From assembly GCA_024734495.1 (NCBI GenBank), contig JALMQS010000153.1, forward strand, positions 13,854,299 to 13,918,298: a stretch of DNA of 64,000 nucleotides. Direction: 5' to 3'. This document shows positions 1 through 64,000 of this stretch, piece after piece (positions within the stretch are counted from its first letter, which is position 1; each line of letters starts with the position of its first letter). This DNA is from Forficula auricularia (Eukaryota; Arthropoda; Insecta; Dermaptera; Forficulidae). The notes beneath the pieces were generated by a model. It did no database searches and was not told the origin of the DNA. It saw only the letters and a list, made by a program, of their open reading frames with translations. The position numbers and the translations under genes were made by a program.

Positions 1-149
1 GAATTTTTTTTATTCGATCCCAGAGTTGTTAGCATATTTCTCAAAATTTCTTGTTTCTTATCAAATATACCCATTTTTCCTTGTTTTGGTTATTTCAAAC
101 AATAAATAAGCTCTGAACAGCCAAAAGCCTTGATTAACCATTGATACAC

Positions 150-496
150 TAAGGGCCGGTTGTATGTCGCAAAGTAAATGCTTTTTACCACTAAGACAGG
201 GTAGATGGTAAATGGAGGGGACTGGGATGGCCAATCAGATGACAGGCACTGAAACTTCCTGTCATTTGATTAGTCCAGCTCCATCCATTTATCATCTACC
301 TAGAGGCCAGTGTATGTCGCAAAGTAAATGCTTTTTACCACTAACACAGGTAGATGGTAAATGGAGGGACTGGGATGGCCAATCAGATGCACTGACAGTG
401 CCTGCTATCTGATTGGCCATCCCAGTCCCTCCATTTACCATCTACCCTATGTTAGTAGTAAAAAGCATTTACTTTGCGACATACAACCAGCCCTAA
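150..496. mobile_element. Harbinger-like MITE with TAA target duplication
   Basis: The ends are inverted repeats starting GGGCCGGTTGTATGTCGC and are flanked on both sides by TAA, which fits a PIF/Harbinger-type insertion. Inside, the left terminal motif is repeated at about 304, and the core GATGGCCAATCAGATG appears in both orientations, so the copy looks like one and a half elements fused. Related copies lie at 14497-14856 and 53139-53353. No transposase is present. Confidence 0.65.
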
Positions 497-1624
497 ATGA
501 TATGCTTAGTGTAAAATAATATTTGAGATATTCTTGTGAGGATTTTTATAATGGCTTATTTCTTAAATAATAGAAATAATTCATTCATATTAAAATTATT
601 TTGAAATGTATTTAGAAAAGTAACTTTTGTTATATATTTTACTGTTTCCTCTTATATATTTATAATTATATAAAAAATATGGACTACCCCGGTTTAATCT
701 ATATGAAATCTGTTCACCTTATAGTCCTAATTTATATTTAAACAAACCTTTACGCTCAAAAAAGTGTCCTGTTGCAAATTTGGACTGGCTTCGTTGTTAT
801 TAATTATATCGTTAGAGAATGAAAGTTGAATGAACACGCGTACTGATAGAACCCAGTACTATTATGAAACAAGAATTTATTTACACCATTATTCAAAATA
901 CATATTAATACTGAGTATTTTTATCTTTACCCCATATATACTGCAACATCAAGAACGCCAAGAACGCCAAATGACAAACCTGAAGTCTAAACGACCAGCC
1001 AATTTGTCTGTTGTAATGTTTATATAACCCTAAGTCAAAAAAATAAAAATAAAGAATATTCAACTTAGAATAGTCAAATAGATGTTCATAAACGGGTTGG
1101 ACAATTTAATTATTAAAATATCTAAAATGCTCAATAAGAATTTTCAAACTTTTAATAGGACATAATATATCGTGTGTTCCGTCAGTAAATAGGGGCTAAG
1201 AAATGTCCAGACTTGGCGGTGCCTGACACCTGTTTGTTCATTCACCAGTCCCTTCCGTTTTCAAGAGTGCAGAATCTTTTCATTGACCATGTCAGGTATT
1301 TCCTTTGTAGCGAAAATGAGCAAATTGTTCAACTGCCACATTGTCTAAGTTTTTCTAAAATGGTTTGAAACTTTCATTCATATAACTGGTTGTTAAAAAT
1401 GGATCTACCTAGTAATTCCTGTGGTCCTTTTCCGCCTAATAGCAAAATGCCAAATAGATAAAATCTATAGCTATCAAAACAAATCTCACCGACAAAATAA
1501 AATTCACTAATAACTAGGTAAATAAGGGTATGTAGGTGCGTGACACATACCATAAGCAAAACCGAAACTGAGTCCGGCACTTGGAAAAGACAGTATGTTT
1601 GAATATTTGTCGACTTGAAATGCT
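497..1624. other. AT-rich sequence without recognised genes
   Basis: Only short ORFs that look like chance are found here. There is no codon-like composition, no splice-bounded exon and no clear element end. Confidence 0.5.
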
Positions 1625-3075
1625 AAAAGGGTTTAATTTTTTCCTCATCACATATTCAATTAAATCTATTGAAATGTCATATCTATGAAATATTTTCTTT
1701 TATCTTTTATATCAAATAGTTTTTATTAGAATATTTGCATTTAAAGGGCAATTTATTTGAAGTCTAATTAAAAAAACGCTATTGAAATAATATTTTAAAA
1801 ATATAAAATTAATAAATATTATAAAACAATCAATTATTAATCATTATATTCAATTTTGAACTAAATTGATTGATCAGTTTTTAAGAAAATGGTAAAAAGC
1901 TAGAAAACCATAACAAATCACTCTCTGATGCCGGGTGACTTGCGACTCAGGCTCTTGATAAAAAATACCAAAATAATTATAAATAGGAAAGAAAACGATC
2001 TTATTTTATCGATTCCATCTATCTGAAGGTTCACAGTATGTCTATTATATAAGAAAATAGAATTTTTATTAAGAATTTTGTAGTTTAAAAGAAATTGTAT
2101 GAAAAGATTCAATTTCTTCTCTCCGGGAGTGAATCAACTAGAAATGGCAAAAATAAAAAATATCTTATTAGATATTTATTCAAATCTATTGAAATTTCAT
2201 ATCTCTGTGTTATTTTCATTTATTTTTTATATCAAATAATTATTATTAGAAAATTTGCATTTTAATGGGTAGTTTATTTGAAGTCCAATTTGAAAAAAAC
2301 GCTAATAACTCCGTTGAAATTTTTCTTAAAAATATGAAATTAATAGATATTATAAAACAATTAATTATTAATAATTTCATTTAATTTTGAACGAAATCGA
2401 TTCAGTACTTTTTGAGAAAATGGTCAAAAACCATCTGAACCGTCAAAAAAAGATGTTTTTTGAAAGCACGAGATGCCTTTGAAAAAAGTTGAAAAAGTCA
2501 TATGAAACGAAACATTGACTTATGACATGGAGGTGAATTTTAAAATGTTTCTAAAACGGCCTTTCATAGATGGTTTTCGGGGTTTTTGACGATTTTCTCA
2601 AAAAGTACTGAATCGATTTCATTCAAAATTGAATTAAATTATTAATAATTAATTGTTTTATAATATCTATTAATTTTATATTTTTAAAAAAAATTTCAAC
2701 GGAGTTATTAGCGTTTTTTCAAATTAGGCTTCAAATAAAGTACCCTTTAAAATAAAAATATTTTAATCAAAAAATATTTTCTATAAAAGAAAAAAGGAAA
2801 TAACATACAAATATGAAATTTCAAAAGATTTGATCCTATATGTAACGAGAAAAAAAATAAAACCTTTTGGTATTTCTAGTTGATTTGCTCCCGGAGAGAA
2901 GAAATTGAATCTTTCCATACAATTTCTTTTAAACTACAAAATTCTTAATCAAAATGCAATTTTCTTTTATTAAACAGTTACTATGAACCTCAAAATAGAT
3001 GAAATCGATAAAATAATATTGTTTTCTTTCTCATTTATAATTTTTTTGCTATATTATTATATCGAGAGATGTCTC
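1625..3075. repeat. Compound fold-back (about 1.45 kb)
   Basis: Block A (about 1625-1910) is repeated directly at about 2160-2440 and inverted at about 2570-2870. Block B (about 1915-2150) is repeated inverted at about 2875-3070. The order is therefore A-B-A then inverted A, inverted B, centred near 2500. Block B carries the landmark CTCTCCGGGAG, and its partner carries CTCCCGGAGAG. No transposase or reverse transcriptase is visible, so the class is unknown. Confidence 0.7.
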
Positions 3076-3129
3076 GCCGCATTAGAGAGACATTTGTTAT
3101 TGATTCAAGTCCATTCACTCTACATTATT

Positions 3130-3605
3130 GGAATATTTTTTAACGCGTAAACTATTTTAGACGAAATGTCTTTCAGTCATATTAACTTTTCTGTTTTAAA
3201 TTAAATGTTTTTAATAAAGATCATCATATAAATTTATGTACCTCAAAGGGTTAGGCAGTGATGGTGAAATTTATGTGGAAAGTTAGATAAATCTTGCTCT
3301 AGAGTTCTAGAGGCTCAGATATTCTACATATTCAAAAACTCTAATGAAGAAATATTTTGATATTTTAATTTACTAAAAAAAGTTCATTATCTATAATTAG
3401 GAGCCTGACTATTTAAATTATTGGGCTATATAACTCGTAAACTATTGATTTTAGACATTTCTCTCATATTATATTTTCTGATGGAAATTAAATGTACTTT
3501 AATAAAAGTTCTTATATGAATTTGTTTACTTCAATGTGTTAAGTAGTAATTGTGAAATTTAAATGGAAATTGAGATAAATACTCCCTATAAAAATCGTTG
3601 TTCCC
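3130..3605. repeat. Diverged tandem duplication, period about 290 bp
   Basis: A segment beginning near CGTAAACTATT at 3145 recurs near 3437 (CTCGTAAACTATT), and the similarity continues through GGTGAAATTTATGTGGAAA and its counterpart GTGAAATTTAAATGGAAA. No coding potential is seen. Confidence 0.6.
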
Positions 3606-3878
3606 CTTATGAAAATATTCTAAATGTTTGAAATTTTAGGGATGCCACTGGTCTCTAAAATTTTTAGAGATAAGGCCACATGTGAACATTGAAAACTATG
3701 GGCGGGCCGGATTTAACATTATATGGAAATTATATTAATACAATGCTATTATACGGCATTAATATTTAATATAGAAAATATTTGTGAATTAATTCTGTAG
3801 TAGCCGCGGGCCGGATGGAAAAGTTTCAATGGCCTGATTTAACCCCCGGGCCGTAGTTTGGGAACCTCTGCTTTAGAC
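3606..3878. mobile_element. hAT-like element, right end recognisable
   Basis: The segment ends in GTAGTTTGGGAACCTCTG, the reverse complement of a typical hAT terminus (CAGAGGTTCCCAAAC). The 8 bases that follow are CTTTAGAC. The start also holds a fragment (CTAAATGTTTGAAATTTTAG) of the hAT family at 10509-11079. The left end was not located with confidence. Confidence 0.4.
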
Positions 3879-4611
3879 AACGGTTCATTCGCCATATTCG
3901 TTTAAGAAGCAAGAATCAATTTCGATCTAAATGCAGCCTTATCAAATTTTTTTTCACAATTAATAAAAAGCAACCAGGTAAAAACTTCAATATTTAAAAT
4001 TGATAACTAAATCCTCTTTTTTTTATTATCTATTATCTAAATTTTCTATTCAAAATTCGCCAATTATCTAGTCAAGATCTTAACTTTATCATGATTAAAT
4101 AGTTTTCTGTATATTTTATCTTTAATAGAGCAAACGAAATTAATACATCTATCGATCAATCGGTAGTTGGTTGCATTTACGTTCAATGTTTTTGTTTTAT
4201 GACGGAAGCAGCATTTCAAGTAGCTGGCTAGATAAATGAAGTTAAGACAACGATAATAAAACGTGTTCCACAGGTTCGATGATTTTGATTGAAAAGGGAG
4301 AAGGGTGGGGGAAAAAGGGGAGGGAAGCATTTACAACCCAGCAATCATTGGATTACCTTCCTGTATTACACTATTTCAATAATTCCATATTTAGAGCCAG
4401 GGTACTTCATATGGTAATTTGATTCAATGTGTCTTTTTTATCACGACTAAAACTTAAAATTTCTTAATAAATACATTTTTTACCATACAAATAAAAATAT
4501 TTAAGACAAACTAGACTTTGTCAAAAATTGGATCATTTAATTAAATAATTATATTCTTGGTTGAATTCTAATTCATTACTTCAAAAATATTCTTTTTTAC
4601 AGTCTAGTACA
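3879..4611. other. AT-rich sequence, nothing recognised
   Basis: A minus-strand ORF of 88 codons at 4064-4330 has no recognisable domain and a composition like the flanking DNA. I do not call it a gene. Confidence 0.5.
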
Positions 4612-4700
4612 GTGGTTCCTAACCTGGGGGCACTTCGGGTTATCAGGGGGTCGATGAGTATTCAAAGGGGGAAAAATTAAAAAAGTACTGTGCAGTAGAA
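4612..4700 (+). mobile_element. hAT-like terminal fragment
   Basis: The fragment begins CAGTGGTTCCTAACCTGGGG, a common hAT terminus form. The partner end was not found, so it is probably a truncated copy. Confidence 0.4.
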
Positions 4701-5300
4701 GTTGCCGGGTAAAATAAAACAATAACAAAGTTTTCAAACTTTCATTTATTTTTTCTTAATTTTTACAGATTCCAATTTAAAAATGAAAACATGTACTCCT
4801 GATTTTTTAAATGTACGTCAATGATCTTAGTTAATTATTTCACTTCTTTGTTCTTTAAAAAAATCTCTAAAAAATGTACATTTTAATTTTTTTTTCTATT
4901 TTATTTAAGAGTGGCCGGATAAAACAGCTTAGCATTAAATAATTGCAATTAAACATGAATTTTTTTTACCAATGGTAGATTGGGAAAGGGTGAGAAAATG
5001 ATCATTATTTTATTTTTTTTCATTGAAGGATTTTCACCATCTTGGAGAAAAACTAATATTTGTTAGAATAATATATTCGGAATAACTTAAAAAAAAATTG
5101 GAATTATTTACCTAGTAGTTTTGATAAAAAAATAGAAAAAAAAACAACATATTTTGGCGATTATTTTTAGTGGAGGGGATAAAATATCAATGGCTTGGAA
5201 ACGATCCATTCACTAAGATATTATAGTAGTGTAAAAAGTACAGTCACATTAAAAAAACATAACCTAAAATTTTAACACCGTTCATATTTATAGAGTGGTT

Positions 5301-5588
5301 GATACAATTTTGATGGCTGTATATGTATATAATTAAGTAATGGAGAGGGATTCAGCCAATGGGTAGCGTCTGCTGAATAAAAACTCCCAATTATGGAAAA
5401 CGTTTCGGCTTTAATTAAATGATGCCATCATCAGTTCCTAAGAATTGATGAGTCTTTGAAGACGAGCGCCATATTTGTGTATAAGGTGTCCGAGCATGAT
5501 GATATTCCACAATGGTTATAAAGTTGATACAATTTTGATGGCTGTATATGTATATAATTAAGTAATGGAGAGGGATTCAGCCAATGGG
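5301..5588 (-). mobile_element. Hammerhead-bearing retroelement, 1.28-unit head-to-tail copy
   Basis: A 63-bp segment at 5301-5363 is repeated exactly in direct orientation at 5526-5588, so the insert is a 225-bp unit plus 63 bp of the next unit. It is bracketed by a 14-bp target-site duplication, TTTATAGAGTGGTT, at 5287-5300 and 5589-5602, inside an older MITE. One hammerhead motif lies on the minus strand. Known context: retrozymes and Penelope-like elements insert tandem hammerhead-containing copies with variable target duplications. Inference: this is a small nonautonomous member of that group. Confidence 0.75.
5395..5438 (-). ncRNA. Hammerhead ribozyme motif, intact core
   Basis: On the minus strand the order is GGAA, CTGATGA, one T, helix II GGC/GCC with a 14-base loop, GAAA, CGT, T, TTCC. 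Helix I is GGAA/TTCC. Helix III is the self-complementary ACGU, so pairing would be two base pairs, or a dimer. The predicted cleavage is after the T that precedes TTCC. Confidence 0.8.
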
Positions 5589-5649
5589 TTTATAGAGTGG
5601 TTACGAGTCTAAAACTTTTTGTGTGAATTGTCGCGAAAGAACCTCATTA

Positions 5650-6453
5650 AAAACTACTTTGGGATGAGAATCAAAACGTTGTTTTATATGATGATTTATT
5701 AAAAGAATAAATAAATAAATAAAATAAAATAATTGACAAAAAGACATTTTTTTTATCTTCAGACAAGTCAAAAAATTTGGATTCCAAGAAACCCCTCTAT
5801 GGGAATAAATATGTACGGAATTCATTAATAAATTAATTTCTAGTCAAAGTTTCTTAAAAATCCATTTTATTCACTTCATCACTGAAATTCAGCTTATTTC
5901 CCCTAAATCTTAAGACCAAGTTTTTTGAAAATTACATTCTACCCCAGAATGAAAAAATACTTAATTCATACCTTTTAAAAGATAATGAACAAAACAATTC
6001 ACTGGTCATATTTTATGAATGATGGCACAATACCTATTTAAATACTGACAGGTCCCTGAATTCTTGGAAAGAAGAGATCTTTCAGAGCCTGGGACGGAGC
6101 CGCTTATGAACCCGAGTCAAAGGATTTTAAGTTAATAGGATTCTAGAAAGAAAATTTCAATCTCATGATACTCAAAGGTATTCAAATAACCTAAATGATG
6201 AATGACCATTTAAGACAGTAAGTATATGTAAATTTAAACATTCAGCTAATTTTATTTATGATTTCATAATTAGAATTATCTATTCCTGGTAAAGTAGTTA
6301 AAATCCTAGAGAATTATTTCTGATGTTTAAATTACTAAAACAAAAGAATCAATTCGATTTTTAGATCTGAAATTCTTGGTTCAAAAATGCAGAAAATCAG
6401 AAAAAATTTGGTCCACAATTCTGTATTCATAAATTAAAAAATTAAAACTTGAT
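5650..6453. other. AT-rich sequence, nothing recognised
   Basis: No gene, RNA or element end could be supported in this stretch. Confidence 0.5.
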
Positions 6454-6665
6454 TATGCCAAGTTTTAAATTTCTATTCTGTTCGTTCACTGATGAAAATT
6501 TGAAAAATCTAGTAAAACCAAATCGAGTCTAGTTCAATCTAGGAGGAACAAAACTCTGTTATGCCAAGTTTTAAATTTCTATTCTGTTCGTTCACTGACG
6601 AAAATTTGAAAAATCACTTAAAACTGAATCGAGTCTATTTCAATCTAGGAGGAACAAAACTCTGA
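6454..6665. repeat. Two tandem units of about 106 bp
   Basis: The unit starting TATGCCAAGTTTTAAATTTC at 6454 repeats at 6560 with few changes, and each copy ends GGAGGAACAAAACTCTG. Confidence 0.75.
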
Positions 6666-7701
6666 CTTAATGTTTGTCCCCAACAAATTAATCGTTAACA
6701 TTTAAATTGAATATATTTCTTGCTTTCATATTTCCGTGAAAATTCTTTGATTACTTACTTTAATTCGGCACTAGAATAAAACGCAGTTAAATATGGTGTT
6801 GGTTTAACTTTTACATACTGAACTCAAGTATACATATTTATAAATCCCCTGCAGCAGCTTTACAATTGCAATATCTCATTAAAAAAACTCGGCCAACAAA
6901 GGTAACGAATCCGTAAAGACAAATAGAGAAATAATTTATACCTTTATATATCTACATTAATACGGAAAGATCTAATCTGAACAAAATGGTTCTTTGTATA
7001 GTTCAAGTGTTATTTATCGTGCAATTTGTGGTTAAAAAAAGAATCTTAAGTAATAGATAGAGGATCTGTTCTGCTCGATGTTGTCCATTCACTGAACATA
7101 TTTTGATAAATTAATAAAAGCCATATTATACTCTATATTAGAAGTAAGCTTCCACATTCAACTTGAAATGAATGTGTCACGCAAGAAACACACTGCGTGA
7201 ATTGGTTCACCTATTCTTTAGCCGATATTTTAGATCCATCCCTTCCTACTTTCCGTTTAGGGCAGTTAATTGTTTACAAAATATACAAGAGGAATATCCT
7301 AATTATTGTAATTTTAAGATCGACCCCAAGATAACTCAACGTGCCAGACCTCACAAAGCCCAAAGAAAATAATACTTGAAAATATTGACCATGACTGATT
7401 CCTAACAGTAAAGGGCAATCGCTCACTAACATTTTATACTGATTTGCTTCTTGTCATGTTATCCCACATATATCACATGTTTCTTCCCCTGAAAATCCCC
7501 ATCCACTTTCTGTCCACCCTCCGTTTGACCCGCTTTTATAAAAGCAATACAACTAGACTATTGATATACTATTATCGTTTGAATCAATTCGGTGAAAACT
7601 TCTAAGCCTTTGATGAAAGTTTATGTGTATTATTGATGATAATGTTAAGAATAAAAAAAATAATTGAAGCAATTTCCTCATGAGCAATCATGAAGCTGAT
7701 A
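6666..7701. other. AT-rich sequence, nothing recognised
   Basis: The 66-codon ORF at 7172 has no recognisable domain. No repeat ends were seen. Confidence 0.5.
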
Positions 7702-7709
7702 CCTTAAAC

Positions 7710-8116
7710 CAGAGGTCTTCAAACTTTTTCACGATCAGTGCACCAAATTTTCAGTAAAAGTTCTCCGATGCACATGAAAGTAACATTTTCAGTATATTTA
7801 GAATTTACATAATACATGTAATACCGCTTAATTATCTAATCATTAGATTAGATTCTAATGATTTTTTTATTATATATCCCTAGTAGCACAATGTTTCAAA
7901 CTATATAGTAACTATACAGTGCCTATATAGATTCTGAAAATATAGATAATATAGATTTTCAGAATCTATATAGGCACTGTATAGTTACTATATGGTTTGA
8001 AACATTGTGCTACTAGGGTAGCTTTTTTGATTTATGTAACATTTTTTTTAATAATGTGACTACATCGTCGCGGTGCACCTGAAAGTTCTCCGCGATGCAT
8101 AGTTTGAAGATACCTG
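7710..8116. mobile_element. hAT-like MITE with 8-bp target duplication
   Basis: The left end CAGAGGTCTTCAAACTTTTT pairs with the right end AGTTTGAAGATACCTG. The flanks CCTTAAAC (7702-7709) and CCCTAAAC (8117-8124) form an 8-bp target duplication with one mismatch. Internal GGTGCACCTGAAAGTTCTCC echoes the left side TGCACCAAATTTTC in inverted form. It carries a nested hairpin at 7878-8018. Confidence 0.75.
7878..8018. repeat. Near-perfect hairpin MITE nested in a hAT element
   Basis: The arms begin CCCTAGTAGCACAATGTTTC and close with GAAACATTGTGCTACTAGGG. They are nearly identical over about 65 bp with a very short loop, so the insertion is recent. Target-site bases are ambiguous (TA is possible). 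Confidence 0.7.
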
Positions 8117-8124
8117 CCCTAAAC

Positions 8125-9147
8125 AACTGATATCTTTTTGATGAGACTATTTATATTTTTGTTTACTAGGTTCGTTTGGAAGAATCTAGATCTCTCAGGG
8201 TTTGAGTACAGACTCGGAATTGACAGTTTTTTTCCCCAATCTCAAATTTGAGAAACGATATTTGATAATAATCCTGTTCTTAAAATTTCTGCGTTCATCT
8301 CTTTCAACTCTTATCCCATTCATCAAACATAGTATATTTCATTGAAAATATGCCTTTAATGAAGAAATATAAACGAAATTTCATATGGCAGACCAGCCCC
8401 TGGAAATGTTTAGTTTTACTGATTTCATCGCTCTTTTAGGAATCATTAAGAGAAAAAAAAATTAAAGGAGACCTTAAATAGGTTCAATCACTCTGCATGT
8501 GAACAAATTAAAATTAATAAAAATAATAGTTTGTAGTAGCAAACAACATTCTGTCAAGTTTTAAGCGAAGAGAACGTCGAAATAGTTACGGGATTTAGTC
8601 ATTAGAAGTAAAACAAATTAAGTCAAGAAAATCTAAAAAGAAATTAAATCTAGAATTTCAAAATATAATAGAGTTTATTCAGAACTAAAAATTATAATGT
8701 TATTCATTAATTAACTTTAGAAAAATGCTGAAGACCTATGCAGCTATATAGCCTGATGCATTAGTATGAAATTTGAACTATAATAAAGGTAGAGAGAAAG
8801 AAATAAGAGGTGCCATAGGAAAATGTTATAAATTAAATGACTAAATTGGATAATTAATTAGTAAGTTCTCAATTAGATTAGGGAAACGAGAACTTTTTGT
8901 ATAAGAATTTGGAGAACAAAAGTGCTTAGGCTTAGATGATGAGATACATCCTGAAACTCAATTATGGAGAATGAGTAAACTCGAAAAAAGAAGAAATGGG
9001 GAAAGACCTAGATTAGAATATTTTCCTCATTTATGGACGTCGTGTTATCAAAGTACATATATTCAATATTGCTATTTACAGTCTAGTATGATCGAAATAA
9101 CTTTTGAAACATATTTTACGAGCATAAAAATATAGGAAATAATTTTA
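8125..9147. other. AT-rich sequence, nothing recognised
   Basis: No gene or element ends could be supported here. Confidence 0.5.
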
Positions 9148-9210
9148 ATTAATAAAGTAAAGGGTGTATAGTTTCACAGTGAATGAAATAAAACTCAAAA
9201 AGGTTTATAC

Positions 9211-9253
9211 AAACTCAATATATTTCGGATTATTAGTCCATCATCAGGAGTTT
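9211..9253 (-). ncRNA. Hammerhead ribozyme motif, intact core
   Basis: On the minus strand the order is AAACTC, CTGATGA, T, GGA-loop-TCC, GAAA, TATAT, T, GAGTTT. Helix I is a perfect 6-bp AAACTC/GAGTTT. Helix II is 3 bp with a 7-base loop. Helix III is the palindrome AUAUAU. Confidence 0.8.
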
Positions 9254-9865
9254 ACAAGTTAAAACTAATAACAATTGAACGAGTGATCACAATTTTTAAC
9301 ATCTAAATCACATGTACCAATATAACAAAATATAACATTCAAATCTTACATACAACATAACATAAGAAAAACATCAATAAAATTAAAATTTAGAAAATTG
9401 TTTTACAAAGATTTTTCTTTTTTAAATATAAAAATATATAAATATATATATAATAAATCTAGGTAAATATTAATATAAATAAAAACCCTTAATTACAAGT
9501 ATAAACATAAAATCTTTTAGAATTAAATTAGAAAATAAAATTACAAATTTAAGTCATAGACACAAAATTAATTATAGTTTGTAATTTTATTTTCTAATTT
9601 AATTCTAAAAGATTTTATGTTTATACTTGTAATTAAGGGTTTTTATTTATATTAATATTTACCTAGATTTCTTATATTTATATATTTTTTATATTTAAAA
9701 AAGAAAAATCTCTGTAAAACAATTTTTTAAATTTTAATTTTATTGATGTTTTTCTTGTTATGTTGGTATGTAAGATTTGAATGTTATATTTTGTTATATT
9801 GGTACATATGATTTAGATGTTAAAAATTGTGATCACTCGTTCAATTATTATTAGTTTTAACTTGT

Positions 9866-9909
9866 AAACTCCTGATGATGAGACTAATAATCCGAAATAT
9901 ATTGAGTTT
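9866..9909 (+). ncRNA. Hammerhead ribozyme motif, weakened helix II
   Basis: This is the right-arm partner of the motif at 9211. CTGATGA, GAAA and the 6-bp helix I (AAACTC/GAGTTT) are kept, but helix II reads GAGA against TCC instead of GGA/TCC. Confidence 0.65.
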
Positions 9910-9979
9910 GTATAAACCTCTTTGAGTTTTATTTCATTCACTGTGAAACTACACACACCTTTACTTTATTAATTAATAT

Positions 9980-10508
9980 CATGTTTCACCTAAAACCTCA
10001 ACCACTTTCCCTAAGTAAAATAATTTTCAGGATTCATGAGTTTTTATCATTACTTATTAGCTTATTACCAAAATATCATAAAAAAATATACAAATATAAA
10101 AATTGGACTCACTCAAGTTTATAGAACATTTATTTTATTTAATATAATTTACCATTGAAAAATAAATTAAAAATCAAAAAGTATGTTTGAAAAATCTTCT
10201 AGATTTAAATAATAACACTCATTTAGTTTGAAATCAAACTATTTCGTCTGAAGATCCTCTAGAGACAAGTTTTGACTAATTTTGGGATCTCAATCCATGA
10301 AATCTTTCTACTCATCTTATTACTTCTTTTTTGTTCAGAGAGAATAGTATGTAGATTCTAGGTGAAACATATTTAATAAATTTATATTTTTTAAATTTTG
10401 ATTTTACTTATTACTTTTGATGACTTAAAATAAAAATTGTCTAATCATAAGATTACCAAAAAATATAAACACGGAGGGATGTTTAAAACTAAAAATATAT
10501 AAATCTAT
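9980..10508. other. AT-rich sequence, nothing recognised
   Basis: No gene or element ends could be supported. Confidence 0.5.
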
Positions 10509-11079
10509 CAGTGGCGTGCGGTTCATGGATGCTGTGGATGCGGCGCATCCCTAAAATTTCAATCATTTAGAGTATTTCATAAATATATCGACTTCACAAT
10601 TTCATGAGGATCTTTAACTTTTCAAATTATTATCCGTTATTTCAAATAATTCTATAAAAACATTTTTTTGTTTTGAAAAGTAGGTATATTGGTTCTCGAA
10701 ATGAAAAAAAATTATTGCATAGTTTCGAGGGCAAATTAAAATGAATGATTTTTCCGAAAAGGGTGCGGATATAGGTTTAAAGTCCCTGCCTGGTATATCT
10801 TTCGGACAAGATGGTCGATTTCCATCTCAGGGACTGTGGAGTTTAAATCTTAAAAATTAATTTCTGACTCCTGCCCTCACTCACACAAAGCAGTATCTGT
10901 TTGGGCGAAAGTAAAAATATATTTTTAAAAAATCTAATGTTAAATTTTAAAAATAACGAAAATGATGCCGTATTCAATGAAATTTGAAAAAAAAAGCGAA
11001 GATTAAAATAAAATTTCAGAAAATGAGGGTTACTTTTTTGGACAGCATCCCCTGGTTTAAAAGTCACCAACCGCCACTG
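10509..11079. mobile_element. hAT-like nonautonomous element (CAGTGGCG family)
   Basis: The termini CAGTGGCGTGCGGT and ACCAACCGCCACTG are a typical hAT form. The 8-bp flanks AAATCTAT and ATACCTAT agree at six positions. Related copies lie at 13509-13674 (deletion form), about 17216-17702, and inverted at about 41805-42584. The 75-codon ORF at 10843-11070 lies entirely within the element and is not a gene. Confidence 0.65.
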
Positions 11080-11311
11080 ATACCTATACCTTTACATTAG
11101 TGCAGAAAATCAGAAAAAAAACACGAATTGTTATATGGAAGCTATCAAATGGTAATTTCACACAAGTTTTTATTAATAAACTGCCCCATTGTGCCATGTT
11201 TCAACTTTCTAGCTCAAACTGTTAATGGATACAAATTGTCAAAACACTAAAATTTCCGGTAAGCGGACAAGTATTGAAATTTTATTTTTTTTATTTTTTC
11301 TCCATTATGTT

Positions 11312-12250
11312 GTTTGTATTTTAAATAAATAAATAAATAAATCTTTATTACTCGACCTGCTTAGAGGCACTATTCCGGTGGCTAGGTCAACAAAACATCA
11401 ATACAAATTAACTTCAGAAATTAATAAACATAAATACAAATCAATTAAAAGAAATTTACAATTAACAAACAAGAAAAAGAAAAAAATAGAAATGTATGCT
11501 CATTTACAAATAACATGATCATAGATTTCCATCAAAAGACAAAACGTAATTTTAATAATTCCGCGTAAAACCCCGATACCAGGAGGAAACGACGCATTAG
11601 TCATCCCAACATTTGCCATAAGTTGTTAAGGAAACCTGGTTAAAACCTTAACAAGGATGGTATGACCTCTCTCTACCTCAGCTAATCTCTGCTTGCGAGA
11701 ATTAAATAAAATTTTGCACAACTCTAGGACATTAGGACTTGACAAAATTTATAATTGATTTAATCATAGGGGGCAGAGGACTATAATCCCAAGTAGTAAC
11801 AGACAGATTTTTCCACAAATCAATGCCAGATTCTACAAATGAATGTAAACGAATCTTTTTTCTATGATCAGCTCTACCTAAATAATTGAAAAGTTTTTGT
11901 TTTGACTTGAGTAGCAGAGTTGTTGATTCACTAAGAGAAACAAAGAGGTTGTCCTCTGCTTGATGCAAATAAACATACACACATATATATCGAGATGATA
12001 CATACAGATATATCATCTTGATATATAAGTGTGTGTATGTTTATTTGCATCAAGCAGAGGACAACCTCTTTGTTTCTCTTTGTCTACCTAAATAACTTGG
12101 TTCCTGAAATCTATTCGTTATTTCCTCCCAACTCCTAATTTTCTGATAATTATTAGTAAATTTAACATCTAGCTTATTAATTAATGAAATACAAAAACTT
12201 TTCTTATATAGTAAAAGTAAAATGTGAACCCACTTCGATTTCACTTTTAT
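11312..12250 (-). mobile_element. LINE 3' remnant
   Basis: Read on the minus strand, the segment ends in an ATTT-repeat tail (about 11320-11345 on the + strand). It contains an open stretch with residues SFVESGIDLWKNLS, which resembles the last residues of LINE reverse transcriptases of the jockey/CR1 kind (a hydrophobic/W-x-x-L motif near the C terminus). A further open stretch, 12050-12244, may be upstream sequence of the same ORF. A hairpin at 11934-12080 interrupts it. No intact polymerase motifs are seen. Confidence 0.45.
11934..12080. repeat. Hairpin with 50-bp arms
   Basis: AAGAGAAACAAAGAGGTTG at the left is mirrored by CAACCTCTTTGTTTCTCTT at the right, closing over an AT-rich loop. 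One arm (CCTCTGCTTGATGCAAATAA) recurs alone at about 21268. Confidence 0.7.
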
Positions 12251-12889
12251 TCATATTAATATATCGTAAATGAAATTATTTTCCTCTGAAATATCTAAAG
12301 CTTCTAGATGGAGAATATGTATCAAAGTTGAAATGAGACGAATGATATCTAAAAAAATCCCCTTGGGAGTATTTTCCTTCAGCAAAATAAAAATTCTAGC
12401 CCCATGAATATTCAGTAATATTATATTTATGAATTAATTAACTATTTCGCTATCTTACTGTAGAGATGATTTCTTTTGGGAAAAGAAATTCATTTAAATA
12501 TTATTTTATTCTTCTGTTCTGATTATAAAAATAATAATAAAAAAGAATTTCTTTGATAAATTATATATATATATATATACTTATATACCTATATCTATGT
12601 GTATACTATATATAAACATATCTCGTTAATTTCTAAAATGAGTGAATATATTAAGTTTAATTATAATAGTGGGTAGTAGAGCGTGTCTATATTTAATAGC
12701 ACATTTGAAGAGTAAATGAAAAATATAATTAAGAATTTAAGAAGATAGAAAAAAAATCGATTAAGCCATTAACACCACTATCATCAGTCGGAAGACTGTT
12801 TTGACTCAACTGTTCCAGTTAATTCTATTCCTCATCTTTTTTATACCTCTCTAAAACTACGACAATCATTTCATAACTCATTTAAGAAA
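12251..12889. other. AT-rich sequence with a short TA run
   Basis: A (TA)n run lies near 12565-12580. Nothing else could be recognised. Confidence 0.5.
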
Positions 12890-13440
12890 ATTAATTAATA
12901 AAGTAAAGGGTGTGTAGTTTCACAGTGAATGAAATAAAACTGAAAGTGGTTTATACAAACTCACTATATTTCGGATTATTAGTTCTATCATCAGGAGTTT
13001 ACAGGTTAAAACTAATAATAATTGAACGAGCGATCACAATTTTTAACATCTAAATCATACGTACCATTATAACAAACTATAACATTCAAATCATACATAC
13101 CAATATAACACAAGAAAATCATCAATAAAATTAAAATTAAAAAAAAATTTTTTACAAAAATTTTCTTTTTAAATATAAAAATATATAAATATAAATATAA
13201 AAATCTATGTAAATATGAATATTAATATAAATAAAAAACCTTTAATTACAAGTATAAATATAAAAAATTTTAGAATTAAATTAGAAAATAAAATTACAAA
13301 TTTAAGTCATAGACACAAAATTAATTATAAATATCAATGTACAAATAAGCATAAATTACATATAGAGATAAAGATTAAAATAAAACATAATAGAGATAAA
13401 TTAGATGAGATAAAAAAAAAATCATTTAAGAAAGACTAAA
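12890..13440 (-). mobile_element. Single-arm copy of the 9.1-kb fold-back family
   Basis: The segment matches the left arm of 9148-9574 from TTAATTAATAAAGTAAAG onward and extends about 110 bp further at its inner end (past AATTAATTATAAATATC). The extension shows sequence that the 9.1-kb palindrome lost at its junction. The 74-codon Lys/Asn-rich ORF inside it is a composition artefact. Confidence 0.65.
12957..13000 (-). ncRNA. Hammerhead ribozyme motif, helix III changed
   Basis: Helix I (AAACTC/GAGTTT), CTGATGA and GAAA are present. Helix III reads ATATAG rather than ATATAT, so the closing A-U pair is lost, and helix II is weaker (AGA against TCC). Confidence 0.55.
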
Positions 13441-13508
13441 TGATTCATTGATTGTCTATGATTATTTAATTATATTGTAAAATTTATTAATTTCAAAAAT
13501 ATAGATTT

Positions 13509-13674
13509 CAGTGGAAGTTGGTGACTTTTCAACCAAGAGAAGATCTCCAAAAAATAATAATTTTAAAATGTAAAGATCCTAAAATTTTGGAGTTGATATA
13601 TATGAAAATACTCTAAATGTTTGAAATTTTAGGGATGTGCCGCATCCACAGCATTCATGGACCGCACGACACTG
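13509..13674. mobile_element. Deletion derivative of the CAGTGGCG hAT family
   Basis: It starts CAGTGGAAGTTGGTGACTTT and ends GACCGCACGACACTG. Both ends match those of 10509-11079, with the middle missing. ATATAGAT occurs next to both ends but is offset by two bases on the left, so the target duplication is uncertain. Confidence 0.6.
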
Positions 13675-14030
13675 ATATAGATAGTTCTAAAATTAAAAGG
13701 CCAAAATTTATGACAAGGAAATGGTATAACATTTCCGAGAGAAAAATTGATTAGTTTATTGATTGATTTTTCATTTTCAAAATACTGATTGAAAAAAACA
13801 GTGAAAACATATTCTCATTTTCATCCTCTGCAATTGTTTATAGTAGTACTCTGCAGTACTGCTCTGTGAAAATTTGGTGATATGTCAATAATTTTGTGTC
13901 AACCAACGGTTTGACGTAAAAAGTTGAAACTTGGCTCAAAAGGCCATCTTATTATTAAAATATTGTGTGAAAATTTCAACTCATTTGCCACAACAAGCCA
14001 TTCGATAGCTCCATATAACAATTCATGTTT

Positions 14031-14122
14031 TGAAGGAGACAATAAAGAGTGTGTCTTCTGCTGGAATTATAAATTTTATTTATTTATCCAGCAGAAGACA
14101 CACTCTTTTATTGTCTCCTTCA
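14031..14122. repeat. Hairpin, 35-bp arms
   Basis: TGAAGGAGACAATAAAGAGT at the left is mirrored by ACTCTTTTATTGTCTCCTTCA at the right with one extra base. GCAGAAGACACA within an arm also occurs in the repeat at 39117 and 39862. The overlapping ORFs at 13924 and 14030 cross this hairpin and are not genes. Confidence 0.7.
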
Positions 14123-14496
14123 ATATATAAAAATTCTGCTACTCTCGGCAAAAACTTTCAATTTAATTCATGTGTTTATTTTCTGATTTTTTTCATTTTT
14201 GTACCCTTAGTTATAAAACTAAAAGCCCAAAATCGAGTCACTTAATCGACGTAGAAAAATAACATTTTAAAGAAAGATAGAAAAAATATTCATTTATTGA
14301 ATTATTTGTTCATTTTTAAAATAATAATGAAGTGAAAACATATACTCCGTTTAATCTGTATTAGTTGATGGTAGTATTCCGTAATAATATAAATGAAATA
14401 TAAATTATATTAGTCAAATAATATCTTTAGATTTTGGTGATTTGGCAATTTTTTGTCACCGAATGGTTTGAGCTATAATCTGCGGCCTAGAGGCGC

Positions 14497-14856
14497 CAGG
14501 TAAAATTCTCCCAAGTGTGCTAGAGGGTCTAAGGGCTAGTTGTATGTCGGTTGGTAAACACTTTTTAAACGTTGACAAAGGGTAAAACCTTAAAATTCAC
14601 CTTGGCCGGGTGGGATGGCCAATCAGATGAAAATACCTGTCATCTGATTGGCCATCCCACCCGGCACAATGTGAATTTTAAGGTTTTACACTTTGTCAAC
14701 GTTTAAAAATGGCAGGCACTTTCATCTGATTGACCATCCCACCCGGCACAAGATGAATTTTAAGGTTTTACCCTTTGCCAACGTTTAAAAAGAATTTACC
14801 AACCGACATACAACTGGCCCTTAGACCCTCTAGCACCCTTGGGAGAATTTTACCTG
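14497..14856. mobile_element. Harbinger-like palindrome with duplicated right arm
   Basis: The outer inverted repeat starts CAGGTAAAATTCTCCC and encloses the family's GGGCTAGTTGTATGTCGG end. The right-arm segment (GGCCATCCCACCCGGCACAA and following bases) is present twice, and the left arm once. The palindrome extends about 38 bp outside the usual family end. Confidence 0.65.
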
Positions 14857-16225
14857 TCGTCTCTAATAACTATTGAGTATTTTCATCAACTTTGACTTCC
14901 CTATAAATTCAGCGTCCCTGGACGATCCCCCCAAAGACCAGCACTGGCTTTAATCCTGCAACTTTGGTGCAGCTAATATTATTTTTTTATGCCAAGTTTC
15001 AGCTCATTAACTACAACGACTCAAGAGCTAGAGCTATTCGAGTTATTTTTTCGAAATTTCTACATTTTACAATTACAAGTTCAAAAACAACTTTCTAATC
15101 TTGAGTTTTCGAGGGTATCGAAATCCAGCCTGGCAGATACGGACAGAAAAAAAAAAATTATGCTTGAAAATCTCTACGTTTTAGACATTTCTAAGAACGA
15201 ATAAATAAATAATAATTGAAAAGAAAAATTTTATTCTCGCTTAACATAGCAAAAAGCGAAACCCTTCTCTCCAAAATCAAATTCTAGAACCGCGAGAAAA
15301 AATTTGTTTTCAATGGTTAAATTCATTTAATATTATTATACAATCTACATTAATATTTCTTAAATAGGAACAATCGATTCAAAGATAAAAAATAAATTAT
15401 TTAAAATTATCTATAAATTTGCTTAAATTTACATATACCCTTATCTGAATAATTTTTAGTTGTACTTACTAACGTTTATTACATTTTTTTCTTTAAATAT
15501 TTCGAGGTTAACCTTAAGATTTATAAATATATACCGATGTCCTTGAAGATTATTTCTATCGTATATATATGTATTAAATGTTATTCTTTTATAGATGAAA
15601 TTTTGCATTTTAAGTCAAATTACTTAATAAGTATTACCAAATAATATCCAACGTTAGTAAAAGTTTCTTTTGTTCGAGTGAATTTTGATCGGTGTCAATT
15701 ATTTAATTAATAATGAATAAAAAAAATTATTTTTTTCTTTTTTGACCTTCTAATGAAAATTTGAAGATAATATTAAATATCTAGATTTGAATATTTTTTC
15801 ATGGCCATATTATGAGAATAATAATTTTGAATCGAAATAGGCGAACTTGAATTAATAAATGGAAAATTGAATTCGTTCCCAATTTGATGCAGACCCATGA
15901 CGTAGTATTTATCATCATTTTAGAGGGTGCACCATGAAATATATAAAACAATTTTTGAGTTAAAATAAATTGGTATAATAAATATTCTATTATTAAATGT
16001 TGATGTGCTGGAAGATTCTTTCGGGTGGATATTGTAAAATTAGAAAAGAGATTAAAATTTTGTAAATACTTGGAAAATTTAACCAATTTTCTAATTTTAT
16101 CATTAACGTAAAAAAATTCATAAAAAATCTTCTAGTTTATAACCTTAGTAAAAAGCATAATAATTGAGCTCGGGGGATGTTTTCAGCAAATTATGATAAA
16201 AAGACAGAAGGTGAATTTAGGTTGG
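14857..16225. other. AT-rich sequence, nothing recognised
   Basis: Short ORFs at 14989 and 15799 have no recognisable domain. No element ends were found. Confidence 0.5.
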
Positions 16226-16564
16226 AAAAATCGCAATTTTTTCTTCATAATGAAAAACCACTCATTCTAGAAACTTGATTCTCATCTGATTCTCTAGGAA
16301 ATTTTGTTGACTTGAACGTTTACTTTAAACGATTTTTTGATAAAATTCTTATATTTATAGATATCCAGCATTTTCCATGACAGAAAATGATCCGAATTCT
16401 CAGAAGTGTCATGGAAAATGCTGGATATCTATAAATCTAAGAATTTTATCAAAAAGTTGTCCAAATAAACGTTCAAGTCAACAAAATTTCCTAGAGAATG
16501 AGATAGGAATCAAGTTTCTAGAATGAGTGGTTTTCATTTTATGAAGGAAAAATTGCGATTTTTT
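16226..16564. repeat. Fold-back, arms about 150 bp
   Basis: The outer ends AAAAATCGCAATTTTTTC and GAAAAATTGCGATTTTTT pair, and the inner ends TTTCCATGACA and TGTCATGGAAA close on a loop of about 25 bp. The arms are nearly identical, so the copy is fairly young. It is joined on the right to non-palindromic repeat-like DNA. Confidence 0.7.
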
Positions 16565-17215
16565 GCAAAAAATTGCAGTTTTTAAAAACTTCATTGCGGC
16601 ACGGAGTACCATTTGTCCAATTAAGATGAAACTTTGTTTGAATTGTAGAAAATTTAATCTAGTTTAAAAATGTATAGAGTGGTCTTTGTCGAAAACGTCC
16701 TCCTTCATGGTCAAAATGGGAAAATATCAAAAAAAGTCCAAGTTTTTGGGATTTGCCGAAACAGAAAAAAATAGGCCAATTTTCAATTAGTGCTTCAGCC
16801 CGAACGGTTGGTCGGAGAAAAAACCTAAATAAAGAAATTTGTAGAAGATTTTATGAACTTTCATTTTGATATAGGAATGTTATTTACGAAAAGTTGATAG
16901 TTTTCGAGTTATGAGCGAAAAACCGCCAAAAAATGGAAATTTTCACCTTTTTTTGCATTTTCTACATTGTTGCGTCACGAAATTTTGGTGGGAGACCTCA
17001 GATTTGGATTCAGCGCCCCAAAAACATATATATCCAAAAAATCAGAACTACCCCAAAACTTTCCCCATAGGGGCCCATTTGAGCACAATTTGACTGGACT
17101 ATACTTGCTTAGGTGAAGGAATTTATTGAAGGAATGAAGAAATATTACTAGGGCAAAATTTAATTTAAAATCTGTTAAAACTTTTTTTTTATTTTAAACA
17201 AAAATTTTAACGCTA
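16565..17215. other. Unclassified, probably repeat-derived
   Basis: No gene could be supported. The 60-codon ORF at 16911 shows no recognisable domain. Confidence 0.4.
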
Positions 17216-17702
17216 TTATGGTGGTAAAAATTTGGAGATTTCAACCAAGAGGATGCTGTCCAAAATATAACCCTTTAATTTGTAAAATTTCACTCAAAGC
17301 TTACTCAAGGGGAATTTCGAAACAAACTAAAAAGAAAGGAGAGTTTTAATTTGGTTGAATTAAATAAAATTAAGATGAGACACCGATTATTTACAACATA
17401 GTATATCTAGATTTTTGAAATACAGCAAAAGTTTCAACGTCTGCTGAAAAAAAGAAACCCTATCGAAATATATAATAACAAGCGATTCCCTACAATACAG
17501 CTTTCCAAGATTCTCACTCGTATCAGGACAGGATCATATAAATCACTTGTACTATCGGTTTCCAAATGAAAGACTTTTATACTATTCTTTCGACAAATTA
17601 TAGAATATCACACCCAGTGTGGTAAAGTAAAAATGGTATGAAAATACTCTTGAGGTTTTGAAATTCTAGGGTTTCGCATCATCCATGGACCGCACCCCAC
17701 TG
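17216..17702. mobile_element. Degenerate CAGTGGCG hAT-family copy with an internal block
   Basis: The right end CCATGGACCGCACCCCACTG and the left-interior AGATTTCAACCAAGAG match the 10.5- and 13.5-kb copies. The internal block at about 17440-17620 (with AAAGAAACCCTATCGAA) is shared with 59195-59350 inside another element. Confidence 0.5.
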
Positions 17703-18112
17703 ATACATACTGATTTGGAGGGAATATTAAATTTCAAGTCATCGAAAGATAACAAAAGAATTAATTCTAAACATCCTAATTATTAAAAAATTTTCGTCGA
17801 TATTATTTTTTAATTATCAACAATTTAAATGCAGAAGGTCATAGATTTTAAAACATATTAAAGAAGATCTTTTATTTTTTTAATGCTTAGTTTATATAAG
17901 GAGTATCATTTGATTAATGTTAAAGGTAGGCTGTATGTTTAGTTGACTATCTTTCAGGCGAAAAGGGTGAATATAAATAAAACTTTGTTCAACTGGCTTA
18001 TTATTCGCAAGAAAGAAAAAGCGACATTACTTTAAAAATTATATAAAGAAATTTTGTAACAGGAATAGCAGGGAATTGGACAAAAATTAAAAACATAGAG
18101 TTTTTATTAAAT

Positions 18113-18156
18113 GGACCAGACGTTTCGTCAATTTATTTTGACTTCCTCAGTGTCCC
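18113..18156 (-). ncRNA. Hammerhead ribozyme motif, intact core
   Basis: On the minus strand the order is GGGACA, CTGAGGA, A, GTCAA-loop-TTGAC, GAAA, CGT, C, TGGTCC. Helix II is a perfect 5 bp. Helix I pairs at five of six positions, including one G-U. Helix III is ACGU. The host unit is otherwise unrecognisable. Confidence 0.75.
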
Positions 18157-18324
18157 ATTTTATCACCCTTTGTCAAAAAACAATTTCACTACGACAAAAC
18201 ATCATTGATCTTTTTTTAAATACATTCTTGGCTCCAATTAATCAACAATCTTGGACTTTTATTATTATTCTTAATTAAAAAAATATTTTTTGTTGTTTTT
18301 ATACAGAGATGGCATTTGTAAATG

Positions 18325-18410
18325 AATTTTTTTTTTTTGGGGAGGGGGGGATTTTTCTGCCCTTCTAGCCATAAGCCAATTTACGATATTGATATTAAAT
18401 TAAACTTCTT
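18325..18410 (-). mobile_element. SINE-1 3' fragment
   Basis: A poly-T run and a G-rich stretch are followed by CCCTTCTAGCCATAAGCC, the complement of the conserved SINE-1 tail (GGCTTATGGCTAGAAGGG). The tRNA-related head is missing. Confidence 0.55.
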
Positions 18411-18479
18411 TGCAGGGATCAGATTTTTAGCCGGTTATAAATTAAAATTGAATATTAGATTAAAGAATTTTTTTAATTG

Positions 18480-19126
18480 TTAAGGTAGTTGTTTCGCGAC
18501 AATACTAGCAAAAAGTTAATGCTAGAGTATATAGAACAGACAATAAGGATTCATAATTCATAAGGCCAAAACTTTTTGCTGTTTATGTACCACTACTAGC
18601 CAATCCGGTGCTCGTTTGACAAATCTGGCAACACTGTTCGAACTTGTAAATATTTTATCATAGAAATTTCAGATAAAGTACATTATAAAGGGAGATTTAT
18701 AAAACAAAAATTTCTTAATAAGCGATTGAAAGCTGTTGCGAGAATGGTTGAAGCAAAAAACGTTTAAAAAAAGTACTAAAGTTAACCCACCTTTTAGGTT
18801 AAATAAATGTGTTGTTGCCAGCTTGTTTTTAGTGTAAATTTTTCATTGTTTATTCATTATTATCTCAGAAACTGTGTTGTAACTATGAATTAAAATTTTT
18901 TTAAAAAAGTATTAGTTATTGTTTAATGTTGGTTTAGTTTTTTATAACAATGGTAAGAAGAGTTTCTTAATTATGATTAAATGCAATGTATGCAAACTTT
19001 CCGATATCCCGTATAGTTTTTCCACCCAGGTTTTTCCACTAATCGATGCAGAAGTATTTAAATAATAATCTGTCTAAATTTCAAAAAAATCCTAAGAAAA
19101 CCCATATGGTGAAACAACTACCTTAA
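18480..19126. mobile_element. TTAA-type (piggyBac-like) MITE, family 2
   Basis: It is bounded by TTAA on both sides, with termini GGTAGTTGTTTCGCGAC and GAAACAACTACC. A second copy lies at 58935-60007. The terminus differs from family 1 by one base (GGTAGTTCTTTC), which suggests mobilisation by one related transposase. Confidence 0.75.
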
Positions 19127-19783
19127 ACGTAAACGAGTTACGTCTATTTAATAGCTACGAAAAATAAAGTAAAAACATTTAATGCAATTAATGCAATATC
19201 TAATAGTTTTTTTTTTTATTTTTCTAAAAAAAAAATGAATGTATTTGGATTTGATTATTAAAAATTAAAATTTGTCAAATTGATTCATTCTCTTTTGAAT
19301 GGAAATTAATGTCCACTAGCGATATAAATTGGATTTGTTCTGTTTGAAAAGAATCATGAACAGCGCTATTGAAATTCAACATTCTTTTTTATTTTTATTT
19401 TTCAATCGGATCTATTTGAGTGTGTGGGATATTTTTGTGAAAAGTAAAAACATTTTTTTTTTTTTTGTAATGTTTATTCTACGTATTCTAAATATAAAAT
19501 TTACATCTTTTGTGACTGTCGGTCGTCAAGAATGATTTATTGTGTCTTTGAAAACACAGAAGCCGTTTTGAGAAAAGTCCTTTACCAGACGAGAGACGAT
19601 CACTTTCGTTCTTTAACAAGAAAATGCGACCATTTTTTTCTCTTTTTATTATTTACATGAGATAGAGAAGATAAATGGAAGAAGAGATTTAATTTCCAAT
19701 TTGTAGATGAAATCAATTATAATTATTAGTAATGATAGTTTTTAAGGAATTTGGTGTTGATACTTGGTGAAACATTTTTTAAA

Positions 19784-19855
19784 ATTATTGGATAAAACAT
19801 ACTTGGTAGATTTCACATTAATGTGAAACCTACCAAGTATGTTTTATCCAATAAT
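19784..19855. repeat. Near-perfect 72-bp hairpin
   Basis: The arm ATTATTGGATAAAACATACT closes with AGTATGTTTTATCCAATAAT, with a two-base loop and one mismatch. Confidence 0.8.
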
Positions 19856-19980
19856 ATTAGTAATGAAGCTGTTGAAGCTTTTATTTTTGTAATTAATTTG
19901 ATTAAAGTTTGAATTTTTATTTAAATCACACATAATTAATTATAATTATTTATTAAACACGAACAAATAATACAATATAA

Positions 19981-20024
19981 CTACGACGTTTCGATCGATT
20001 TATTCTGCGATCGTTTTCAAGTAT
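19981..20024 (-). ncRNA. Hammerhead-like motif with altered core
   Basis: Helix II (CGATCG/CGATCG), GAAA, helix III ACGU and three pairs of helix I are kept. The CUGANGA position reads TTGAAAA, so two conserved core bases are changed. It is probably inactive. Confidence 0.5.
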
Positions 20025-20375
20025 AAGCACCCATTCCGATTATAGGTTAACTGAGTAAATCACGTGTCGGTCAGGCTTATATAGACTCCATGTACAGTCC
20101 AGTCAAAAAACCAACACACTGACGACCTCAGCGCCCCTGTCGGACTGAGCATTAAATGTTTTTTAAAAACCATAAGTGAAAAATATTGACAAATCAAATG
20201 ATAATAATAATAGCAATAATAAATAGCAATTATTCCACATATCAAGAATATTATAGTTTACATAGTTGGATTTTATAATACCTTGTATATGTGGATTAAT
20301 TGTTATTTATTATTAGACAAATTGATTTTTAAACTGAAAGTTTCAATTATTTTGTTAAGGTTCAAGTTATTTATT

Positions 20376-20568
20376 GGGGGGGGGGGGTCGATAGGCTAGT
20401 CGGTAGCGTGACAGCGAGCTAACCAGGAGACCCGGGTTCGAATCCGACTCGAGGCAGCCAGCCAAAATCTGACCCCGGGGGTAGAGACAAATTTTAAAAA
20501 TATATCTAGTATCGTAATTAGGCTTATGGCTAGAAGGGCCGAAAAGCCAAAAAAAAAAAAAAAAAAAA
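20376..20568 (+). mobile_element. SINE-1, full-length, tRNA-derived
   Basis: The tRNA-like head has an A-box-like region (TAGTCGGTAGCGTGACAGCG) and a clear B box (GGGTTCGAATCC). The tail GGCTTATGGCTAGAAGGG ends in poly-A. A target duplication GTTATTTATT lies on both sides. Other copies are at 36264, 38650 and 39182. Confidence 0.8.
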
Positions 20569-20775
20569 AAGTTATTTATTATTGTTATTATTATTATCAT
20601 TTGATTTGTCAATATTTTTCAATTTATGGTTTTTAAAAAACATGTAATGCTCAGTCCGACAGGGGGCGCTGAGGTCGTCAGTGTGTTGGTTTTTTGACTG
20701 GACTGTACATGGAGTCTATATAAGCCTGACCGACACGTGATTTACTCAGTTAACATATAATCGGAGTGGGTGCTC

Positions 20776-20819
20776 ATACTTGAGAACGATCGCAGAATAA
20801 GTCGATCGAAACGTCGTAT
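20776..20819 (+). ncRNA. Hammerhead-like motif with altered core
   Basis: This is the right-arm partner of 19981-20024. Helix I is ATAC/GTAT, helix II CGATCG/CGATCG, then GAAA and ACGU. The core reads TTGAGAA instead of CTGANGA. Two core positions are changed in both arms, so the loss predates the inversion or is typical of this family. Confidence 0.5.
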
Positions 20820-20900
20820 TTATATTGTATTATTTGTTCGTGTTTGGTAGATAATTATAATTAATTATGTGTGATTTAAATAAAAATTCAAACTTTAATC

Positions 20901-21977
20901 GATTATAATTAGTTTATTATACACTACTTTAGTTTCTTTTACACTTAAAGATTATTAAAGTTGATTTTTTAATCACTAATTAGCCATTTTGATGTGATTG
21001 ATGTTCTACCAAGTGATATCCGTTGAATCTTAAATTTTAATCTAACGTGAATTTAGATATTAGCTGAGCACTTAGTTTCATTTAGTTAAAAACAACATTA
21101 AATAATTAATTAATGGGAATTATTGGGAATGAAAATGATCTAGAAAATATTTTTTACAGATGACCAAATCACCCATCCATTTTGAAATAAAAATAAATGA
21201 AAAGATATTTTTTCCTCTAAAGTATCTGAATTGTTAATTCATAAAGAGAAATCATTGAGGTTTTCCTCTGCTTGATGCAAATAAACATATACAAATAAAT
21301 ATAAATTTGTATAAATATAATTGTTTGTTTGACACTATAGTATTGAAGGTTTCACCTCCATCATCAGATTTTTAATTAGAAATATTTTATCTGATATTTC
21401 TCGTGGGTTCAATTACCCGATTGAATATAGAAAAATTCGTTTTGTTGTTATAATAAAACTAGCAACATAAAATACGATTTCATAAATCAGTTTTTATGGA
21501 TTAACTACCCTAAAAAATATATCAACGGCAAATTAAAAGATTTACCGAGATTTCAAAAAATAATTCGAGTTAAAGGATTACAGATTTAACAATTACATCG
21601 ATTACAATTATTGAATTCAAATGTTATTATATTAGAAAAAATATTAACGATATTATCTAAATTAGATAGATGAAATCCTTCATCATTCATTTAATTTAGT
21701 TGATATTTAAAAATCCAGATAATGTAGATATATTAAAATAATTTTATAATAATTATCTTCTCTGTTTATTAGCTGAGTGTTGGCTTCAAAATTAGAAGTT
21801 GAAACATCCTGAATAAACTAAGAAATGTTAAACTAGTTTTCTAAATTTCCCTTGGGTGGTTCTACCCAAAAAAATGTTCCGGATCATCAACCTGACTACT
21901 AAAGCAACAAGATAATGAAAAGTTAGTTATAAAAAAATTTAAAGATTGAATCTTCTGCTTAATCTTAAATATAAATA
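20901..21977. other. AT-rich sequence with repeat fragments
   Basis: It contains a copy of the 11.9-kb hairpin arm (about 21262-21285) and a decayed hammerhead at 21336-21368. No gene could be supported. Confidence 0.5.
21336..21368 (-). ncRNA. Hammerhead remnant
   Basis: On the minus strand CTGATGA, T and helix II GGAGG/CCTTC are present, but the GAAA box is reduced to AA before TACTATAG. It is related to the 39.4-kb family and is presumed dead. Confidence 0.5.
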
Positions 21978-22391
21978 CAGTGAAACCCTTCAAATCCGAA
22001 CTAATTGGGTGTAGCCTGTTCGGATTTCAATTTGTTCGGATTAGCCGAAAGCAGCTTCGACAATTGAAGATAACTGATATCAAGTGAAAGATTAAGTGAT
22101 ATTTTGTGTGTTTCTATTATTATTTCATTGTTTTTGCAAAGTGATTAACCTAAAGAATTTCAATAACCAACTTTTACCTTTTTTCAATCCTGGATGACAT
22201 AAGTATGTATGGTAGACACATTTACACTTTGTTAGGTATGCTAACTGTATTTCTATGTTAATTTTTCAGCTAATTATACAAATAAAATAAGGTTATAATG
22301 TAGAATATATACATAATTGATTTATGACTAAATAAATTTCTCTTTTTTGTGTTCGGATTTCCCGGAATTTCGGATTTGTGGGGTTTCACTG
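21978..22391. mobile_element. TA-flanked mariner/pogo-like MITE
   Basis: The termini CAGTGAAACCCTTCAAATCCG and CGGATTTGTGGGGTTTCACTG are inverted and flanked by TA on both sides. GTTCGGATTT also occurs internally. No transposase ORF is seen. Confidence 0.7.
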
Positions 22392-22407
22392 TATATTTAT
22401 TTATTTG

Positions 22408-22446
22408 AGAATAGTTTCGAAAGCTTTGCCTTTATCTTCAGACCAA
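22408..22446 (-). ncRNA. Hammerhead remnant
   Basis: On the minus strand CTGAAGA, helix II AAAG/CTTT and GAAA are kept. The helix III palindrome (ACTATAGT in the 39.4-kb family) has become ACTATTCT, and helix I no longer pairs well. Confidence 0.45.
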
Positions 22447-22759
22447 TTTGAAATTAAATAACTATTCCATTTTTAAAAACTATACTATAACTTAAATTTT
22501 ACAAATTTTTATGGCCAGAAGATTTTTTATTGTTTTTCAGCCTAACAGTAAATATTATTTAAAAAAACAACAATTTTTGATTAGGAAGTAACTCTGGATT
22601 AAACTAGAAAAAAATTATATTATATATCACATAGTAGCTAAAAATATAGCTACAGCTATTCGGTATTTATATAATAAACACAAAATTAAGATGACTTATT
22701 CCATTGAAAATTAATTTTAGATATAGGTACTTTCAAATTATAATTAACCATAACATTAA

Positions 22760-22786
<27 letters not shown>

Positions 22787-22791
<5 letters not shown>

Positions 22792-23092
22792 ATATATAAA
22801 ATAGAAAAGTATTGGATATGTATGTGGAAACGATCTGATTGGCCAGTGCATAAGCCAATGGCAAAGCGTTAAATTATTAGAACGATTCTGATTGGTCAGA
22901 TAGTGATCGTGCTTAGCCAATGTGTTAAATAAATCTTTCTTTATTGTTCCTTATTGTTGAATCATTTTAATTCAGCACATTATTTCAATACTTACAGTAT
23001 CATTTTAAATTTCAATTATTAAATTGGTATGAACGAGACGCTTCCCGCCAGGGGCTAGGTGACGCCGGGCCGAAGGCCCGGTCGTCAACTAG
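22787..23092 (+). mobile_element. Helitron-type nonautonomous element
   Basis: The 5' end is TCTATATATATAAAATAG after an A. The 3' end has the GGGCCGAAGGCCC hairpin, then GTCGTCAACTAG followed by T. TC start, hairpin, CTAG end and insertion between A and T are the standard Helitron marks. A (TATC)n run (22761-22786) abuts the 5' end. Confidence 0.85.
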
Positions 23093-23746
23093 TTATTTAT
23101 AAATTTAAGTTATTTACAAACGTTACTCTCTAAAAAAATAACCAATTCTTATCAAACTCGATTATATATACATATGTATAATGCGGATATTAGAATATTT
23201 ATTAAAGATACCACTTCGAGATCAGAATTCAAAATGACTTGAATATTCAGTGTAAAATAAACAAAATATGGCAAACATTGGATTCTCTTTCGCTCTAAGA
23301 CGAAACTGCGATTCTTTGATGTTATTACTCAGGGAAAAAGTTTACCCAAGGGTGGATGTTATTACAAGATTTCTTTCCTTGTTCATATTTATATAATTTA
23401 CTTTTAAAATTATTATTTTTAAATTTAAATTACAAAACATCATTTCAGGTATTCATTTTAAGAATATAATTTAAATAATTTGAAGAATATAAAAGTTCAA
23501 ATATCCGATTGAAGCAGCCAGATTTAATAAACAATCACTAAAGAACCTCATCTACTAAATTCGTTTGTCATTGATAATTTTTAGGTAACCAATTGACCCA
23601 AATTGATATTTTTGGGAGAGCAGGTGATCCTTCTGCCATGTAATAGAAATTATCCATAATCTAGAATTTAGTTGATGACACTCTCTCGGGATTTCTTTAG
23701 AAATTTAAAGTCTACTTTTATCATCAATTTGAACTTTTATATTCAA

Positions 23747-23850
23747 CTAGCTGATGCCTGGGCCTTCGGCCCGACGTCATCTAGCCCCTGGCGGGGAGCG
23801 TCTCGTTTTATGGCTAAAATTTATATAGATAATAGCTGACCCGACCACGT
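23747..23850 (-). mobile_element. Helitron 3' end, inverted
   Basis: On the minus strand this gives GACGTCGGGCCGAAGGCCC followed by AGGCATCAGCTAG and T, matching the 3' end at 23092. The 5' end could not be placed, since the similarity fades after about 23800. Confidence 0.65.
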
Positions 23851-24500
23851 GTTGCTGTGACTAACTCTTATGCTTCACGCTTAAACCGCTGGACGTATTA
23901 TAGAATAGGTATTAAAACAGAAAATGAATTATATATTACTTGTCAAAATTGTTCCCTTAACCAAAAATAATATTGACAGTTGAAAGATTTCCAAAAAGCT
24001 ATTATCAGCCATCTTGTTTGTTTTCTTTTACCCCCCAGAGAGGCGATGGCGTTGTTTCCTCGAAAAAAATTTACATGCCACAGGTGTGATATCTATAAAA
24101 AAAACAGTATATATAAAAACACTCGTGTATTTGAATGGAATGTTGTGAGAAAATTTCAAAGAAATCGGCGAAGAACTTTCGGAGATCCTTCAAAACCTAT
24201 CACTTAAGCGTAACAGTACATTTTTTAGAAATGGTAATTCCATTGAAGAAATGAAATTCGAAACTCTCAACAAACAAAATTAATTTAAACTATATGGTAT
24301 GTGTTTAAATTTAGAATCACTAGACCGCGAAATTTTACAAAGATGATTAAATCTTAAAGTGAAATAAATATTTAGCGCAGTTACATCCGATTGACCTGCT
24401 TTAGAGGGAACAAAACCCATCTGACATGTGATAAATATTATTAATTACAACTCGGATCTAGTAGATGACACTTTTTCTTTAGATTTGAAGAATGATTAGT
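23851..24500. other. Old repeat remnant, unclassified
   Basis: The phrase AGCTGACCCGACCACGTGTT (about 23833) and a later stretch, TTTCAAAGAAATCGGCGAAG, resemble wording seen in decayed insect repeats, but I cannot name the class. The 75-codon ORF at 23980 spans this stretch and is not called a gene. Confidence 0.35.
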
Positions 24501-25184
24501 TTAAAATAGATGATAAAATACCCGACTAAGATTCGAACACCCTTAGATAAGCCCCTTGAAGATAGGCTACCGAACATACACTCCCTCTCAAATTCAAAAA
24601 CAGTCCTTTCTCATTACAGAAAAGTTGTTTATTTGTGATAAGGTATGAATGTGGGTTTTGTAATATTTATGAAAATTAATGTTGTAGAGAATGAAAGAAG
24701 ATATAATTGAACAATTTATTAATGAATATATATAAATAATCTCATAAGTTTACCAAGCAGGGGTAGTAGTAAATTACAAAATAATTTAATAATAAAAAAT
24801 ATTAACAAGAGTTGAATGGAGTAAAAATTTTAGCTTCTCTTTAATATATTGCATGTCAGAGTTTGTTTTTGTCTTAAGGGTCGAACTAACAAGTCCGGCT
24901 AGTATTAGGTTTCAACTTCTGAGGGGACAAAGCCCTCTCATATATAATGTAAAAATATTCTACTAAAATCTTAGATTTTTGACCTTAATTAAATCCTTTC
25001 TTGATATATTGTATTTGGTTTTCACCGCGAGTTATATTTTTGAAAAAAAATCCATCTAATTTTCAAAAAAAGATGCTCAAACTTTCGGGTTAATTATTTT
25101 AATAAATTATTTAATTAAATTTTTCGGTAATTTATCAATTTGAAATTTTTTTTATAAATTTATGTAATAAATTTCTCCCTAAGC
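24501..25184. other. AT-rich sequence, nothing recognised
   Basis: No gene or element ends could be supported. Confidence 0.5.
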
Positions 25185-25625
25185 CTAAATCCAGTAATTT
25201 TGTTTATCAAAATAGTTTTCAAAATAAATCCAGTAATTTCGATTAATTTTGTTATTCAAAATAGTTTTTAGAATAAATTCAGTAATTTTGCTTAATTTTG
25301 TTATTCAAAATAGTTTTTAGATTAAATTCAGTAATTTTGCCTAATTTTGTTATTCAAAATAGTTTTTAGAATAAATTCAGTAATTTTGCTTAATTTTGTT
25401 ATTCAAAATAGTTTTTAGATTAAATTCAGTAATTTTGCCTAATTTTGTTATTCAAAATAGTTTTTAGAATAAATTCAGTAATTTTGCTTAATTTTGTTAT
25501 TCAAAATAGTTTTTAGATTAAATTTAGTAATTTTGCTTAATTTTGTTATTCAAAATAGTTTTTAGAATAAATCAAGTAATTTACCTTAATTTTGTTTATC
25601 AAAATAGTTTTTAGATTTTTTTAGA
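25185..25625. repeat. 49-bp satellite with dimeric higher-order pattern
   Basis: About nine units contain CAGTAATTTTGCNTAATTTTG and end AAAATAGTTTTTAGA. Neighbouring units alternate AGAATAAATTCAG with AGATTAAATTCAG, giving a 98-bp higher-order period over most of the array. The edges are more diverged. Confidence 0.85.
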
Positions 25626-26974
25626 TATTTCAACATAACAAAAACGCAAATTTTTCTACCTATGCCAAACTTAAAAAAAACATAAATTTATTATTAAAGT
25701 GACCATTGAACAAATTATACAATATTACAATATGTTGTCCTTTTAAAGTAGAAAACCTCCAGTTAAGCTAATGTCTTAACTAATAACAGATAAATTTTTT
25801 TCTAACTGAAATTGAAAGTGAGGGTGAGAGTAAACTTTTGCACTTTCTTGTGTCATTGCCTCTTATGTGTTAAAGGGTAAATGATGGGCTTCTGGCTGAG
25901 ATTTGACCTAAATTTAAATGAATGAAAAAAAAAAAACAATTTTTCTGGAAACTAAAACAATATAAGAACTATTGTTATATTATTTATTGATGGTACGATT
26001 ACCCTAAATAATTTTTTAAAAATATAATCTGCTTTTAATATAGAGAAATACAGTAAATGGCCACCTAATAGATAATAGAAAGTTTTTTTATCAAGATATA
26101 TTTTACTGTTTTTGACATATTTTGGAAAACTATTAAGTAAAAACACCAATTTTTCTATATATGGTAAACTATAAAACAATATAAAAGATAATTTTATATT
26201 ATTTATCTGAATGACGATTACTCTATTACAAGAAAGTGTACTTTAACAGTAAAAAAAAGTCGGTTAGTGGCCATTTATTATTAGAAAAGTTTTTTCCAAG
26301 TGAAAGTGAGGGGTAAGTAAACTTTTACAAAGAATATAATATTTGCTTCCCTGTCTTTATACTGTGCATGGTGGGTCTTCTTCTCGTCTGTGGCAATTTT
26401 ATTAATGTATATGCCCCTTATTTGGTAATCGTTTTTTTTTTATCACAATATATTTTACTGTTTTTTCAGAAAAACTAAGCATAAATACGATTTTTATTAC
26501 ATATGGTAGATTAAAACAATATAAAAACTAATATGTATTATATTATCTAAATGACGATTATCCTAACTAACGATTACAATAAAGTATATTTTTCCAATAG
26601 AAAAAGTACGGTTTATGAACATTTAAAAATAGAAAAAAAAATTCAAATGAATGTTTAAATGAGGGCGTTAGTAAAATTTTCCAAAAGTTATTAATCCTTA
26701 CTTGTCTCGTTGCCTCTCTCTCTTTATAGTGTGATTGCTGGGGCTTCTTCTCTTCTATGGAAATTTTATCAATATATAATTTTTTTTATTTTGAGTCAAA
26801 AATGCCTTAACGCCGTGATTTCGCTAAACAAAACTAACTAAACAACAAAAAGACCATTTTTTCTACATAAAAACTAATATTATATTATTTTTAAAGGAAT
26901 GAGAATAAAATTCACTTCCTTCTTTCCAGTAATTTTTTATTAATTGGAGTGGTTAATCCAGATATTTCGATAGC

Positions 26975-27216
26975 ACTACCCCGTATGGAAATAAATAGAT
27001 TTTCGAAATATGTTTATTCTATATTTTTTGAAAATATAAATAAATATATTAAAAATAAAAAAGTTTATACTAGAGTGACCTAAAAATAATTATATTTTAA
27101 GAATATATAGAAAACATAAACTTTATATAAATTTAACATAAAAATTTTATATTTTTAATATATTTTCAAAAAATATATAAACAACATATTTCGAAAATCT
27201 ATTTATTTCCATGCGG
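26975..27216. repeat. Inverted repeat inside the array
   Basis: GGAAATAAATAGATTTTCGA at the left is mirrored by TCGAAAATCTATTTATTTCC at the right. The right flank keeps CTGAGGA of a hammerhead (27226-27232 on the minus strand), but its GAAA box is missing. Confidence 0.6.
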
Positions 27217-27490
27217 GACGGCACCGCTTCCTCAGTGGAAACTTCGTAATCAGACATATTTTAAGGTACTCAGTACCCTTTATTATTTTTTCAAAGGAGA
27301 ATGAATAAAATTCGATTGCTTCTTTCAGTAATTTTTTTATTAATTCAACTGGTTAATCCATTCGATAGCACTACGGCACCTCAAATTGTAAGGTACTCAC
27401 CCACCAACTCAGTACCTTACAATTTTAACATTTGTAATTAGCAAGCAATTAATGCATTGTGAACCTACTAACTCGCAGTTGCCTGATTCC

Positions 27491-27530
27491 GCAGAGGAAG
27501 AGGTGCCGTAGTGCTGTCGAAATATCTAAA
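27491..27530 (+). ncRNA. Hammerhead remnant (core CAGAGGA)
   Basis: It has the same layout as 29084-29126, but the core reads CAGAGGA (conserved U changed to A). Helix II is GAG against GTC, and GAAA plus ATAT are kept. It is presumed inactive. Confidence 0.5.
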
Positions 27531-28416
27531 TTATCCCTTTGAATTAATAAAAAATTGCTGGAAATAAGTAATTGAATTTTATTTATTCTTCATTAAAAAA
27601 TTAGCATACACCAAGCCATTTAAATTTCATGTTATTTATCTAAATGAAGATTACCCTAACTAACGATTACAATAAAGTGTACTTTTACAGTAGAAAAAGT
27701 CTGGTTAGTGGCCATTTAATATTAGAAAAGTTTTTTTCCCAACTGAAAGCGAAAGTAAGGGTTTGAGTAAACTTTTACAAGAGATATAATATTTGCTTCC
27801 TTGTGGCGTTGCCTCGGTCTTTATACTGTGATTGGTGGCTTCGACTTCTATGAAAATTGGTGGCTTCGACTTCTATGAAAATTAGTGGCTTCGACTTCTA
27901 TGAAAATTTTATCAATATATAATTTTTTTTTATTTTCAGTCACAAATACCTTAATGCCGTGATTTCGCTAAACAAAATTAACTAAACAAAAAGACCAATA
28001 TTTCTACATAAAACAATATAAATATGAATGGTGGCTTCGACTTCTATTAAAATTTTATCAATATATCATTTTTTTATTTTCAGTCACAAATACCCTTAAT
28101 GCCGTGATTTCGCTTAACAAAATTAACTAAACAAAAAAGACCAATATTTCTACATAAAACAATATAAAAATTATTATTATATTATATTATTTTTTAAAGG
28201 AGAATAGAATAAAATTCTATTAGCTTCTTTCCAGTAATTTTTTATTAATTCAATTGATTAAACCAGATATTTCGAGAGCACTAAAGCAGCTCTTCCTGCG
28301 AAATCAGACAAATTGTAAAGTACTCACCCACCAACTCAGTACCTTACAATTTTAGCATCTGTAATTAGCAAGCAACTAATGCCTTGTGAACCTTCCAACT
28401 CGCCGTTATCTCAATT

Positions 28417-28459
28417 TCCACTGAGGAAGAGGTGCCGCAGTAATCTCGAAATATCTGGA
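28417..28459 (+). ncRNA. Hammerhead ribozyme motif, intact core
   Basis: The order is TCCA, CTGAGGA, A, GAG-loop-CTC, GAAA, TAT, C, TGGA. Helix I is TCCA/TGGA and helix III the palindrome AUAU. The matching left arm (about 28258-28300) has lost part of the core. Confidence 0.75.
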
Positions 28460-29083
28460 TTATCCTCTCAAATTAATAAAAAATTACTGGAAAGAAGTAA
28501 TTTAATTTATTCTTCATTAAAAAATTAACATACACCAAGCCATTTAAATTTCATATTATTTATATAAATGACAATTACCCTAACTAACGATTACAATAAA
28601 GTGTACTTTTACAGTAGAAAAAGTCTGGTTAGTTGCCATTTAATATTAGAAAAAGTTTTTTCCCAAATGTAAGCGAAAGTGAGGGTGTGAGTAAACTTTT
28701 ACAAGAGATATAATATTTGCTTCCTTGTGGCGTTGCCTCTGTCTTTATACTGTGATTGGTGGGGCTTCGACTTCTATGAACATTTTATCAATATATCATT
28801 TTTTTTTTTCAGTCACAAAAACCTTAATGCCGTGATTTCTCTAAATAAAATTAACTAAACAAAAAGACCAATATTTCTAAATAAAACAATATAAAAATTA
28901 TTATTATATTATTTTTTAAAGAAGGAGAATGAATAAAATTCTATTGCTTCTTTCCAGTAATTTTTATTAATTCAGACAAATTGTAAAAGTACTCACCCAC
29001 CAACTTAGTACTTTTACAATTTCAATATCTGTAATTAGCAAGCAATTAATGCTACTAACTGGCCACTGTCTGATTCCGCAGTT

Positions 29084-29126
29084 TTCACTGAGGAAGAGGT
29101 GCCGTAGTGCTCTCGAAATATCTGAA
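29084..29126 (+). ncRNA. Hammerhead ribozyme motif, intact core
   Basis: The order is TTCA, CTGAGGA, A, GAGG-loop-TCTC, GAAA, TAT, C, TGAA. Helix I is TTCA/TGAA, which differs from the 28417 copy by a compensated pair. It lies about 300 bp upstream of the GC-rich block. Confidence 0.75.
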
Positions 29127-29425
29127 TTATCCTCTTGAATTAATAAAAAATTACCGGAAAGAAGTAATTGAATTTTATTTATTTATCCTCATTTAAAAAA
29201 TTAACATAACTATCGAGTATACCCCAATCCATTTAAATTTCACTATTATTTATCTAAATGATGATTACTCTAACTAACGATTACAATAAGAGTGTACTTT
29301 TACAGTAGAAAAAGTCCGGTTAGTGGCCATTTAATATTAGAAAAGTTTTTTTCCCAACTGAAAGCGAAAGTGAGGGTGTGAGTAAACTTTTGCAAAGGAT
29401 ATGATATTTGCTTCCTTGTGGCGTT

Positions 29426-30527
29426 GCCCCTAGCGCCGTAGAGGGTAGTGGGGCTGAGGGGGCGGGGGGATGAGGAGAGGGCCAGGGGGTAGTTGTGGTG
29501 GTGGTGGCCGCCTTGGGCCATCCCGTAGGTGAGTGGCCACCTGCACTGGCTGAGAGTGTGTGCAGTAGTGGCGTATTTTTCAAGGGGTGTGTGTGGCCAT
29601 GCTTCACTTTCCCTTTCGCCCCCGGCGTGACCTGTGCGTGACCCCAGTGGCAAAAATGCCGCTGCGTGGGTGGAGATGCGTGCGCGTGCAAACGGCTGCT
29701 TTTTTCCTCCTGCCCGGGCTTCCGTCCCCCACTACTTCACTCCAACCCCACCACCACCAAGAGCCACCCTCCACTCGATCCTGTTTTATTGTGTCGTATT
29801 GATTTTCCGGGGGGCACGAAAAATAAAAAAAATAGCTGATTTACGCACAAGTATATTAAATTTTGTAGTTGGAATTAAGTTGTGCCCATGCGCAGTTTTA
29901 AAACCCAGGGTTCTGTAATGATTTTTTGGGCGGCCGCTGCCATTGGCGGCGTGGAGGGGGCAGCACCTACTCATTAGCGCATGAATATCCATTTTTCCAA
30001 CCCCCTACTACTCATTTTTATTATAATATTTCGCTATTGTTTGGCGCGAGCGCTGCTTCGCCCCCAGGCACTATCCGAACGAGCCGCGTCCGCCACGGTC
30101 ACCATCCATACTTGCGATCGCATATTTTTTTTCCCTTACTTTCACTTAATAATATGCGTCATTTCTTTGGTTGTTTTTTTGCGCGATTTTTCGTATCCCT
30201 CCGCGGTGATTAGACAGTAAGCAGGGTGGGCGTGGGGTGTTTTCGTTTTCGCTCTTTTCCTTGGAGCTCGAAGACGGCAGAGTACACACGTGTATCGTGA
30301 ACGTGACCAGGGACTCCGCCCCCAGGAGCCAGTCGCTCATATTCAGTTCGTATTTGGCGCCCCCGTTGCACCCCGCGCGCACCCAGCCAAAACGTGTAAA
30401 CCGACAGCGGAGATACACGCATTTCACAGGCCGACCCCCTGGCCCGTCTTAGGAAACATGTAACCCCGTCAAAATCATCTTTTTTTTCATCCCTTCATCA
30501 TTCTAGTTAGCGTCGCTTCTTAGAACT
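29426..30527 (+). promoter_or_regulatory. br: Candidate promoter and noncoding first exon of br
   Basis: This is the only long GC-rich, repeat-free block upstream of the BTB exon. It ends at a good splice donor (GAACT|GTAAGTACC, GT at 30528). A possible arthropod initiator, TCAGTT, lies at about 30342. Overlapping short ORFs on both strands are unrelated to known proteins, as expected for CpG-rich DNA. Transcription start and splice partner are inferred. Broad genes in other insects have several distal 5' exons, so this may be one of several. Confidence 0.4.
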
Positions 30528-32654
30528 GTAAGTACCTTATTCATAACATATCGCACGAACGAAAGTGAAATTATCCATTGTGTTTTTTGTTGTTTTTTTT
30601 TATTATTTTTTTTTTTATCCTAGGGGTGGTTTTGCTCCATCACTCTCAGCATCACTCGGGGTCAAATGAAAGTGAAAACGAGCTCGTTTTCCCTTTTCGC
30701 TTGCGATTTCTATCCTGAAAATCGGATAACCTCTTTAAACAAGGGATGAACCGAGGGAAATTACTCAGCCATCTTGTGAATTCGCGACCATTATTATTTT
30801 TTTTTTTTTTACTTGATACGTCACGCCATTTTTGCTACAAAAAATCAATTTCATCTTCAATTATTCAAACCACTTTCACTATCTACGGCGCGTTTTGCGC
30901 TTATAAAAAGCGTCTTTATTGACAAAATAGAGTGTTTTATTGGATATTTTGACAGGATTGGAGTTATTTAAACGGTGTTTTGACATAAGATAATTGTGTA
31001 ATATGCGAAATGAAGAAATATAAGTAAGTAAATGCGCACGGAAATAATTTTTTTTCTTGGTAATTAAAAAAATAGTTTTTTAATTTTAATTTTTTTTTCA
31101 CAATCATAATGTAATATATATTTATTTTTTATATTTATTTACTTTTTTAATTATACTTTTTTTGAAATTAATAGATTTTTTTTAAATAATTTTTTTTTTT
31201 TTTTTGTGATATTTTCTTAATTTTATTTTTTTTTATTTTATTTTTTTTATTTTAATTGGAGTAATATAAAAAATAAATAAAATAAATTAAGAGAATTTGA
31301 AATATTTTTAATTTTTGTTTTTATGATTTCTTTTTTCTTTTTTTGTAAACTTTTAATACTGATTGTTAAATTTTTTTTACCTATATTAGTTGATCACAAT
31401 AATGACTTATAAACTATTTTTTTATATATATATATATAAAAGTAAAAGTATTTTTTTCTAATTAAGTATGTTTTGATATTCCTATATTTTGATTTGATAA
31501 ATATTTACTATTTGTAAAGGTATCTTCAAATTAAAATTAAGACACCAAACCCTAAAGATTTATTTTTCTATTAAAAGAACATAATAGAAAATGGACGGAT
31601 TTTTTGCTTGTATTTATATTTCTAATTATTAAATAATTTCATTTATGAAATTACAATTTTTTATAAACGGCCCTGATTATGAATCAGAATATATGTATTT
31701 CTCTCAATAAAATTAAATAGAAAATGGACGTATTTTTATTTATTTATTTTATTTTATTTATTTTTTTTTTTTGTATTTTCTTTTTCTTAACTTTTAACAA
31801 TAATAATTGTAAGAGTATTTACAATTATGGAATTAGAATGTTTGTTCAAGGAACTAAACTAAAACTAGTTTTTCTTGCAATTAAAAAATAGAAAATAGAT
31901 GAATTTTCTATCCAAATTTGAATAATTATACATTTAAATAATTAGATTAATTAATAGGATCAAAACCCTGATGATCTAATAAAAAACAATTATTTTTCTA
32001 TTAAAAAAAAAGATGAAAGTATTTTTTTCAAAATATTTTTTTCTTATATTTAATTTTTACCAATGTAATGAAATTTGTGTTTTATAAAAGACATGACTAT
32101 AAATCGCAAATGGTTTATTTCTATTAAAAATATAAAAAAATAGACGCTTTTTCTTCAAAATATTATATATTTAATTTCGATTTTGTAAAGTTATATTTAA
32201 ACAAGTACTTATGTTTCAATATCATCTTCCACCGGATTCATCATTTAAGTAATTTTTATGATTGATCAAAACTTGCTTAATAAATTTATTTTTCTATTTC
32301 AAAAATAAAAAATAAAATGGACGTGTTTTTCTTTCAAAGATTTTTTTCATTAATTTTTTCTATCGTGGCGTTAATTCGTTCATTTTGTTTACTTTTCCTC
32401 TCGTATTTTATATTTTTGTTTTCCTCTGTTGACTTTCACTTTCAGCATATTTTTCTCTAGCTAAATAAAAAAATAAAAAAAAAGTAAAATTATGAGAGCA
32501 TGCGTGTTGCATCGCTTTGTTATTTATAACTCTCCTGTTTTATTGATTGGTCCAGATTTGCCAAGGGCCACCCCCGCCCGCCCCTTTTTGTCACAAGGAG
32601 CCGAGATGTTGTCCGATGATGAATTTGATGTGGATTTTTGTTGGCCCTGTGTTC
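30528..32654. other. Candidate 5' intron, AT-rich
   Basis: The stretch holds long T- and A-rich runs between about 31020 and 32400. GAAAGTGAAA-like motifs appear at 30563 and 30666. A possible acceptor, GTGTTCCAG, ends at 32656, just before the start-codon exon. No other exon could be supported. Confidence 0.4.
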
Positions 32655-32676
32655 CAGCTGGCCTCCAGCCCTCGGC

Positions 32677-32862
32677 ATGGACGAAACGCAGCATTTTTGT
32701 CTGCGCTGGAACAACTATCAATCCTCGATCACCTCAGCATTCGAGAACCTCCGCGACGATGAGGACTTCGTGGACGTGACCATAGCCTGTGATGGAAGAA
32801 GTCTTAAGGCCCACCGCGTAGTCCTCTCGGCATGCAGTCCATATTTTCGCGAACTACTCAAG
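32677..32862 (+). CDS. br: Broad (BR-C), coding exon 1: first half of BTB domain
   Basis: This exon encodes 62 residues starting [20 protein letters not shown] and ending YFRELLK. The N terminus and the [16 protein letters not shown] block are those of Broad-Complex proteins, as distinct from Lola, Tramtrack, Fruitless or Abrupt. Broad is an ecdysone-induced nuclear transcription factor controlling metamorphic and wing programmes; the BTB domain mediates dimerisation. The chosen ATG (GGCATGG) matches the family start. An in-frame ATG 13 codons upstream lies before or across a likely acceptor and is not used. The exon ends in phase 0 at AAG|GTATCG, the known split of BTB in this family. Downstream translation into the intron is spurious. 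Confidence 0.88.
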
Positions 32863-33100
32863 GTATCGGCTTTAAAACGCCAACTCCACTTTCGCTTTCG
32901 ATCCTTTAACAAGGGCGGCGAGCCAACTTCAATTCACTTTCGACGCCCCTTAAAGACAGAACGAAACCAAACAAAACTCAGCCAAGCAATCACAAAAATC
33001 AACACTTTATTTTTATTATTATTTATTCATTTACTATTTATTTAAAATAATTTTTGCCATTGTTTTTGATTTGTGTGTGTGTCTTATGCAAATAATATAA
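32863..33100. other. Start of br intron 1
   Basis: Ordinary intron sequence lies here before the hammerhead tandem pair. No feature could be supported. Confidence 0.5.
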
Positions 33101-33186
33101 CCTCTACTTATAAATAAATATATTAATTTGAAGGTTTATAATAGGAAAATAAGGACAAGTTTTTACGTGTGACATTTTTATTTATC

Positions 33187-33225
33187 AACCAACGTTTCGT
33201 CGACTTTGCCGACTTCTTCAGGGCT
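33187..33225 (-). ncRNA. Hammerhead ribozyme motif, intact core
   Basis: On the minus strand the order is AGCC, CTGAAGA, A, GTCG-loop-CGAC, GAAA, CGT, T, GGTT. Helix I has four pairs including G-U. Helix II is 4 bp and helix III ACGU. Confidence 0.78.
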
Positions 33226-33596
33226 TCAAATAGTCATGTCACACATCCGTCTAAATTTTCTTGTTATCTTCGTTACCATTGAAGACCATCAGAACACAAA
33301 TTTAAAACAATATTTGGCACATTCACAAAAACAATTTTTCTTTTTTTTCTTTTTATATTAACAATTTCATTAGATATAAAACAGAAATAACATATATAGA
33401 ATGAGGCAATACTGTTTTTAAAACCAGAATAGAATATTTTTCTCCTTTTGATCGTGACATAAAGAAATTTCAAATTCAAATAACACTAAATTTATACTGT
33501 CTTACAATTTTTCTCCTCTACTTATAAATATATTAATTTGACAGTTTATATTAGGAAAATAAGGACAAGTTTTTATGTGTGACTTTTTTATTTATC

Positions 33597-33635
33597 AACC
33601 AACGTTTCGTCGACTTTGCCGACTTGTTCAGGGCT
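33597..33635 (-). ncRNA. Hammerhead motif with mutated core base
   Basis: It is identical in layout to the motif at 33187, but the core reads CTGAACA: the conserved G of CUGANGA is C. That guanine takes part in catalysis in hammerheads, so this copy is predicted inactive. Confidence 0.65.
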
Positions 33636-34052
33636 TCAAATAGTCATGTCTAAATTTTCTTGTTATCTTCGTTACCATTGAAGACCATCAGAACACAAAT
33701 TTCAAAAAATATTTGGCACATTCACAAAAACAATTTTTCTTTCTTTTCTTTTTATATTAACAATCTCATTAGAAATAAAACAGAAATAACATATATAGAA
33801 TGAGGCAATACTGTTTTTAAAACCAGAATAGAAAATTTTTCTCCTTTTGATCCTTACATAAAGAAATCTCAAATTCATATAACACTAAATTTATACTGTC
33901 TTACAATTTTTCTACTATATTAAAATATATGTCAATGACACTAGCCAAGTTATAATTAAATGAAAAAAAAATTATTATTATTTTTTATTGTTAAGGATAA
34001 ATAAATTGAATTGCTTCTTTCCAGTAATTTATTTTGTTATTCAAATGGTTAA

Positions 34053-34096
34053 TCCAAATATTTCGAGAGCGTTCTCGGCATCTCTTCCTCAGTGGA
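34053..34096 (-). ncRNA. Hammerhead ribozyme motif, intact core
   Basis: On the minus strand the order is TCCA, CTGAGGA, A, GAGA...TCTC (extended by TGC against GCG-type pairs), GAAA, TAT, T, TGGA. Helix I is TCCA/TGGA and helix III AUAU. Confidence 0.78.
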
Positions 34097-34189
34097 AACT
34101 GTGGGACCACACATTAGGCAAGTCAGTGACCTTTTGACACCTGTAATTATAATAACTCACTGACTTGCCTATTGTGTGGTCCCACAGTT

Positions 34190-34233
34190 TCCACTGAGGA
34201 AGAGATGCCGAGAGCGCTCTCGAAATATTTGGA
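34190..34233 (+). ncRNA. Hammerhead ribozyme motif, intact core
   Basis: This is the mirror partner of 34053-34096. It has CTGAGGA, helix II GAGA/UCUC plus UGC/GCG with one bulge, GAAA, AUAU and helix I TCCA/TGGA. Confidence 0.78.
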
Positions 34234-34306
34234 TTAACCATTTGAATAACAAAATAAATTACTGGAAAGAAGCAATTCAATTTATTTATCCTTAACAATA
34301 AAAAAA

Positions 34307-35416
34307 TTAATATATCCAGTACACACCAAGCCAGCAAAATTCTTATAAAAATTCTTATATTATATTATTTTCCTAATATAAACTTTCAAATTAATACAAA
34401 TTATGTTTCGACGGCTTTTCCATCAGGTTAAGTCCGTTCCTATAAACGATTTTTAATTGTGTTTGAATTAATAAAAAAACGCTCATAACTTACAAAATAC
34501 TTAAAATTTCAAAATCATTTTTATTTGTCATTTTTTCGGATATATTTTTTTTTACTTTTTTAATTTAAGGTAAGTGTTTTTACGAAATATTTTTGGTATA
34601 AAAATCGTCTAAAAATGATCTTCCATTACATCTTCATTTTAAGAAAATATTTTTTTTTAATCCGACGCTATTGGGTTTGATAATATATTATTTTCAATAA
34701 TATCTTACATTCCGGGATATTTTGGACCACGAAAAATTCGAATATCTTCAAAATAAACCCCTAAAATTTTAAAATAATTTTTGATTTTGATTTCAATTAT
34801 TATTATTACACTTGTAAATTTCAAGATTCCATATGTACATTTTATTTATTTATTTATTGTTAATGGAGAATGGTGTAGGTCCTTGGTGAAACATTTTAAA
34901 TAAAGTAAAGAAAATTTTAAAAAGTTTTCTAAAAAAAATTTCAAAAATTTTCTTTACTTTAGGTATATTTTATTTAGTCTTTGAGCTACAATATTCTGAC
35001 AGAAGGACATACAAACAGACAAATATTACCATCACAATAATAGGATTAACTTTTTACAAACCTTTAACATGAATATTTATTTGGATCATATATTTTGATT
35101 TATTTCTTAAAAATTAAACAATTCGGCAAATATTTTTGATTAATTTTTTAACAACAATTTTTTCTTAATGTTTTATTTTATACGATTCAAATATTTATTT
35201 ATTTATTTTAATAAAAAATTAATCTTCTAATTAATTCTAAAGAATTTGGACAAATAATAAAACTATTAAATGAGCGTTCATTCAATTATTTTTTAAAATT
35301 TCGTCAGTTCTCTTAGATTTTTTATTATTTATTTATTTATTTTGTATTTAATTATAATGTAAACTTGGTAATAATTCAGATGTATTTTCTTTTTCTCTCA
35401 TGATCTCTATGATTAG
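34307..35416. other. br intron 1, AT-rich remainder
   Basis: A short inverted stretch (AAAGTAAAGAAAATTTT and AAATTTTCTTTACTTT) lies near 34910-34962. The splice acceptor ends at 35416 (CTATGATTAG). Nothing else was recognised. Confidence 0.5.
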
Positions 35417-35614
35417 AGTACACCGTGTAAACATCCAGTAATCGTTCTACAAGATGTAGCATTCGCTGATCTTCATGCGCTTGTTGAGTTTATCTACCAC
35501 GGAGAAGTAAACGTCCACCAACGTAACTTAAATTCGTTCCTGAAGACTGCTGAAGTGCTTCGAGTAAGTGGCTTAACACAACAACATGCCTCGGAGCCGC
35601 CCGATCGTGATGAG
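35417..35614 (+). CDS. br: Broad, coding exon 2: second half of BTB domain
   Basis: This exon encodes 66 residues in phase 0, from [16 protein letters not shown] through [16 protein letters not shown] and [16 protein letters not shown] to EPPDRDE. It completes the BTB fold, including the FIYHGEVNV strand-helix region typical of the TTK-type BTB group. The wording STPCKHPVI...VHQ...LRVSGLTQQ is that of Broad. The acceptor is TTAG|AGT and the donor GAG|GTACC. Reading on past the donor gives unrelated residues, so the longer ORF to 35803 is not used. Confidence 0.88.
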
Positions 35615-36263
35615 GTACCTACCGCATTTATTTTACAACCTTCTCTAGTTTTCTTTTTTTCTACTGATATGAAATATTTAGAAGAGTTAGGCTACCTTTG
35701 GAGAAATCAGAAAATTAATACAAATTTTCTAAAGCTCCGATATTTAATCTTTATATCATTCTCAAGCGATTACAGATATAATTTTGACATTAGTATTCAA
35801 TGATTTGCGTAAAATCTGAAACCTTGTTGCATTTAATTTTCTAATTACACCATAGTGGTTTAACCTGAAAGAATCTACCAGATCAAATATTTCCTAGACA
35901 AAAAAAAAAATGGAAGAAGACATGCGATAAAAATACTATACCTACATAAAAACAAGTTTTCAGAACAAGAATTGAAAATTCTTATTATTTTTCATATTAA
36001 AAACTCATTGTGAAATTGTGAATACTCCAATAAAATAAAGCAATTTAACAGGCCCAAGTAATTCAAAAAGATGAAATTATTACCTACCCCTAAAACTTTG
36101 GATATAAAAAATAATAAAAAAAATTAAAAAACATAAAGTAAAAGTGTCTAATTATTCTCAGTGTAAAAATAACGTTTTGATTCCCACTTACAAATCCATT
36201 TCGAAGTTTTTTTAATTCATATTTTATTATTGAACTATTTTATTTTAATTTAATTTTGAGTTT
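35615..36263. other. br intron 2, first part
   Basis: AT-rich sequence without recognised features. Confidence 0.5.
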
Positions 36264-36417
36264 TGGGGTCGGGTTGGGCTAGGGGTTGGCGTACCAGCCT
36301 GCTAACCAAGTGGACCCGGGAGGGATCCAGCTGGGTAGAAACAAATTAAAAATAATAATAATAATAAATATCGTAAATTGGCTTATGACTAGAAAGGCCG
36401 AAAAGCCAAAAAAAAAA
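36264..36417 (+). mobile_element. SINE-1 with damaged B box
   Basis: GGTCGGGTTGGGCTAGGGGT and GCCTGCTAACCAAGTGGACC match the head. The B box region is shortened to CCCGGGAGGGATCCAG. The tail GGCCGAAAAGCC plus poly-A is kept, with TTGAGTTT flanking both sides. Confidence 0.7.
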
Positions 36418-36571
36418 TTGAGTTTAAGAAAGATACTCAGCTATTCTTATATAGTCTTAAAAAGCTTCTATTAGGCGGAATGTGGAGGGGTAATCACTCC
36501 AAATAAATTTTTAGAAAACAACTTTTTTCATTGTTAAAGAATATTTGAAAAAAAATCATTTTATTTTTTTT

Positions 36572-37050
36572 TTAAGGTAATTTTTTCACAAATGCAAAAA
36601 TTCAAGAAGTTTTTGAAACTTGGAATATAAGTCATTAAAATAATAATACACATACTGTTAAAATTTGAAGACGATTTACCACACCGAACATAAAATAATT
36701 GCAATTAAAAATGGCATTTTTAACATAGAATAGATAGGGAAAAGGTGGGGATATGATCATTATTTTTTTTTTCATTGAAGGACTTTCACCATCTTGATGA
36801 AAAACTAATATTTGTAGAATAATATATTCGGAGTAACATAAAAAAAAAAATTGAAATTATTTACCACGTAGTTTTGATAAAAAAACAAAAAAAACATATT
36901 TGGGCGATTATTTTTAGTGGAGGGGATATAAGCATGAGTGGACAGTCACGTTAAAAAAACATAACCTAAAATTTTAGTTCCGTTCATATTTATAGAGTGG
37001 TTACGAGGCTAAAACTTTTTTTGTGGATTGTCGCGAAAGAACCTCCTTAA
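36572..37050. mobile_element. TTAA-type (piggyBac-like) MITE, family 1
   Basis: It is bounded by TTAA at 36572 and 37047. The left end GGTAATTTTTTCACAAATGC and right end TCGCGAAAGAACCTCC match the family. Confidence 0.75.
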
Positions 37051-37860
37051 ATGAACAAAAAGAGACAAAGTGGGGTCTAAAATCTACCCCCCCCCTCCCT
37101 CCCCTACGAAAAAACATTTCAACTAGATTTATAGTGAACCATTTGATATTTTATTAAAGATAAAAGTAAATGAATATTTTTTGAAATATTAATTTACTGT
37201 AAGTTAGGTTTTCTAGGTCACTTGTTTCACGTTAAAAATTAAAAAAAATAAAAGTGGTAAATTTTTTCAATATATATATTTCTGGCTATCAACCGATCTT
37301 CAGGAAGTACAGAAAATAAAAAAATATTTTGTTGGTAAAATAATAAGCTACAATTTCGGTCAGAACCAAAATTAATAAAAATGATCAATAAGTTAAATCA
37401 AATCAAATTGAAGGGGTATATAGTATCTGATTTTAATTAAAAATTTCCCTAATTTATTGATTAGTTTAATTTTAATTAACAATTTGATTCTTTGATAAAT
37501 GAATTGATTTGTTTAGAAATCTCCATAGTATGATTAAATATTTATAATTATTTTTGTCAACCTTTGAAAAGATAATTATTTTCAATCATTCATTCATTTT
37601 ACTTAATAACAATCCACAAGTGAAAAGATATTTAATTAAATTAGTTTTTTAATTTGAAATGGGTATCCATCAATTTGAAAATCTTATTAATTTTTGATGG
37701 GGGGATAAATTAAATGTATCTTCCGGAATCCAAAAAAGAATTTTAAAAAATTTCCGTGTCTATGTACTTATATGTAATTAATTTTCCGGCTAGACCGACG
37801 AACAAAAAATAATCCCGAGCTTTTAAATTTTAAGTTTATTTTGCTAAAAAGTAAAATGAG
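37051..37860. other. br intron 2, AT-rich with a decayed hammerhead
   Basis: A C-rich run lies at about 37089-37105. A hammerhead-like motif is listed separately. Nothing else could be recognised. Confidence 0.45.
37266..37306 (-). ncRNA. Hammerhead-like motif, weak helix II
   Basis: On the minus strand TTC, CTGAAGA, T, CGG...GCC, A, GAAA, a TA-palindrome (ATATATATAT), T and GAA are present. Helix I has three pairs and helix II two to three with a mismatch next to GAAA. Confidence 0.45.
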
Positions 37861-38215
37861 GCGACTGTGGGACAGTGGATAGAGTGTCGGGTCGTTGACT
37901 CGAAGTTCGGTGGTTCGAGACTGAGTCTCGGCAGATCAGATATTGCAGCCGCCTACTCTTGGAAAGCAATGGCAACCTACCAAGAGTATTGGCAGATCAG
38001 TTATTTGCAGTCGCCTCCTCTTGGAAAGCAATGGCAACCTACCAAGAGAATTGCCTAGTTACGTCTCCAAGCTAGCCGTTCGGAACCGGCGTTAAAAAGT
38101 AGGTCCCGTATTACTGTGTAATACAACTAAACACACTCAGCACGGGTATATGTGGAGAGGATCCAAAACGTCAGGGAGACCTGATATAGAACTTAAAAGA
38201 AGAAGAAAAAATAAA
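37861..38215 (+). mobile_element. SINE-2, tRNA-derived
   Basis: The head GCGACTGTGGGACAGTGG and TAGAGTGTCGGGTCG is A-box-like, and GGTTCGAGACTGAG is a B-box match. A body segment (TTGGAAAGCAATGGCAACCT) is duplicated in tandem. The tail is an (AAG)n run. A second copy is at 61204-61437. The ORF at 37867 is part of the SINE. Confidence 0.75.
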
Positions 38216-38343
38216 AAATAAAAAAATGCTTCACTTTGTTTTTAATATTTTTAAATTATGGTCCTACTTAATTATATACCTACTTTTTGTAATTTCGCTA
38301 TAATAATTTCAGAAAATAAAGTTTTGAGTATCCTAGACCAAAT

Positions 38344-38476
38344 AATTAATTAATAATTTAGATAGTTTAATCTATCTATCTTTCAATTATTATTCAATGA
38401 AAAAAATATAAATATGAGTAGCTGAAAGATAGGTAGATTAAACTATCTAATATTATCTAAATTATTAATTAATTAT
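38344..38476. repeat. Hairpin with about 50-bp arms
   Basis: GATAGTTTAATCTATCTATC is mirrored by GATAGGTAGATTAAACTATC, and the outer AATTAATTAATAATTTAGAT is mirrored as well. Confidence 0.7.
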
Positions 38477-38649
38477 TTATATCTAGAATGTTCAATATAT
38501 ATACTATATATTATCAATTACCAAATTAAATAGTTTTCTAAAAATCAAAATTCTTTAAAAAAAAAATACAAGGTCTACGAAAAAGTTTATAATGATAAAC
38601 GACGTAAAAATTATTTTCCAAAAAAAAATTAAAAATTAACTCTTTATTC

Positions 38650-38901
38650 ATTTTTGGAGTGTCGGGTTAGGCTAAGGGTAGCGTGCCAGCCTGCTAACCA
38701 AGAGCACCCGGGTTCGAATCCGACTCGAGGCATCCGGCCAAAATCTGACCCCGGGGTAGAGACAAATTAAAAAATAATATTTTTTAAAATTATAAATTGT
38801 GGTGTTTTTTGAGGCTCAAAAAACAGCACAATTTATAAAAAATAATAATAATATATAGTATCGTAAATTGTCTTATGGCTAGAAAGGCCGAAAAGCTAAA
38901 A
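38650..38901 (+). mobile_element. SINE-1 with internal hairpin insert
   Basis: The head (GTTAGGCTAAGGGTAGCGTG, then GGGTTCGAATCCGACTCG) and tail GGCTTATGGC...AAAGCT are clear. A hairpin (ATAAATTGTGGTGTTTTTTG mirrored by CAAAAAACAGCACAATTTAT-like sequence, 38789-38840) splits the body. The target duplication is ACTCTTTATT. Confidence 0.75.
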
Positions 38902-39404
38902 AAACTCTTTATTATTTAAAAAGGCTTATTTTTGAAGCAAAAAATCATCCACGATTCATTTTCTAATGTAAATTCGTCTCTTACTGGGGACCATTTTATT
39001 TTTATGTAATTTAGTTATTGTTTAGTCAAAATTTTATTAAATATCACTGTCAAATATTTATATTAGAGTGAAGATAAATCAAGATCACTGAAACGTTAGT
39101 CTCAGATATTAAGCAGAAGACACATTTAACTTTTTGTTATAAATTAAAAACTCGACTACTCTGGCAGAATCACATTTTAATTTTTTATGAGACAAATTTA
39201 AAAAAAAATAATAAATAGTATCGTAAATTGGCTTATGGCTAGAAAGGACGAAAAGCCAAAAAAAAACTCATTATTTAAAAAGGCTTATTAGTTGAATAAA
39301 AGATTTCACTGTCGATGGTAACAGAATTGTTTTTATTTTAGGTTAAAAAATAAAATGAGAGATGGAGTCTTCTGTTTTTAAATAAAATAATTTTTAATTA
39401 TTTC

Positions 39405-39447
39405 TAAAGACTATAGTTTCGAAGGCATTGCCTTCATCATCAGTCTA
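39405..39447 (-). ncRNA. Hammerhead ribozyme motif, intact core
   Basis: On the minus strand the order is TAGA, CTGATGA, T, GAAGGC-AAT-GCCTTC, GAAA, CTATAGT, C, TTTA. Helix II is a perfect 6 bp with a tight loop. Helix III is the palindrome ACUAUAGU. Helix I has one G-U. Confidence 0.82.
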
Positions 39448-39554
39448 TCACAAATATTTCAGTATTTAGTTACATTCAAATTAAGATTTATACATTGAAA
39501 AATATTGAAAAATATAATGTTTTTTTCATATACTGAATACTGAAATATTTGTGA

Positions 39555-39597
39555 TAGACTGATGATGAAGGCAATGCCTTCGAAACTATAGTCTCTA
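39555..39597 (+). ncRNA. Hammerhead ribozyme motif, intact core
   Basis: This is the mirror partner of 39405-39447. Helix I is TAGA/TCTA, helix II GAAGGC/GCCTTC and helix III ACUAUAGU. It is the best-formed motif in the window. Confidence 0.85.
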
Positions 39598-40209
39598 GAA
39601 ATAATTAAAAATTATTTTATTTAAAAACAGAAGACTCCATCTCTCATTTTATTTTTTAACCTAAAATAAAAAGGCTTATTTCTGAAGCAAAAGATCATCC
39701 TTCGATGCATTTTATAATGTAAATTCGTCTCTTACTGGGGACCATTTTTTTTATATAATTTAGTTTTTGTTTGGTCAAAATTTTATTAAATATCACTGTC
39801 AAATATTTATATTAGAGTGAAGATAAATCAAGATCACTTAAAGGATAGTCTCAGATATTAGGCAGAAGACACATTCTTTAAATTTTTGTTTATAAATTAA
39901 AAACTCGACTACTTTGGCAAAATCTCATTTGAATTTATTATGAGCTCTTTATATATTTATGTACCTATGTAGATATGTAATCCGAAATTTAAGTAAATTT
40001 CTATCTTAGTCCTTCCTTTCTAATTTTCAATTTCACTTTCACAGTTATTTATAGAGTGTATCTGTTAGTAAATTAATTATTTAATTTATTCTCTTCTGCT
40101 ACTCCGTTTGACCCTTGTCTTCTCTATATATAGCCCCGAAACTTTTCATTTTCCATGGCTGATTTTCTCCATTTAACCTGAACCGCATCTTTTTTTTTTT
40201 TTTTATTAG

Positions 40210-40377
40210 GTGCATCACTCCGACATTGATACGAAAACGTTTCTACAGAATCCTGGACTGAATTCTAGACACCTTTTCGGTATCGATAAGGATGGTCACT
40301 TTGCTACACCCGGGTCTTCGCCTCTTGCTGGCCCTGGAGGGGCGACAGTCAATCAACTCTTACGAAGAGCAGCACAG
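40210..40377 (+). CDS. br: Broad, coding exon 3: linker after BTB
   Basis: This exon encodes 56 residues in phase 0, beginning VHHSDIDTKTFLQ and ending GATVNQLLRRAAQ. No catalytic or binding domain is present; it is the linker of the Broad core. The LLRRAAQ end continues into AAARRERHNS of the next exon, which matches the Ala/Arg stretch expected there in Broad proteins of non-dipteran insects. The acceptor follows a T tract (TTTTATTAG|GTG), and the donor is CAG|GTAAAG. Codons are richer in G+C than the flanking introns. Confidence 0.82.
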
Positions 40378-40519
40378 GTAAAGCCCAAGAGATCATTTGC
40401 AATCGAGAACAATGTGTTCAAATAATAATAAAAAATAGATTGATAAGTGATGGAAAGGCAGCCCAAGGATAGTGGAAAAAAATTTCTCAAATAAAATAGA
40501 TTTATTGGATATTTATTTT

Positions 40520-40564
40520 TTCACCACTCAAAAACCGAGGATTTTCCCTCCTTCTTCAGGGTCT
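40520..40564 (-). ncRNA. Hammerhead remnant without GAAA box
   Basis: On the minus strand CCCTGAAGA, A and helix II GAGG/CCTC are followed by GGTTTTTGAG in place of GAAA. Inactive by inspection. Confidence 0.45.
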
Positions 40565-40600
40565 ACAATTCAATATAAAAAATAAACTGCAACGGATCGT

Positions 40601-41128
40601 TGCTAAACTTTATCCAATGAACTATCGTAGTCTAGGGTAAAGTACTTTAAAATATAATTTTACAAAAAATTTTATATGACCATTTTTGTGGTCCTCAAAG
40701 TACTCAATTACAATATTAAATTTCATCAAAATTGGTTAAGTCATTTTCAAGATATTTAGAAAAAACTAAAAAAGTACCGAAATAAAGTACTAATGTTTGT
40801 GGGCCGATATGTACCAAAAAATAATCATTTTGTTAAAATAATGTTAGGTTTTCATTTTCATTTCAATTGGTGCAAAGGTGTGGAAAAAATCGTGGACGAA
40901 AAAACGATAACATAGATCCATCCATCCGCACGCACTTCCAAAAAAAATGGCACTTTTTGGCCTCTCGACGAGACCCCAGGGTAATTTTTGTCAAAAAATA
41001 CTACAATTTGTGACCTTAATTGAGTCCATGGGTTCCGTAGTCTTTACCTGAGGACCCTTTGAAGTCCATCTTGGCAGGAGACCGGTTACAATACTTTACC
41101 CATGCTTCGCATTGGATAAAGTAAAAAT
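40601..41128. mobile_element. TIR element, ACTTTATCCAATG family
   Basis: The left end AACTTTATCCAATG and right end CATTGGATAAAGT are inverted, with AGGGTAAAGTA and TACTTTACCCAT just inside. Internal phrases (CCATGGGTTCCGTAGTCTTT, ACCCTTTGAAGTCC) are the same as the unit amplified at 60960-61925. The superfamily is uncertain. Confidence 0.6.
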
Positions 41129-41228
41129 TAATATATGTTCACAACGGGGTTGGCCATCATTCATTTCATTCACAATCATATATCGCCACTGGTGTATATG
41201 TTGCAGTAAAAACCTGTTTTTAGTATGT

Positions 41229-41576
41229 ACGGGTTCTTACTAATTAAAAAGCCTTTCATTGAATACCTTTGTGGCAACTAGAATTTACTGATGCTGGTTG
41301 AGTTTAGTTCAAAAATCTTCATTTTTGACCTTCGGCCTCATTTTAGGTGTTTATTTTAAAAAATTTTAAACGAAAATGTCAAAAATTATATCCTTTACAA
41401 CTTAGCTTCTAATTTTTGACATTTAGGTTTATTTTTTTTTTTAAATAAACACCCAAAATGAGACGGAAGGTCAAAAATGAAGATTCTAGACCTTTGGACC
41501 AAACCCAACCAATATCAGTAAATTCTAGTTGCCTAAAGGTATTCAGTGAAACGCTTTTTAATTAGTAAGAACCCGT
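41229..41576. repeat. Fold-back, arms about 170 bp
   Basis: ACGGGTTCTTACTAATTAAA is mirrored by TTTAATTAGTAAGAACCCGT, and the arms continue through CAAAAATCTTCATTTTTGAC with moderate divergence. No ORF is present. Confidence 0.7.
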
Positions 41577-42590
41577 TCGCAGCGCCGTAACTAAGCAGGT
41601 GCAACAGGTGCACCCGCACAGGGCTTAGAGATATAGGGGGCCCTAAAACGAAATTGTTAATTGAATTTTCTTTACAAATTTGTTTTACAAAAATTTTATT
41701 CGAGATTTTAAAACACAAATATATTTTTGTGTACAATAAATTTTTTATATGAAATCTATTTGAACTATAATTACTTTTTCCCAAAAAATATAGGGGCCCT
41801 GAAAAAAATTTTGCTGTCCAAAAAATTACCCTGCATTTTTTGAAATTTAATTTTTATCTTCGCTTTTTTTTTTGTAAATTTCATCGAAACGGCATCATTT
41901 TCGTTATTTTTCAAATTTAACATTAGATTTTTTAAAGATATTTTTTGGGACCTTCGTCCTAAACGGATACTGCCTTGTATGAGTGAGAGTATAAGTCAGA
42001 AATTAATTCTTGGGACTTAAACTCCACAGTCCCTGAGATGGAAATCGACCAGATGGTCCACGATGAATCAGCCTATCATTTAAGAAAATATCTCCTAATT
42101 CTATTCCTATAAGCAAGCTATGACTTTTCTATAGCACTCTTAGTTATTTCCGATCTTATATATTGAACGTTCTTAGAAATGGATTAGTCCAAAAATTCTC
42201 AAATCATCTTTATTTCTTTCTTTTTGTATTATTACTATTTTAATAGTTCCTCAGCTAGAACAATTTTTATTCGACTAAACTGAACTTGTCTTTGACATGC
42301 TTGAACTGGAAGATATACAAAGCAGGGTCTTCAAACCTTCTATCGGCACCCTTTTCGGAAAAATCATTCATTTTAATTGCCCCTTGAAACTATGCGACAA
42401 TTTTTATTTCATTTCGAGAACCAATATACTTTTCAAAACAAAAAATGTTTTTATATTAATATTTTAAATAACGGGTAATAATTTGAAAATTTAAAGATCC
42501 TCCTGAAATTTTGAAGACGACCTTTTATGTTTATGAAAATACTCTAAATGTTTGAATCCATGGACCCCACGCTACTAATATACACATATA
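41577..42590. mobile_element. hAT-like copies, one inverted relative to 10.5 kb
   Basis: The first part starts CAGCGCCGTAACTAAGCAGG, a hAT-style end. From about 41805 the sequence is the inverted 10509-11079 family (GCTGTCC, GGCATCATTTTCGTTATTTT, GGGACTGTGGAG complement). It is interrupted at about 42060-42330 by unrelated sequence and resumes to about 42584. Confidence 0.5.
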
Positions 42591-44004
42591 GCCAGATTAT
42601 AAAAAAAAAATCTTGGGCTGCCTTTCTATCACTTATCAATTAAAATTTCTACCAGACCGTCTCTCTCGGAAGAGAAAATTTCTTCTAATATGAAAAAATA
42701 GATTTAAAACAAATAAAAAACAACAAATATTTATTCAAATTATCTCTAGAAATGATATTTCTATGAAAAATAAGACAAATATTTTTTTTAATTTACACTA
42801 AAATTTGATAAAAGAAAAAAATACACTTCACTAAAAAATCGTTTCCCGAGGAATAAGAAAATATTTATTTATTAATAATATTTACCTGATATTTTAAATA
42901 GAATTTAATAAATAAATAAATGATATAAAAGAGTTTGTTTTATCACCTAGTTGTTTTTATAATAATGTATATATTAAAATTATCTATGTACTGATTTCGA
43001 ATGAAATAACTATCAATTTATATATAAAAAGTTTGAAAATTACAACATTTTTACTGTAACAAAATTTAAGCTAAATTACTAGACTCAAATGTATTAATTA
43101 AATAAATATTGATTAATAAATTAATCTAAAATATAATAAATTAAAATAATCCCGCAACGTTTCGATTCTTCATTTATAAAATCTATAGATGGAAATGTTA
43201 TTCTTTGTACTTTTTGTTTTTCTATATTCATCGAATTTTCTAATATAAATACTTACAGTTTCTTTACATCATTTTTAATACAAATATTTTTCCAAATTTC
43301 CGTTGATAAAGGGAGGATTTCTCCTGAAATTTTTGGATTTTTAATAATTTTTGTGATTGTTTTTATAAAAAAATTATATTGTATTTACTTAATACAAAAC
43401 ACAATCAATAAAAGTTATTTTTTTTGTGATTATTAAATTATATTATTCCGGAATATTAATAAAATCCCCGACGAAAATGAAATTTTATTTTTTTAATTTA
43501 TGGTAAAAAATGCCCATTCTATGTAATTAAAGAAAAATCTAACCGTTTAACACTTCAAGCTCAAGTTCACAGCTCTAGAGAATTTTCTTAATCATATTCT
43601 TTTATCAAATTCCGTTACGTATGTATATTAAAAAAAAACGCTTGAATTAAAATAAACTAGTTTTTTTCTTATTCTGATTTAATTCTAGTGAAAACTTTCT
43701 TGAATTACTAGTATTAAATGAGTGAACAAAATACAAAGATCATAGAAGAATAGGATTATCATCGTTTAATTAGGAATATATAATTAATTATGTTTGAATC
43801 TAAATTAATTGCCATATAAAATTCACATATATTTTTTAATTTTTCTGATCTTATTTTATCATAAAAATTGCTGAAAATTGTTTCAAGAGATATCAAAACG
43901 TATATTTTAAATCAAAACTCAAATATTTCAGACTATATTATAATAAAATTAATTATTAGGACTAAAGTCAAAATACAATCAAATTTTCATTCAAGCTTTT
44001 GAAA
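42591..44004. other. br intron 3, AT-rich
   Basis: CCGCAACGTTTCGATTCTTC at about 43152 resembles the GAAACGTT end of hammerhead families, but no CUGANGA core is present. No gene could be supported. Confidence 0.45.
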
Positions 44005-44012
44005 ACTGTATG

Positions 44013-44497
44013 CGAGGGGTGATCCTCGATTGGAAGTAGGTGTACACCTCTTTGGAAGTATTTTGGAAGTACTTGGAAATATTTGGAAGTACTTGGAAAT
44101 ATTTGGAAGTACTTGGAAATATTTGGAAGTACTTGGAAATATTTGGAAGTACTTGGAATATTTGGAAGTACTTGGAAATATTTGGAAGTACTTGGAAATA
44201 TTTGGAAGTACTTGGTAATATGAGGAAGTACTTGGAAATATTTGAAAGTACTTGGAAATATTTGGAAGTACTTGGGAATATTTGAAAGTACTTGGAAATA
44301 TTTGAAAGTATTTGGGAATATTTGGAAGTACTTGGAAATACTTGGAAGTACTTGGGAATATTTTGAAATACTTGGAAATATTTGGAAGTACTTGGAAATA
44401 TTTGGAATTACTTGGAAATATTTGGAAGTACTTTTAAATATTTGGAAGTACAAGTGGAAGTAGGTGTACAGCATATTAGGTCACGGTTCACCCCTCG
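44013..44497. mobile_element. CGAGGGGTGAACC MITE with internal 20-bp minisatellite
   Basis: It is flanked by a perfect 8-bp duplication ACTGTATG (44005-44012, 44498-44505). The ends CGAGGGGTGATCC and GGTTCACCCCTCG are inverted. The interior is about 20 repeats of TTGGAAATATTTGGAAGTAC. Copies without expansion are 59699-59838 and 60634-60783. Open frames on both strands here come from the repeat. Confidence 0.85.
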
Positions 44498-44505
44498 ACT
44501 GTATG

Positions 44506-45568
44506 TTTTTCTCAATAAAAATTTTCAAAAAATAATACAAAATTCACGAATAAATTATATTAAAACTTTTAATCAAATTTTAGCAATTCTTAAATTAAAT
44601 TGCTTCAAAAAATTTTCAAATATGATAAATCTTATATAGTGTTCGTGTCTGATGAAAAAAAAACTTAAATTAAAATAAACTATTATGAAGAAGTATTGTA
44701 ATCTCGCAGGAAAAAATTGTTTTTACTACGTTATTTTTAAAATTATCAAAAACGGCTAAAATTATTTTTCAAAAAATTGAAGCAAATTAAGGCATTATTA
44801 ATGTTTACAAAAAAAAAAAATGTTTATTTAATGATCATCGAAAAAATTAATTTCAAGACACATAATGAAAGACTATATTACTCTGTGTGTTTGTAGGATC
44901 GTTTCTCCGTAAGTATTCAAATTTTATATGCTCTCAAAAATCTCAAAAACAAACACAAAATATCAAAACGTAATATTAGAGCTGATTTTGCCGATGTTAA
45001 TTCTCAACAATAAAAAAAAAATAATTACATCTTTTACAATATTTATTAATATAATTATTTTTTGTAGATTTTAAGACAAAATAATTTCAACTATTTTTAA
45101 GATATTTTGAAAAAAATCAAACAATTTTTTCTTCGCGATTACAATAATTACATATAAGTAGTTATCTATTTATTGTGTAATAGAAAAAAAAAATTATATA
45201 AATATTCGTTCAGGGCCAGGCGTTTGGTAAAGTCACATGGTTTGTTTAATTACGCCAGATTTTTTTTATTTACTTTGTAAAATTATTAAATTCAAAGATC
45301 CTAGAAAGGAATTATTATCATAGAGTTATGCATTAATTGTGTTAGCAGCAATGGGAATTCGCATATTAACGTCTATTATGCGAACCTTAAAGAACTGATT
45401 AAAAAAACGCCTGGCAAAAAAAAGCATGAAATAGTTTATTTAATCTGATTCAAAAGTCATTGACACGGACGCTTATTTTTATCTTGGCTAGTTAAACGAT
45501 AATTCATAGTGCTAGTCAGGGATTCGTGGACATGAATGAGGCTAATTTGGTGTCTGGTGTTTGCTCAG
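44506..45568. other. br intron 3, end
   Basis: AT-rich intron with the splice acceptor GTTTGCTCAG at 45559-45568. Nothing else could be supported. Confidence 0.5.
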
Positions 45569-45818
45569 GCGGCGGCCCGGAGGGAGCGCCACAATTCGGC
45601 GGACGACGGCGGCGTTGTGGAAACGAAACGGGCCAAACATCATCATCATGGGGGCGGTGGGGGCGGAGGCGGAGGCGGGGGCAGCGGGGGCGGAAGCAGC
45701 ACAGACTCCAACCATATCGACTCTTCGGCAACGGGGGCGGCGGCGGTGGCGGCGGCGGATTTCTCTATACGACGGAGTGAGGACGCCGATTCACCTAGTT
45801 CACAAATGGATGGCAACA
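45569..45818 (+). CDS. br: Broad, coding exon 4: low-complexity region
   Basis: This exon encodes 83 residues plus one base, starting AAARRERHNSADD, then a basic patch ETKRAK, four His, a run of Gly with Ser, an Ala-rich stretch (ATGAAAVAAADFS), and an acidic Ser segment ending SQMDGN. It is disordered and likely flexible between the BTB and zinc-finger domains. The frame is set by phase-0 entry from exon 3 (CTCAG|GCG); the donor ACA|GTGAGT leaves phase 1, matching the next exon. The Gly/His runs derive from GGC and CAT repeats and may vary in length between individuals. Confidence 0.82.
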
Positions 45819-46324
45819 GTGAGTTCCTTTTGCCTAGGACCCACGGACGCCAACTCTGGTCCACAGAAGAAAAAACGGTTCCAAAAAAAAAAATTGAGTG
45901 AAAATTTTTTCAGGTAGCCGCGCGTGCTAGAGCATCGTTGTCTTGATGACGATGTTGCAGCGGGGGGCCCAAGTACAGGCGTTGCTCGCGGCATAATAAA
46001 AAAATTTGACCTGCTAAAACTTGCTAACGCCAGGCCACAACCCATGATAAAACTATCATACTCAGAAACTGGCTAAATGAACTTAGTATCCGAAGCTAAC
46101 CACATAAAAAAAACTAATAATAATAATCCTTTCACAAAATTATTTTTTCCTAAAAAATCATTTTAATGAAAAATATACATAAAGTAAAGAAAATTTTGAA
46201 AAAAATTTAAAATATACAAGTCCAAGCTAACTGCCTGACGTCTGCGATCTGTTTATTTCGACCGCTACTTACCGTTGTCGCTACCTATCGGAAAACGGCG
46301 GAAGCAAAGTTGTACACCTTGTAA
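45819..46324. other. br intron 4, first part
   Basis: No feature could be supported. Short ORFs at 45800-46045 are out of frame with the gene. Confidence 0.5.
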
Positions 46325-46460
46325 AATACTAGGTAGGTTTCACATAAATAAAAGATCAGATCCTATTTTAACAGGACTCTATATATATTTCGGGGTATAA
46401 TTATAGAATCGAGCTAAACAAGCATCTGATCTTTTATTTATGTGAAACCTATCTAGTATT
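46325..46460. repeat. Hairpin with 38-bp arms
   Basis: TAGGTAGGTTTCACATAAAT with AAAAGATCAGAT is mirrored by ATCTGATCTTTTATTTATG and TGAAACCTATCTAGTA. Confidence 0.7.
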
Positions 46461-47179
46461 TTTATATTTCAAATCTTAAAAAGTTTAAAAAAAAAAATTC
46501 AAAATTATGAACCCGGAAAGCCCCACAGAATCTCATACAATTAAATTAAAATATTATTGCATATGTGATTTGCCTAATAGTTTTTGAATCATTCTTAAAA
46601 TGTAGTCAATATCTATGAGTATTGATATGGATCTTTTAAATACTATAGAGCCCTTTTTATATCTACCGCACAGGGCGTCTAAAATCCGCCACTGGGAAGA
46701 CTAATATATATATACCTATACAATTTCTCTTCGTTTAATAAGATTAAATAAAAATAAAATAGATAGATTTTCACTCAAATTTTTTAAAGTCCGTTTTTCA
46801 GAAATTTCGAAAAAACTAAAAATGATTAGCTATAAAAGTACTCTCGATTAAAATGAATATTAATAAGGTGGCAATGGAACCCTCCCATCATCTTTAAAAA
46901 ATTATACGAATCAAGAAATTTTGACATTCAGAGTTCTTTGCACTTAAAAATATTTAAAAGTCACTCATATGAAAATAGAAACATCTGCTTTGATAATAAT
47001 TATATAAACAGTGGTGTAAATAACGCCCACGCAGTTGGAGGTAAAAATCAAAACAATATTTATATATTATATGCGTTTGGGGGGTGACTTAAGGTGTGGC
47101 AGGAGACGATTCTCTATACAAACCTTTTATCTAAGGATATTTTTAAGAGAAAAAAATCAGTAATAAAACAAATTTAATC
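46461..47179. other. br intron 4, AT-rich
   Basis: Nothing was recognised. Confidence 0.5.
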
Positions 47180-47216
47180 AATATTTCAGGTAACTTTTTT
47201 CTTGCCTTCATCAGAA
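47180..47216 (-). ncRNA. Hammerhead-like motif, poor helix I
   Basis: On the minus strand CTGATGA, A, GGCAAG...GTTACC, T, GAAA and ATAT are seen. Helix I next to them (TTTT against GATT) pairs poorly. Confidence 0.4.
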
Positions 47217-47272
47217 AATATAATCATTCGATGTTATAATGAATAAATAAATATAAATATATATGTATATTA

Positions 47273-47905
47273 GGGTGGTCCTTATTTTGGGTATTTTCGA
47301 ATTTTTACGCTGGCAGAGGCTCATATGTTTCGAAATAAATAAAAAAAAAATATCTTCCAAGTTTCAATTCCTATCTCAATTTTAACCTGTGCCTCAGAGC
47401 GATGCAGGTTTCCCATCTAAATAACATGGGGTTTTTGGCATTGAACGATCAATTTTTTATTCCGGCCAAAGTAATATTTCAAAAAATTTGAATCTCTGTA
47501 AACTTTAGCCTTATAATAGTAGCTATCCTTCAGAATTTTTTCAGATTTTTAGTTATTATAATTTTGGAGTTACAGCTAGATAAAATACTGGCATATCTTA
47601 GTGTTGGTTAGTTATAGACTCCAAAATTATAATAGCTACAAAACTCTACAAATTCTGAAGGGTAGCTACTATTATAAGGATAAAATCTACAGAGTTTCAA
47701 ATTTTTTAAACCATTGCTTTGGCCCGAATAAAAAATTGATCGTTCAATGCCAAAAACCCCATGTTATTTAGATGGAAATCTTACATCGCTCTGAGGCACA
47801 GGTTAAAATTGAGATAGGGGCTTGAAACTTGGGGGATATTTTTTTCGAACCATATGAGCCTCTGCCAGCGTAAAAATTCGAAAATATCCAAAATAAGGAC
47901 CACCC
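47273..47905. mobile_element. TA-flanked fold-back, GGGTGGTCC family
   Basis: TA lies on both sides. The termini GGGTGGTCCTTATTTTGG and CCAAAATAAGGACCACCC are inverted, and arms of about 290 bp leave about 60 bp unpaired. It fits a mariner-like MITE. No transposase is seen. Confidence 0.75.
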
Positions 47906-48128
47906 TAATGTATATATAATTAATATTTAATAAATGAATTAAAAGTGGAAGTTTTTTCAATAAATTTTAGTCAGAATGTACAATGAACTAGTCAACAAAA
48001 TTTATATTATATATTATCAATTTTTAAAAAAAATAAACTATTATGAAGTGTATTGTAATCTGTGCAGGAAAAGATTGTTTTTGCTTTGTTACTTTGAAAA
48101 TTGTCAAAAACGTCTAAAATTACTTATA

Positions 48129-48226
48129 TCATATATTATAAAATGGAAAAGTATGTATGTATATATGTTTGTATGGTCCAAACGATCTGATTGGCCAGTG
48201 CAGCCGAAGGCCCCGTCGTCAGCTAG
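48129..48226 (+). mobile_element. 98-bp mini-Helitron
   Basis: It begins TCATATATTATAAAATGG after A and ends with CCGAAGGCCCCGTCGTC plus AGCTAG before T. CGATCTGATTGGCCAGTG is shared with 22787-23092, with about 200 internal bp missing. Confidence 0.75.
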
Positions 48227-49080
48227 TTATATATATTATCAATAATAATTATAGGATTGTTCTTTGTGATGTGAACATTAGTTGAATAAACCTATTGAAA
48301 ATAAATAAATAGATTCTACAAAAAATGTAAGAAAAATTGTCTAATGATAATATAGGTATTAATTTTTTTATAATAAAAATTACAATTATTTAAAGTAGTT
48401 ATCAAAAAAAATTATTATTTCTAAAAGCACAGATTGAATATATTTCTTGATGGAGGCATAATGTAATCGAGATATTGAAATTATAATTGAAATTGTTTTT
48501 TCCTGGGTCTTTGTATTGTACCATACTCGTTTTGTTTTTTGTTTGTTATGATGATGATTCATAAAACCAATTGATTCAGATTCGGCCAGATGTTGAATTT
48601 GAGAATGATCAAAGAAAATCTCTTTTTTTATTTATTTAAACAAGTACTAGAATTATAATGACACCAGAACTAATCGGGGCCTAAGCGTTGTTCATCCTCC
48701 AGCGATTTCATATAATTAATTTCTCTTTGACACGATACCTGGCCATATCTGGTGAAATTTTGTTTCCAAATATGAAAAAGAAATGAAAACATAATTACAT
48801 TATAACATATATAATTTGTACAATTTTTTAAAAACTGTAATTTAATTTAATTAAATTGCATGGTAACAGAATAAGTTTCGTGGACAAAAATATTCCTAGA
48901 TAATTTATTTTCTAATATGTTTTGTTGTTATTATGAGAAATTATTGTATGACTAGACGCCAAAGGATATTCGCGCTATCAGCTTAATTAATATCCAAGAG
49001 AAAAAATAGAAAAATTTCAAAATAATGTTAAAGTTTTGTTGGTCAATTTGAAAAATCACAAGGTTTTTTTGAATCCTCGT
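48227..49080. other. br intron 4, AT-rich
   Basis: Nothing was recognised. Confidence 0.5.
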
Positions 49081-49599
49081 TTAAGCTAGTTCTTTCACAA
49101 ATGCAAAAATTCAAGAAGTCTTCGAAACTTGGAATATAAGTCATTAAAAGCATAATAAACACACGTTAAAATTTGAAGACGATTTACCACACCAAACATG
49201 AAATAATTGCAATTAAAAATTTAATTTTTTACATATGGTAGATAGGGAAAGGGTGGAAAAATGATTATTATTTTATTTATTTTCATTGAAGGACTTTCAC
49301 CATCTTAATGAAAAACTAATATTTGTTAGAATAATATATTCGGAGTAAATTAAAAAAAAATTGAAATTATTTACCACATAGCTTTGATAAAAAAACAAAC
49401 ATATTTGGGCGATTATTTTTAGTGGAGGGGATACAAGATCAATGGCGTGGAAACGATCCATTCATAAAGAGAATATAGTAGTGTAGAAAGTACAGTCACG
49501 TTAAAAAACATAACCTAAAATTTTAACACCGTCCATATTTATAGAGTGGTTACGAGGTTAAAACTTTTTGTGTGTATTGTCGTGAAAGAATCTCCTTAA
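49081..49599. mobile_element. TTAA-type (piggyBac-like) MITE, family 1
   Basis: TTAA lies at 49081 and 49596. The left end GCTAGTTCTTTCACAAATGC and right end TCGTGAAAGAATCTCC match the family. Confidence 0.75.
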
Positions 49600-50633
49600 A
49601 TATATAAAAAATTAATTGAATTTTAAATTTTAATGTGAATGGTTTTTAAATGTATACCTTTCATTTATCTGTCTTTCATTTCAATTTGAAAATCTCTCGC
49701 ATAAGTTATTTTTACTGCATCTTTCAATTCTTAAAAACAAAACTAGTCCAGAAGTAGAGAGCGAAACTTCATGAAATTCTTAACATTTCATTATGAATAA
49801 ATTTGCTATAGATATGAAATTTTAATTTACTAAAAGACGATACATTAATTAGTAAAATAAAAAAAAATTGTATAAAATATGAACATTTTCATAGATCCAG
49901 CTTATTCATATTTTTGCCAGGTCTTGTAGAAATGTCTAGTGTAGACAGTTCGTAAAAATGATCAATATTAACAAACTATTTATACTTGCATGGCGACAGC
50001 CCAGCAGGTGTGCAAGCTGTGGGCCGCACAAAGTGGCGGAAAATTAATTATAAAATAAATAGCGAAAATTTCCTATTGGCAGTATATTCATATCATAAGA
50101 AAACTATTAAAAATAGCACTTATTCTCGATTTAATCATAGTAAAATAATTTCTGTATAAAAATATTTTACGCAATTTTTATTTTTCTCAAGTATTTTATT
50201 CATATTAATCTAGATTTCAGAAGACATGCAAAAAATTGTTATATATGTGTTAAAGGGATACATTTTAAAAGTATTGGCAAAATTCTTTTGAACTTTAAAA
50301 TTCATTTTTATGAAAACAATCCAGCATACTAATAAACTATCAATATCAATGTTTTGTCGAACAAAAAAAATAAATTGTAAAAACTTTAGTGATTGTCCGT
50401 TTATAAGAACTTTTTGCTAAAAACCATACATTACATTACTAAATATATTTATTAAACGAATTAAATTTACACTTTTAGGTGGCCTAGGGGAAAAATTATT
50501 ACCTGGATCTTTTAGATCAGTACAAAAAAAATATTATAAATATGCTAAAACTTTATTAATTCATTTAATTATATTACTACATATTTTTTTAATTTATTAT
50601 AAAAAAACCATTTTTTAAAATAATTATTATAAT

Positions 50634-50900
50634 CAGTGGCGTAGCAAGAAAATTTTCATGGGGGGGGGGGTTCAATCCCCAAAGCAAAATATTTAGTGGG
50701 ATTTATTTTTATTAAAACAAATAAATACTTCAAGAAATTAAAAAAGAACATAATTCTTTATTAAAAATATGAAATATATTTAATTAGAGTTAGTTTGCCA
50801 TAAGAAACGGTTTGTAGTTGCCGTTACTCATCCCATGAGCCCTGCCCTTGAAGAGGGGGGTTCTGACTCCCCACCCCCCACCCCCATGGCTAGGTCCCTG
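50634..50900. mobile_element. hAT-like MITE with perfect 8-bp duplication
   Basis: ATTATAAT lies at 50626-50633 and 50901-50908. The left end is CAGTGGCGTAGCAAG and the right end GGCTAGGTCCCTG. G-rich and C-rich runs flank the interior. Confidence 0.8.
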
Positions 50901-50908
50901 ATTATAAT

Positions 50909-53138
50909 ACATATTTTAATAACGTATTAATAAAAGCTAAAAATTAATGTGACTTTGGTCTCTTTTTATTATTAATATAAAACAAACATTTATAGTAAAA
51001 AATAGATCAATTATAAACACCCTATACAAGCATTTTTACTGTTTATTGGTTCAAAATGTAGTTTTTATCAAAAAGTACTAATCAAAAAAAATCAAAGAAA
51101 CTTGACACTTGTTTTCCTAGTGTAGATGATACTTAAATGAAATTGTTCAATGTTGATATAATTTAATGCATTTCATGATATATTCAGAAATTTGTTTTGA
51201 AGATTTGTTTCTTTAGTTTTCAAGTCTTTTATTTTAATTTTTTAATAATTAAAATATTCAATTATTGGCCAATATTTTATCAAGATAGGAATAAATTACA
51301 CTAACCGAATATTTTAATATATTGTAGGTATATTGTAAGGGTACTGGTTCCTTTTCATTAACGGAAAATAATCTGCTCAAAGATTGCTAAATATTTTATT
51401 TAGAGCCTGAGAAATTCAATACAGTTATTGCAAGCAACGTTTAGCGTGTCGCTGCTACCTTTTTACTCCTCGTGTTTGTCCTTTCCAATTATAATACAAA
51501 ATCCAGTCTTTTATATCAGTCGATCTTCTTAATCCATTAATTCTCAGCGAATCGGTTAACTAGAGCGCTACGGCAAAAACCAGTCTATCATCAATTCTTC
51601 ACATAACAAAAACCAACAAAAACTGATTATATTTTTTAATAGTTTTCTTTAACAACGGATAATAAGTATGACTTCCTGAATGAGAGATCTTTAGATAATT
51701 CAATTAAATACACTCTTTACATGAACTTTAATGATTTTGTATAATAATTTTTCATCGTTGTTCATTCGTAATTATGTTTATTTCTAATCTATTTAGCATA
51801 GTAATTGGATTTTTTTATTTGGTACGAACCTTAGCTTTCAATATTTTAAAAAAGACAAACAATTGAGTTATCATCATTTCAAATTCATATTGCTAGTACA
51901 AGGTAATCATTTCAAATTCACTTTTTTATATGTATTCACATTCGTCTTATATAAAGATGATATAAAATTTAAAAAAAAAATGTATTTTTGTCAAGGTTAT
52001 CTTTTTGTTAAAAAAAAAATTAAACACTAAAATAATTTATTAAAATTAAAAAATAAATAATTTGTAATAAATAAACAAAATTTGAAGAATATATAATGTT
52101 ATTATTTAGATAAATGTAAAAAATAAGAACTGAAAATATCGGAATTTCGAATACATTTTACTTCATCATGTCATTAATCAACATTTCGTTTCATTCCGCA
52201 TTTTTCCAATTTTTAGACGTGATAAGTTCATTTTTTTTTAATAACGGCTTTCCCCTTATTTTTCAAATTTGGTGGCTTATTAATAATTACTGTTATTTAG
52301 TAACTATTAATTATTTTTCTCAATTAAATATTTTTAAAATTTATTTTAGTAAATGATTTCATATTGGCAAAATTACTTTTGAATCACAAAAGAATTACTA
52401 ACATATATCATTTACCTGACATTAAAGATGAAATTATGAAAATGTAAATAAAAATTATCACCTAAATATGGAAATACTAAATAAATACAGTAATGAGAAA
52501 AACTTCAAAATATGTATTATATGTATATATTTTATTTTCTTTGTGTCACGACGCGATGTCGGGCAATGAACTTGCTTCCATTCTTCCTGAAAGAAGTAGA
52601 TTCTATATTTAATTCAATATAAATAAATATCCATGAGAAATGTTTGTATTAGACTAAAAATAAAGTCATGGCCTTCAAATCTATAGTCTTAAATAAATAA
52701 AATATTTTTATGTTTATTTTATTTATATAAAGCAGATTTCTTTTAAATGATTGAAATACTCCACCTGTTGTGGCGAGATGTGTTGAGTTGATGGTAATTT
52801 AATTGACGAATTTATTTTATTTTAATCAAAATTGGCCACAAGAACTAAAAGCCCATTTAGCCAATTTGACTTTGTAATTGAAACAAATAATCTTGTTAAG
52901 TGATTGAATTTGCCCTAAAATCATGTTATAAATGTTTTTTATAATGAGTTTACATATCGGAAAATAAGAATATTTATTTATTGACCAGAATACAAACAAC
53001 AAAATTTCTTGATTCTTTATGTAATGTATATTAAATTAAACCATATCCTCTTTACCATAAAATGCAAAATATGTACAAGCTTTATCATTAATATTTTCAA
53101 ATTTTTCTATTCTAGATATTTCTAAAAAAATTTAACCA
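50909..53138. other. br intron 4, AT-rich
   Basis: No gene or element ends could be supported. GGCCTTCAAATCTATAGTC at about 52672 is a decayed piece of the 39.4-kb hammerhead family. Confidence 0.45.
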
Positions 53139-53353
53139 CTTAGGGGCAGTTGTATGTCGGTTGGTAAAGTCTTTGTAAAAGTTGACGGAGGGTAAAACCT
53201 TAGAATTCACCTTGTGCCCGGCCGGATGGCCAATCAGATGACACGCGCTTTCATCTGATTGGCCATCCCGCCTGGGACAAGGTGAATTCTAAGGTTTTAC
53301 CCTCCGTCAACTTTTACAATGACTTTACCAACCGACATACAACTGGCCCTAAG
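53139..53353. mobile_element. Harbinger-like palindrome, simple form
   Basis: CTTAGGGGCAGTTGTATGTC is mirrored by GACATACAACTGGCCCTAAG. The arms of about 95 bp are nearly identical around GATGGCCAATCAGATGA. It is 140 bp before the last br exon in the window. Confidence 0.7.
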
Positions 53354-53491
53354 ATAAGCCAGGTTCATATACTGTTCTCTGTATATTTTGTAGAAAATGA
53401 AATGCAAGAGTAAATTAGGCAGATGTATTTTTATTTGTAGAATTAATAATTAAATTGATTTAATTATATTCTTTCATGTTTCTGTTCACAG

Positions 53492-53770
53492 GTAATAATG
53501 GGGTAAAAAGTGAACCGACAGATATCATTTCAACAGAATTAGGAGCAGATAGTGACCAGGATAACAGTGGCGAAGAGGGTGCCGGGGGTGGCAGTGGTGG
53601 AGGCAACGGGGGCGGCTTAGAAGTAATTGGAGGCGACGACGGGGGCGGCGGCGATTCGAAAACTGCCTCCGCTGCCGCCTTCCTTCACGACTCCAAGTTA
53701 TTCCAGCAGGGCCAGGGCTCTTACAACTTCACTCTGGCAGCCCTGGCCGATCCAGCAGCAGCCCTTTCAG
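53492..53770 (+). CDS. br: Broad, coding exon 5: acidic/Gly linker to the zinc-finger splice point
   Basis: This exon encodes about 93 residues. With the base carried over from exon 4 it reads SNNGVKSEPTDIISTE, then an acidic Ser/Asp stretch (GADSDQDNSGEEG), Gly-rich runs, and FTLAALADPAAALSG. VKSEPTD has the form of a SUMO-acceptor consensus (psi-K-x-E), and VKSEP is also present in Broad proteins. The acceptor is TTCACAG|GTAATAA, and the donor TCAG|GTAGGA leaves phase 1 after G. In Broad this is the junction to alternative C2H2 zinc-finger exons (Z1-Z4 in Drosophila). None follows within 10.2 kb, so they lie beyond this window. Confidence 0.82.
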
Positions 53771-53934
53771 GTAGGACTTTTCGCTTGGAATTATTTTTTA
53801 TTAGGTGGAGAAATAAAATATCCTAGCGCTTAGCTTTGAATAGTGAGCAGAATAAATTCAGACACAGATAAACTAAACAGTCCTAGAAGATGTTTTCTAG
53901 ACACTAGGAGATCTTCTAGCATCTTAAAGACATC

Positions 53935-54385
53935 TTAAGGTTGAGACAGGGTGGGAAAATGATCATTATTTTTTTTTTTTATCATTGAAGGACTTTCACC
54001 ATCTTGATGAAAAACTAATATTTGTTAGAATAATATATTTGGAGTAACTTGAAAAAAAAAAATGAAATTATTTACCTCGTAGTTTTGATAAAAAATAAAA
54101 AAAAAACATATTTGGGTGATTAATTTTAGTGGAGGGGATATAAGATGGCTTGGAAACGATCCATTCATAAAGAGAATGTAGTAGTGTAAAAAGTACAGCC
54201 ATGTTCAAAAAACATAACCTAAAATTTTAGCAAAAAATGTCATTTTTTATATAGGGTAGGCTTAGTGTGAGTGGTACAGTCACGTTAAAAAAACATAAGC
54301 TAAAATTTTAGTTCCGTTTCATATTTATAGAGTGGTTACGAGGCTAAAACTTTTTGTGTGGATTGTCGCGAAAGAACCTCCTTAA
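53935..54385. mobile_element. TTAA-type MITE, family 1, left part deleted
   Basis: It starts TTAAGGTTGAGACAGGGTGG, so about 200 bp behind the left terminus are missing. The segment around ACATAACCTAAAATTTTAG is partly duplicated at 54210-54320. It ends CGCGAAAGAACCTCCTTAA. Confidence 0.65.
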
Positions 54386-55917
54386 AGACAATAAAAGCTG
54401 AATAAGACGTCTTCTAGAGAGTGTTATCTGGAAGTAAATAAATTAAATTATTACAAATTTACAAGAACTCTATGAAAAATAAAATAAATTTATATAGACA
54501 AAAATCGAGTGGAGACGGATTGTTCCATCAAACCAGTCTTAGGACTGTATAATCAATGATGATTATGAGACAAATATTATCTAATGTTGAATAAAAAAAA
54601 TTAGACAAGACAATAAGGTGGCTGCATAAAAATTTTAATATTTGATGTTTTACTTTTGAAGGCGTAAAACGAAAACCAGAATCTTATGGTTAACTTGAAC
54701 AATTTTCTCTCTTTGAAAATCTACATAAATATTCAAAACAAAATTAGCAAAAAGAGGATACATTAAATTATATTCTCAACAACAAATCACTTAAGTTTTT
54801 GAAGATAAACATGTATTTCGACACTGAGCAAAAAAATATTATTTTTTATCCATCTGAGAATGTTTTCTATAAATTTTCGCTGTTACTAGTATGTCTGACT
54901 GACCTTTGACGTCACACCCATGTCTATGATTTCTGTTCTAACTTTATAATTTTCAAAACACGCCAATCATTTTAATAAATCTATCGATTAATATTAAAAT
55001 TTAAGTTTTTAACCACACGCACACACTATTGATACAGTCCAAAAAAAATTGATCGACCAGAATTTTTCTTTTTTTTCTAATATGTTGTTAAATAGAAGAG
55101 TAAATTTGAAAAAAAAATTCTTACTCTATAATTAGTAGATAAATATATTGAATTAATATTTTAAAATTTTCTATGAATTCTTCCTCAATTTTTTGCTGAA
55201 ATATTAGTTTTAAAATCAACAGATATATTTATGAAACATCTCAGCTAAACTAATTGCAAACAGATCCAATGAATGGGCTAATACTTTCAATGTCAGTAGA
55301 TGTTTTATAGTAGCAGTAATTTATCTTGTTGTAGAAATCGTAGATGTAGTAGTAGATTACTAAACAAAATTATCTGTTGTTATTTTCAATGTTTATGATT
55401 TTAACTACATATATATTTATAGTGATATATTGATTAAATATATAAACTGCCTACTATATCTATAAATTTAAAGGGAAAATGAAAATTTAAATATTTTATT
55501 CATTTACAGACATTCCTTGATTTATAGGGATTATCTGTTCATTGCGCATTAATTCAGAGTCCACTAGTACTAAAAAAATATTAAATAATATTGTATTCAT
55601 CACTAAAGTTCTAAAAAGTAAAAAGAGTAAAAGAACGAATCGTGTAAATTGAAACCGCGTATAAAAAAGTACCTACTTGAAAATGGCTTCTCTTTTTATA
55701 AATATACATATATTTTAGAAACCTTTTTATACTACATTAAATTAATAGTTTTGGAAAAGCATTTTATATATGGAAATGGATTCAATTTACTTAAGGATAT
55801 AAACTCTCTTTGCGCACCTTAAACGTATATGAGTAACTTAAAGTATCGTATTTTTTTACCCATTAAATGGACTAAATAGTCAATAATTGGTCATATTTAG
55901 AGAAAATTTAAGTACCT
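54386..55917. other. br intron 5, AT-rich
   Basis: Nothing was recognised. Confidence 0.5.
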
Positions 55918-55925
55918 ATAGTAAT

Positions 55926-56086
55926 CATAGCCCCTGAATGAAATTTGGACCCCGGGCCCAAAATCTGAAGCGGGCCTCTTATTATGGAATAAGTGTGTGT
56001 TTTTTATTAAGTGGAATAATAAAAAAAATGTTACGGCCGGATCCGGGCCCTACGGGTTCACTGGACCCCCCTTACGCGGGGCTATG
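55926..56086. mobile_element. Short TIR element, CATAGCCCC ends
   Basis: ATAGTAAT occurs exactly at 55918-55925 and 56087-56094. The ends CATAGCCCC and GGGGCTATG are inverted 9-mers. The GC-rich interior is unlike its surroundings. hAT-type by target length. Confidence 0.7.
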
Positions 56087-56756
56087 ATAGTAATACGAAA
56101 ACTCGATTTCGTAAAAATATTAAACTGATTAATTTATACTATTAAAAAAATTATCAGAGTTTTTATTCAACAAAATAAATTTTAAATCTTGAAAGTGAGT
56201 AAATATTATTCGAATTTTCTACATAATTTATTATATATGTATAATATGATATAAGTGATATGTTATGAAAATCCCAAATATTTTAAATTATTTTTTCTTT
56301 AATATATAATTTCATGAAATATATCCATCGATACCTACAATTTTTCACATCATTCCAGCTTTATTAAAAGGAATATTTATTTTAAAAAAAATAGCCTGTT
56401 TTGTGGTTTGGAACTTTTGGATTCAATCTCCGAGGGCATGAAAAGTTATTTGACAAAATTCTAAAATATTTAATTCTTTGAAACTGCTCTTGTAATATCT
56501 GTTTTTAAATTAAATGTAATGTCGTTTATGGAAAGATGTTAGAATTTTGAAAAAATTCACCACTCACTTGTTTCTTTAAGCTGTCGGATTATTTTCAAAT
56601 TTTATGGTTAGTTCCAGATAGATTTCTAAATAAACTAACCAAATTTCAATTATTCTAGTGTTTATTTAAGAAGCGTAGAATACATTCTTAAAAAAAAACA
56701 ATTCTCATCGATTTTACTATAAAAGTTTAAACCTTGGCGGAGAAAAAAAAGTCACT

Positions 56757-57287
56757 TTAAGGTAGTTCTTTCACAAATGCAAAAATTCAAGAAGTCTTTG
56801 AAACTTGGAATATAAGTCATTAAAAGAATAATACACATACTGTAAAATTTGAAGACGATTTACCACACCGAACATAAAATAATTGCAATTAAAAATGACA
56901 TTTTTAACATAGGGTAGATAGGGATATGATCATTATTTTATTTTTTTTCATTGAAGGACTTTCACCTTCTTGATGGAAAACTAATATTTGTTAGAATAAT
57001 ATTTCCGGAGTAACATGAAAAAAAAATTGAAATTATTTACCACGTAGTTTTGATAAAAAACAAAAAACAAACATATTTGGGCGATTATTTTTAGTGGAGG
57101 GGATATAAGCAGAATGACTTGGAAACGATCCGGCTAGTATGTGTGTATCCATATAGAGATATCGTAGTGTGAGTGGACAGTCAGGTTAAAAAAACATAAC
57201 CTAAAATTTTAGTTCCGTTCATATTTATAGAGTGGTTACGAGGCTATAAAACTTTTTGTGTGGATTGTCGCGAAAGAACCTCCTTAA
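56757..57287. mobile_element. TTAA-type (piggyBac-like) MITE, family 1, most complete copy
   Basis: TTAA lies at 56757 and 57284. The left end is GGTAGTTCTTTCACAAATGC and the right end TTGTCGCGAAAGAACCTCC. It is about 530 bp long with no ORF. Confidence 0.8.
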
Positions 57288-58204
57288 ACTGTACTAAAGA
57301 GATTCAAAAGTATAATTTAACTATGCATAATGAAATAATTATTTGAATTTTAAGTCATGGAAAAATATTTAACCAACTTTTTTTTTACTTAAAAAAAAAA
57401 GAAGTAAAGTTTCAGTGATATTGAACTTTGTGAAAGTAACTGATTGCCATGAAATAGAAATAAATGTATTAAATCCCACTCTCTCTATATAAGAATTCGT
57501 AATGGAAATTGTAATATCTTTTCAATGTGGGAAGAAGAGCGTTTAGGTTTCCCGGAAATAAAGAAATCAAACTTAAACGAGTCCACTGAGCGTATTAAAT
57601 GGATAATTGAATCCAATGGTAAAATATGATAACCAACTTGGCAAGTCATTCGGACATTTCAAAAATATAATTAAAATAGTTTCCCGTGATTATAAAAAAG
57701 AAACACATCTATACATTTTATTGTTAAAGATTCGTATTGATAAAATGCTGAGACATTGAAGCGAGGGTCAATATTTGATAAACATCCGTTACCGTCTCGC
57801 TATACAAATAGAACGTTCTGGGAAAGCGAGATGTTTTGTATGAGAGTTCATTTTTATTTTATTTTTTTAGATTTTTTTTTTTTAATTCAAACGAAGCAAT
57901 TAAAAGCATTGGGTATGTCTATTTCCGCAGGGGGCATGACCATCCCCTCTTTCGTTTCTTCCTCTACATTAAATAAACCTTTCTTGATGTCTTTTTTTAC
58001 TAAAAAGCATAACCAAGTTTTTTTTCATTGCTATGGAAATACATACTATTTAAAAAAATTGCTTGCTAATGACTAAAATGATTAACTTAATTTCAAACAA
58101 AATAAAGAGGAAATTTACAAATAAAAAGTAAAATTCATCAAAGATGTTTTTTAGTTGATACAATTAGAATGAATAAAATAAAAGTAAATAAAACTAGTAA
58201 AATT
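57288..58204. other. br intron 5, AT-rich
   Basis: The 106-codon ORF at 57756 has no recognised domain, T-rich codons and no splice context that fits br. I do not call it a gene. Confidence 0.45.
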
Positions 58205-58290
58205 AGAGTTTGAATTTTTTAGTAAAATCGCACTTAATCAATTATAATTATTTATTGAACAAGAACAAATAATATTACAATACAACTACC
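58205..58290. mobile_element. Fragment of the 19.9-kb fold-back family
   Basis: TTTGAATTTTTTAGTAAAAT, then AATTATAATTATTTATTGAA and CAAGAACAAATAATATTACA, follow the outer arm of 19900-20228 and stop before the hammerhead. Confidence 0.5.
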
Positions 58291-58297
58291 ATATGTA

Positions 58298-58519
58298 GTG
58301 ATGAGCAAAGCAAGACCAAGACCAAGACTTTGCTTTACTCATCACTAATAATAATACTCAAAATCAAAATAATAATAATATTTTTCTTAAAAGTGATCAG
58401 GACTTTATAAACACCCTATAGAAGACTTTACAAACACACCCTCTGCCTATATTAATTAGTGATGAGCAGAATTGGTCTTGGTCTTGCAGTCTTGGTCTTG
58501 GTTTTGCTATGCTCATCAC
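58298..58519. mobile_element. GTGATGAGCA hairpin MITE pair
   Basis: Two hairpins (58298-58345 and 58459-58519) each start GTGATGAGCA and end TGCTCATCAC-like. Both contain repeats of CAAGAC or GGTCTTG. About 110 bp of unrelated sequence lies between. Confidence 0.55.
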
Positions 58520-58934
58520 CAAGTTCTGAGTTCTACCACTCTGTTTTCAATAGGAAATACCACTAATTAATTAAATTTCCTTAATTTTCATATACATATA
58601 ATAATATTTGTAATGTGTTAGTTAGTATTTGTAGTTAATATTTGTAATGTGTTAGTGAGTTTTAAAATTGAAAAATAACCAATTAATTAATAAAAGAAAA
58701 TTGGAAAAAAATAATTATACATTTTTATTAACATACCCACCTGTTAATAATTACTTTAATTAAAACAAAATCAATTAAAATGAATTTCTATTCAAAAGAT
58801 CGATCGTTTTATCATCCACGAAATTGATTAATAAAGTTTGTAAACAATTTTTTTGCTAGTTTAATAAGATGAGATGAGATAAACAGCACATTTTTTCTAA
58901 GAGGTAGTTTTCTAATTTTAATGCCAAAATTACC

Positions 58935-60007
58935 TTAAGGTAGTTGTTTCGCGACAATACTACCAAAAAGTTAATGCTAGAGTATATAGAACAGACAATA
59001 AGGATTCATAATTCATAGGCCCAAAACTTTTTGCTGTTTATGTGCCACTACTAGCCAATACCGTGCTCGTTTGACAAATCTGGCAACATTGTCCGAGCTT
59101 GAATATTTTTATCATAGAAATGACAGATAAAATACATTATAAAGGTCGATTTATAATATAAAAAGTTATTAATAAGCGATTGAAAGCTGATGCGAAAAAA
59201 AGAAACCCTATCGAACGAAGATATGTACCTAATCGAAACCCGACCAAGAACCTCACCCGTCAACCGACTAGGTTCATATGATCGGTTTCTAAATGAAAGA
59301 CTTTTCTAATATAGTCTTTCTACAAATATCGAAATCACACACACTCACTCAGATAGACAGATCAGACCTATCTCTCGGGTATCTGATGCACAGTCAAGTG
59401 ATATTCTCTCGAATGCTGGAGATCCCTAATATGCCTGTCGTCCGGGCAACCTTTCAACCCGGCACATTCACTTTTTAGCTTAAATACATGCATTGTCGCC
59501 AGCTTGTTTTTAGTGTAAATTTTTATTTTTCATTATTATCTCAGAAACTGTGTTGTAACTATGAATTAAAATTTTCTAAAAAATGTATTAGTTATTGTTT
59601 AATGTTGGTTTAGTTTTTCATAACAAGGGTAAGAAGAGTTTCTTAATTATAATTAAATATATATGTAAATTTTCCGATATCCCGTATAGAGCAATATACG
59701 AGGGGTGAACCGGGATCTAAAATCGTGTACACCTACTTCCACTTTCATTTCCAAGTAGAAGACAATAGATTATCTAATGAATTCCAAAGTAATTCCAAAG
59801 ACGGTGTACACCTAATTCCAATCGCGGTTCACCCCTCGGCAATATGTAAGAGTCTGAAAAACTCTATCTTTGGAATTTAATATCTCCGGAACTATATTGT
59901 TAATAAATTTCGTTTTGCCACCAATCGATGCAGAAGTATTTAAATAATAATCTGTCTAAATTCAAAAAAATCCTAAGAAAACCCATATGGTGAAACAACT
60001 ACCTTAA
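58935..60007. mobile_element. TTAA-type (piggyBac-like) MITE, family 2, with nested inserts
   Basis: TTAA lies at 58935 and 60004, with ends GGTAGTTGTTTCGCGACAAT and GAAACAACTACC. Compared with 18480-19126 it has an extra block at about 59190-59470, shared in part with 17440-17620, and a nested MITE at 59699-59838. ORFs at 59051 and 59293 lie within these parts and are not genes. Confidence 0.75.
59699..59838. mobile_element. CGAGGGGTGAACC MITE, nested
   Basis: 8-bp flanks GCAATATA and GCAATATG differ at one base. The ends are CGAGGGGTGAACCG and CGGTTCACCCCTCG, and the subterminal GTGTACACCTA is also inverted. It is 140 bp long and nearly the mirror of 60634-60783. Confidence 0.8.
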
Positions 60008-60625
60008 AGCTTATATAATCTTGAAAAAGCTTTTACTTTTGCATCCAATTTTCTGATGTGTATTTTATTGAAATGTATAGGAAGTGTTTTAGGCGTGGTT
60101 GTAATTTCTTAATCGGAAATGTATAAATGAAACGAATAAAAAGGGAAAGGAGCCAGTCAGCCACCTGCTTTCGCTTTCTACCCTTGCGTTTTTCCACCCC
60201 CGCAAGGTTTTTTCTCCCCCTTGATCTGGCCTCGGCACCCTTTCTTTCCGCCGCCCTGTCTCCATGACTACCCATCTCTCAACCAGCCATTATATTATTA
60301 TTTATCTCCATCTTTATTCGACCCTTGAATTCAACGAAATCAAAAAAGAAATAAAAATTCAAGTTGTCCCTAAAATAAAAACAAAAATAAATAAAAAGAA
60401 ATATCAAATGGAAAAATATCTCCTTGTTTAATATCAAATTAGTACATCTCTTTTTGTAAATAAAAAAAATCACAAGGTTTTTTTTTACTTTCATTTTCAT
60501 TCCAGTTCGAAGTATGTACATTTTTCACCCTTTTTACGTTTATCTTTTACCAAATGATATCTTTTCTCAGTTATGTGAGAATCTAGGAATTTAAAACTTT
60601 CAATTTTTTATCTTCTTTACGGTAT
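60008..60625. other. br intron 5, with a C-rich patch
   Basis: A C-rich stretch at about 60150-60280 is unlike its surroundings. The 80-codon ORF on the minus strand is Arg/Lys-rich and unrecognised. Nothing else was seen. Confidence 0.4.
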
Positions 60626-60633
60626 ACAAGAAA

Positions 60634-60783
60634 CGAGGGGTGAACCGCGATTTGGAATTAGGTGTACACCGTCTTTGGAATTACTTTGGAATTCATTAGA
60701 TAATAATCTATTGTCATCTACTTGGAAATGAAAGGGGAAGTGGAAGTAGGTGTACACGATTTTAGGTCGCGGTTCACCCCTCG
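60634..60783. mobile_element. CGAGGGGTGAACC MITE
   Basis: A perfect 8-bp duplication ACAAGAAA lies at 60626-60633 and 60784-60791. The ends are CGAGGGGTGAACCGCGAT and TCGCGGTTCACCCCTCG. It is 150 bp long with no ORF. Confidence 0.85.
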
Positions 60784-60959
60784 ACAAGAAACTTGAAGGA
60801 AATTCATTTTCAGCCGTGATTTCGTCTGTCTAGATAGATTTTTATACCCACGATAACTCAAGAACAGAAGTTCATAGAAAGTTAATCCATTTCTCAAAAT
60901 ATTTGAAATTTCCTAAATAAATAGTAATTAATAGAGATTGTGGTGTTGGTGCAAGGTGA

Positions 60960-61925
60960 AACATCTTTAATACGAGCGTCCTATCAGGGACATCCCAACT
61001 AAATAAAAAAATCGCATATTTTAGACTCTGGGCGAGACCTCAGGTAAATTTTAACAAAACCGTCAGGTCCTAAAATTTAGCCTGAAACAATTTATGACTT
61101 TGGTTGAGACCATGGATTCCGTAGTTTTTACCTAAAGACACTTTGAAGTCGCGCTTGGCATCCTAAAATTCAGCCAGAATGAATACTACAATTTATGTTT
61201 TGGCGACTGTGGGTCAGTGGCTAGAGTGTTTGGTCGCTGACTCGAAGAAGGCTGGTTCGAGACCGAGTCTCGGCAGATAGATATTTGCAATCGCCTCCTC
61301 TTGGAAAGTAATGACAACCTCCCAAGAGTATAATTGCCAAGTGACCTCTCTAAATTAGCCGTTGGGAACCGGCGTTAAAAAGTATATGTGGAAAGGCGCC
61401 GACACCCGTTTCGGGTATGGCACTCGAAGAAGAAGAATGTTTTGGTTGAGATCTTGGGTTCCGTAGTTTTTACCTGAAGAAACTTTAAAGTCGTGTTTGG
61501 CGTCCTAAAATTCAGCCTGAATGAATACTACAATTTATGTTTTGGTTGAGACCATAGGTTCCGTAGTTTTTACCTGAAGACACTTTGAAGTCGCGTCCTA
61601 AAATTCAGCCTGAATAAATACTACAATTTATGGTTCTGGTTGAAGCAATGGGTTCCGTAGCTTTTACCTGAAGACATTTTGAAGTCGCGCTTGGCGTCCT
61701 AAAATTCAGCCTGAGTGAATACTACAATTTATGTTTTGGTTGAGACCATGGATACCGTAGTTTTTACCTTAAGACACTTTGAAATCGCCCTTGGCGTCCT
61801 AAAATTCAGCCTGAATAAATACTACAATTTATGTTTTGATTGAGACCATGGGTTCCGTAGTTTTTACCTGAAGACACTTTAAAGTCGCGCCTGGCGCTAG
61901 ACCGATTACACTACTTTATCTGCTT
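60960..61925. repeat. 98-bp unit array expanded from the ACTTTATCC TIR element
   Basis: About seven units contain CCTAAAATTCAGCCTGAAT, ACTACAATTTATGTTTTGGT and TTCCGTAGTTTTTACCTGAA. The right end ACTTTATCTGCTTCCCATGG plus ATAAAGTAAAA matches the element at 40601-41128. A SINE-2 copy interrupts the array. Confidence 0.75.
61204..61437 (+). mobile_element. SINE-2, tRNA-derived
   Basis: The head GGCGACTGTGGGTCAGTGG and TAGAGTGTTTGGTCGC, the B box GGTTCGAGACC, the body CCTCCTCTTGGAAAGTAATG and the GAAGAAGAA tail are present. ATGTTTTGG occurs on both sides, a short target duplication. It lacks the body duplication seen at 37861. Confidence 0.78.
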
Positions 61926-62876
61926 CCCATGGATAAAGTAAAAACAAACAAAAAACAAAAACATATATATATATATATATATATAATATGTATTTAGCAA
62001 ATATTTGGCTCTTAACTTGAAAGTGACTATGTTATATCTTTGTATAAATAGCGTAAATGTATTATTATATAAGATCGTTATACTAGTATTAATAATAAAA
62101 AATTAAGGCTATTTGCTTATTTCAACCTCAATTAAACCGTAACGATAACTTCTCTGTAATCACGTGGTAAAGATTCCCAGACGAAGGTCGTAGTCGGATT
62201 GAGAAACAAGTTCAACTCAATTCGTGAGAAATAAAAAGTTCATTTATCAATTTTCATTTTAGAACATTGAAATATTTTCGGCAACACTTCGCTTATCTTC
62301 AAATGAATGAAATGATGGAAGTAAAGTCCCAAGTTCAAATGGATGTTTGTTTACCTTTCAAATCTATCGAGATTTTTTGTTTTTGCTTGTTTTAATAGAC
62401 AAATAGAAAAAAATATTATATCTCACTCTCTTCAATTTTCATGAATTTAGTAAATAATAATCATATCTACATTTTTGACAAAAAATAAATGAATAAGGCG
62501 GCCAACTGCGGAGTCGGACTCGCTCACGGATGGTTCGGTGGATCATCTTCCAAAATACTTGAGAATCAAATTAGTTCTTATCTGTCAGAGATAAGGGAGA
62601 ACGTACACATTCGTAGAGTTTTTTATATGAAGTATTTTCTATGATTGACTAGGCACATAAAAATAATTGTTATAAAAAAAAACCGACTGTGTCTATGTTA
62701 CTCTCATATCTTCGCAAATTGTGAACCGATTTTGATTATTTTTTTGCATTGGGTTCAGTCTAGATTCCAATTGGTCCCGGTTTTTTTTCATTGGCATTGG
62801 ACCTTTTTTGATATGTTTGTTCAGGCATAACTTCTTTGTTTATCAACCGACTTTAATGATTCTTTTTTTATTGTAA
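61926..62876. other. br intron 5, with (AT)n and a decayed hammerhead
   Basis: An (AT)n run lies at about 61963-61983. At 62268-62305 on the minus strand TTGAAGA, helix II GC/GC and GAAA are a decayed hammerhead (core C changed to T). Sequence from about 62680 (AAACCGACTGTGTCTATG) looks repeat-derived. Confidence 0.4.
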
Positions 62877-63869
62877 AGAGGGTACCTTAGGTGTGGTACC
62901 ATATTAATTTGGACAAGTTCTGAAGATATGATCAATGACGAAATAACGTAAATATCCAATTCTTATGACCAAATAATCGAAATTATAATAAATAAAATCT
63001 TTTATAAAAAATTTAAAACATTCATTTAAAACCCGCAAACGTTTCGAGAGAATTTCTATATTTATGAATTGAATTTCATTATCATTTTCTGATTCATTCG
63101 CCCGACGTTTTCTCTTACGAGATGCATGCAAGATATTATATTAAGTCACTATTAATAACATCACTAAAAAGAGAAAAATAAAAATAATTTTTATAGAAAA
63201 AATAAAAACCGACTTCAAAAAAATTGAATGCAACAAATAAAATAATATAACTCAAAATTCAAATAAAATGCACTAAAAGGTATAAAATAATTATCTAATT
63301 TAGTGACAACTAAAAGACGAAATATTAACATGAAATCACTTTTTGAAGTCGGTGCCAAACATATACATTTTATGAATCGAACTCGACAGATCTTACTTAG
63401 TACGTTTGGGGGATAAGCTCGCTTATATTGTTTGTTTAGCACCGACTTCAAAAAGTAATTTCATGTTAATATTTCGTCCTTTAGTTGTAACTAAATTAGA
63501 TAATATTGTATACCTTTTTGTGCATTTTATTTGATTTTTGAGTTCTTATTATTATTTTATTTGTTGCATTTTAGTGATGTTATTAATTGTGACTTAATAT
63601 AAATATAATATAATATCTTGCATCCATCTCGTAGGAGAGGGCTTCGGGCGAATGAATCAGAGAATGATAATGAAATTCAATTCATAAATGTAGAAATTCT
63701 CTCGAAACGTTTCCGGGTTTTAAATGAATGTTTTAAGATTGTTTTATAAAAGATTTTATTTATTATAATTTCGATTGTTTGCTCATGGGAATTGGAGATT
63801 TACGTTATTTAGTCATTGATCATCAGAACTTGACCAAATTAGTATGGGACCACCCCTAAGGTACCTCCT
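62877..63869. repeat. 1-kb palindrome, arms about 450 bp
   Basis: AGGGTACCTTAGGTGTGGTA is mirrored by the region CCACCCCTAAGGTACCTCC, continuing through CGTTTCGAGAGAATTTCTAT (mirrored by AGAAATTCTCTCGAAACG) to a centre near 63390 flanked by CACTTTTTGAAGTCGGTGCC and GGCACCGACTTCAAAAAGT-like ends. GAAACGTT is present in both arms but no CUGANGA core. ORFs at 62904 and 63215 are inside the arms. Confidence 0.7.
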
Positions 63870-64000
63870 TTCCAATAAAAAAATAATGGTCGAAATTGGT
63901 CGACGTGGCAAAAAGTTCTCGCTGAACATACATAAAATAAATAAATAGTTAAGTATCTTGAGTATCTTGGAGCTATACTGATCCAAACGCAGAAAGAATT
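63870..64000. other. End of window, br intron 5
   Basis: Nothing was recognised. The zinc-finger exons of br are expected further downstream. Confidence 0.4.

Follow-up and report, generated by a model that had tools for sequence, protein, structure and literature searches.

In the 64,000-nucleotide stretch of Forficula auricularia DNA analysed here (the window), the introns of an insect BTB gene contain ribozyme-bearing mobile elements from at least six unrelated families, which we read as non-autonomous elements that were mobilised by Penelope-like elements (PLEs) and landed in this gene. Just two exons of the host gene are confirmed, both on the plus strand: one at 32629–32820 for the first part of the BTB domain (PF00651, E 3.3e-4; no PDB relative) and one at 35417–35620 for a later part (PF00651, E 7.3e-10). 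The hammerhead-bearing units are short (about 150 to 430 nt) and non-coding. A Pfam scan covered 10 open reading frame (ORF) pieces, from the 21 ORFs of at least 60 amino acids that lie close to the elements (the window has 139 in all; the core region of the F7 element was not selected), and found no reverse transcriptase (RT) or GIY-YIG domain in these 10.

The motifs are hammerheads of a minimal type and occur far above chance. A pattern scan of the whole window for the core CTGANGA..GAAA gives 25 matches at 22 distinct starts against 3.2 expected, and none of 100 shuffled windows reaches 25 matches (maximum 9). A strict structural scan requires at least three pairs in helix II, at least two in helix III including A15.1–U16.1, at least three in helix I, and a cleavage position (H17) other than G; it yields 10 matches in the window, compared with a mean of 0.010 and a maximum of 2 in 1500 dinucleotide shuffles. 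An earlier note on this DNA had listed about ten motifs with a hammerhead core and intact helices. The full core is indeed present at 10 of 10 listed sites, nine of which are among the 10 strict matches, and the shuffle check that it had suggested also favours the motifs (about 0.01 strict matches per shuffled window). The remaining listed site, 18113 (minus), is missed by the strict scan because the third helix I pair is mismatched; it keeps the full core, helix II and the palindromic ACGT.

The type I features are all seen, namely the CUGANGA and GAAA core, helices I and II, and a cleavable UH, with cleavage predicted after H17. In 9 of 9 strict motifs among the listed sites, helix III is a loopless palindrome (ACGT, ATAT, ATATAT or ACTATAGT), and in all of these motifs A9 is followed by one extra base before helix II, a feature that the earlier note did not mention. 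Covariation is found at seven of eight helix pairs; the score is 0.839, whereas slid structures reach no more than 0.25. Single-strand folding forms helices I and II together in five of seven motifs, often with added competing pairs in the core. The Rfam hammerhead models, which the earlier note had proposed as a check, have no match in the window at gathering scores or at E up to 10, nor in 39330–39672 searched alone, probably because helix III is missing and the extra base is present. A covariance model made from seven of the motifs gives 26 matches when E values up to 10 are admitted. Seven are its building motifs; eight are relatives outside the training set (33593, 27484, 28258, 39551, 27177, 39401, 9211 and 9861; E 1e-8 to 0.05, with 9211 and 9861 poorly aligned); two lie in F7 (E 0.013 and 0.11); and nine are taken as chance, including 43295 (E 6e-4) and 47174 (E 0.008). 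This model missed two core-bearing copies, at 12994 and 22441 (both minus).

Several candidates were rejected. The site at 47214 (minus) passes the strict scan (model E 0.008), but it lacks the extra base, has a 14-nt helix II loop and has no relative in the window, and was discarded as weak. At 62920 (plus), inside a 1.1-kb palindrome, the core is present and helix II is absent; 43295 (plus) lacks the core despite its E value; and the repeats at 6489 and 6595, together with 37279, 40543 and 42217, have core letters without the full structure. A 30-nt AT-rich match at 25705 to the family at 18111, whose 5′ end falls at offset 0, is too weak (E 0.005). Strong matches to Rfam microRNA families fall on long inverted repeats, score below the gathering scores of those families and are not read as genes, and a tRNA gene search found none. 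A scan of viral contigs for the extra-base pattern returned at least 120 stretches, and a structural scan of the fetched loci (1,159,488 bases) gave four matches, one of which was compared with Rfam and has no match there. The scan pattern itself demanded the extra base, and these matches are therefore silent on its generality.

The units belong to at least six unrelated families, as the earlier note had claimed: a BLAST search of each unit against the window gives only short AT-rich matches between families. In place of the roughly ten decayed copies that it had counted, there are 12 relic segments of the six families beyond the listed sites and three of a newly found seventh family, F7, some of them partial. 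Two elements are direct repeats. E1 (5301–5588, minus) is a 288-bp insertion in which a 225-nt unit forms a partial direct tandem (hammerhead at 5391–5442, minus), and E5 (33101–33930, minus) is a direct dimer whose unit measures about 400–414 nt, with hammerheads at 33221 (minus) and, with G8 changed to C, in the second copy at 33631. The family with listed site 18113 is present as a single copy (18111–18158, minus; one helix I mismatch).

Elements or arrays of head-to-head palindromic form, which the earlier note did not mention, contain six of the ten listed sites (9211, 28417, 29084, 34053/34190, 39405/39555). The head-to-head palindrome E2 (9139–9982) carries a strict hammerhead at 9247 (minus) and one at 9872 (plus) that keeps the core with helix II altered; a single unit of its family, E2b (12890–13329, minus), keeps the core at 12994 (minus). 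E6 (33973–34312), a family A palindrome, has strict hammerheads at 34092 (minus) and 34194 (plus). The family A array (26880–29209), of which listed site 29084 is a member, comprises three head-to-head pairs and partial pieces, with strict hammerheads at 28421 and 29088 (both plus) and relics at 26977, 27243, 27382, 28297 and 28974 (minus) and 27487 (plus). E7 (39290–39666), a further head-to-head palindrome, has strict hammerheads at 39443 (minus) and 39559 (plus) and a 3′ extension of about 40 nt on the left arm only; relics of its family lie at 21318–21367 (minus), 22393–22441 (minus, core kept) and 52637–52716 (plus). In all four unlinked palindromes and all three pairs of the family A array, the ribozymes face outward. 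The window also contains other long palindromes that have no hammerhead.

E1 and E7 are demonstrable insertions. E1 is flanked by an exact 14-bp target duplication (5287–5300 and 5589–5602), and four sister repeats have the site uninterrupted (near 36990, 49538, 54324 and 57224). E7 likewise has an exact 14-bp duplication (39276–39289 and 39667–39680) and one uninterrupted sister site (near 38917). No clear target duplication was found at E2, E5, E6 or F7. The suggestion that the density of motifs around a single developmental gene is meaningful in itself gains no support, given these two insertions with sister sites and the occurrence of motifs on both strands.

In F7 (19890–20911), also a head-to-head palindrome, a non-palindromic stretch occupies the centre; in its two variant hammerheads, one at 20020 (minus) and one at 20780 (plus), U3–A8 stands in place of the active-site pair C3–G8. 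The count by itself cannot establish this variant: two U3–A8 motifs are observed against 0.39 expected in 150 shuffles, which is no better than the A–A control (two against 0.32), and significance on that ground was rejected. The hammerhead reading of F7 rests instead on the combination of features. Its arm contains TATATAA and TCAGTT at promoter spacing, and in a truncated copy at 58202–58289 (minus) homology begins at the first base past the predicted cleavage site, which gives only a hint of self-cleavage.

We consider it probable that these motifs are minimal type I hammerheads of the PLE type, carried by families of non-coding retroelements that are copied in trans by a PLE-type enzyme. 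A transcript would contain one or more units, and two motifs could pair via the palindromic helix III and cut as a dimer after H17, releasing unit-length, perhaps circular, RNA. The endonuclease would make a 14-bp staggered cut, and the RT would prime from the cut end; copying of a multimer or circle would give direct partial tandems (E1, E5), and if both cut ends acted as primers on two RNAs, head-to-head palindromes with outward ribozymes would result (E2, E6, E7, F7). The loopless helix III fits the helix-III-less, dimer-cutting variants described for PLEs in the available portions of two sources (PMC7761336, PMC6155905), and the partial tandem of E1, the dimer of E5 and the head-to-head structure of E7 with its one-arm tail match published PLE traits. 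The shuffle controls, the covarying helices, the exact 14-bp duplications with their sister sites, the outward-facing ribozymes and the in vitro action of a PLE protein on both target strands also speak for this reading. The layout associated with PLEs (partial tandem or head-to-head, optional 3′ tail) is present, along with target-site duplication in E1 and E7. E1 and E5 also have the form of metazoan retrozymes (non-coding direct tandems of ~150–450 bp with a type I hammerhead); the palindromic elements fall outside that layout. Counting against the PLE reading are duplications of 14 bp where 8–10 are published, the want of a clear duplication at E2, E5, E6 and F7, the lack of an Rfam match and of RT or GIY-YIG in the 10 ORFs, the competing core pairs in folding, and in vitro data: in the one PLE tested, the ribozyme is described as dispensable for insertion and as cutting only with protein, and none of the RNA reads had an end at the cut (PMC11167929, in the part available).

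The units may alternatively be pseudo-LTRs (pLTRs) left after truncation or loss of the coding part of full PLEs, and not independent families, which we regard as rather unlikely. In the available text of PMC3846280, rotifer PLEs give rise to solo pLTRs, some of which surround unrelated sequence, and to pairs of inverted pLTRs that bear a tail, a layout also seen in E7 and F7; the TATATAA and TCAGTT of the F7 arm resemble promoter motifs reported there for a pLTR. However, the direct tandems E1 and E5 are complete, being built from a non-coding unit and enclosing no internal sequence, the 10 ORFs scanned contain no piece of an RT or endonuclease, and a coding remnant is seen in none of the at least six families. 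It is very improbable that the elements are foldback DNA transposons (MITEs) whose terminal inverted repeats contain a hammerhead by accident: the hammerhead-free palindromes do indicate that foldback elements are common here, but E1 and E5 are direct, the E7 arms have differing end points, E1 and E7 have the 14-bp duplication in common, and the E2 family includes a lone arm (E2b). Duplication at the DNA level in the manner of a satellite, both tandem and inverted and with no RNA step, would suit the family A array (26.9–29.2 kb), a local tandem of head-to-head pairs with intervening sequence, yet is hardly credible as a whole: copies are dispersed, and E1 and E7 have target duplications and uninterrupted sister sites. 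Chance matching to a short consensus, which could account for the absence of Rfam matches and for lone matches such as 47214 and 62920, has a negligible probability in view of the shuffle controls and covariation; for the ten sites taken together it is already refuted.

Within the reading of PLE-mobilised families, a bolder joint proposal is tentative and, taken whole, doubtful: the head-to-head elements would be products of two-ended target-primed reverse transcription at a 14-bp staggered cut, and F7 a natural U3–A8 hammerhead that still cuts. Both 3′ overhangs would prime, on two ribozyme-bearing RNAs, with the PLE-type enzyme extending both ends in vivo as in vitro, and 58202–58289 would look as if a self-cleaved F7 product had been reverse-transcribed into the genome.

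Minimal PLE hammerhead variants were reportedly described by Cervera and de la Pena in 2014 and by Lunse et al. in 2017. The earlier note's appeal to precedent in PLEs and retrozymes is supported by comparison with such systems. As far as the accessible text of the two sources goes, the minimal PLE hammerheads (PMC7761336, PMC6155905) share with the present motifs a type I core, no proper helix III, an expected dimer cleavage and an occurrence both dispersed and in repeats; the strict motifs here differ in the extra base after A9, published ones being compared by description and not by sequence, and F7 differs in U3–A8. The ORF of the PLE PAc is said, in the portion available, to begin at stem II after G8 (PMC11167929), which would fit A9-U-G, and a PLE protein in vitro cuts and extends both target strands (same source). 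The endonuclease-containing Penelope elements of Adineta vaga (PMC3846280, available text) likewise show head-to-head repeats, partial tandems, an optional one-arm tail, target duplications and an empty site; their mobilisation in trans through pLTRs would have its counterpart here. Their duplications are 8–10 bp, some copies having none, in contrast to the 14 bp here, where no coding region was found among the ORFs scanned; the main text, in the portion available, makes no mention of hammerheads. Metazoan non-LTR retrozymes (PMC7229834, in part) are similar in their non-coding, AT-rich tandem units, size and type I hammerheads, whereas most of theirs are described as canonical with loop–loop contacts and those here are minimal, with head-to-head copies common.

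The role of PLE-type hammerheads is still called a mystery in the available part of PMC7761336. The hammerhead and PLE class is known; the crowding, the mirror-image copies and the one altered core deserve follow-up. Well-bounded insertions with uninterrupted sister sites allow direct, single and head-to-head products to be set side by side here, which makes it possible to test how priming occurs and in what order cleavage and copying take place. If F7 is active, it would be a natural experiment on the active-site C3–G8 pair.

The CTGANGA..GAAA core of the hammerhead ribozyme occurs 25 times in the window against 3.2 expected, an approximately eightfold excess. A strict scan for motifs in which each of the three helices forms and the base at the cleavage site is a permitted one, with 0 or 1 base allowed between A9 and helix II, returned 10 matches, compared with a mean of 0.010 and a maximum of 2 in 1500 dinucleotide shuffles; shuffled sequence, which the earlier note had proposed as a check, thus does not give as many. 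Nine of the 10 matches are sites that this note had described as hammerhead motifs, and its site at 18113 fails solely by a helix I mismatch. The tenth match, at 47214, was discarded as weak.

The helices are supported by covariation. When seven motifs representing four families are aligned, pairing holds in 54 of 56 cells, both sides change at 7 of 8 helix pairs, and the covariation score is 0.839 (shuffled mean, 0.227; slid structures, ≤0.25). Within family A, the family of the array at 26880–29209, the motifs at 28421 and 29088 differ by one helix I pair swapped from C-G to T-A. A covariance model built from the seven motifs gives 26 matches in the window at E up to 10, comprising the seven themselves, eight outside relatives, two in the F7 element and nine others that are taken for chance; the core-bearing copies at 12994 and 22441 are not recovered by it. 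The Rfam hammerhead families, by which the motifs were to be checked, give no match whether the gathering threshold or E up to 10 is applied, and none on a piece of 343 bases; of the two outcomes that the note had named as refuting it, missing model hits thus did occur, and shuffles with equally many hits did not. In all nine listed motifs that pass the strict scan, helix III is a loopless palindrome and A9 is separated from helix II by one additional base, and the Rfam silence is probably due to these two features.

At least six unrelated families had been claimed, and unit BLAST separates six (E1, E2, A, E5, E7, and the single site at 18111), whose mutual matches are no more than short AT-rich stretches; F7 is a seventh. 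In all there are 25 segments, some of them partial: the ten sites of the note, 12 additional relics, and three that belong to F7. E1 (5301–5588, minus strand; 288 bp) combines a 225-nt unit with a second, 63-nt stretch of the same unit, and is flanked by two copies of TTTATAGAGTGGTT (14 bp), which is present once, unbroken, in four sister copies of its host repeat. This repeat family of about 500 bp has five copies, one split by E1 (4933–5651, 36571–37061, 49080–49610, 53938–54389, and 56756–57302). E7 (39290–39666) is a palindrome with its arms head to head and is flanked by two copies of TAAAAAGGCTTATT; its target is unbroken in a sister repeat near 38917, and its left arm is about 40 nt longer than the right at the 3′ end. 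The E7 target is part of a SINE-like repeat found between the F7 arms. That repeat (20390–20570) resembles a tRNA-derived SINE (GGTTCGAATCC box, A-rich end) and has relatives at 36333–36417, 38661–38930, and 39189–39289; ARAGORN found no tRNA for it.

E5 contains two direct copies of a unit of about 400–414 nt, a dimer in which the second ribozyme is broken at G8. E2, E6 (also of family A), and F7 are head-to-head palindromes; the E2 family also has a single-unit form. The ribozymes face outward in all four unlinked palindromes and, within the array of family A, in each of its three pairs. No clear target duplication is seen in E2, E5, E6, or F7, where AT-rich ends permit several readings. Long palindromes with no convincing hammerhead lie at 1910–3100, 7878–8018, 14488–14865, 16226–16563, 41229–41576, 47248–47929, 53139–53353, and 62812–63934, and are perhaps foldback or MITE-like elements. 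A minisatellite of 20 copies of 20 bp (TTGGAAATATTTGGAAGTAC) occupies 44052–44451.

F7 has an altered core. Both arms carry TTGANAA in place of CTGANGA, so that the C3-G8 pair becomes U3-A8, and retain a 5-bp helix II, GAA, ACGT, and C17, with a helix I of four pairs in one arm and three in the other. They are matched by the seven-motif model at E 0.013 and 0.11; by count, the U3-A8 core is not significant in itself (2 vs. 0.39 expected; A-A control, 2 vs. 0.32). Homology of a truncated F7 copy (58202–58289; no target duplication seen) runs from the first base past the predicted cut to near the unit 3′ end, a single coincidence that is only suggestive. The F7 arm is the only one of 11 element stretches in which TCAGTT follows TATATAA at the spacing of a promoter.

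The precedent that had been cited for the class, in Penelope-like elements (PLEs) and retrozymes, is supported. Reviews describe the hammerheads of PLEs as type I ribozymes of a minimal form, without helix III, for which cleavage as dimers is considered possible (PMC7761336, PMC6155905). Rotifer PLEs are described as occurring in partial tandems and as inverted pseudo-LTRs placed head to head, with palindromes where the two join and in some cases a tail on one of the inverted pseudo-LTRs; an empty site, mobilisation in trans, and target duplications of 8–10 bp that some copies lack are also described (PMC3846280). Metazoan retrozymes are described as non-coding tandem units of 150–450 bp with type I hammerheads (PMC7229834). 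The ribozyme type and the occurrence of head-to-head as well as direct products are PLE-like, and the size of the non-coding units is retrozyme-like; the window joins all three. Of the 21 ORFs of at least 60 aa close to the elements (the whole window has 139), 10 were scanned with Pfam, and neither an RT nor an endonuclease domain was detected in these; the F7 core lay outside the selected regions. A hammerhead-like motif with a 5-bp helix III and one additional base after A9 is also present in a viral contig (L029, 12753–12800), with no Rfam hammerhead match.

In the mechanism that we propose, unit or multimer RNA would be cut by paired ribozymes and then copied at a staggered cut, and priming of two RNAs from both 3′ overhangs would yield the E7 layout, including its unequal 3′ ends. 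We infer cleavage, dimers, circles, and two-ended priming in these elements. One PLE protein is reported to cut and extend both target strands in vitro; the ribozyme of that PLE is described as cutting only with the protein present and as dispensable for insertion, and the account reports no RNA reads ending at the ribozyme cut (PMC11167929). For head-to-head copies in rotifers, self-priming on an antisense template is given as the authors' preferred route (PMC3846280).

E5 and E6 lie within the intron that separates two exons encoding two parts of a BTB domain, in a gene whose sequence we take to be reminiscent of Broad-Complex, a likeness on which the host is taken to be an insect. The data yield no link between the elements and what the gene does. 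Overall, the note's observation is confirmed, for a class that is already known; it gains moderate interest from the crowding within this window, from head-to-head insertions with clear bounds, and from the core of F7.
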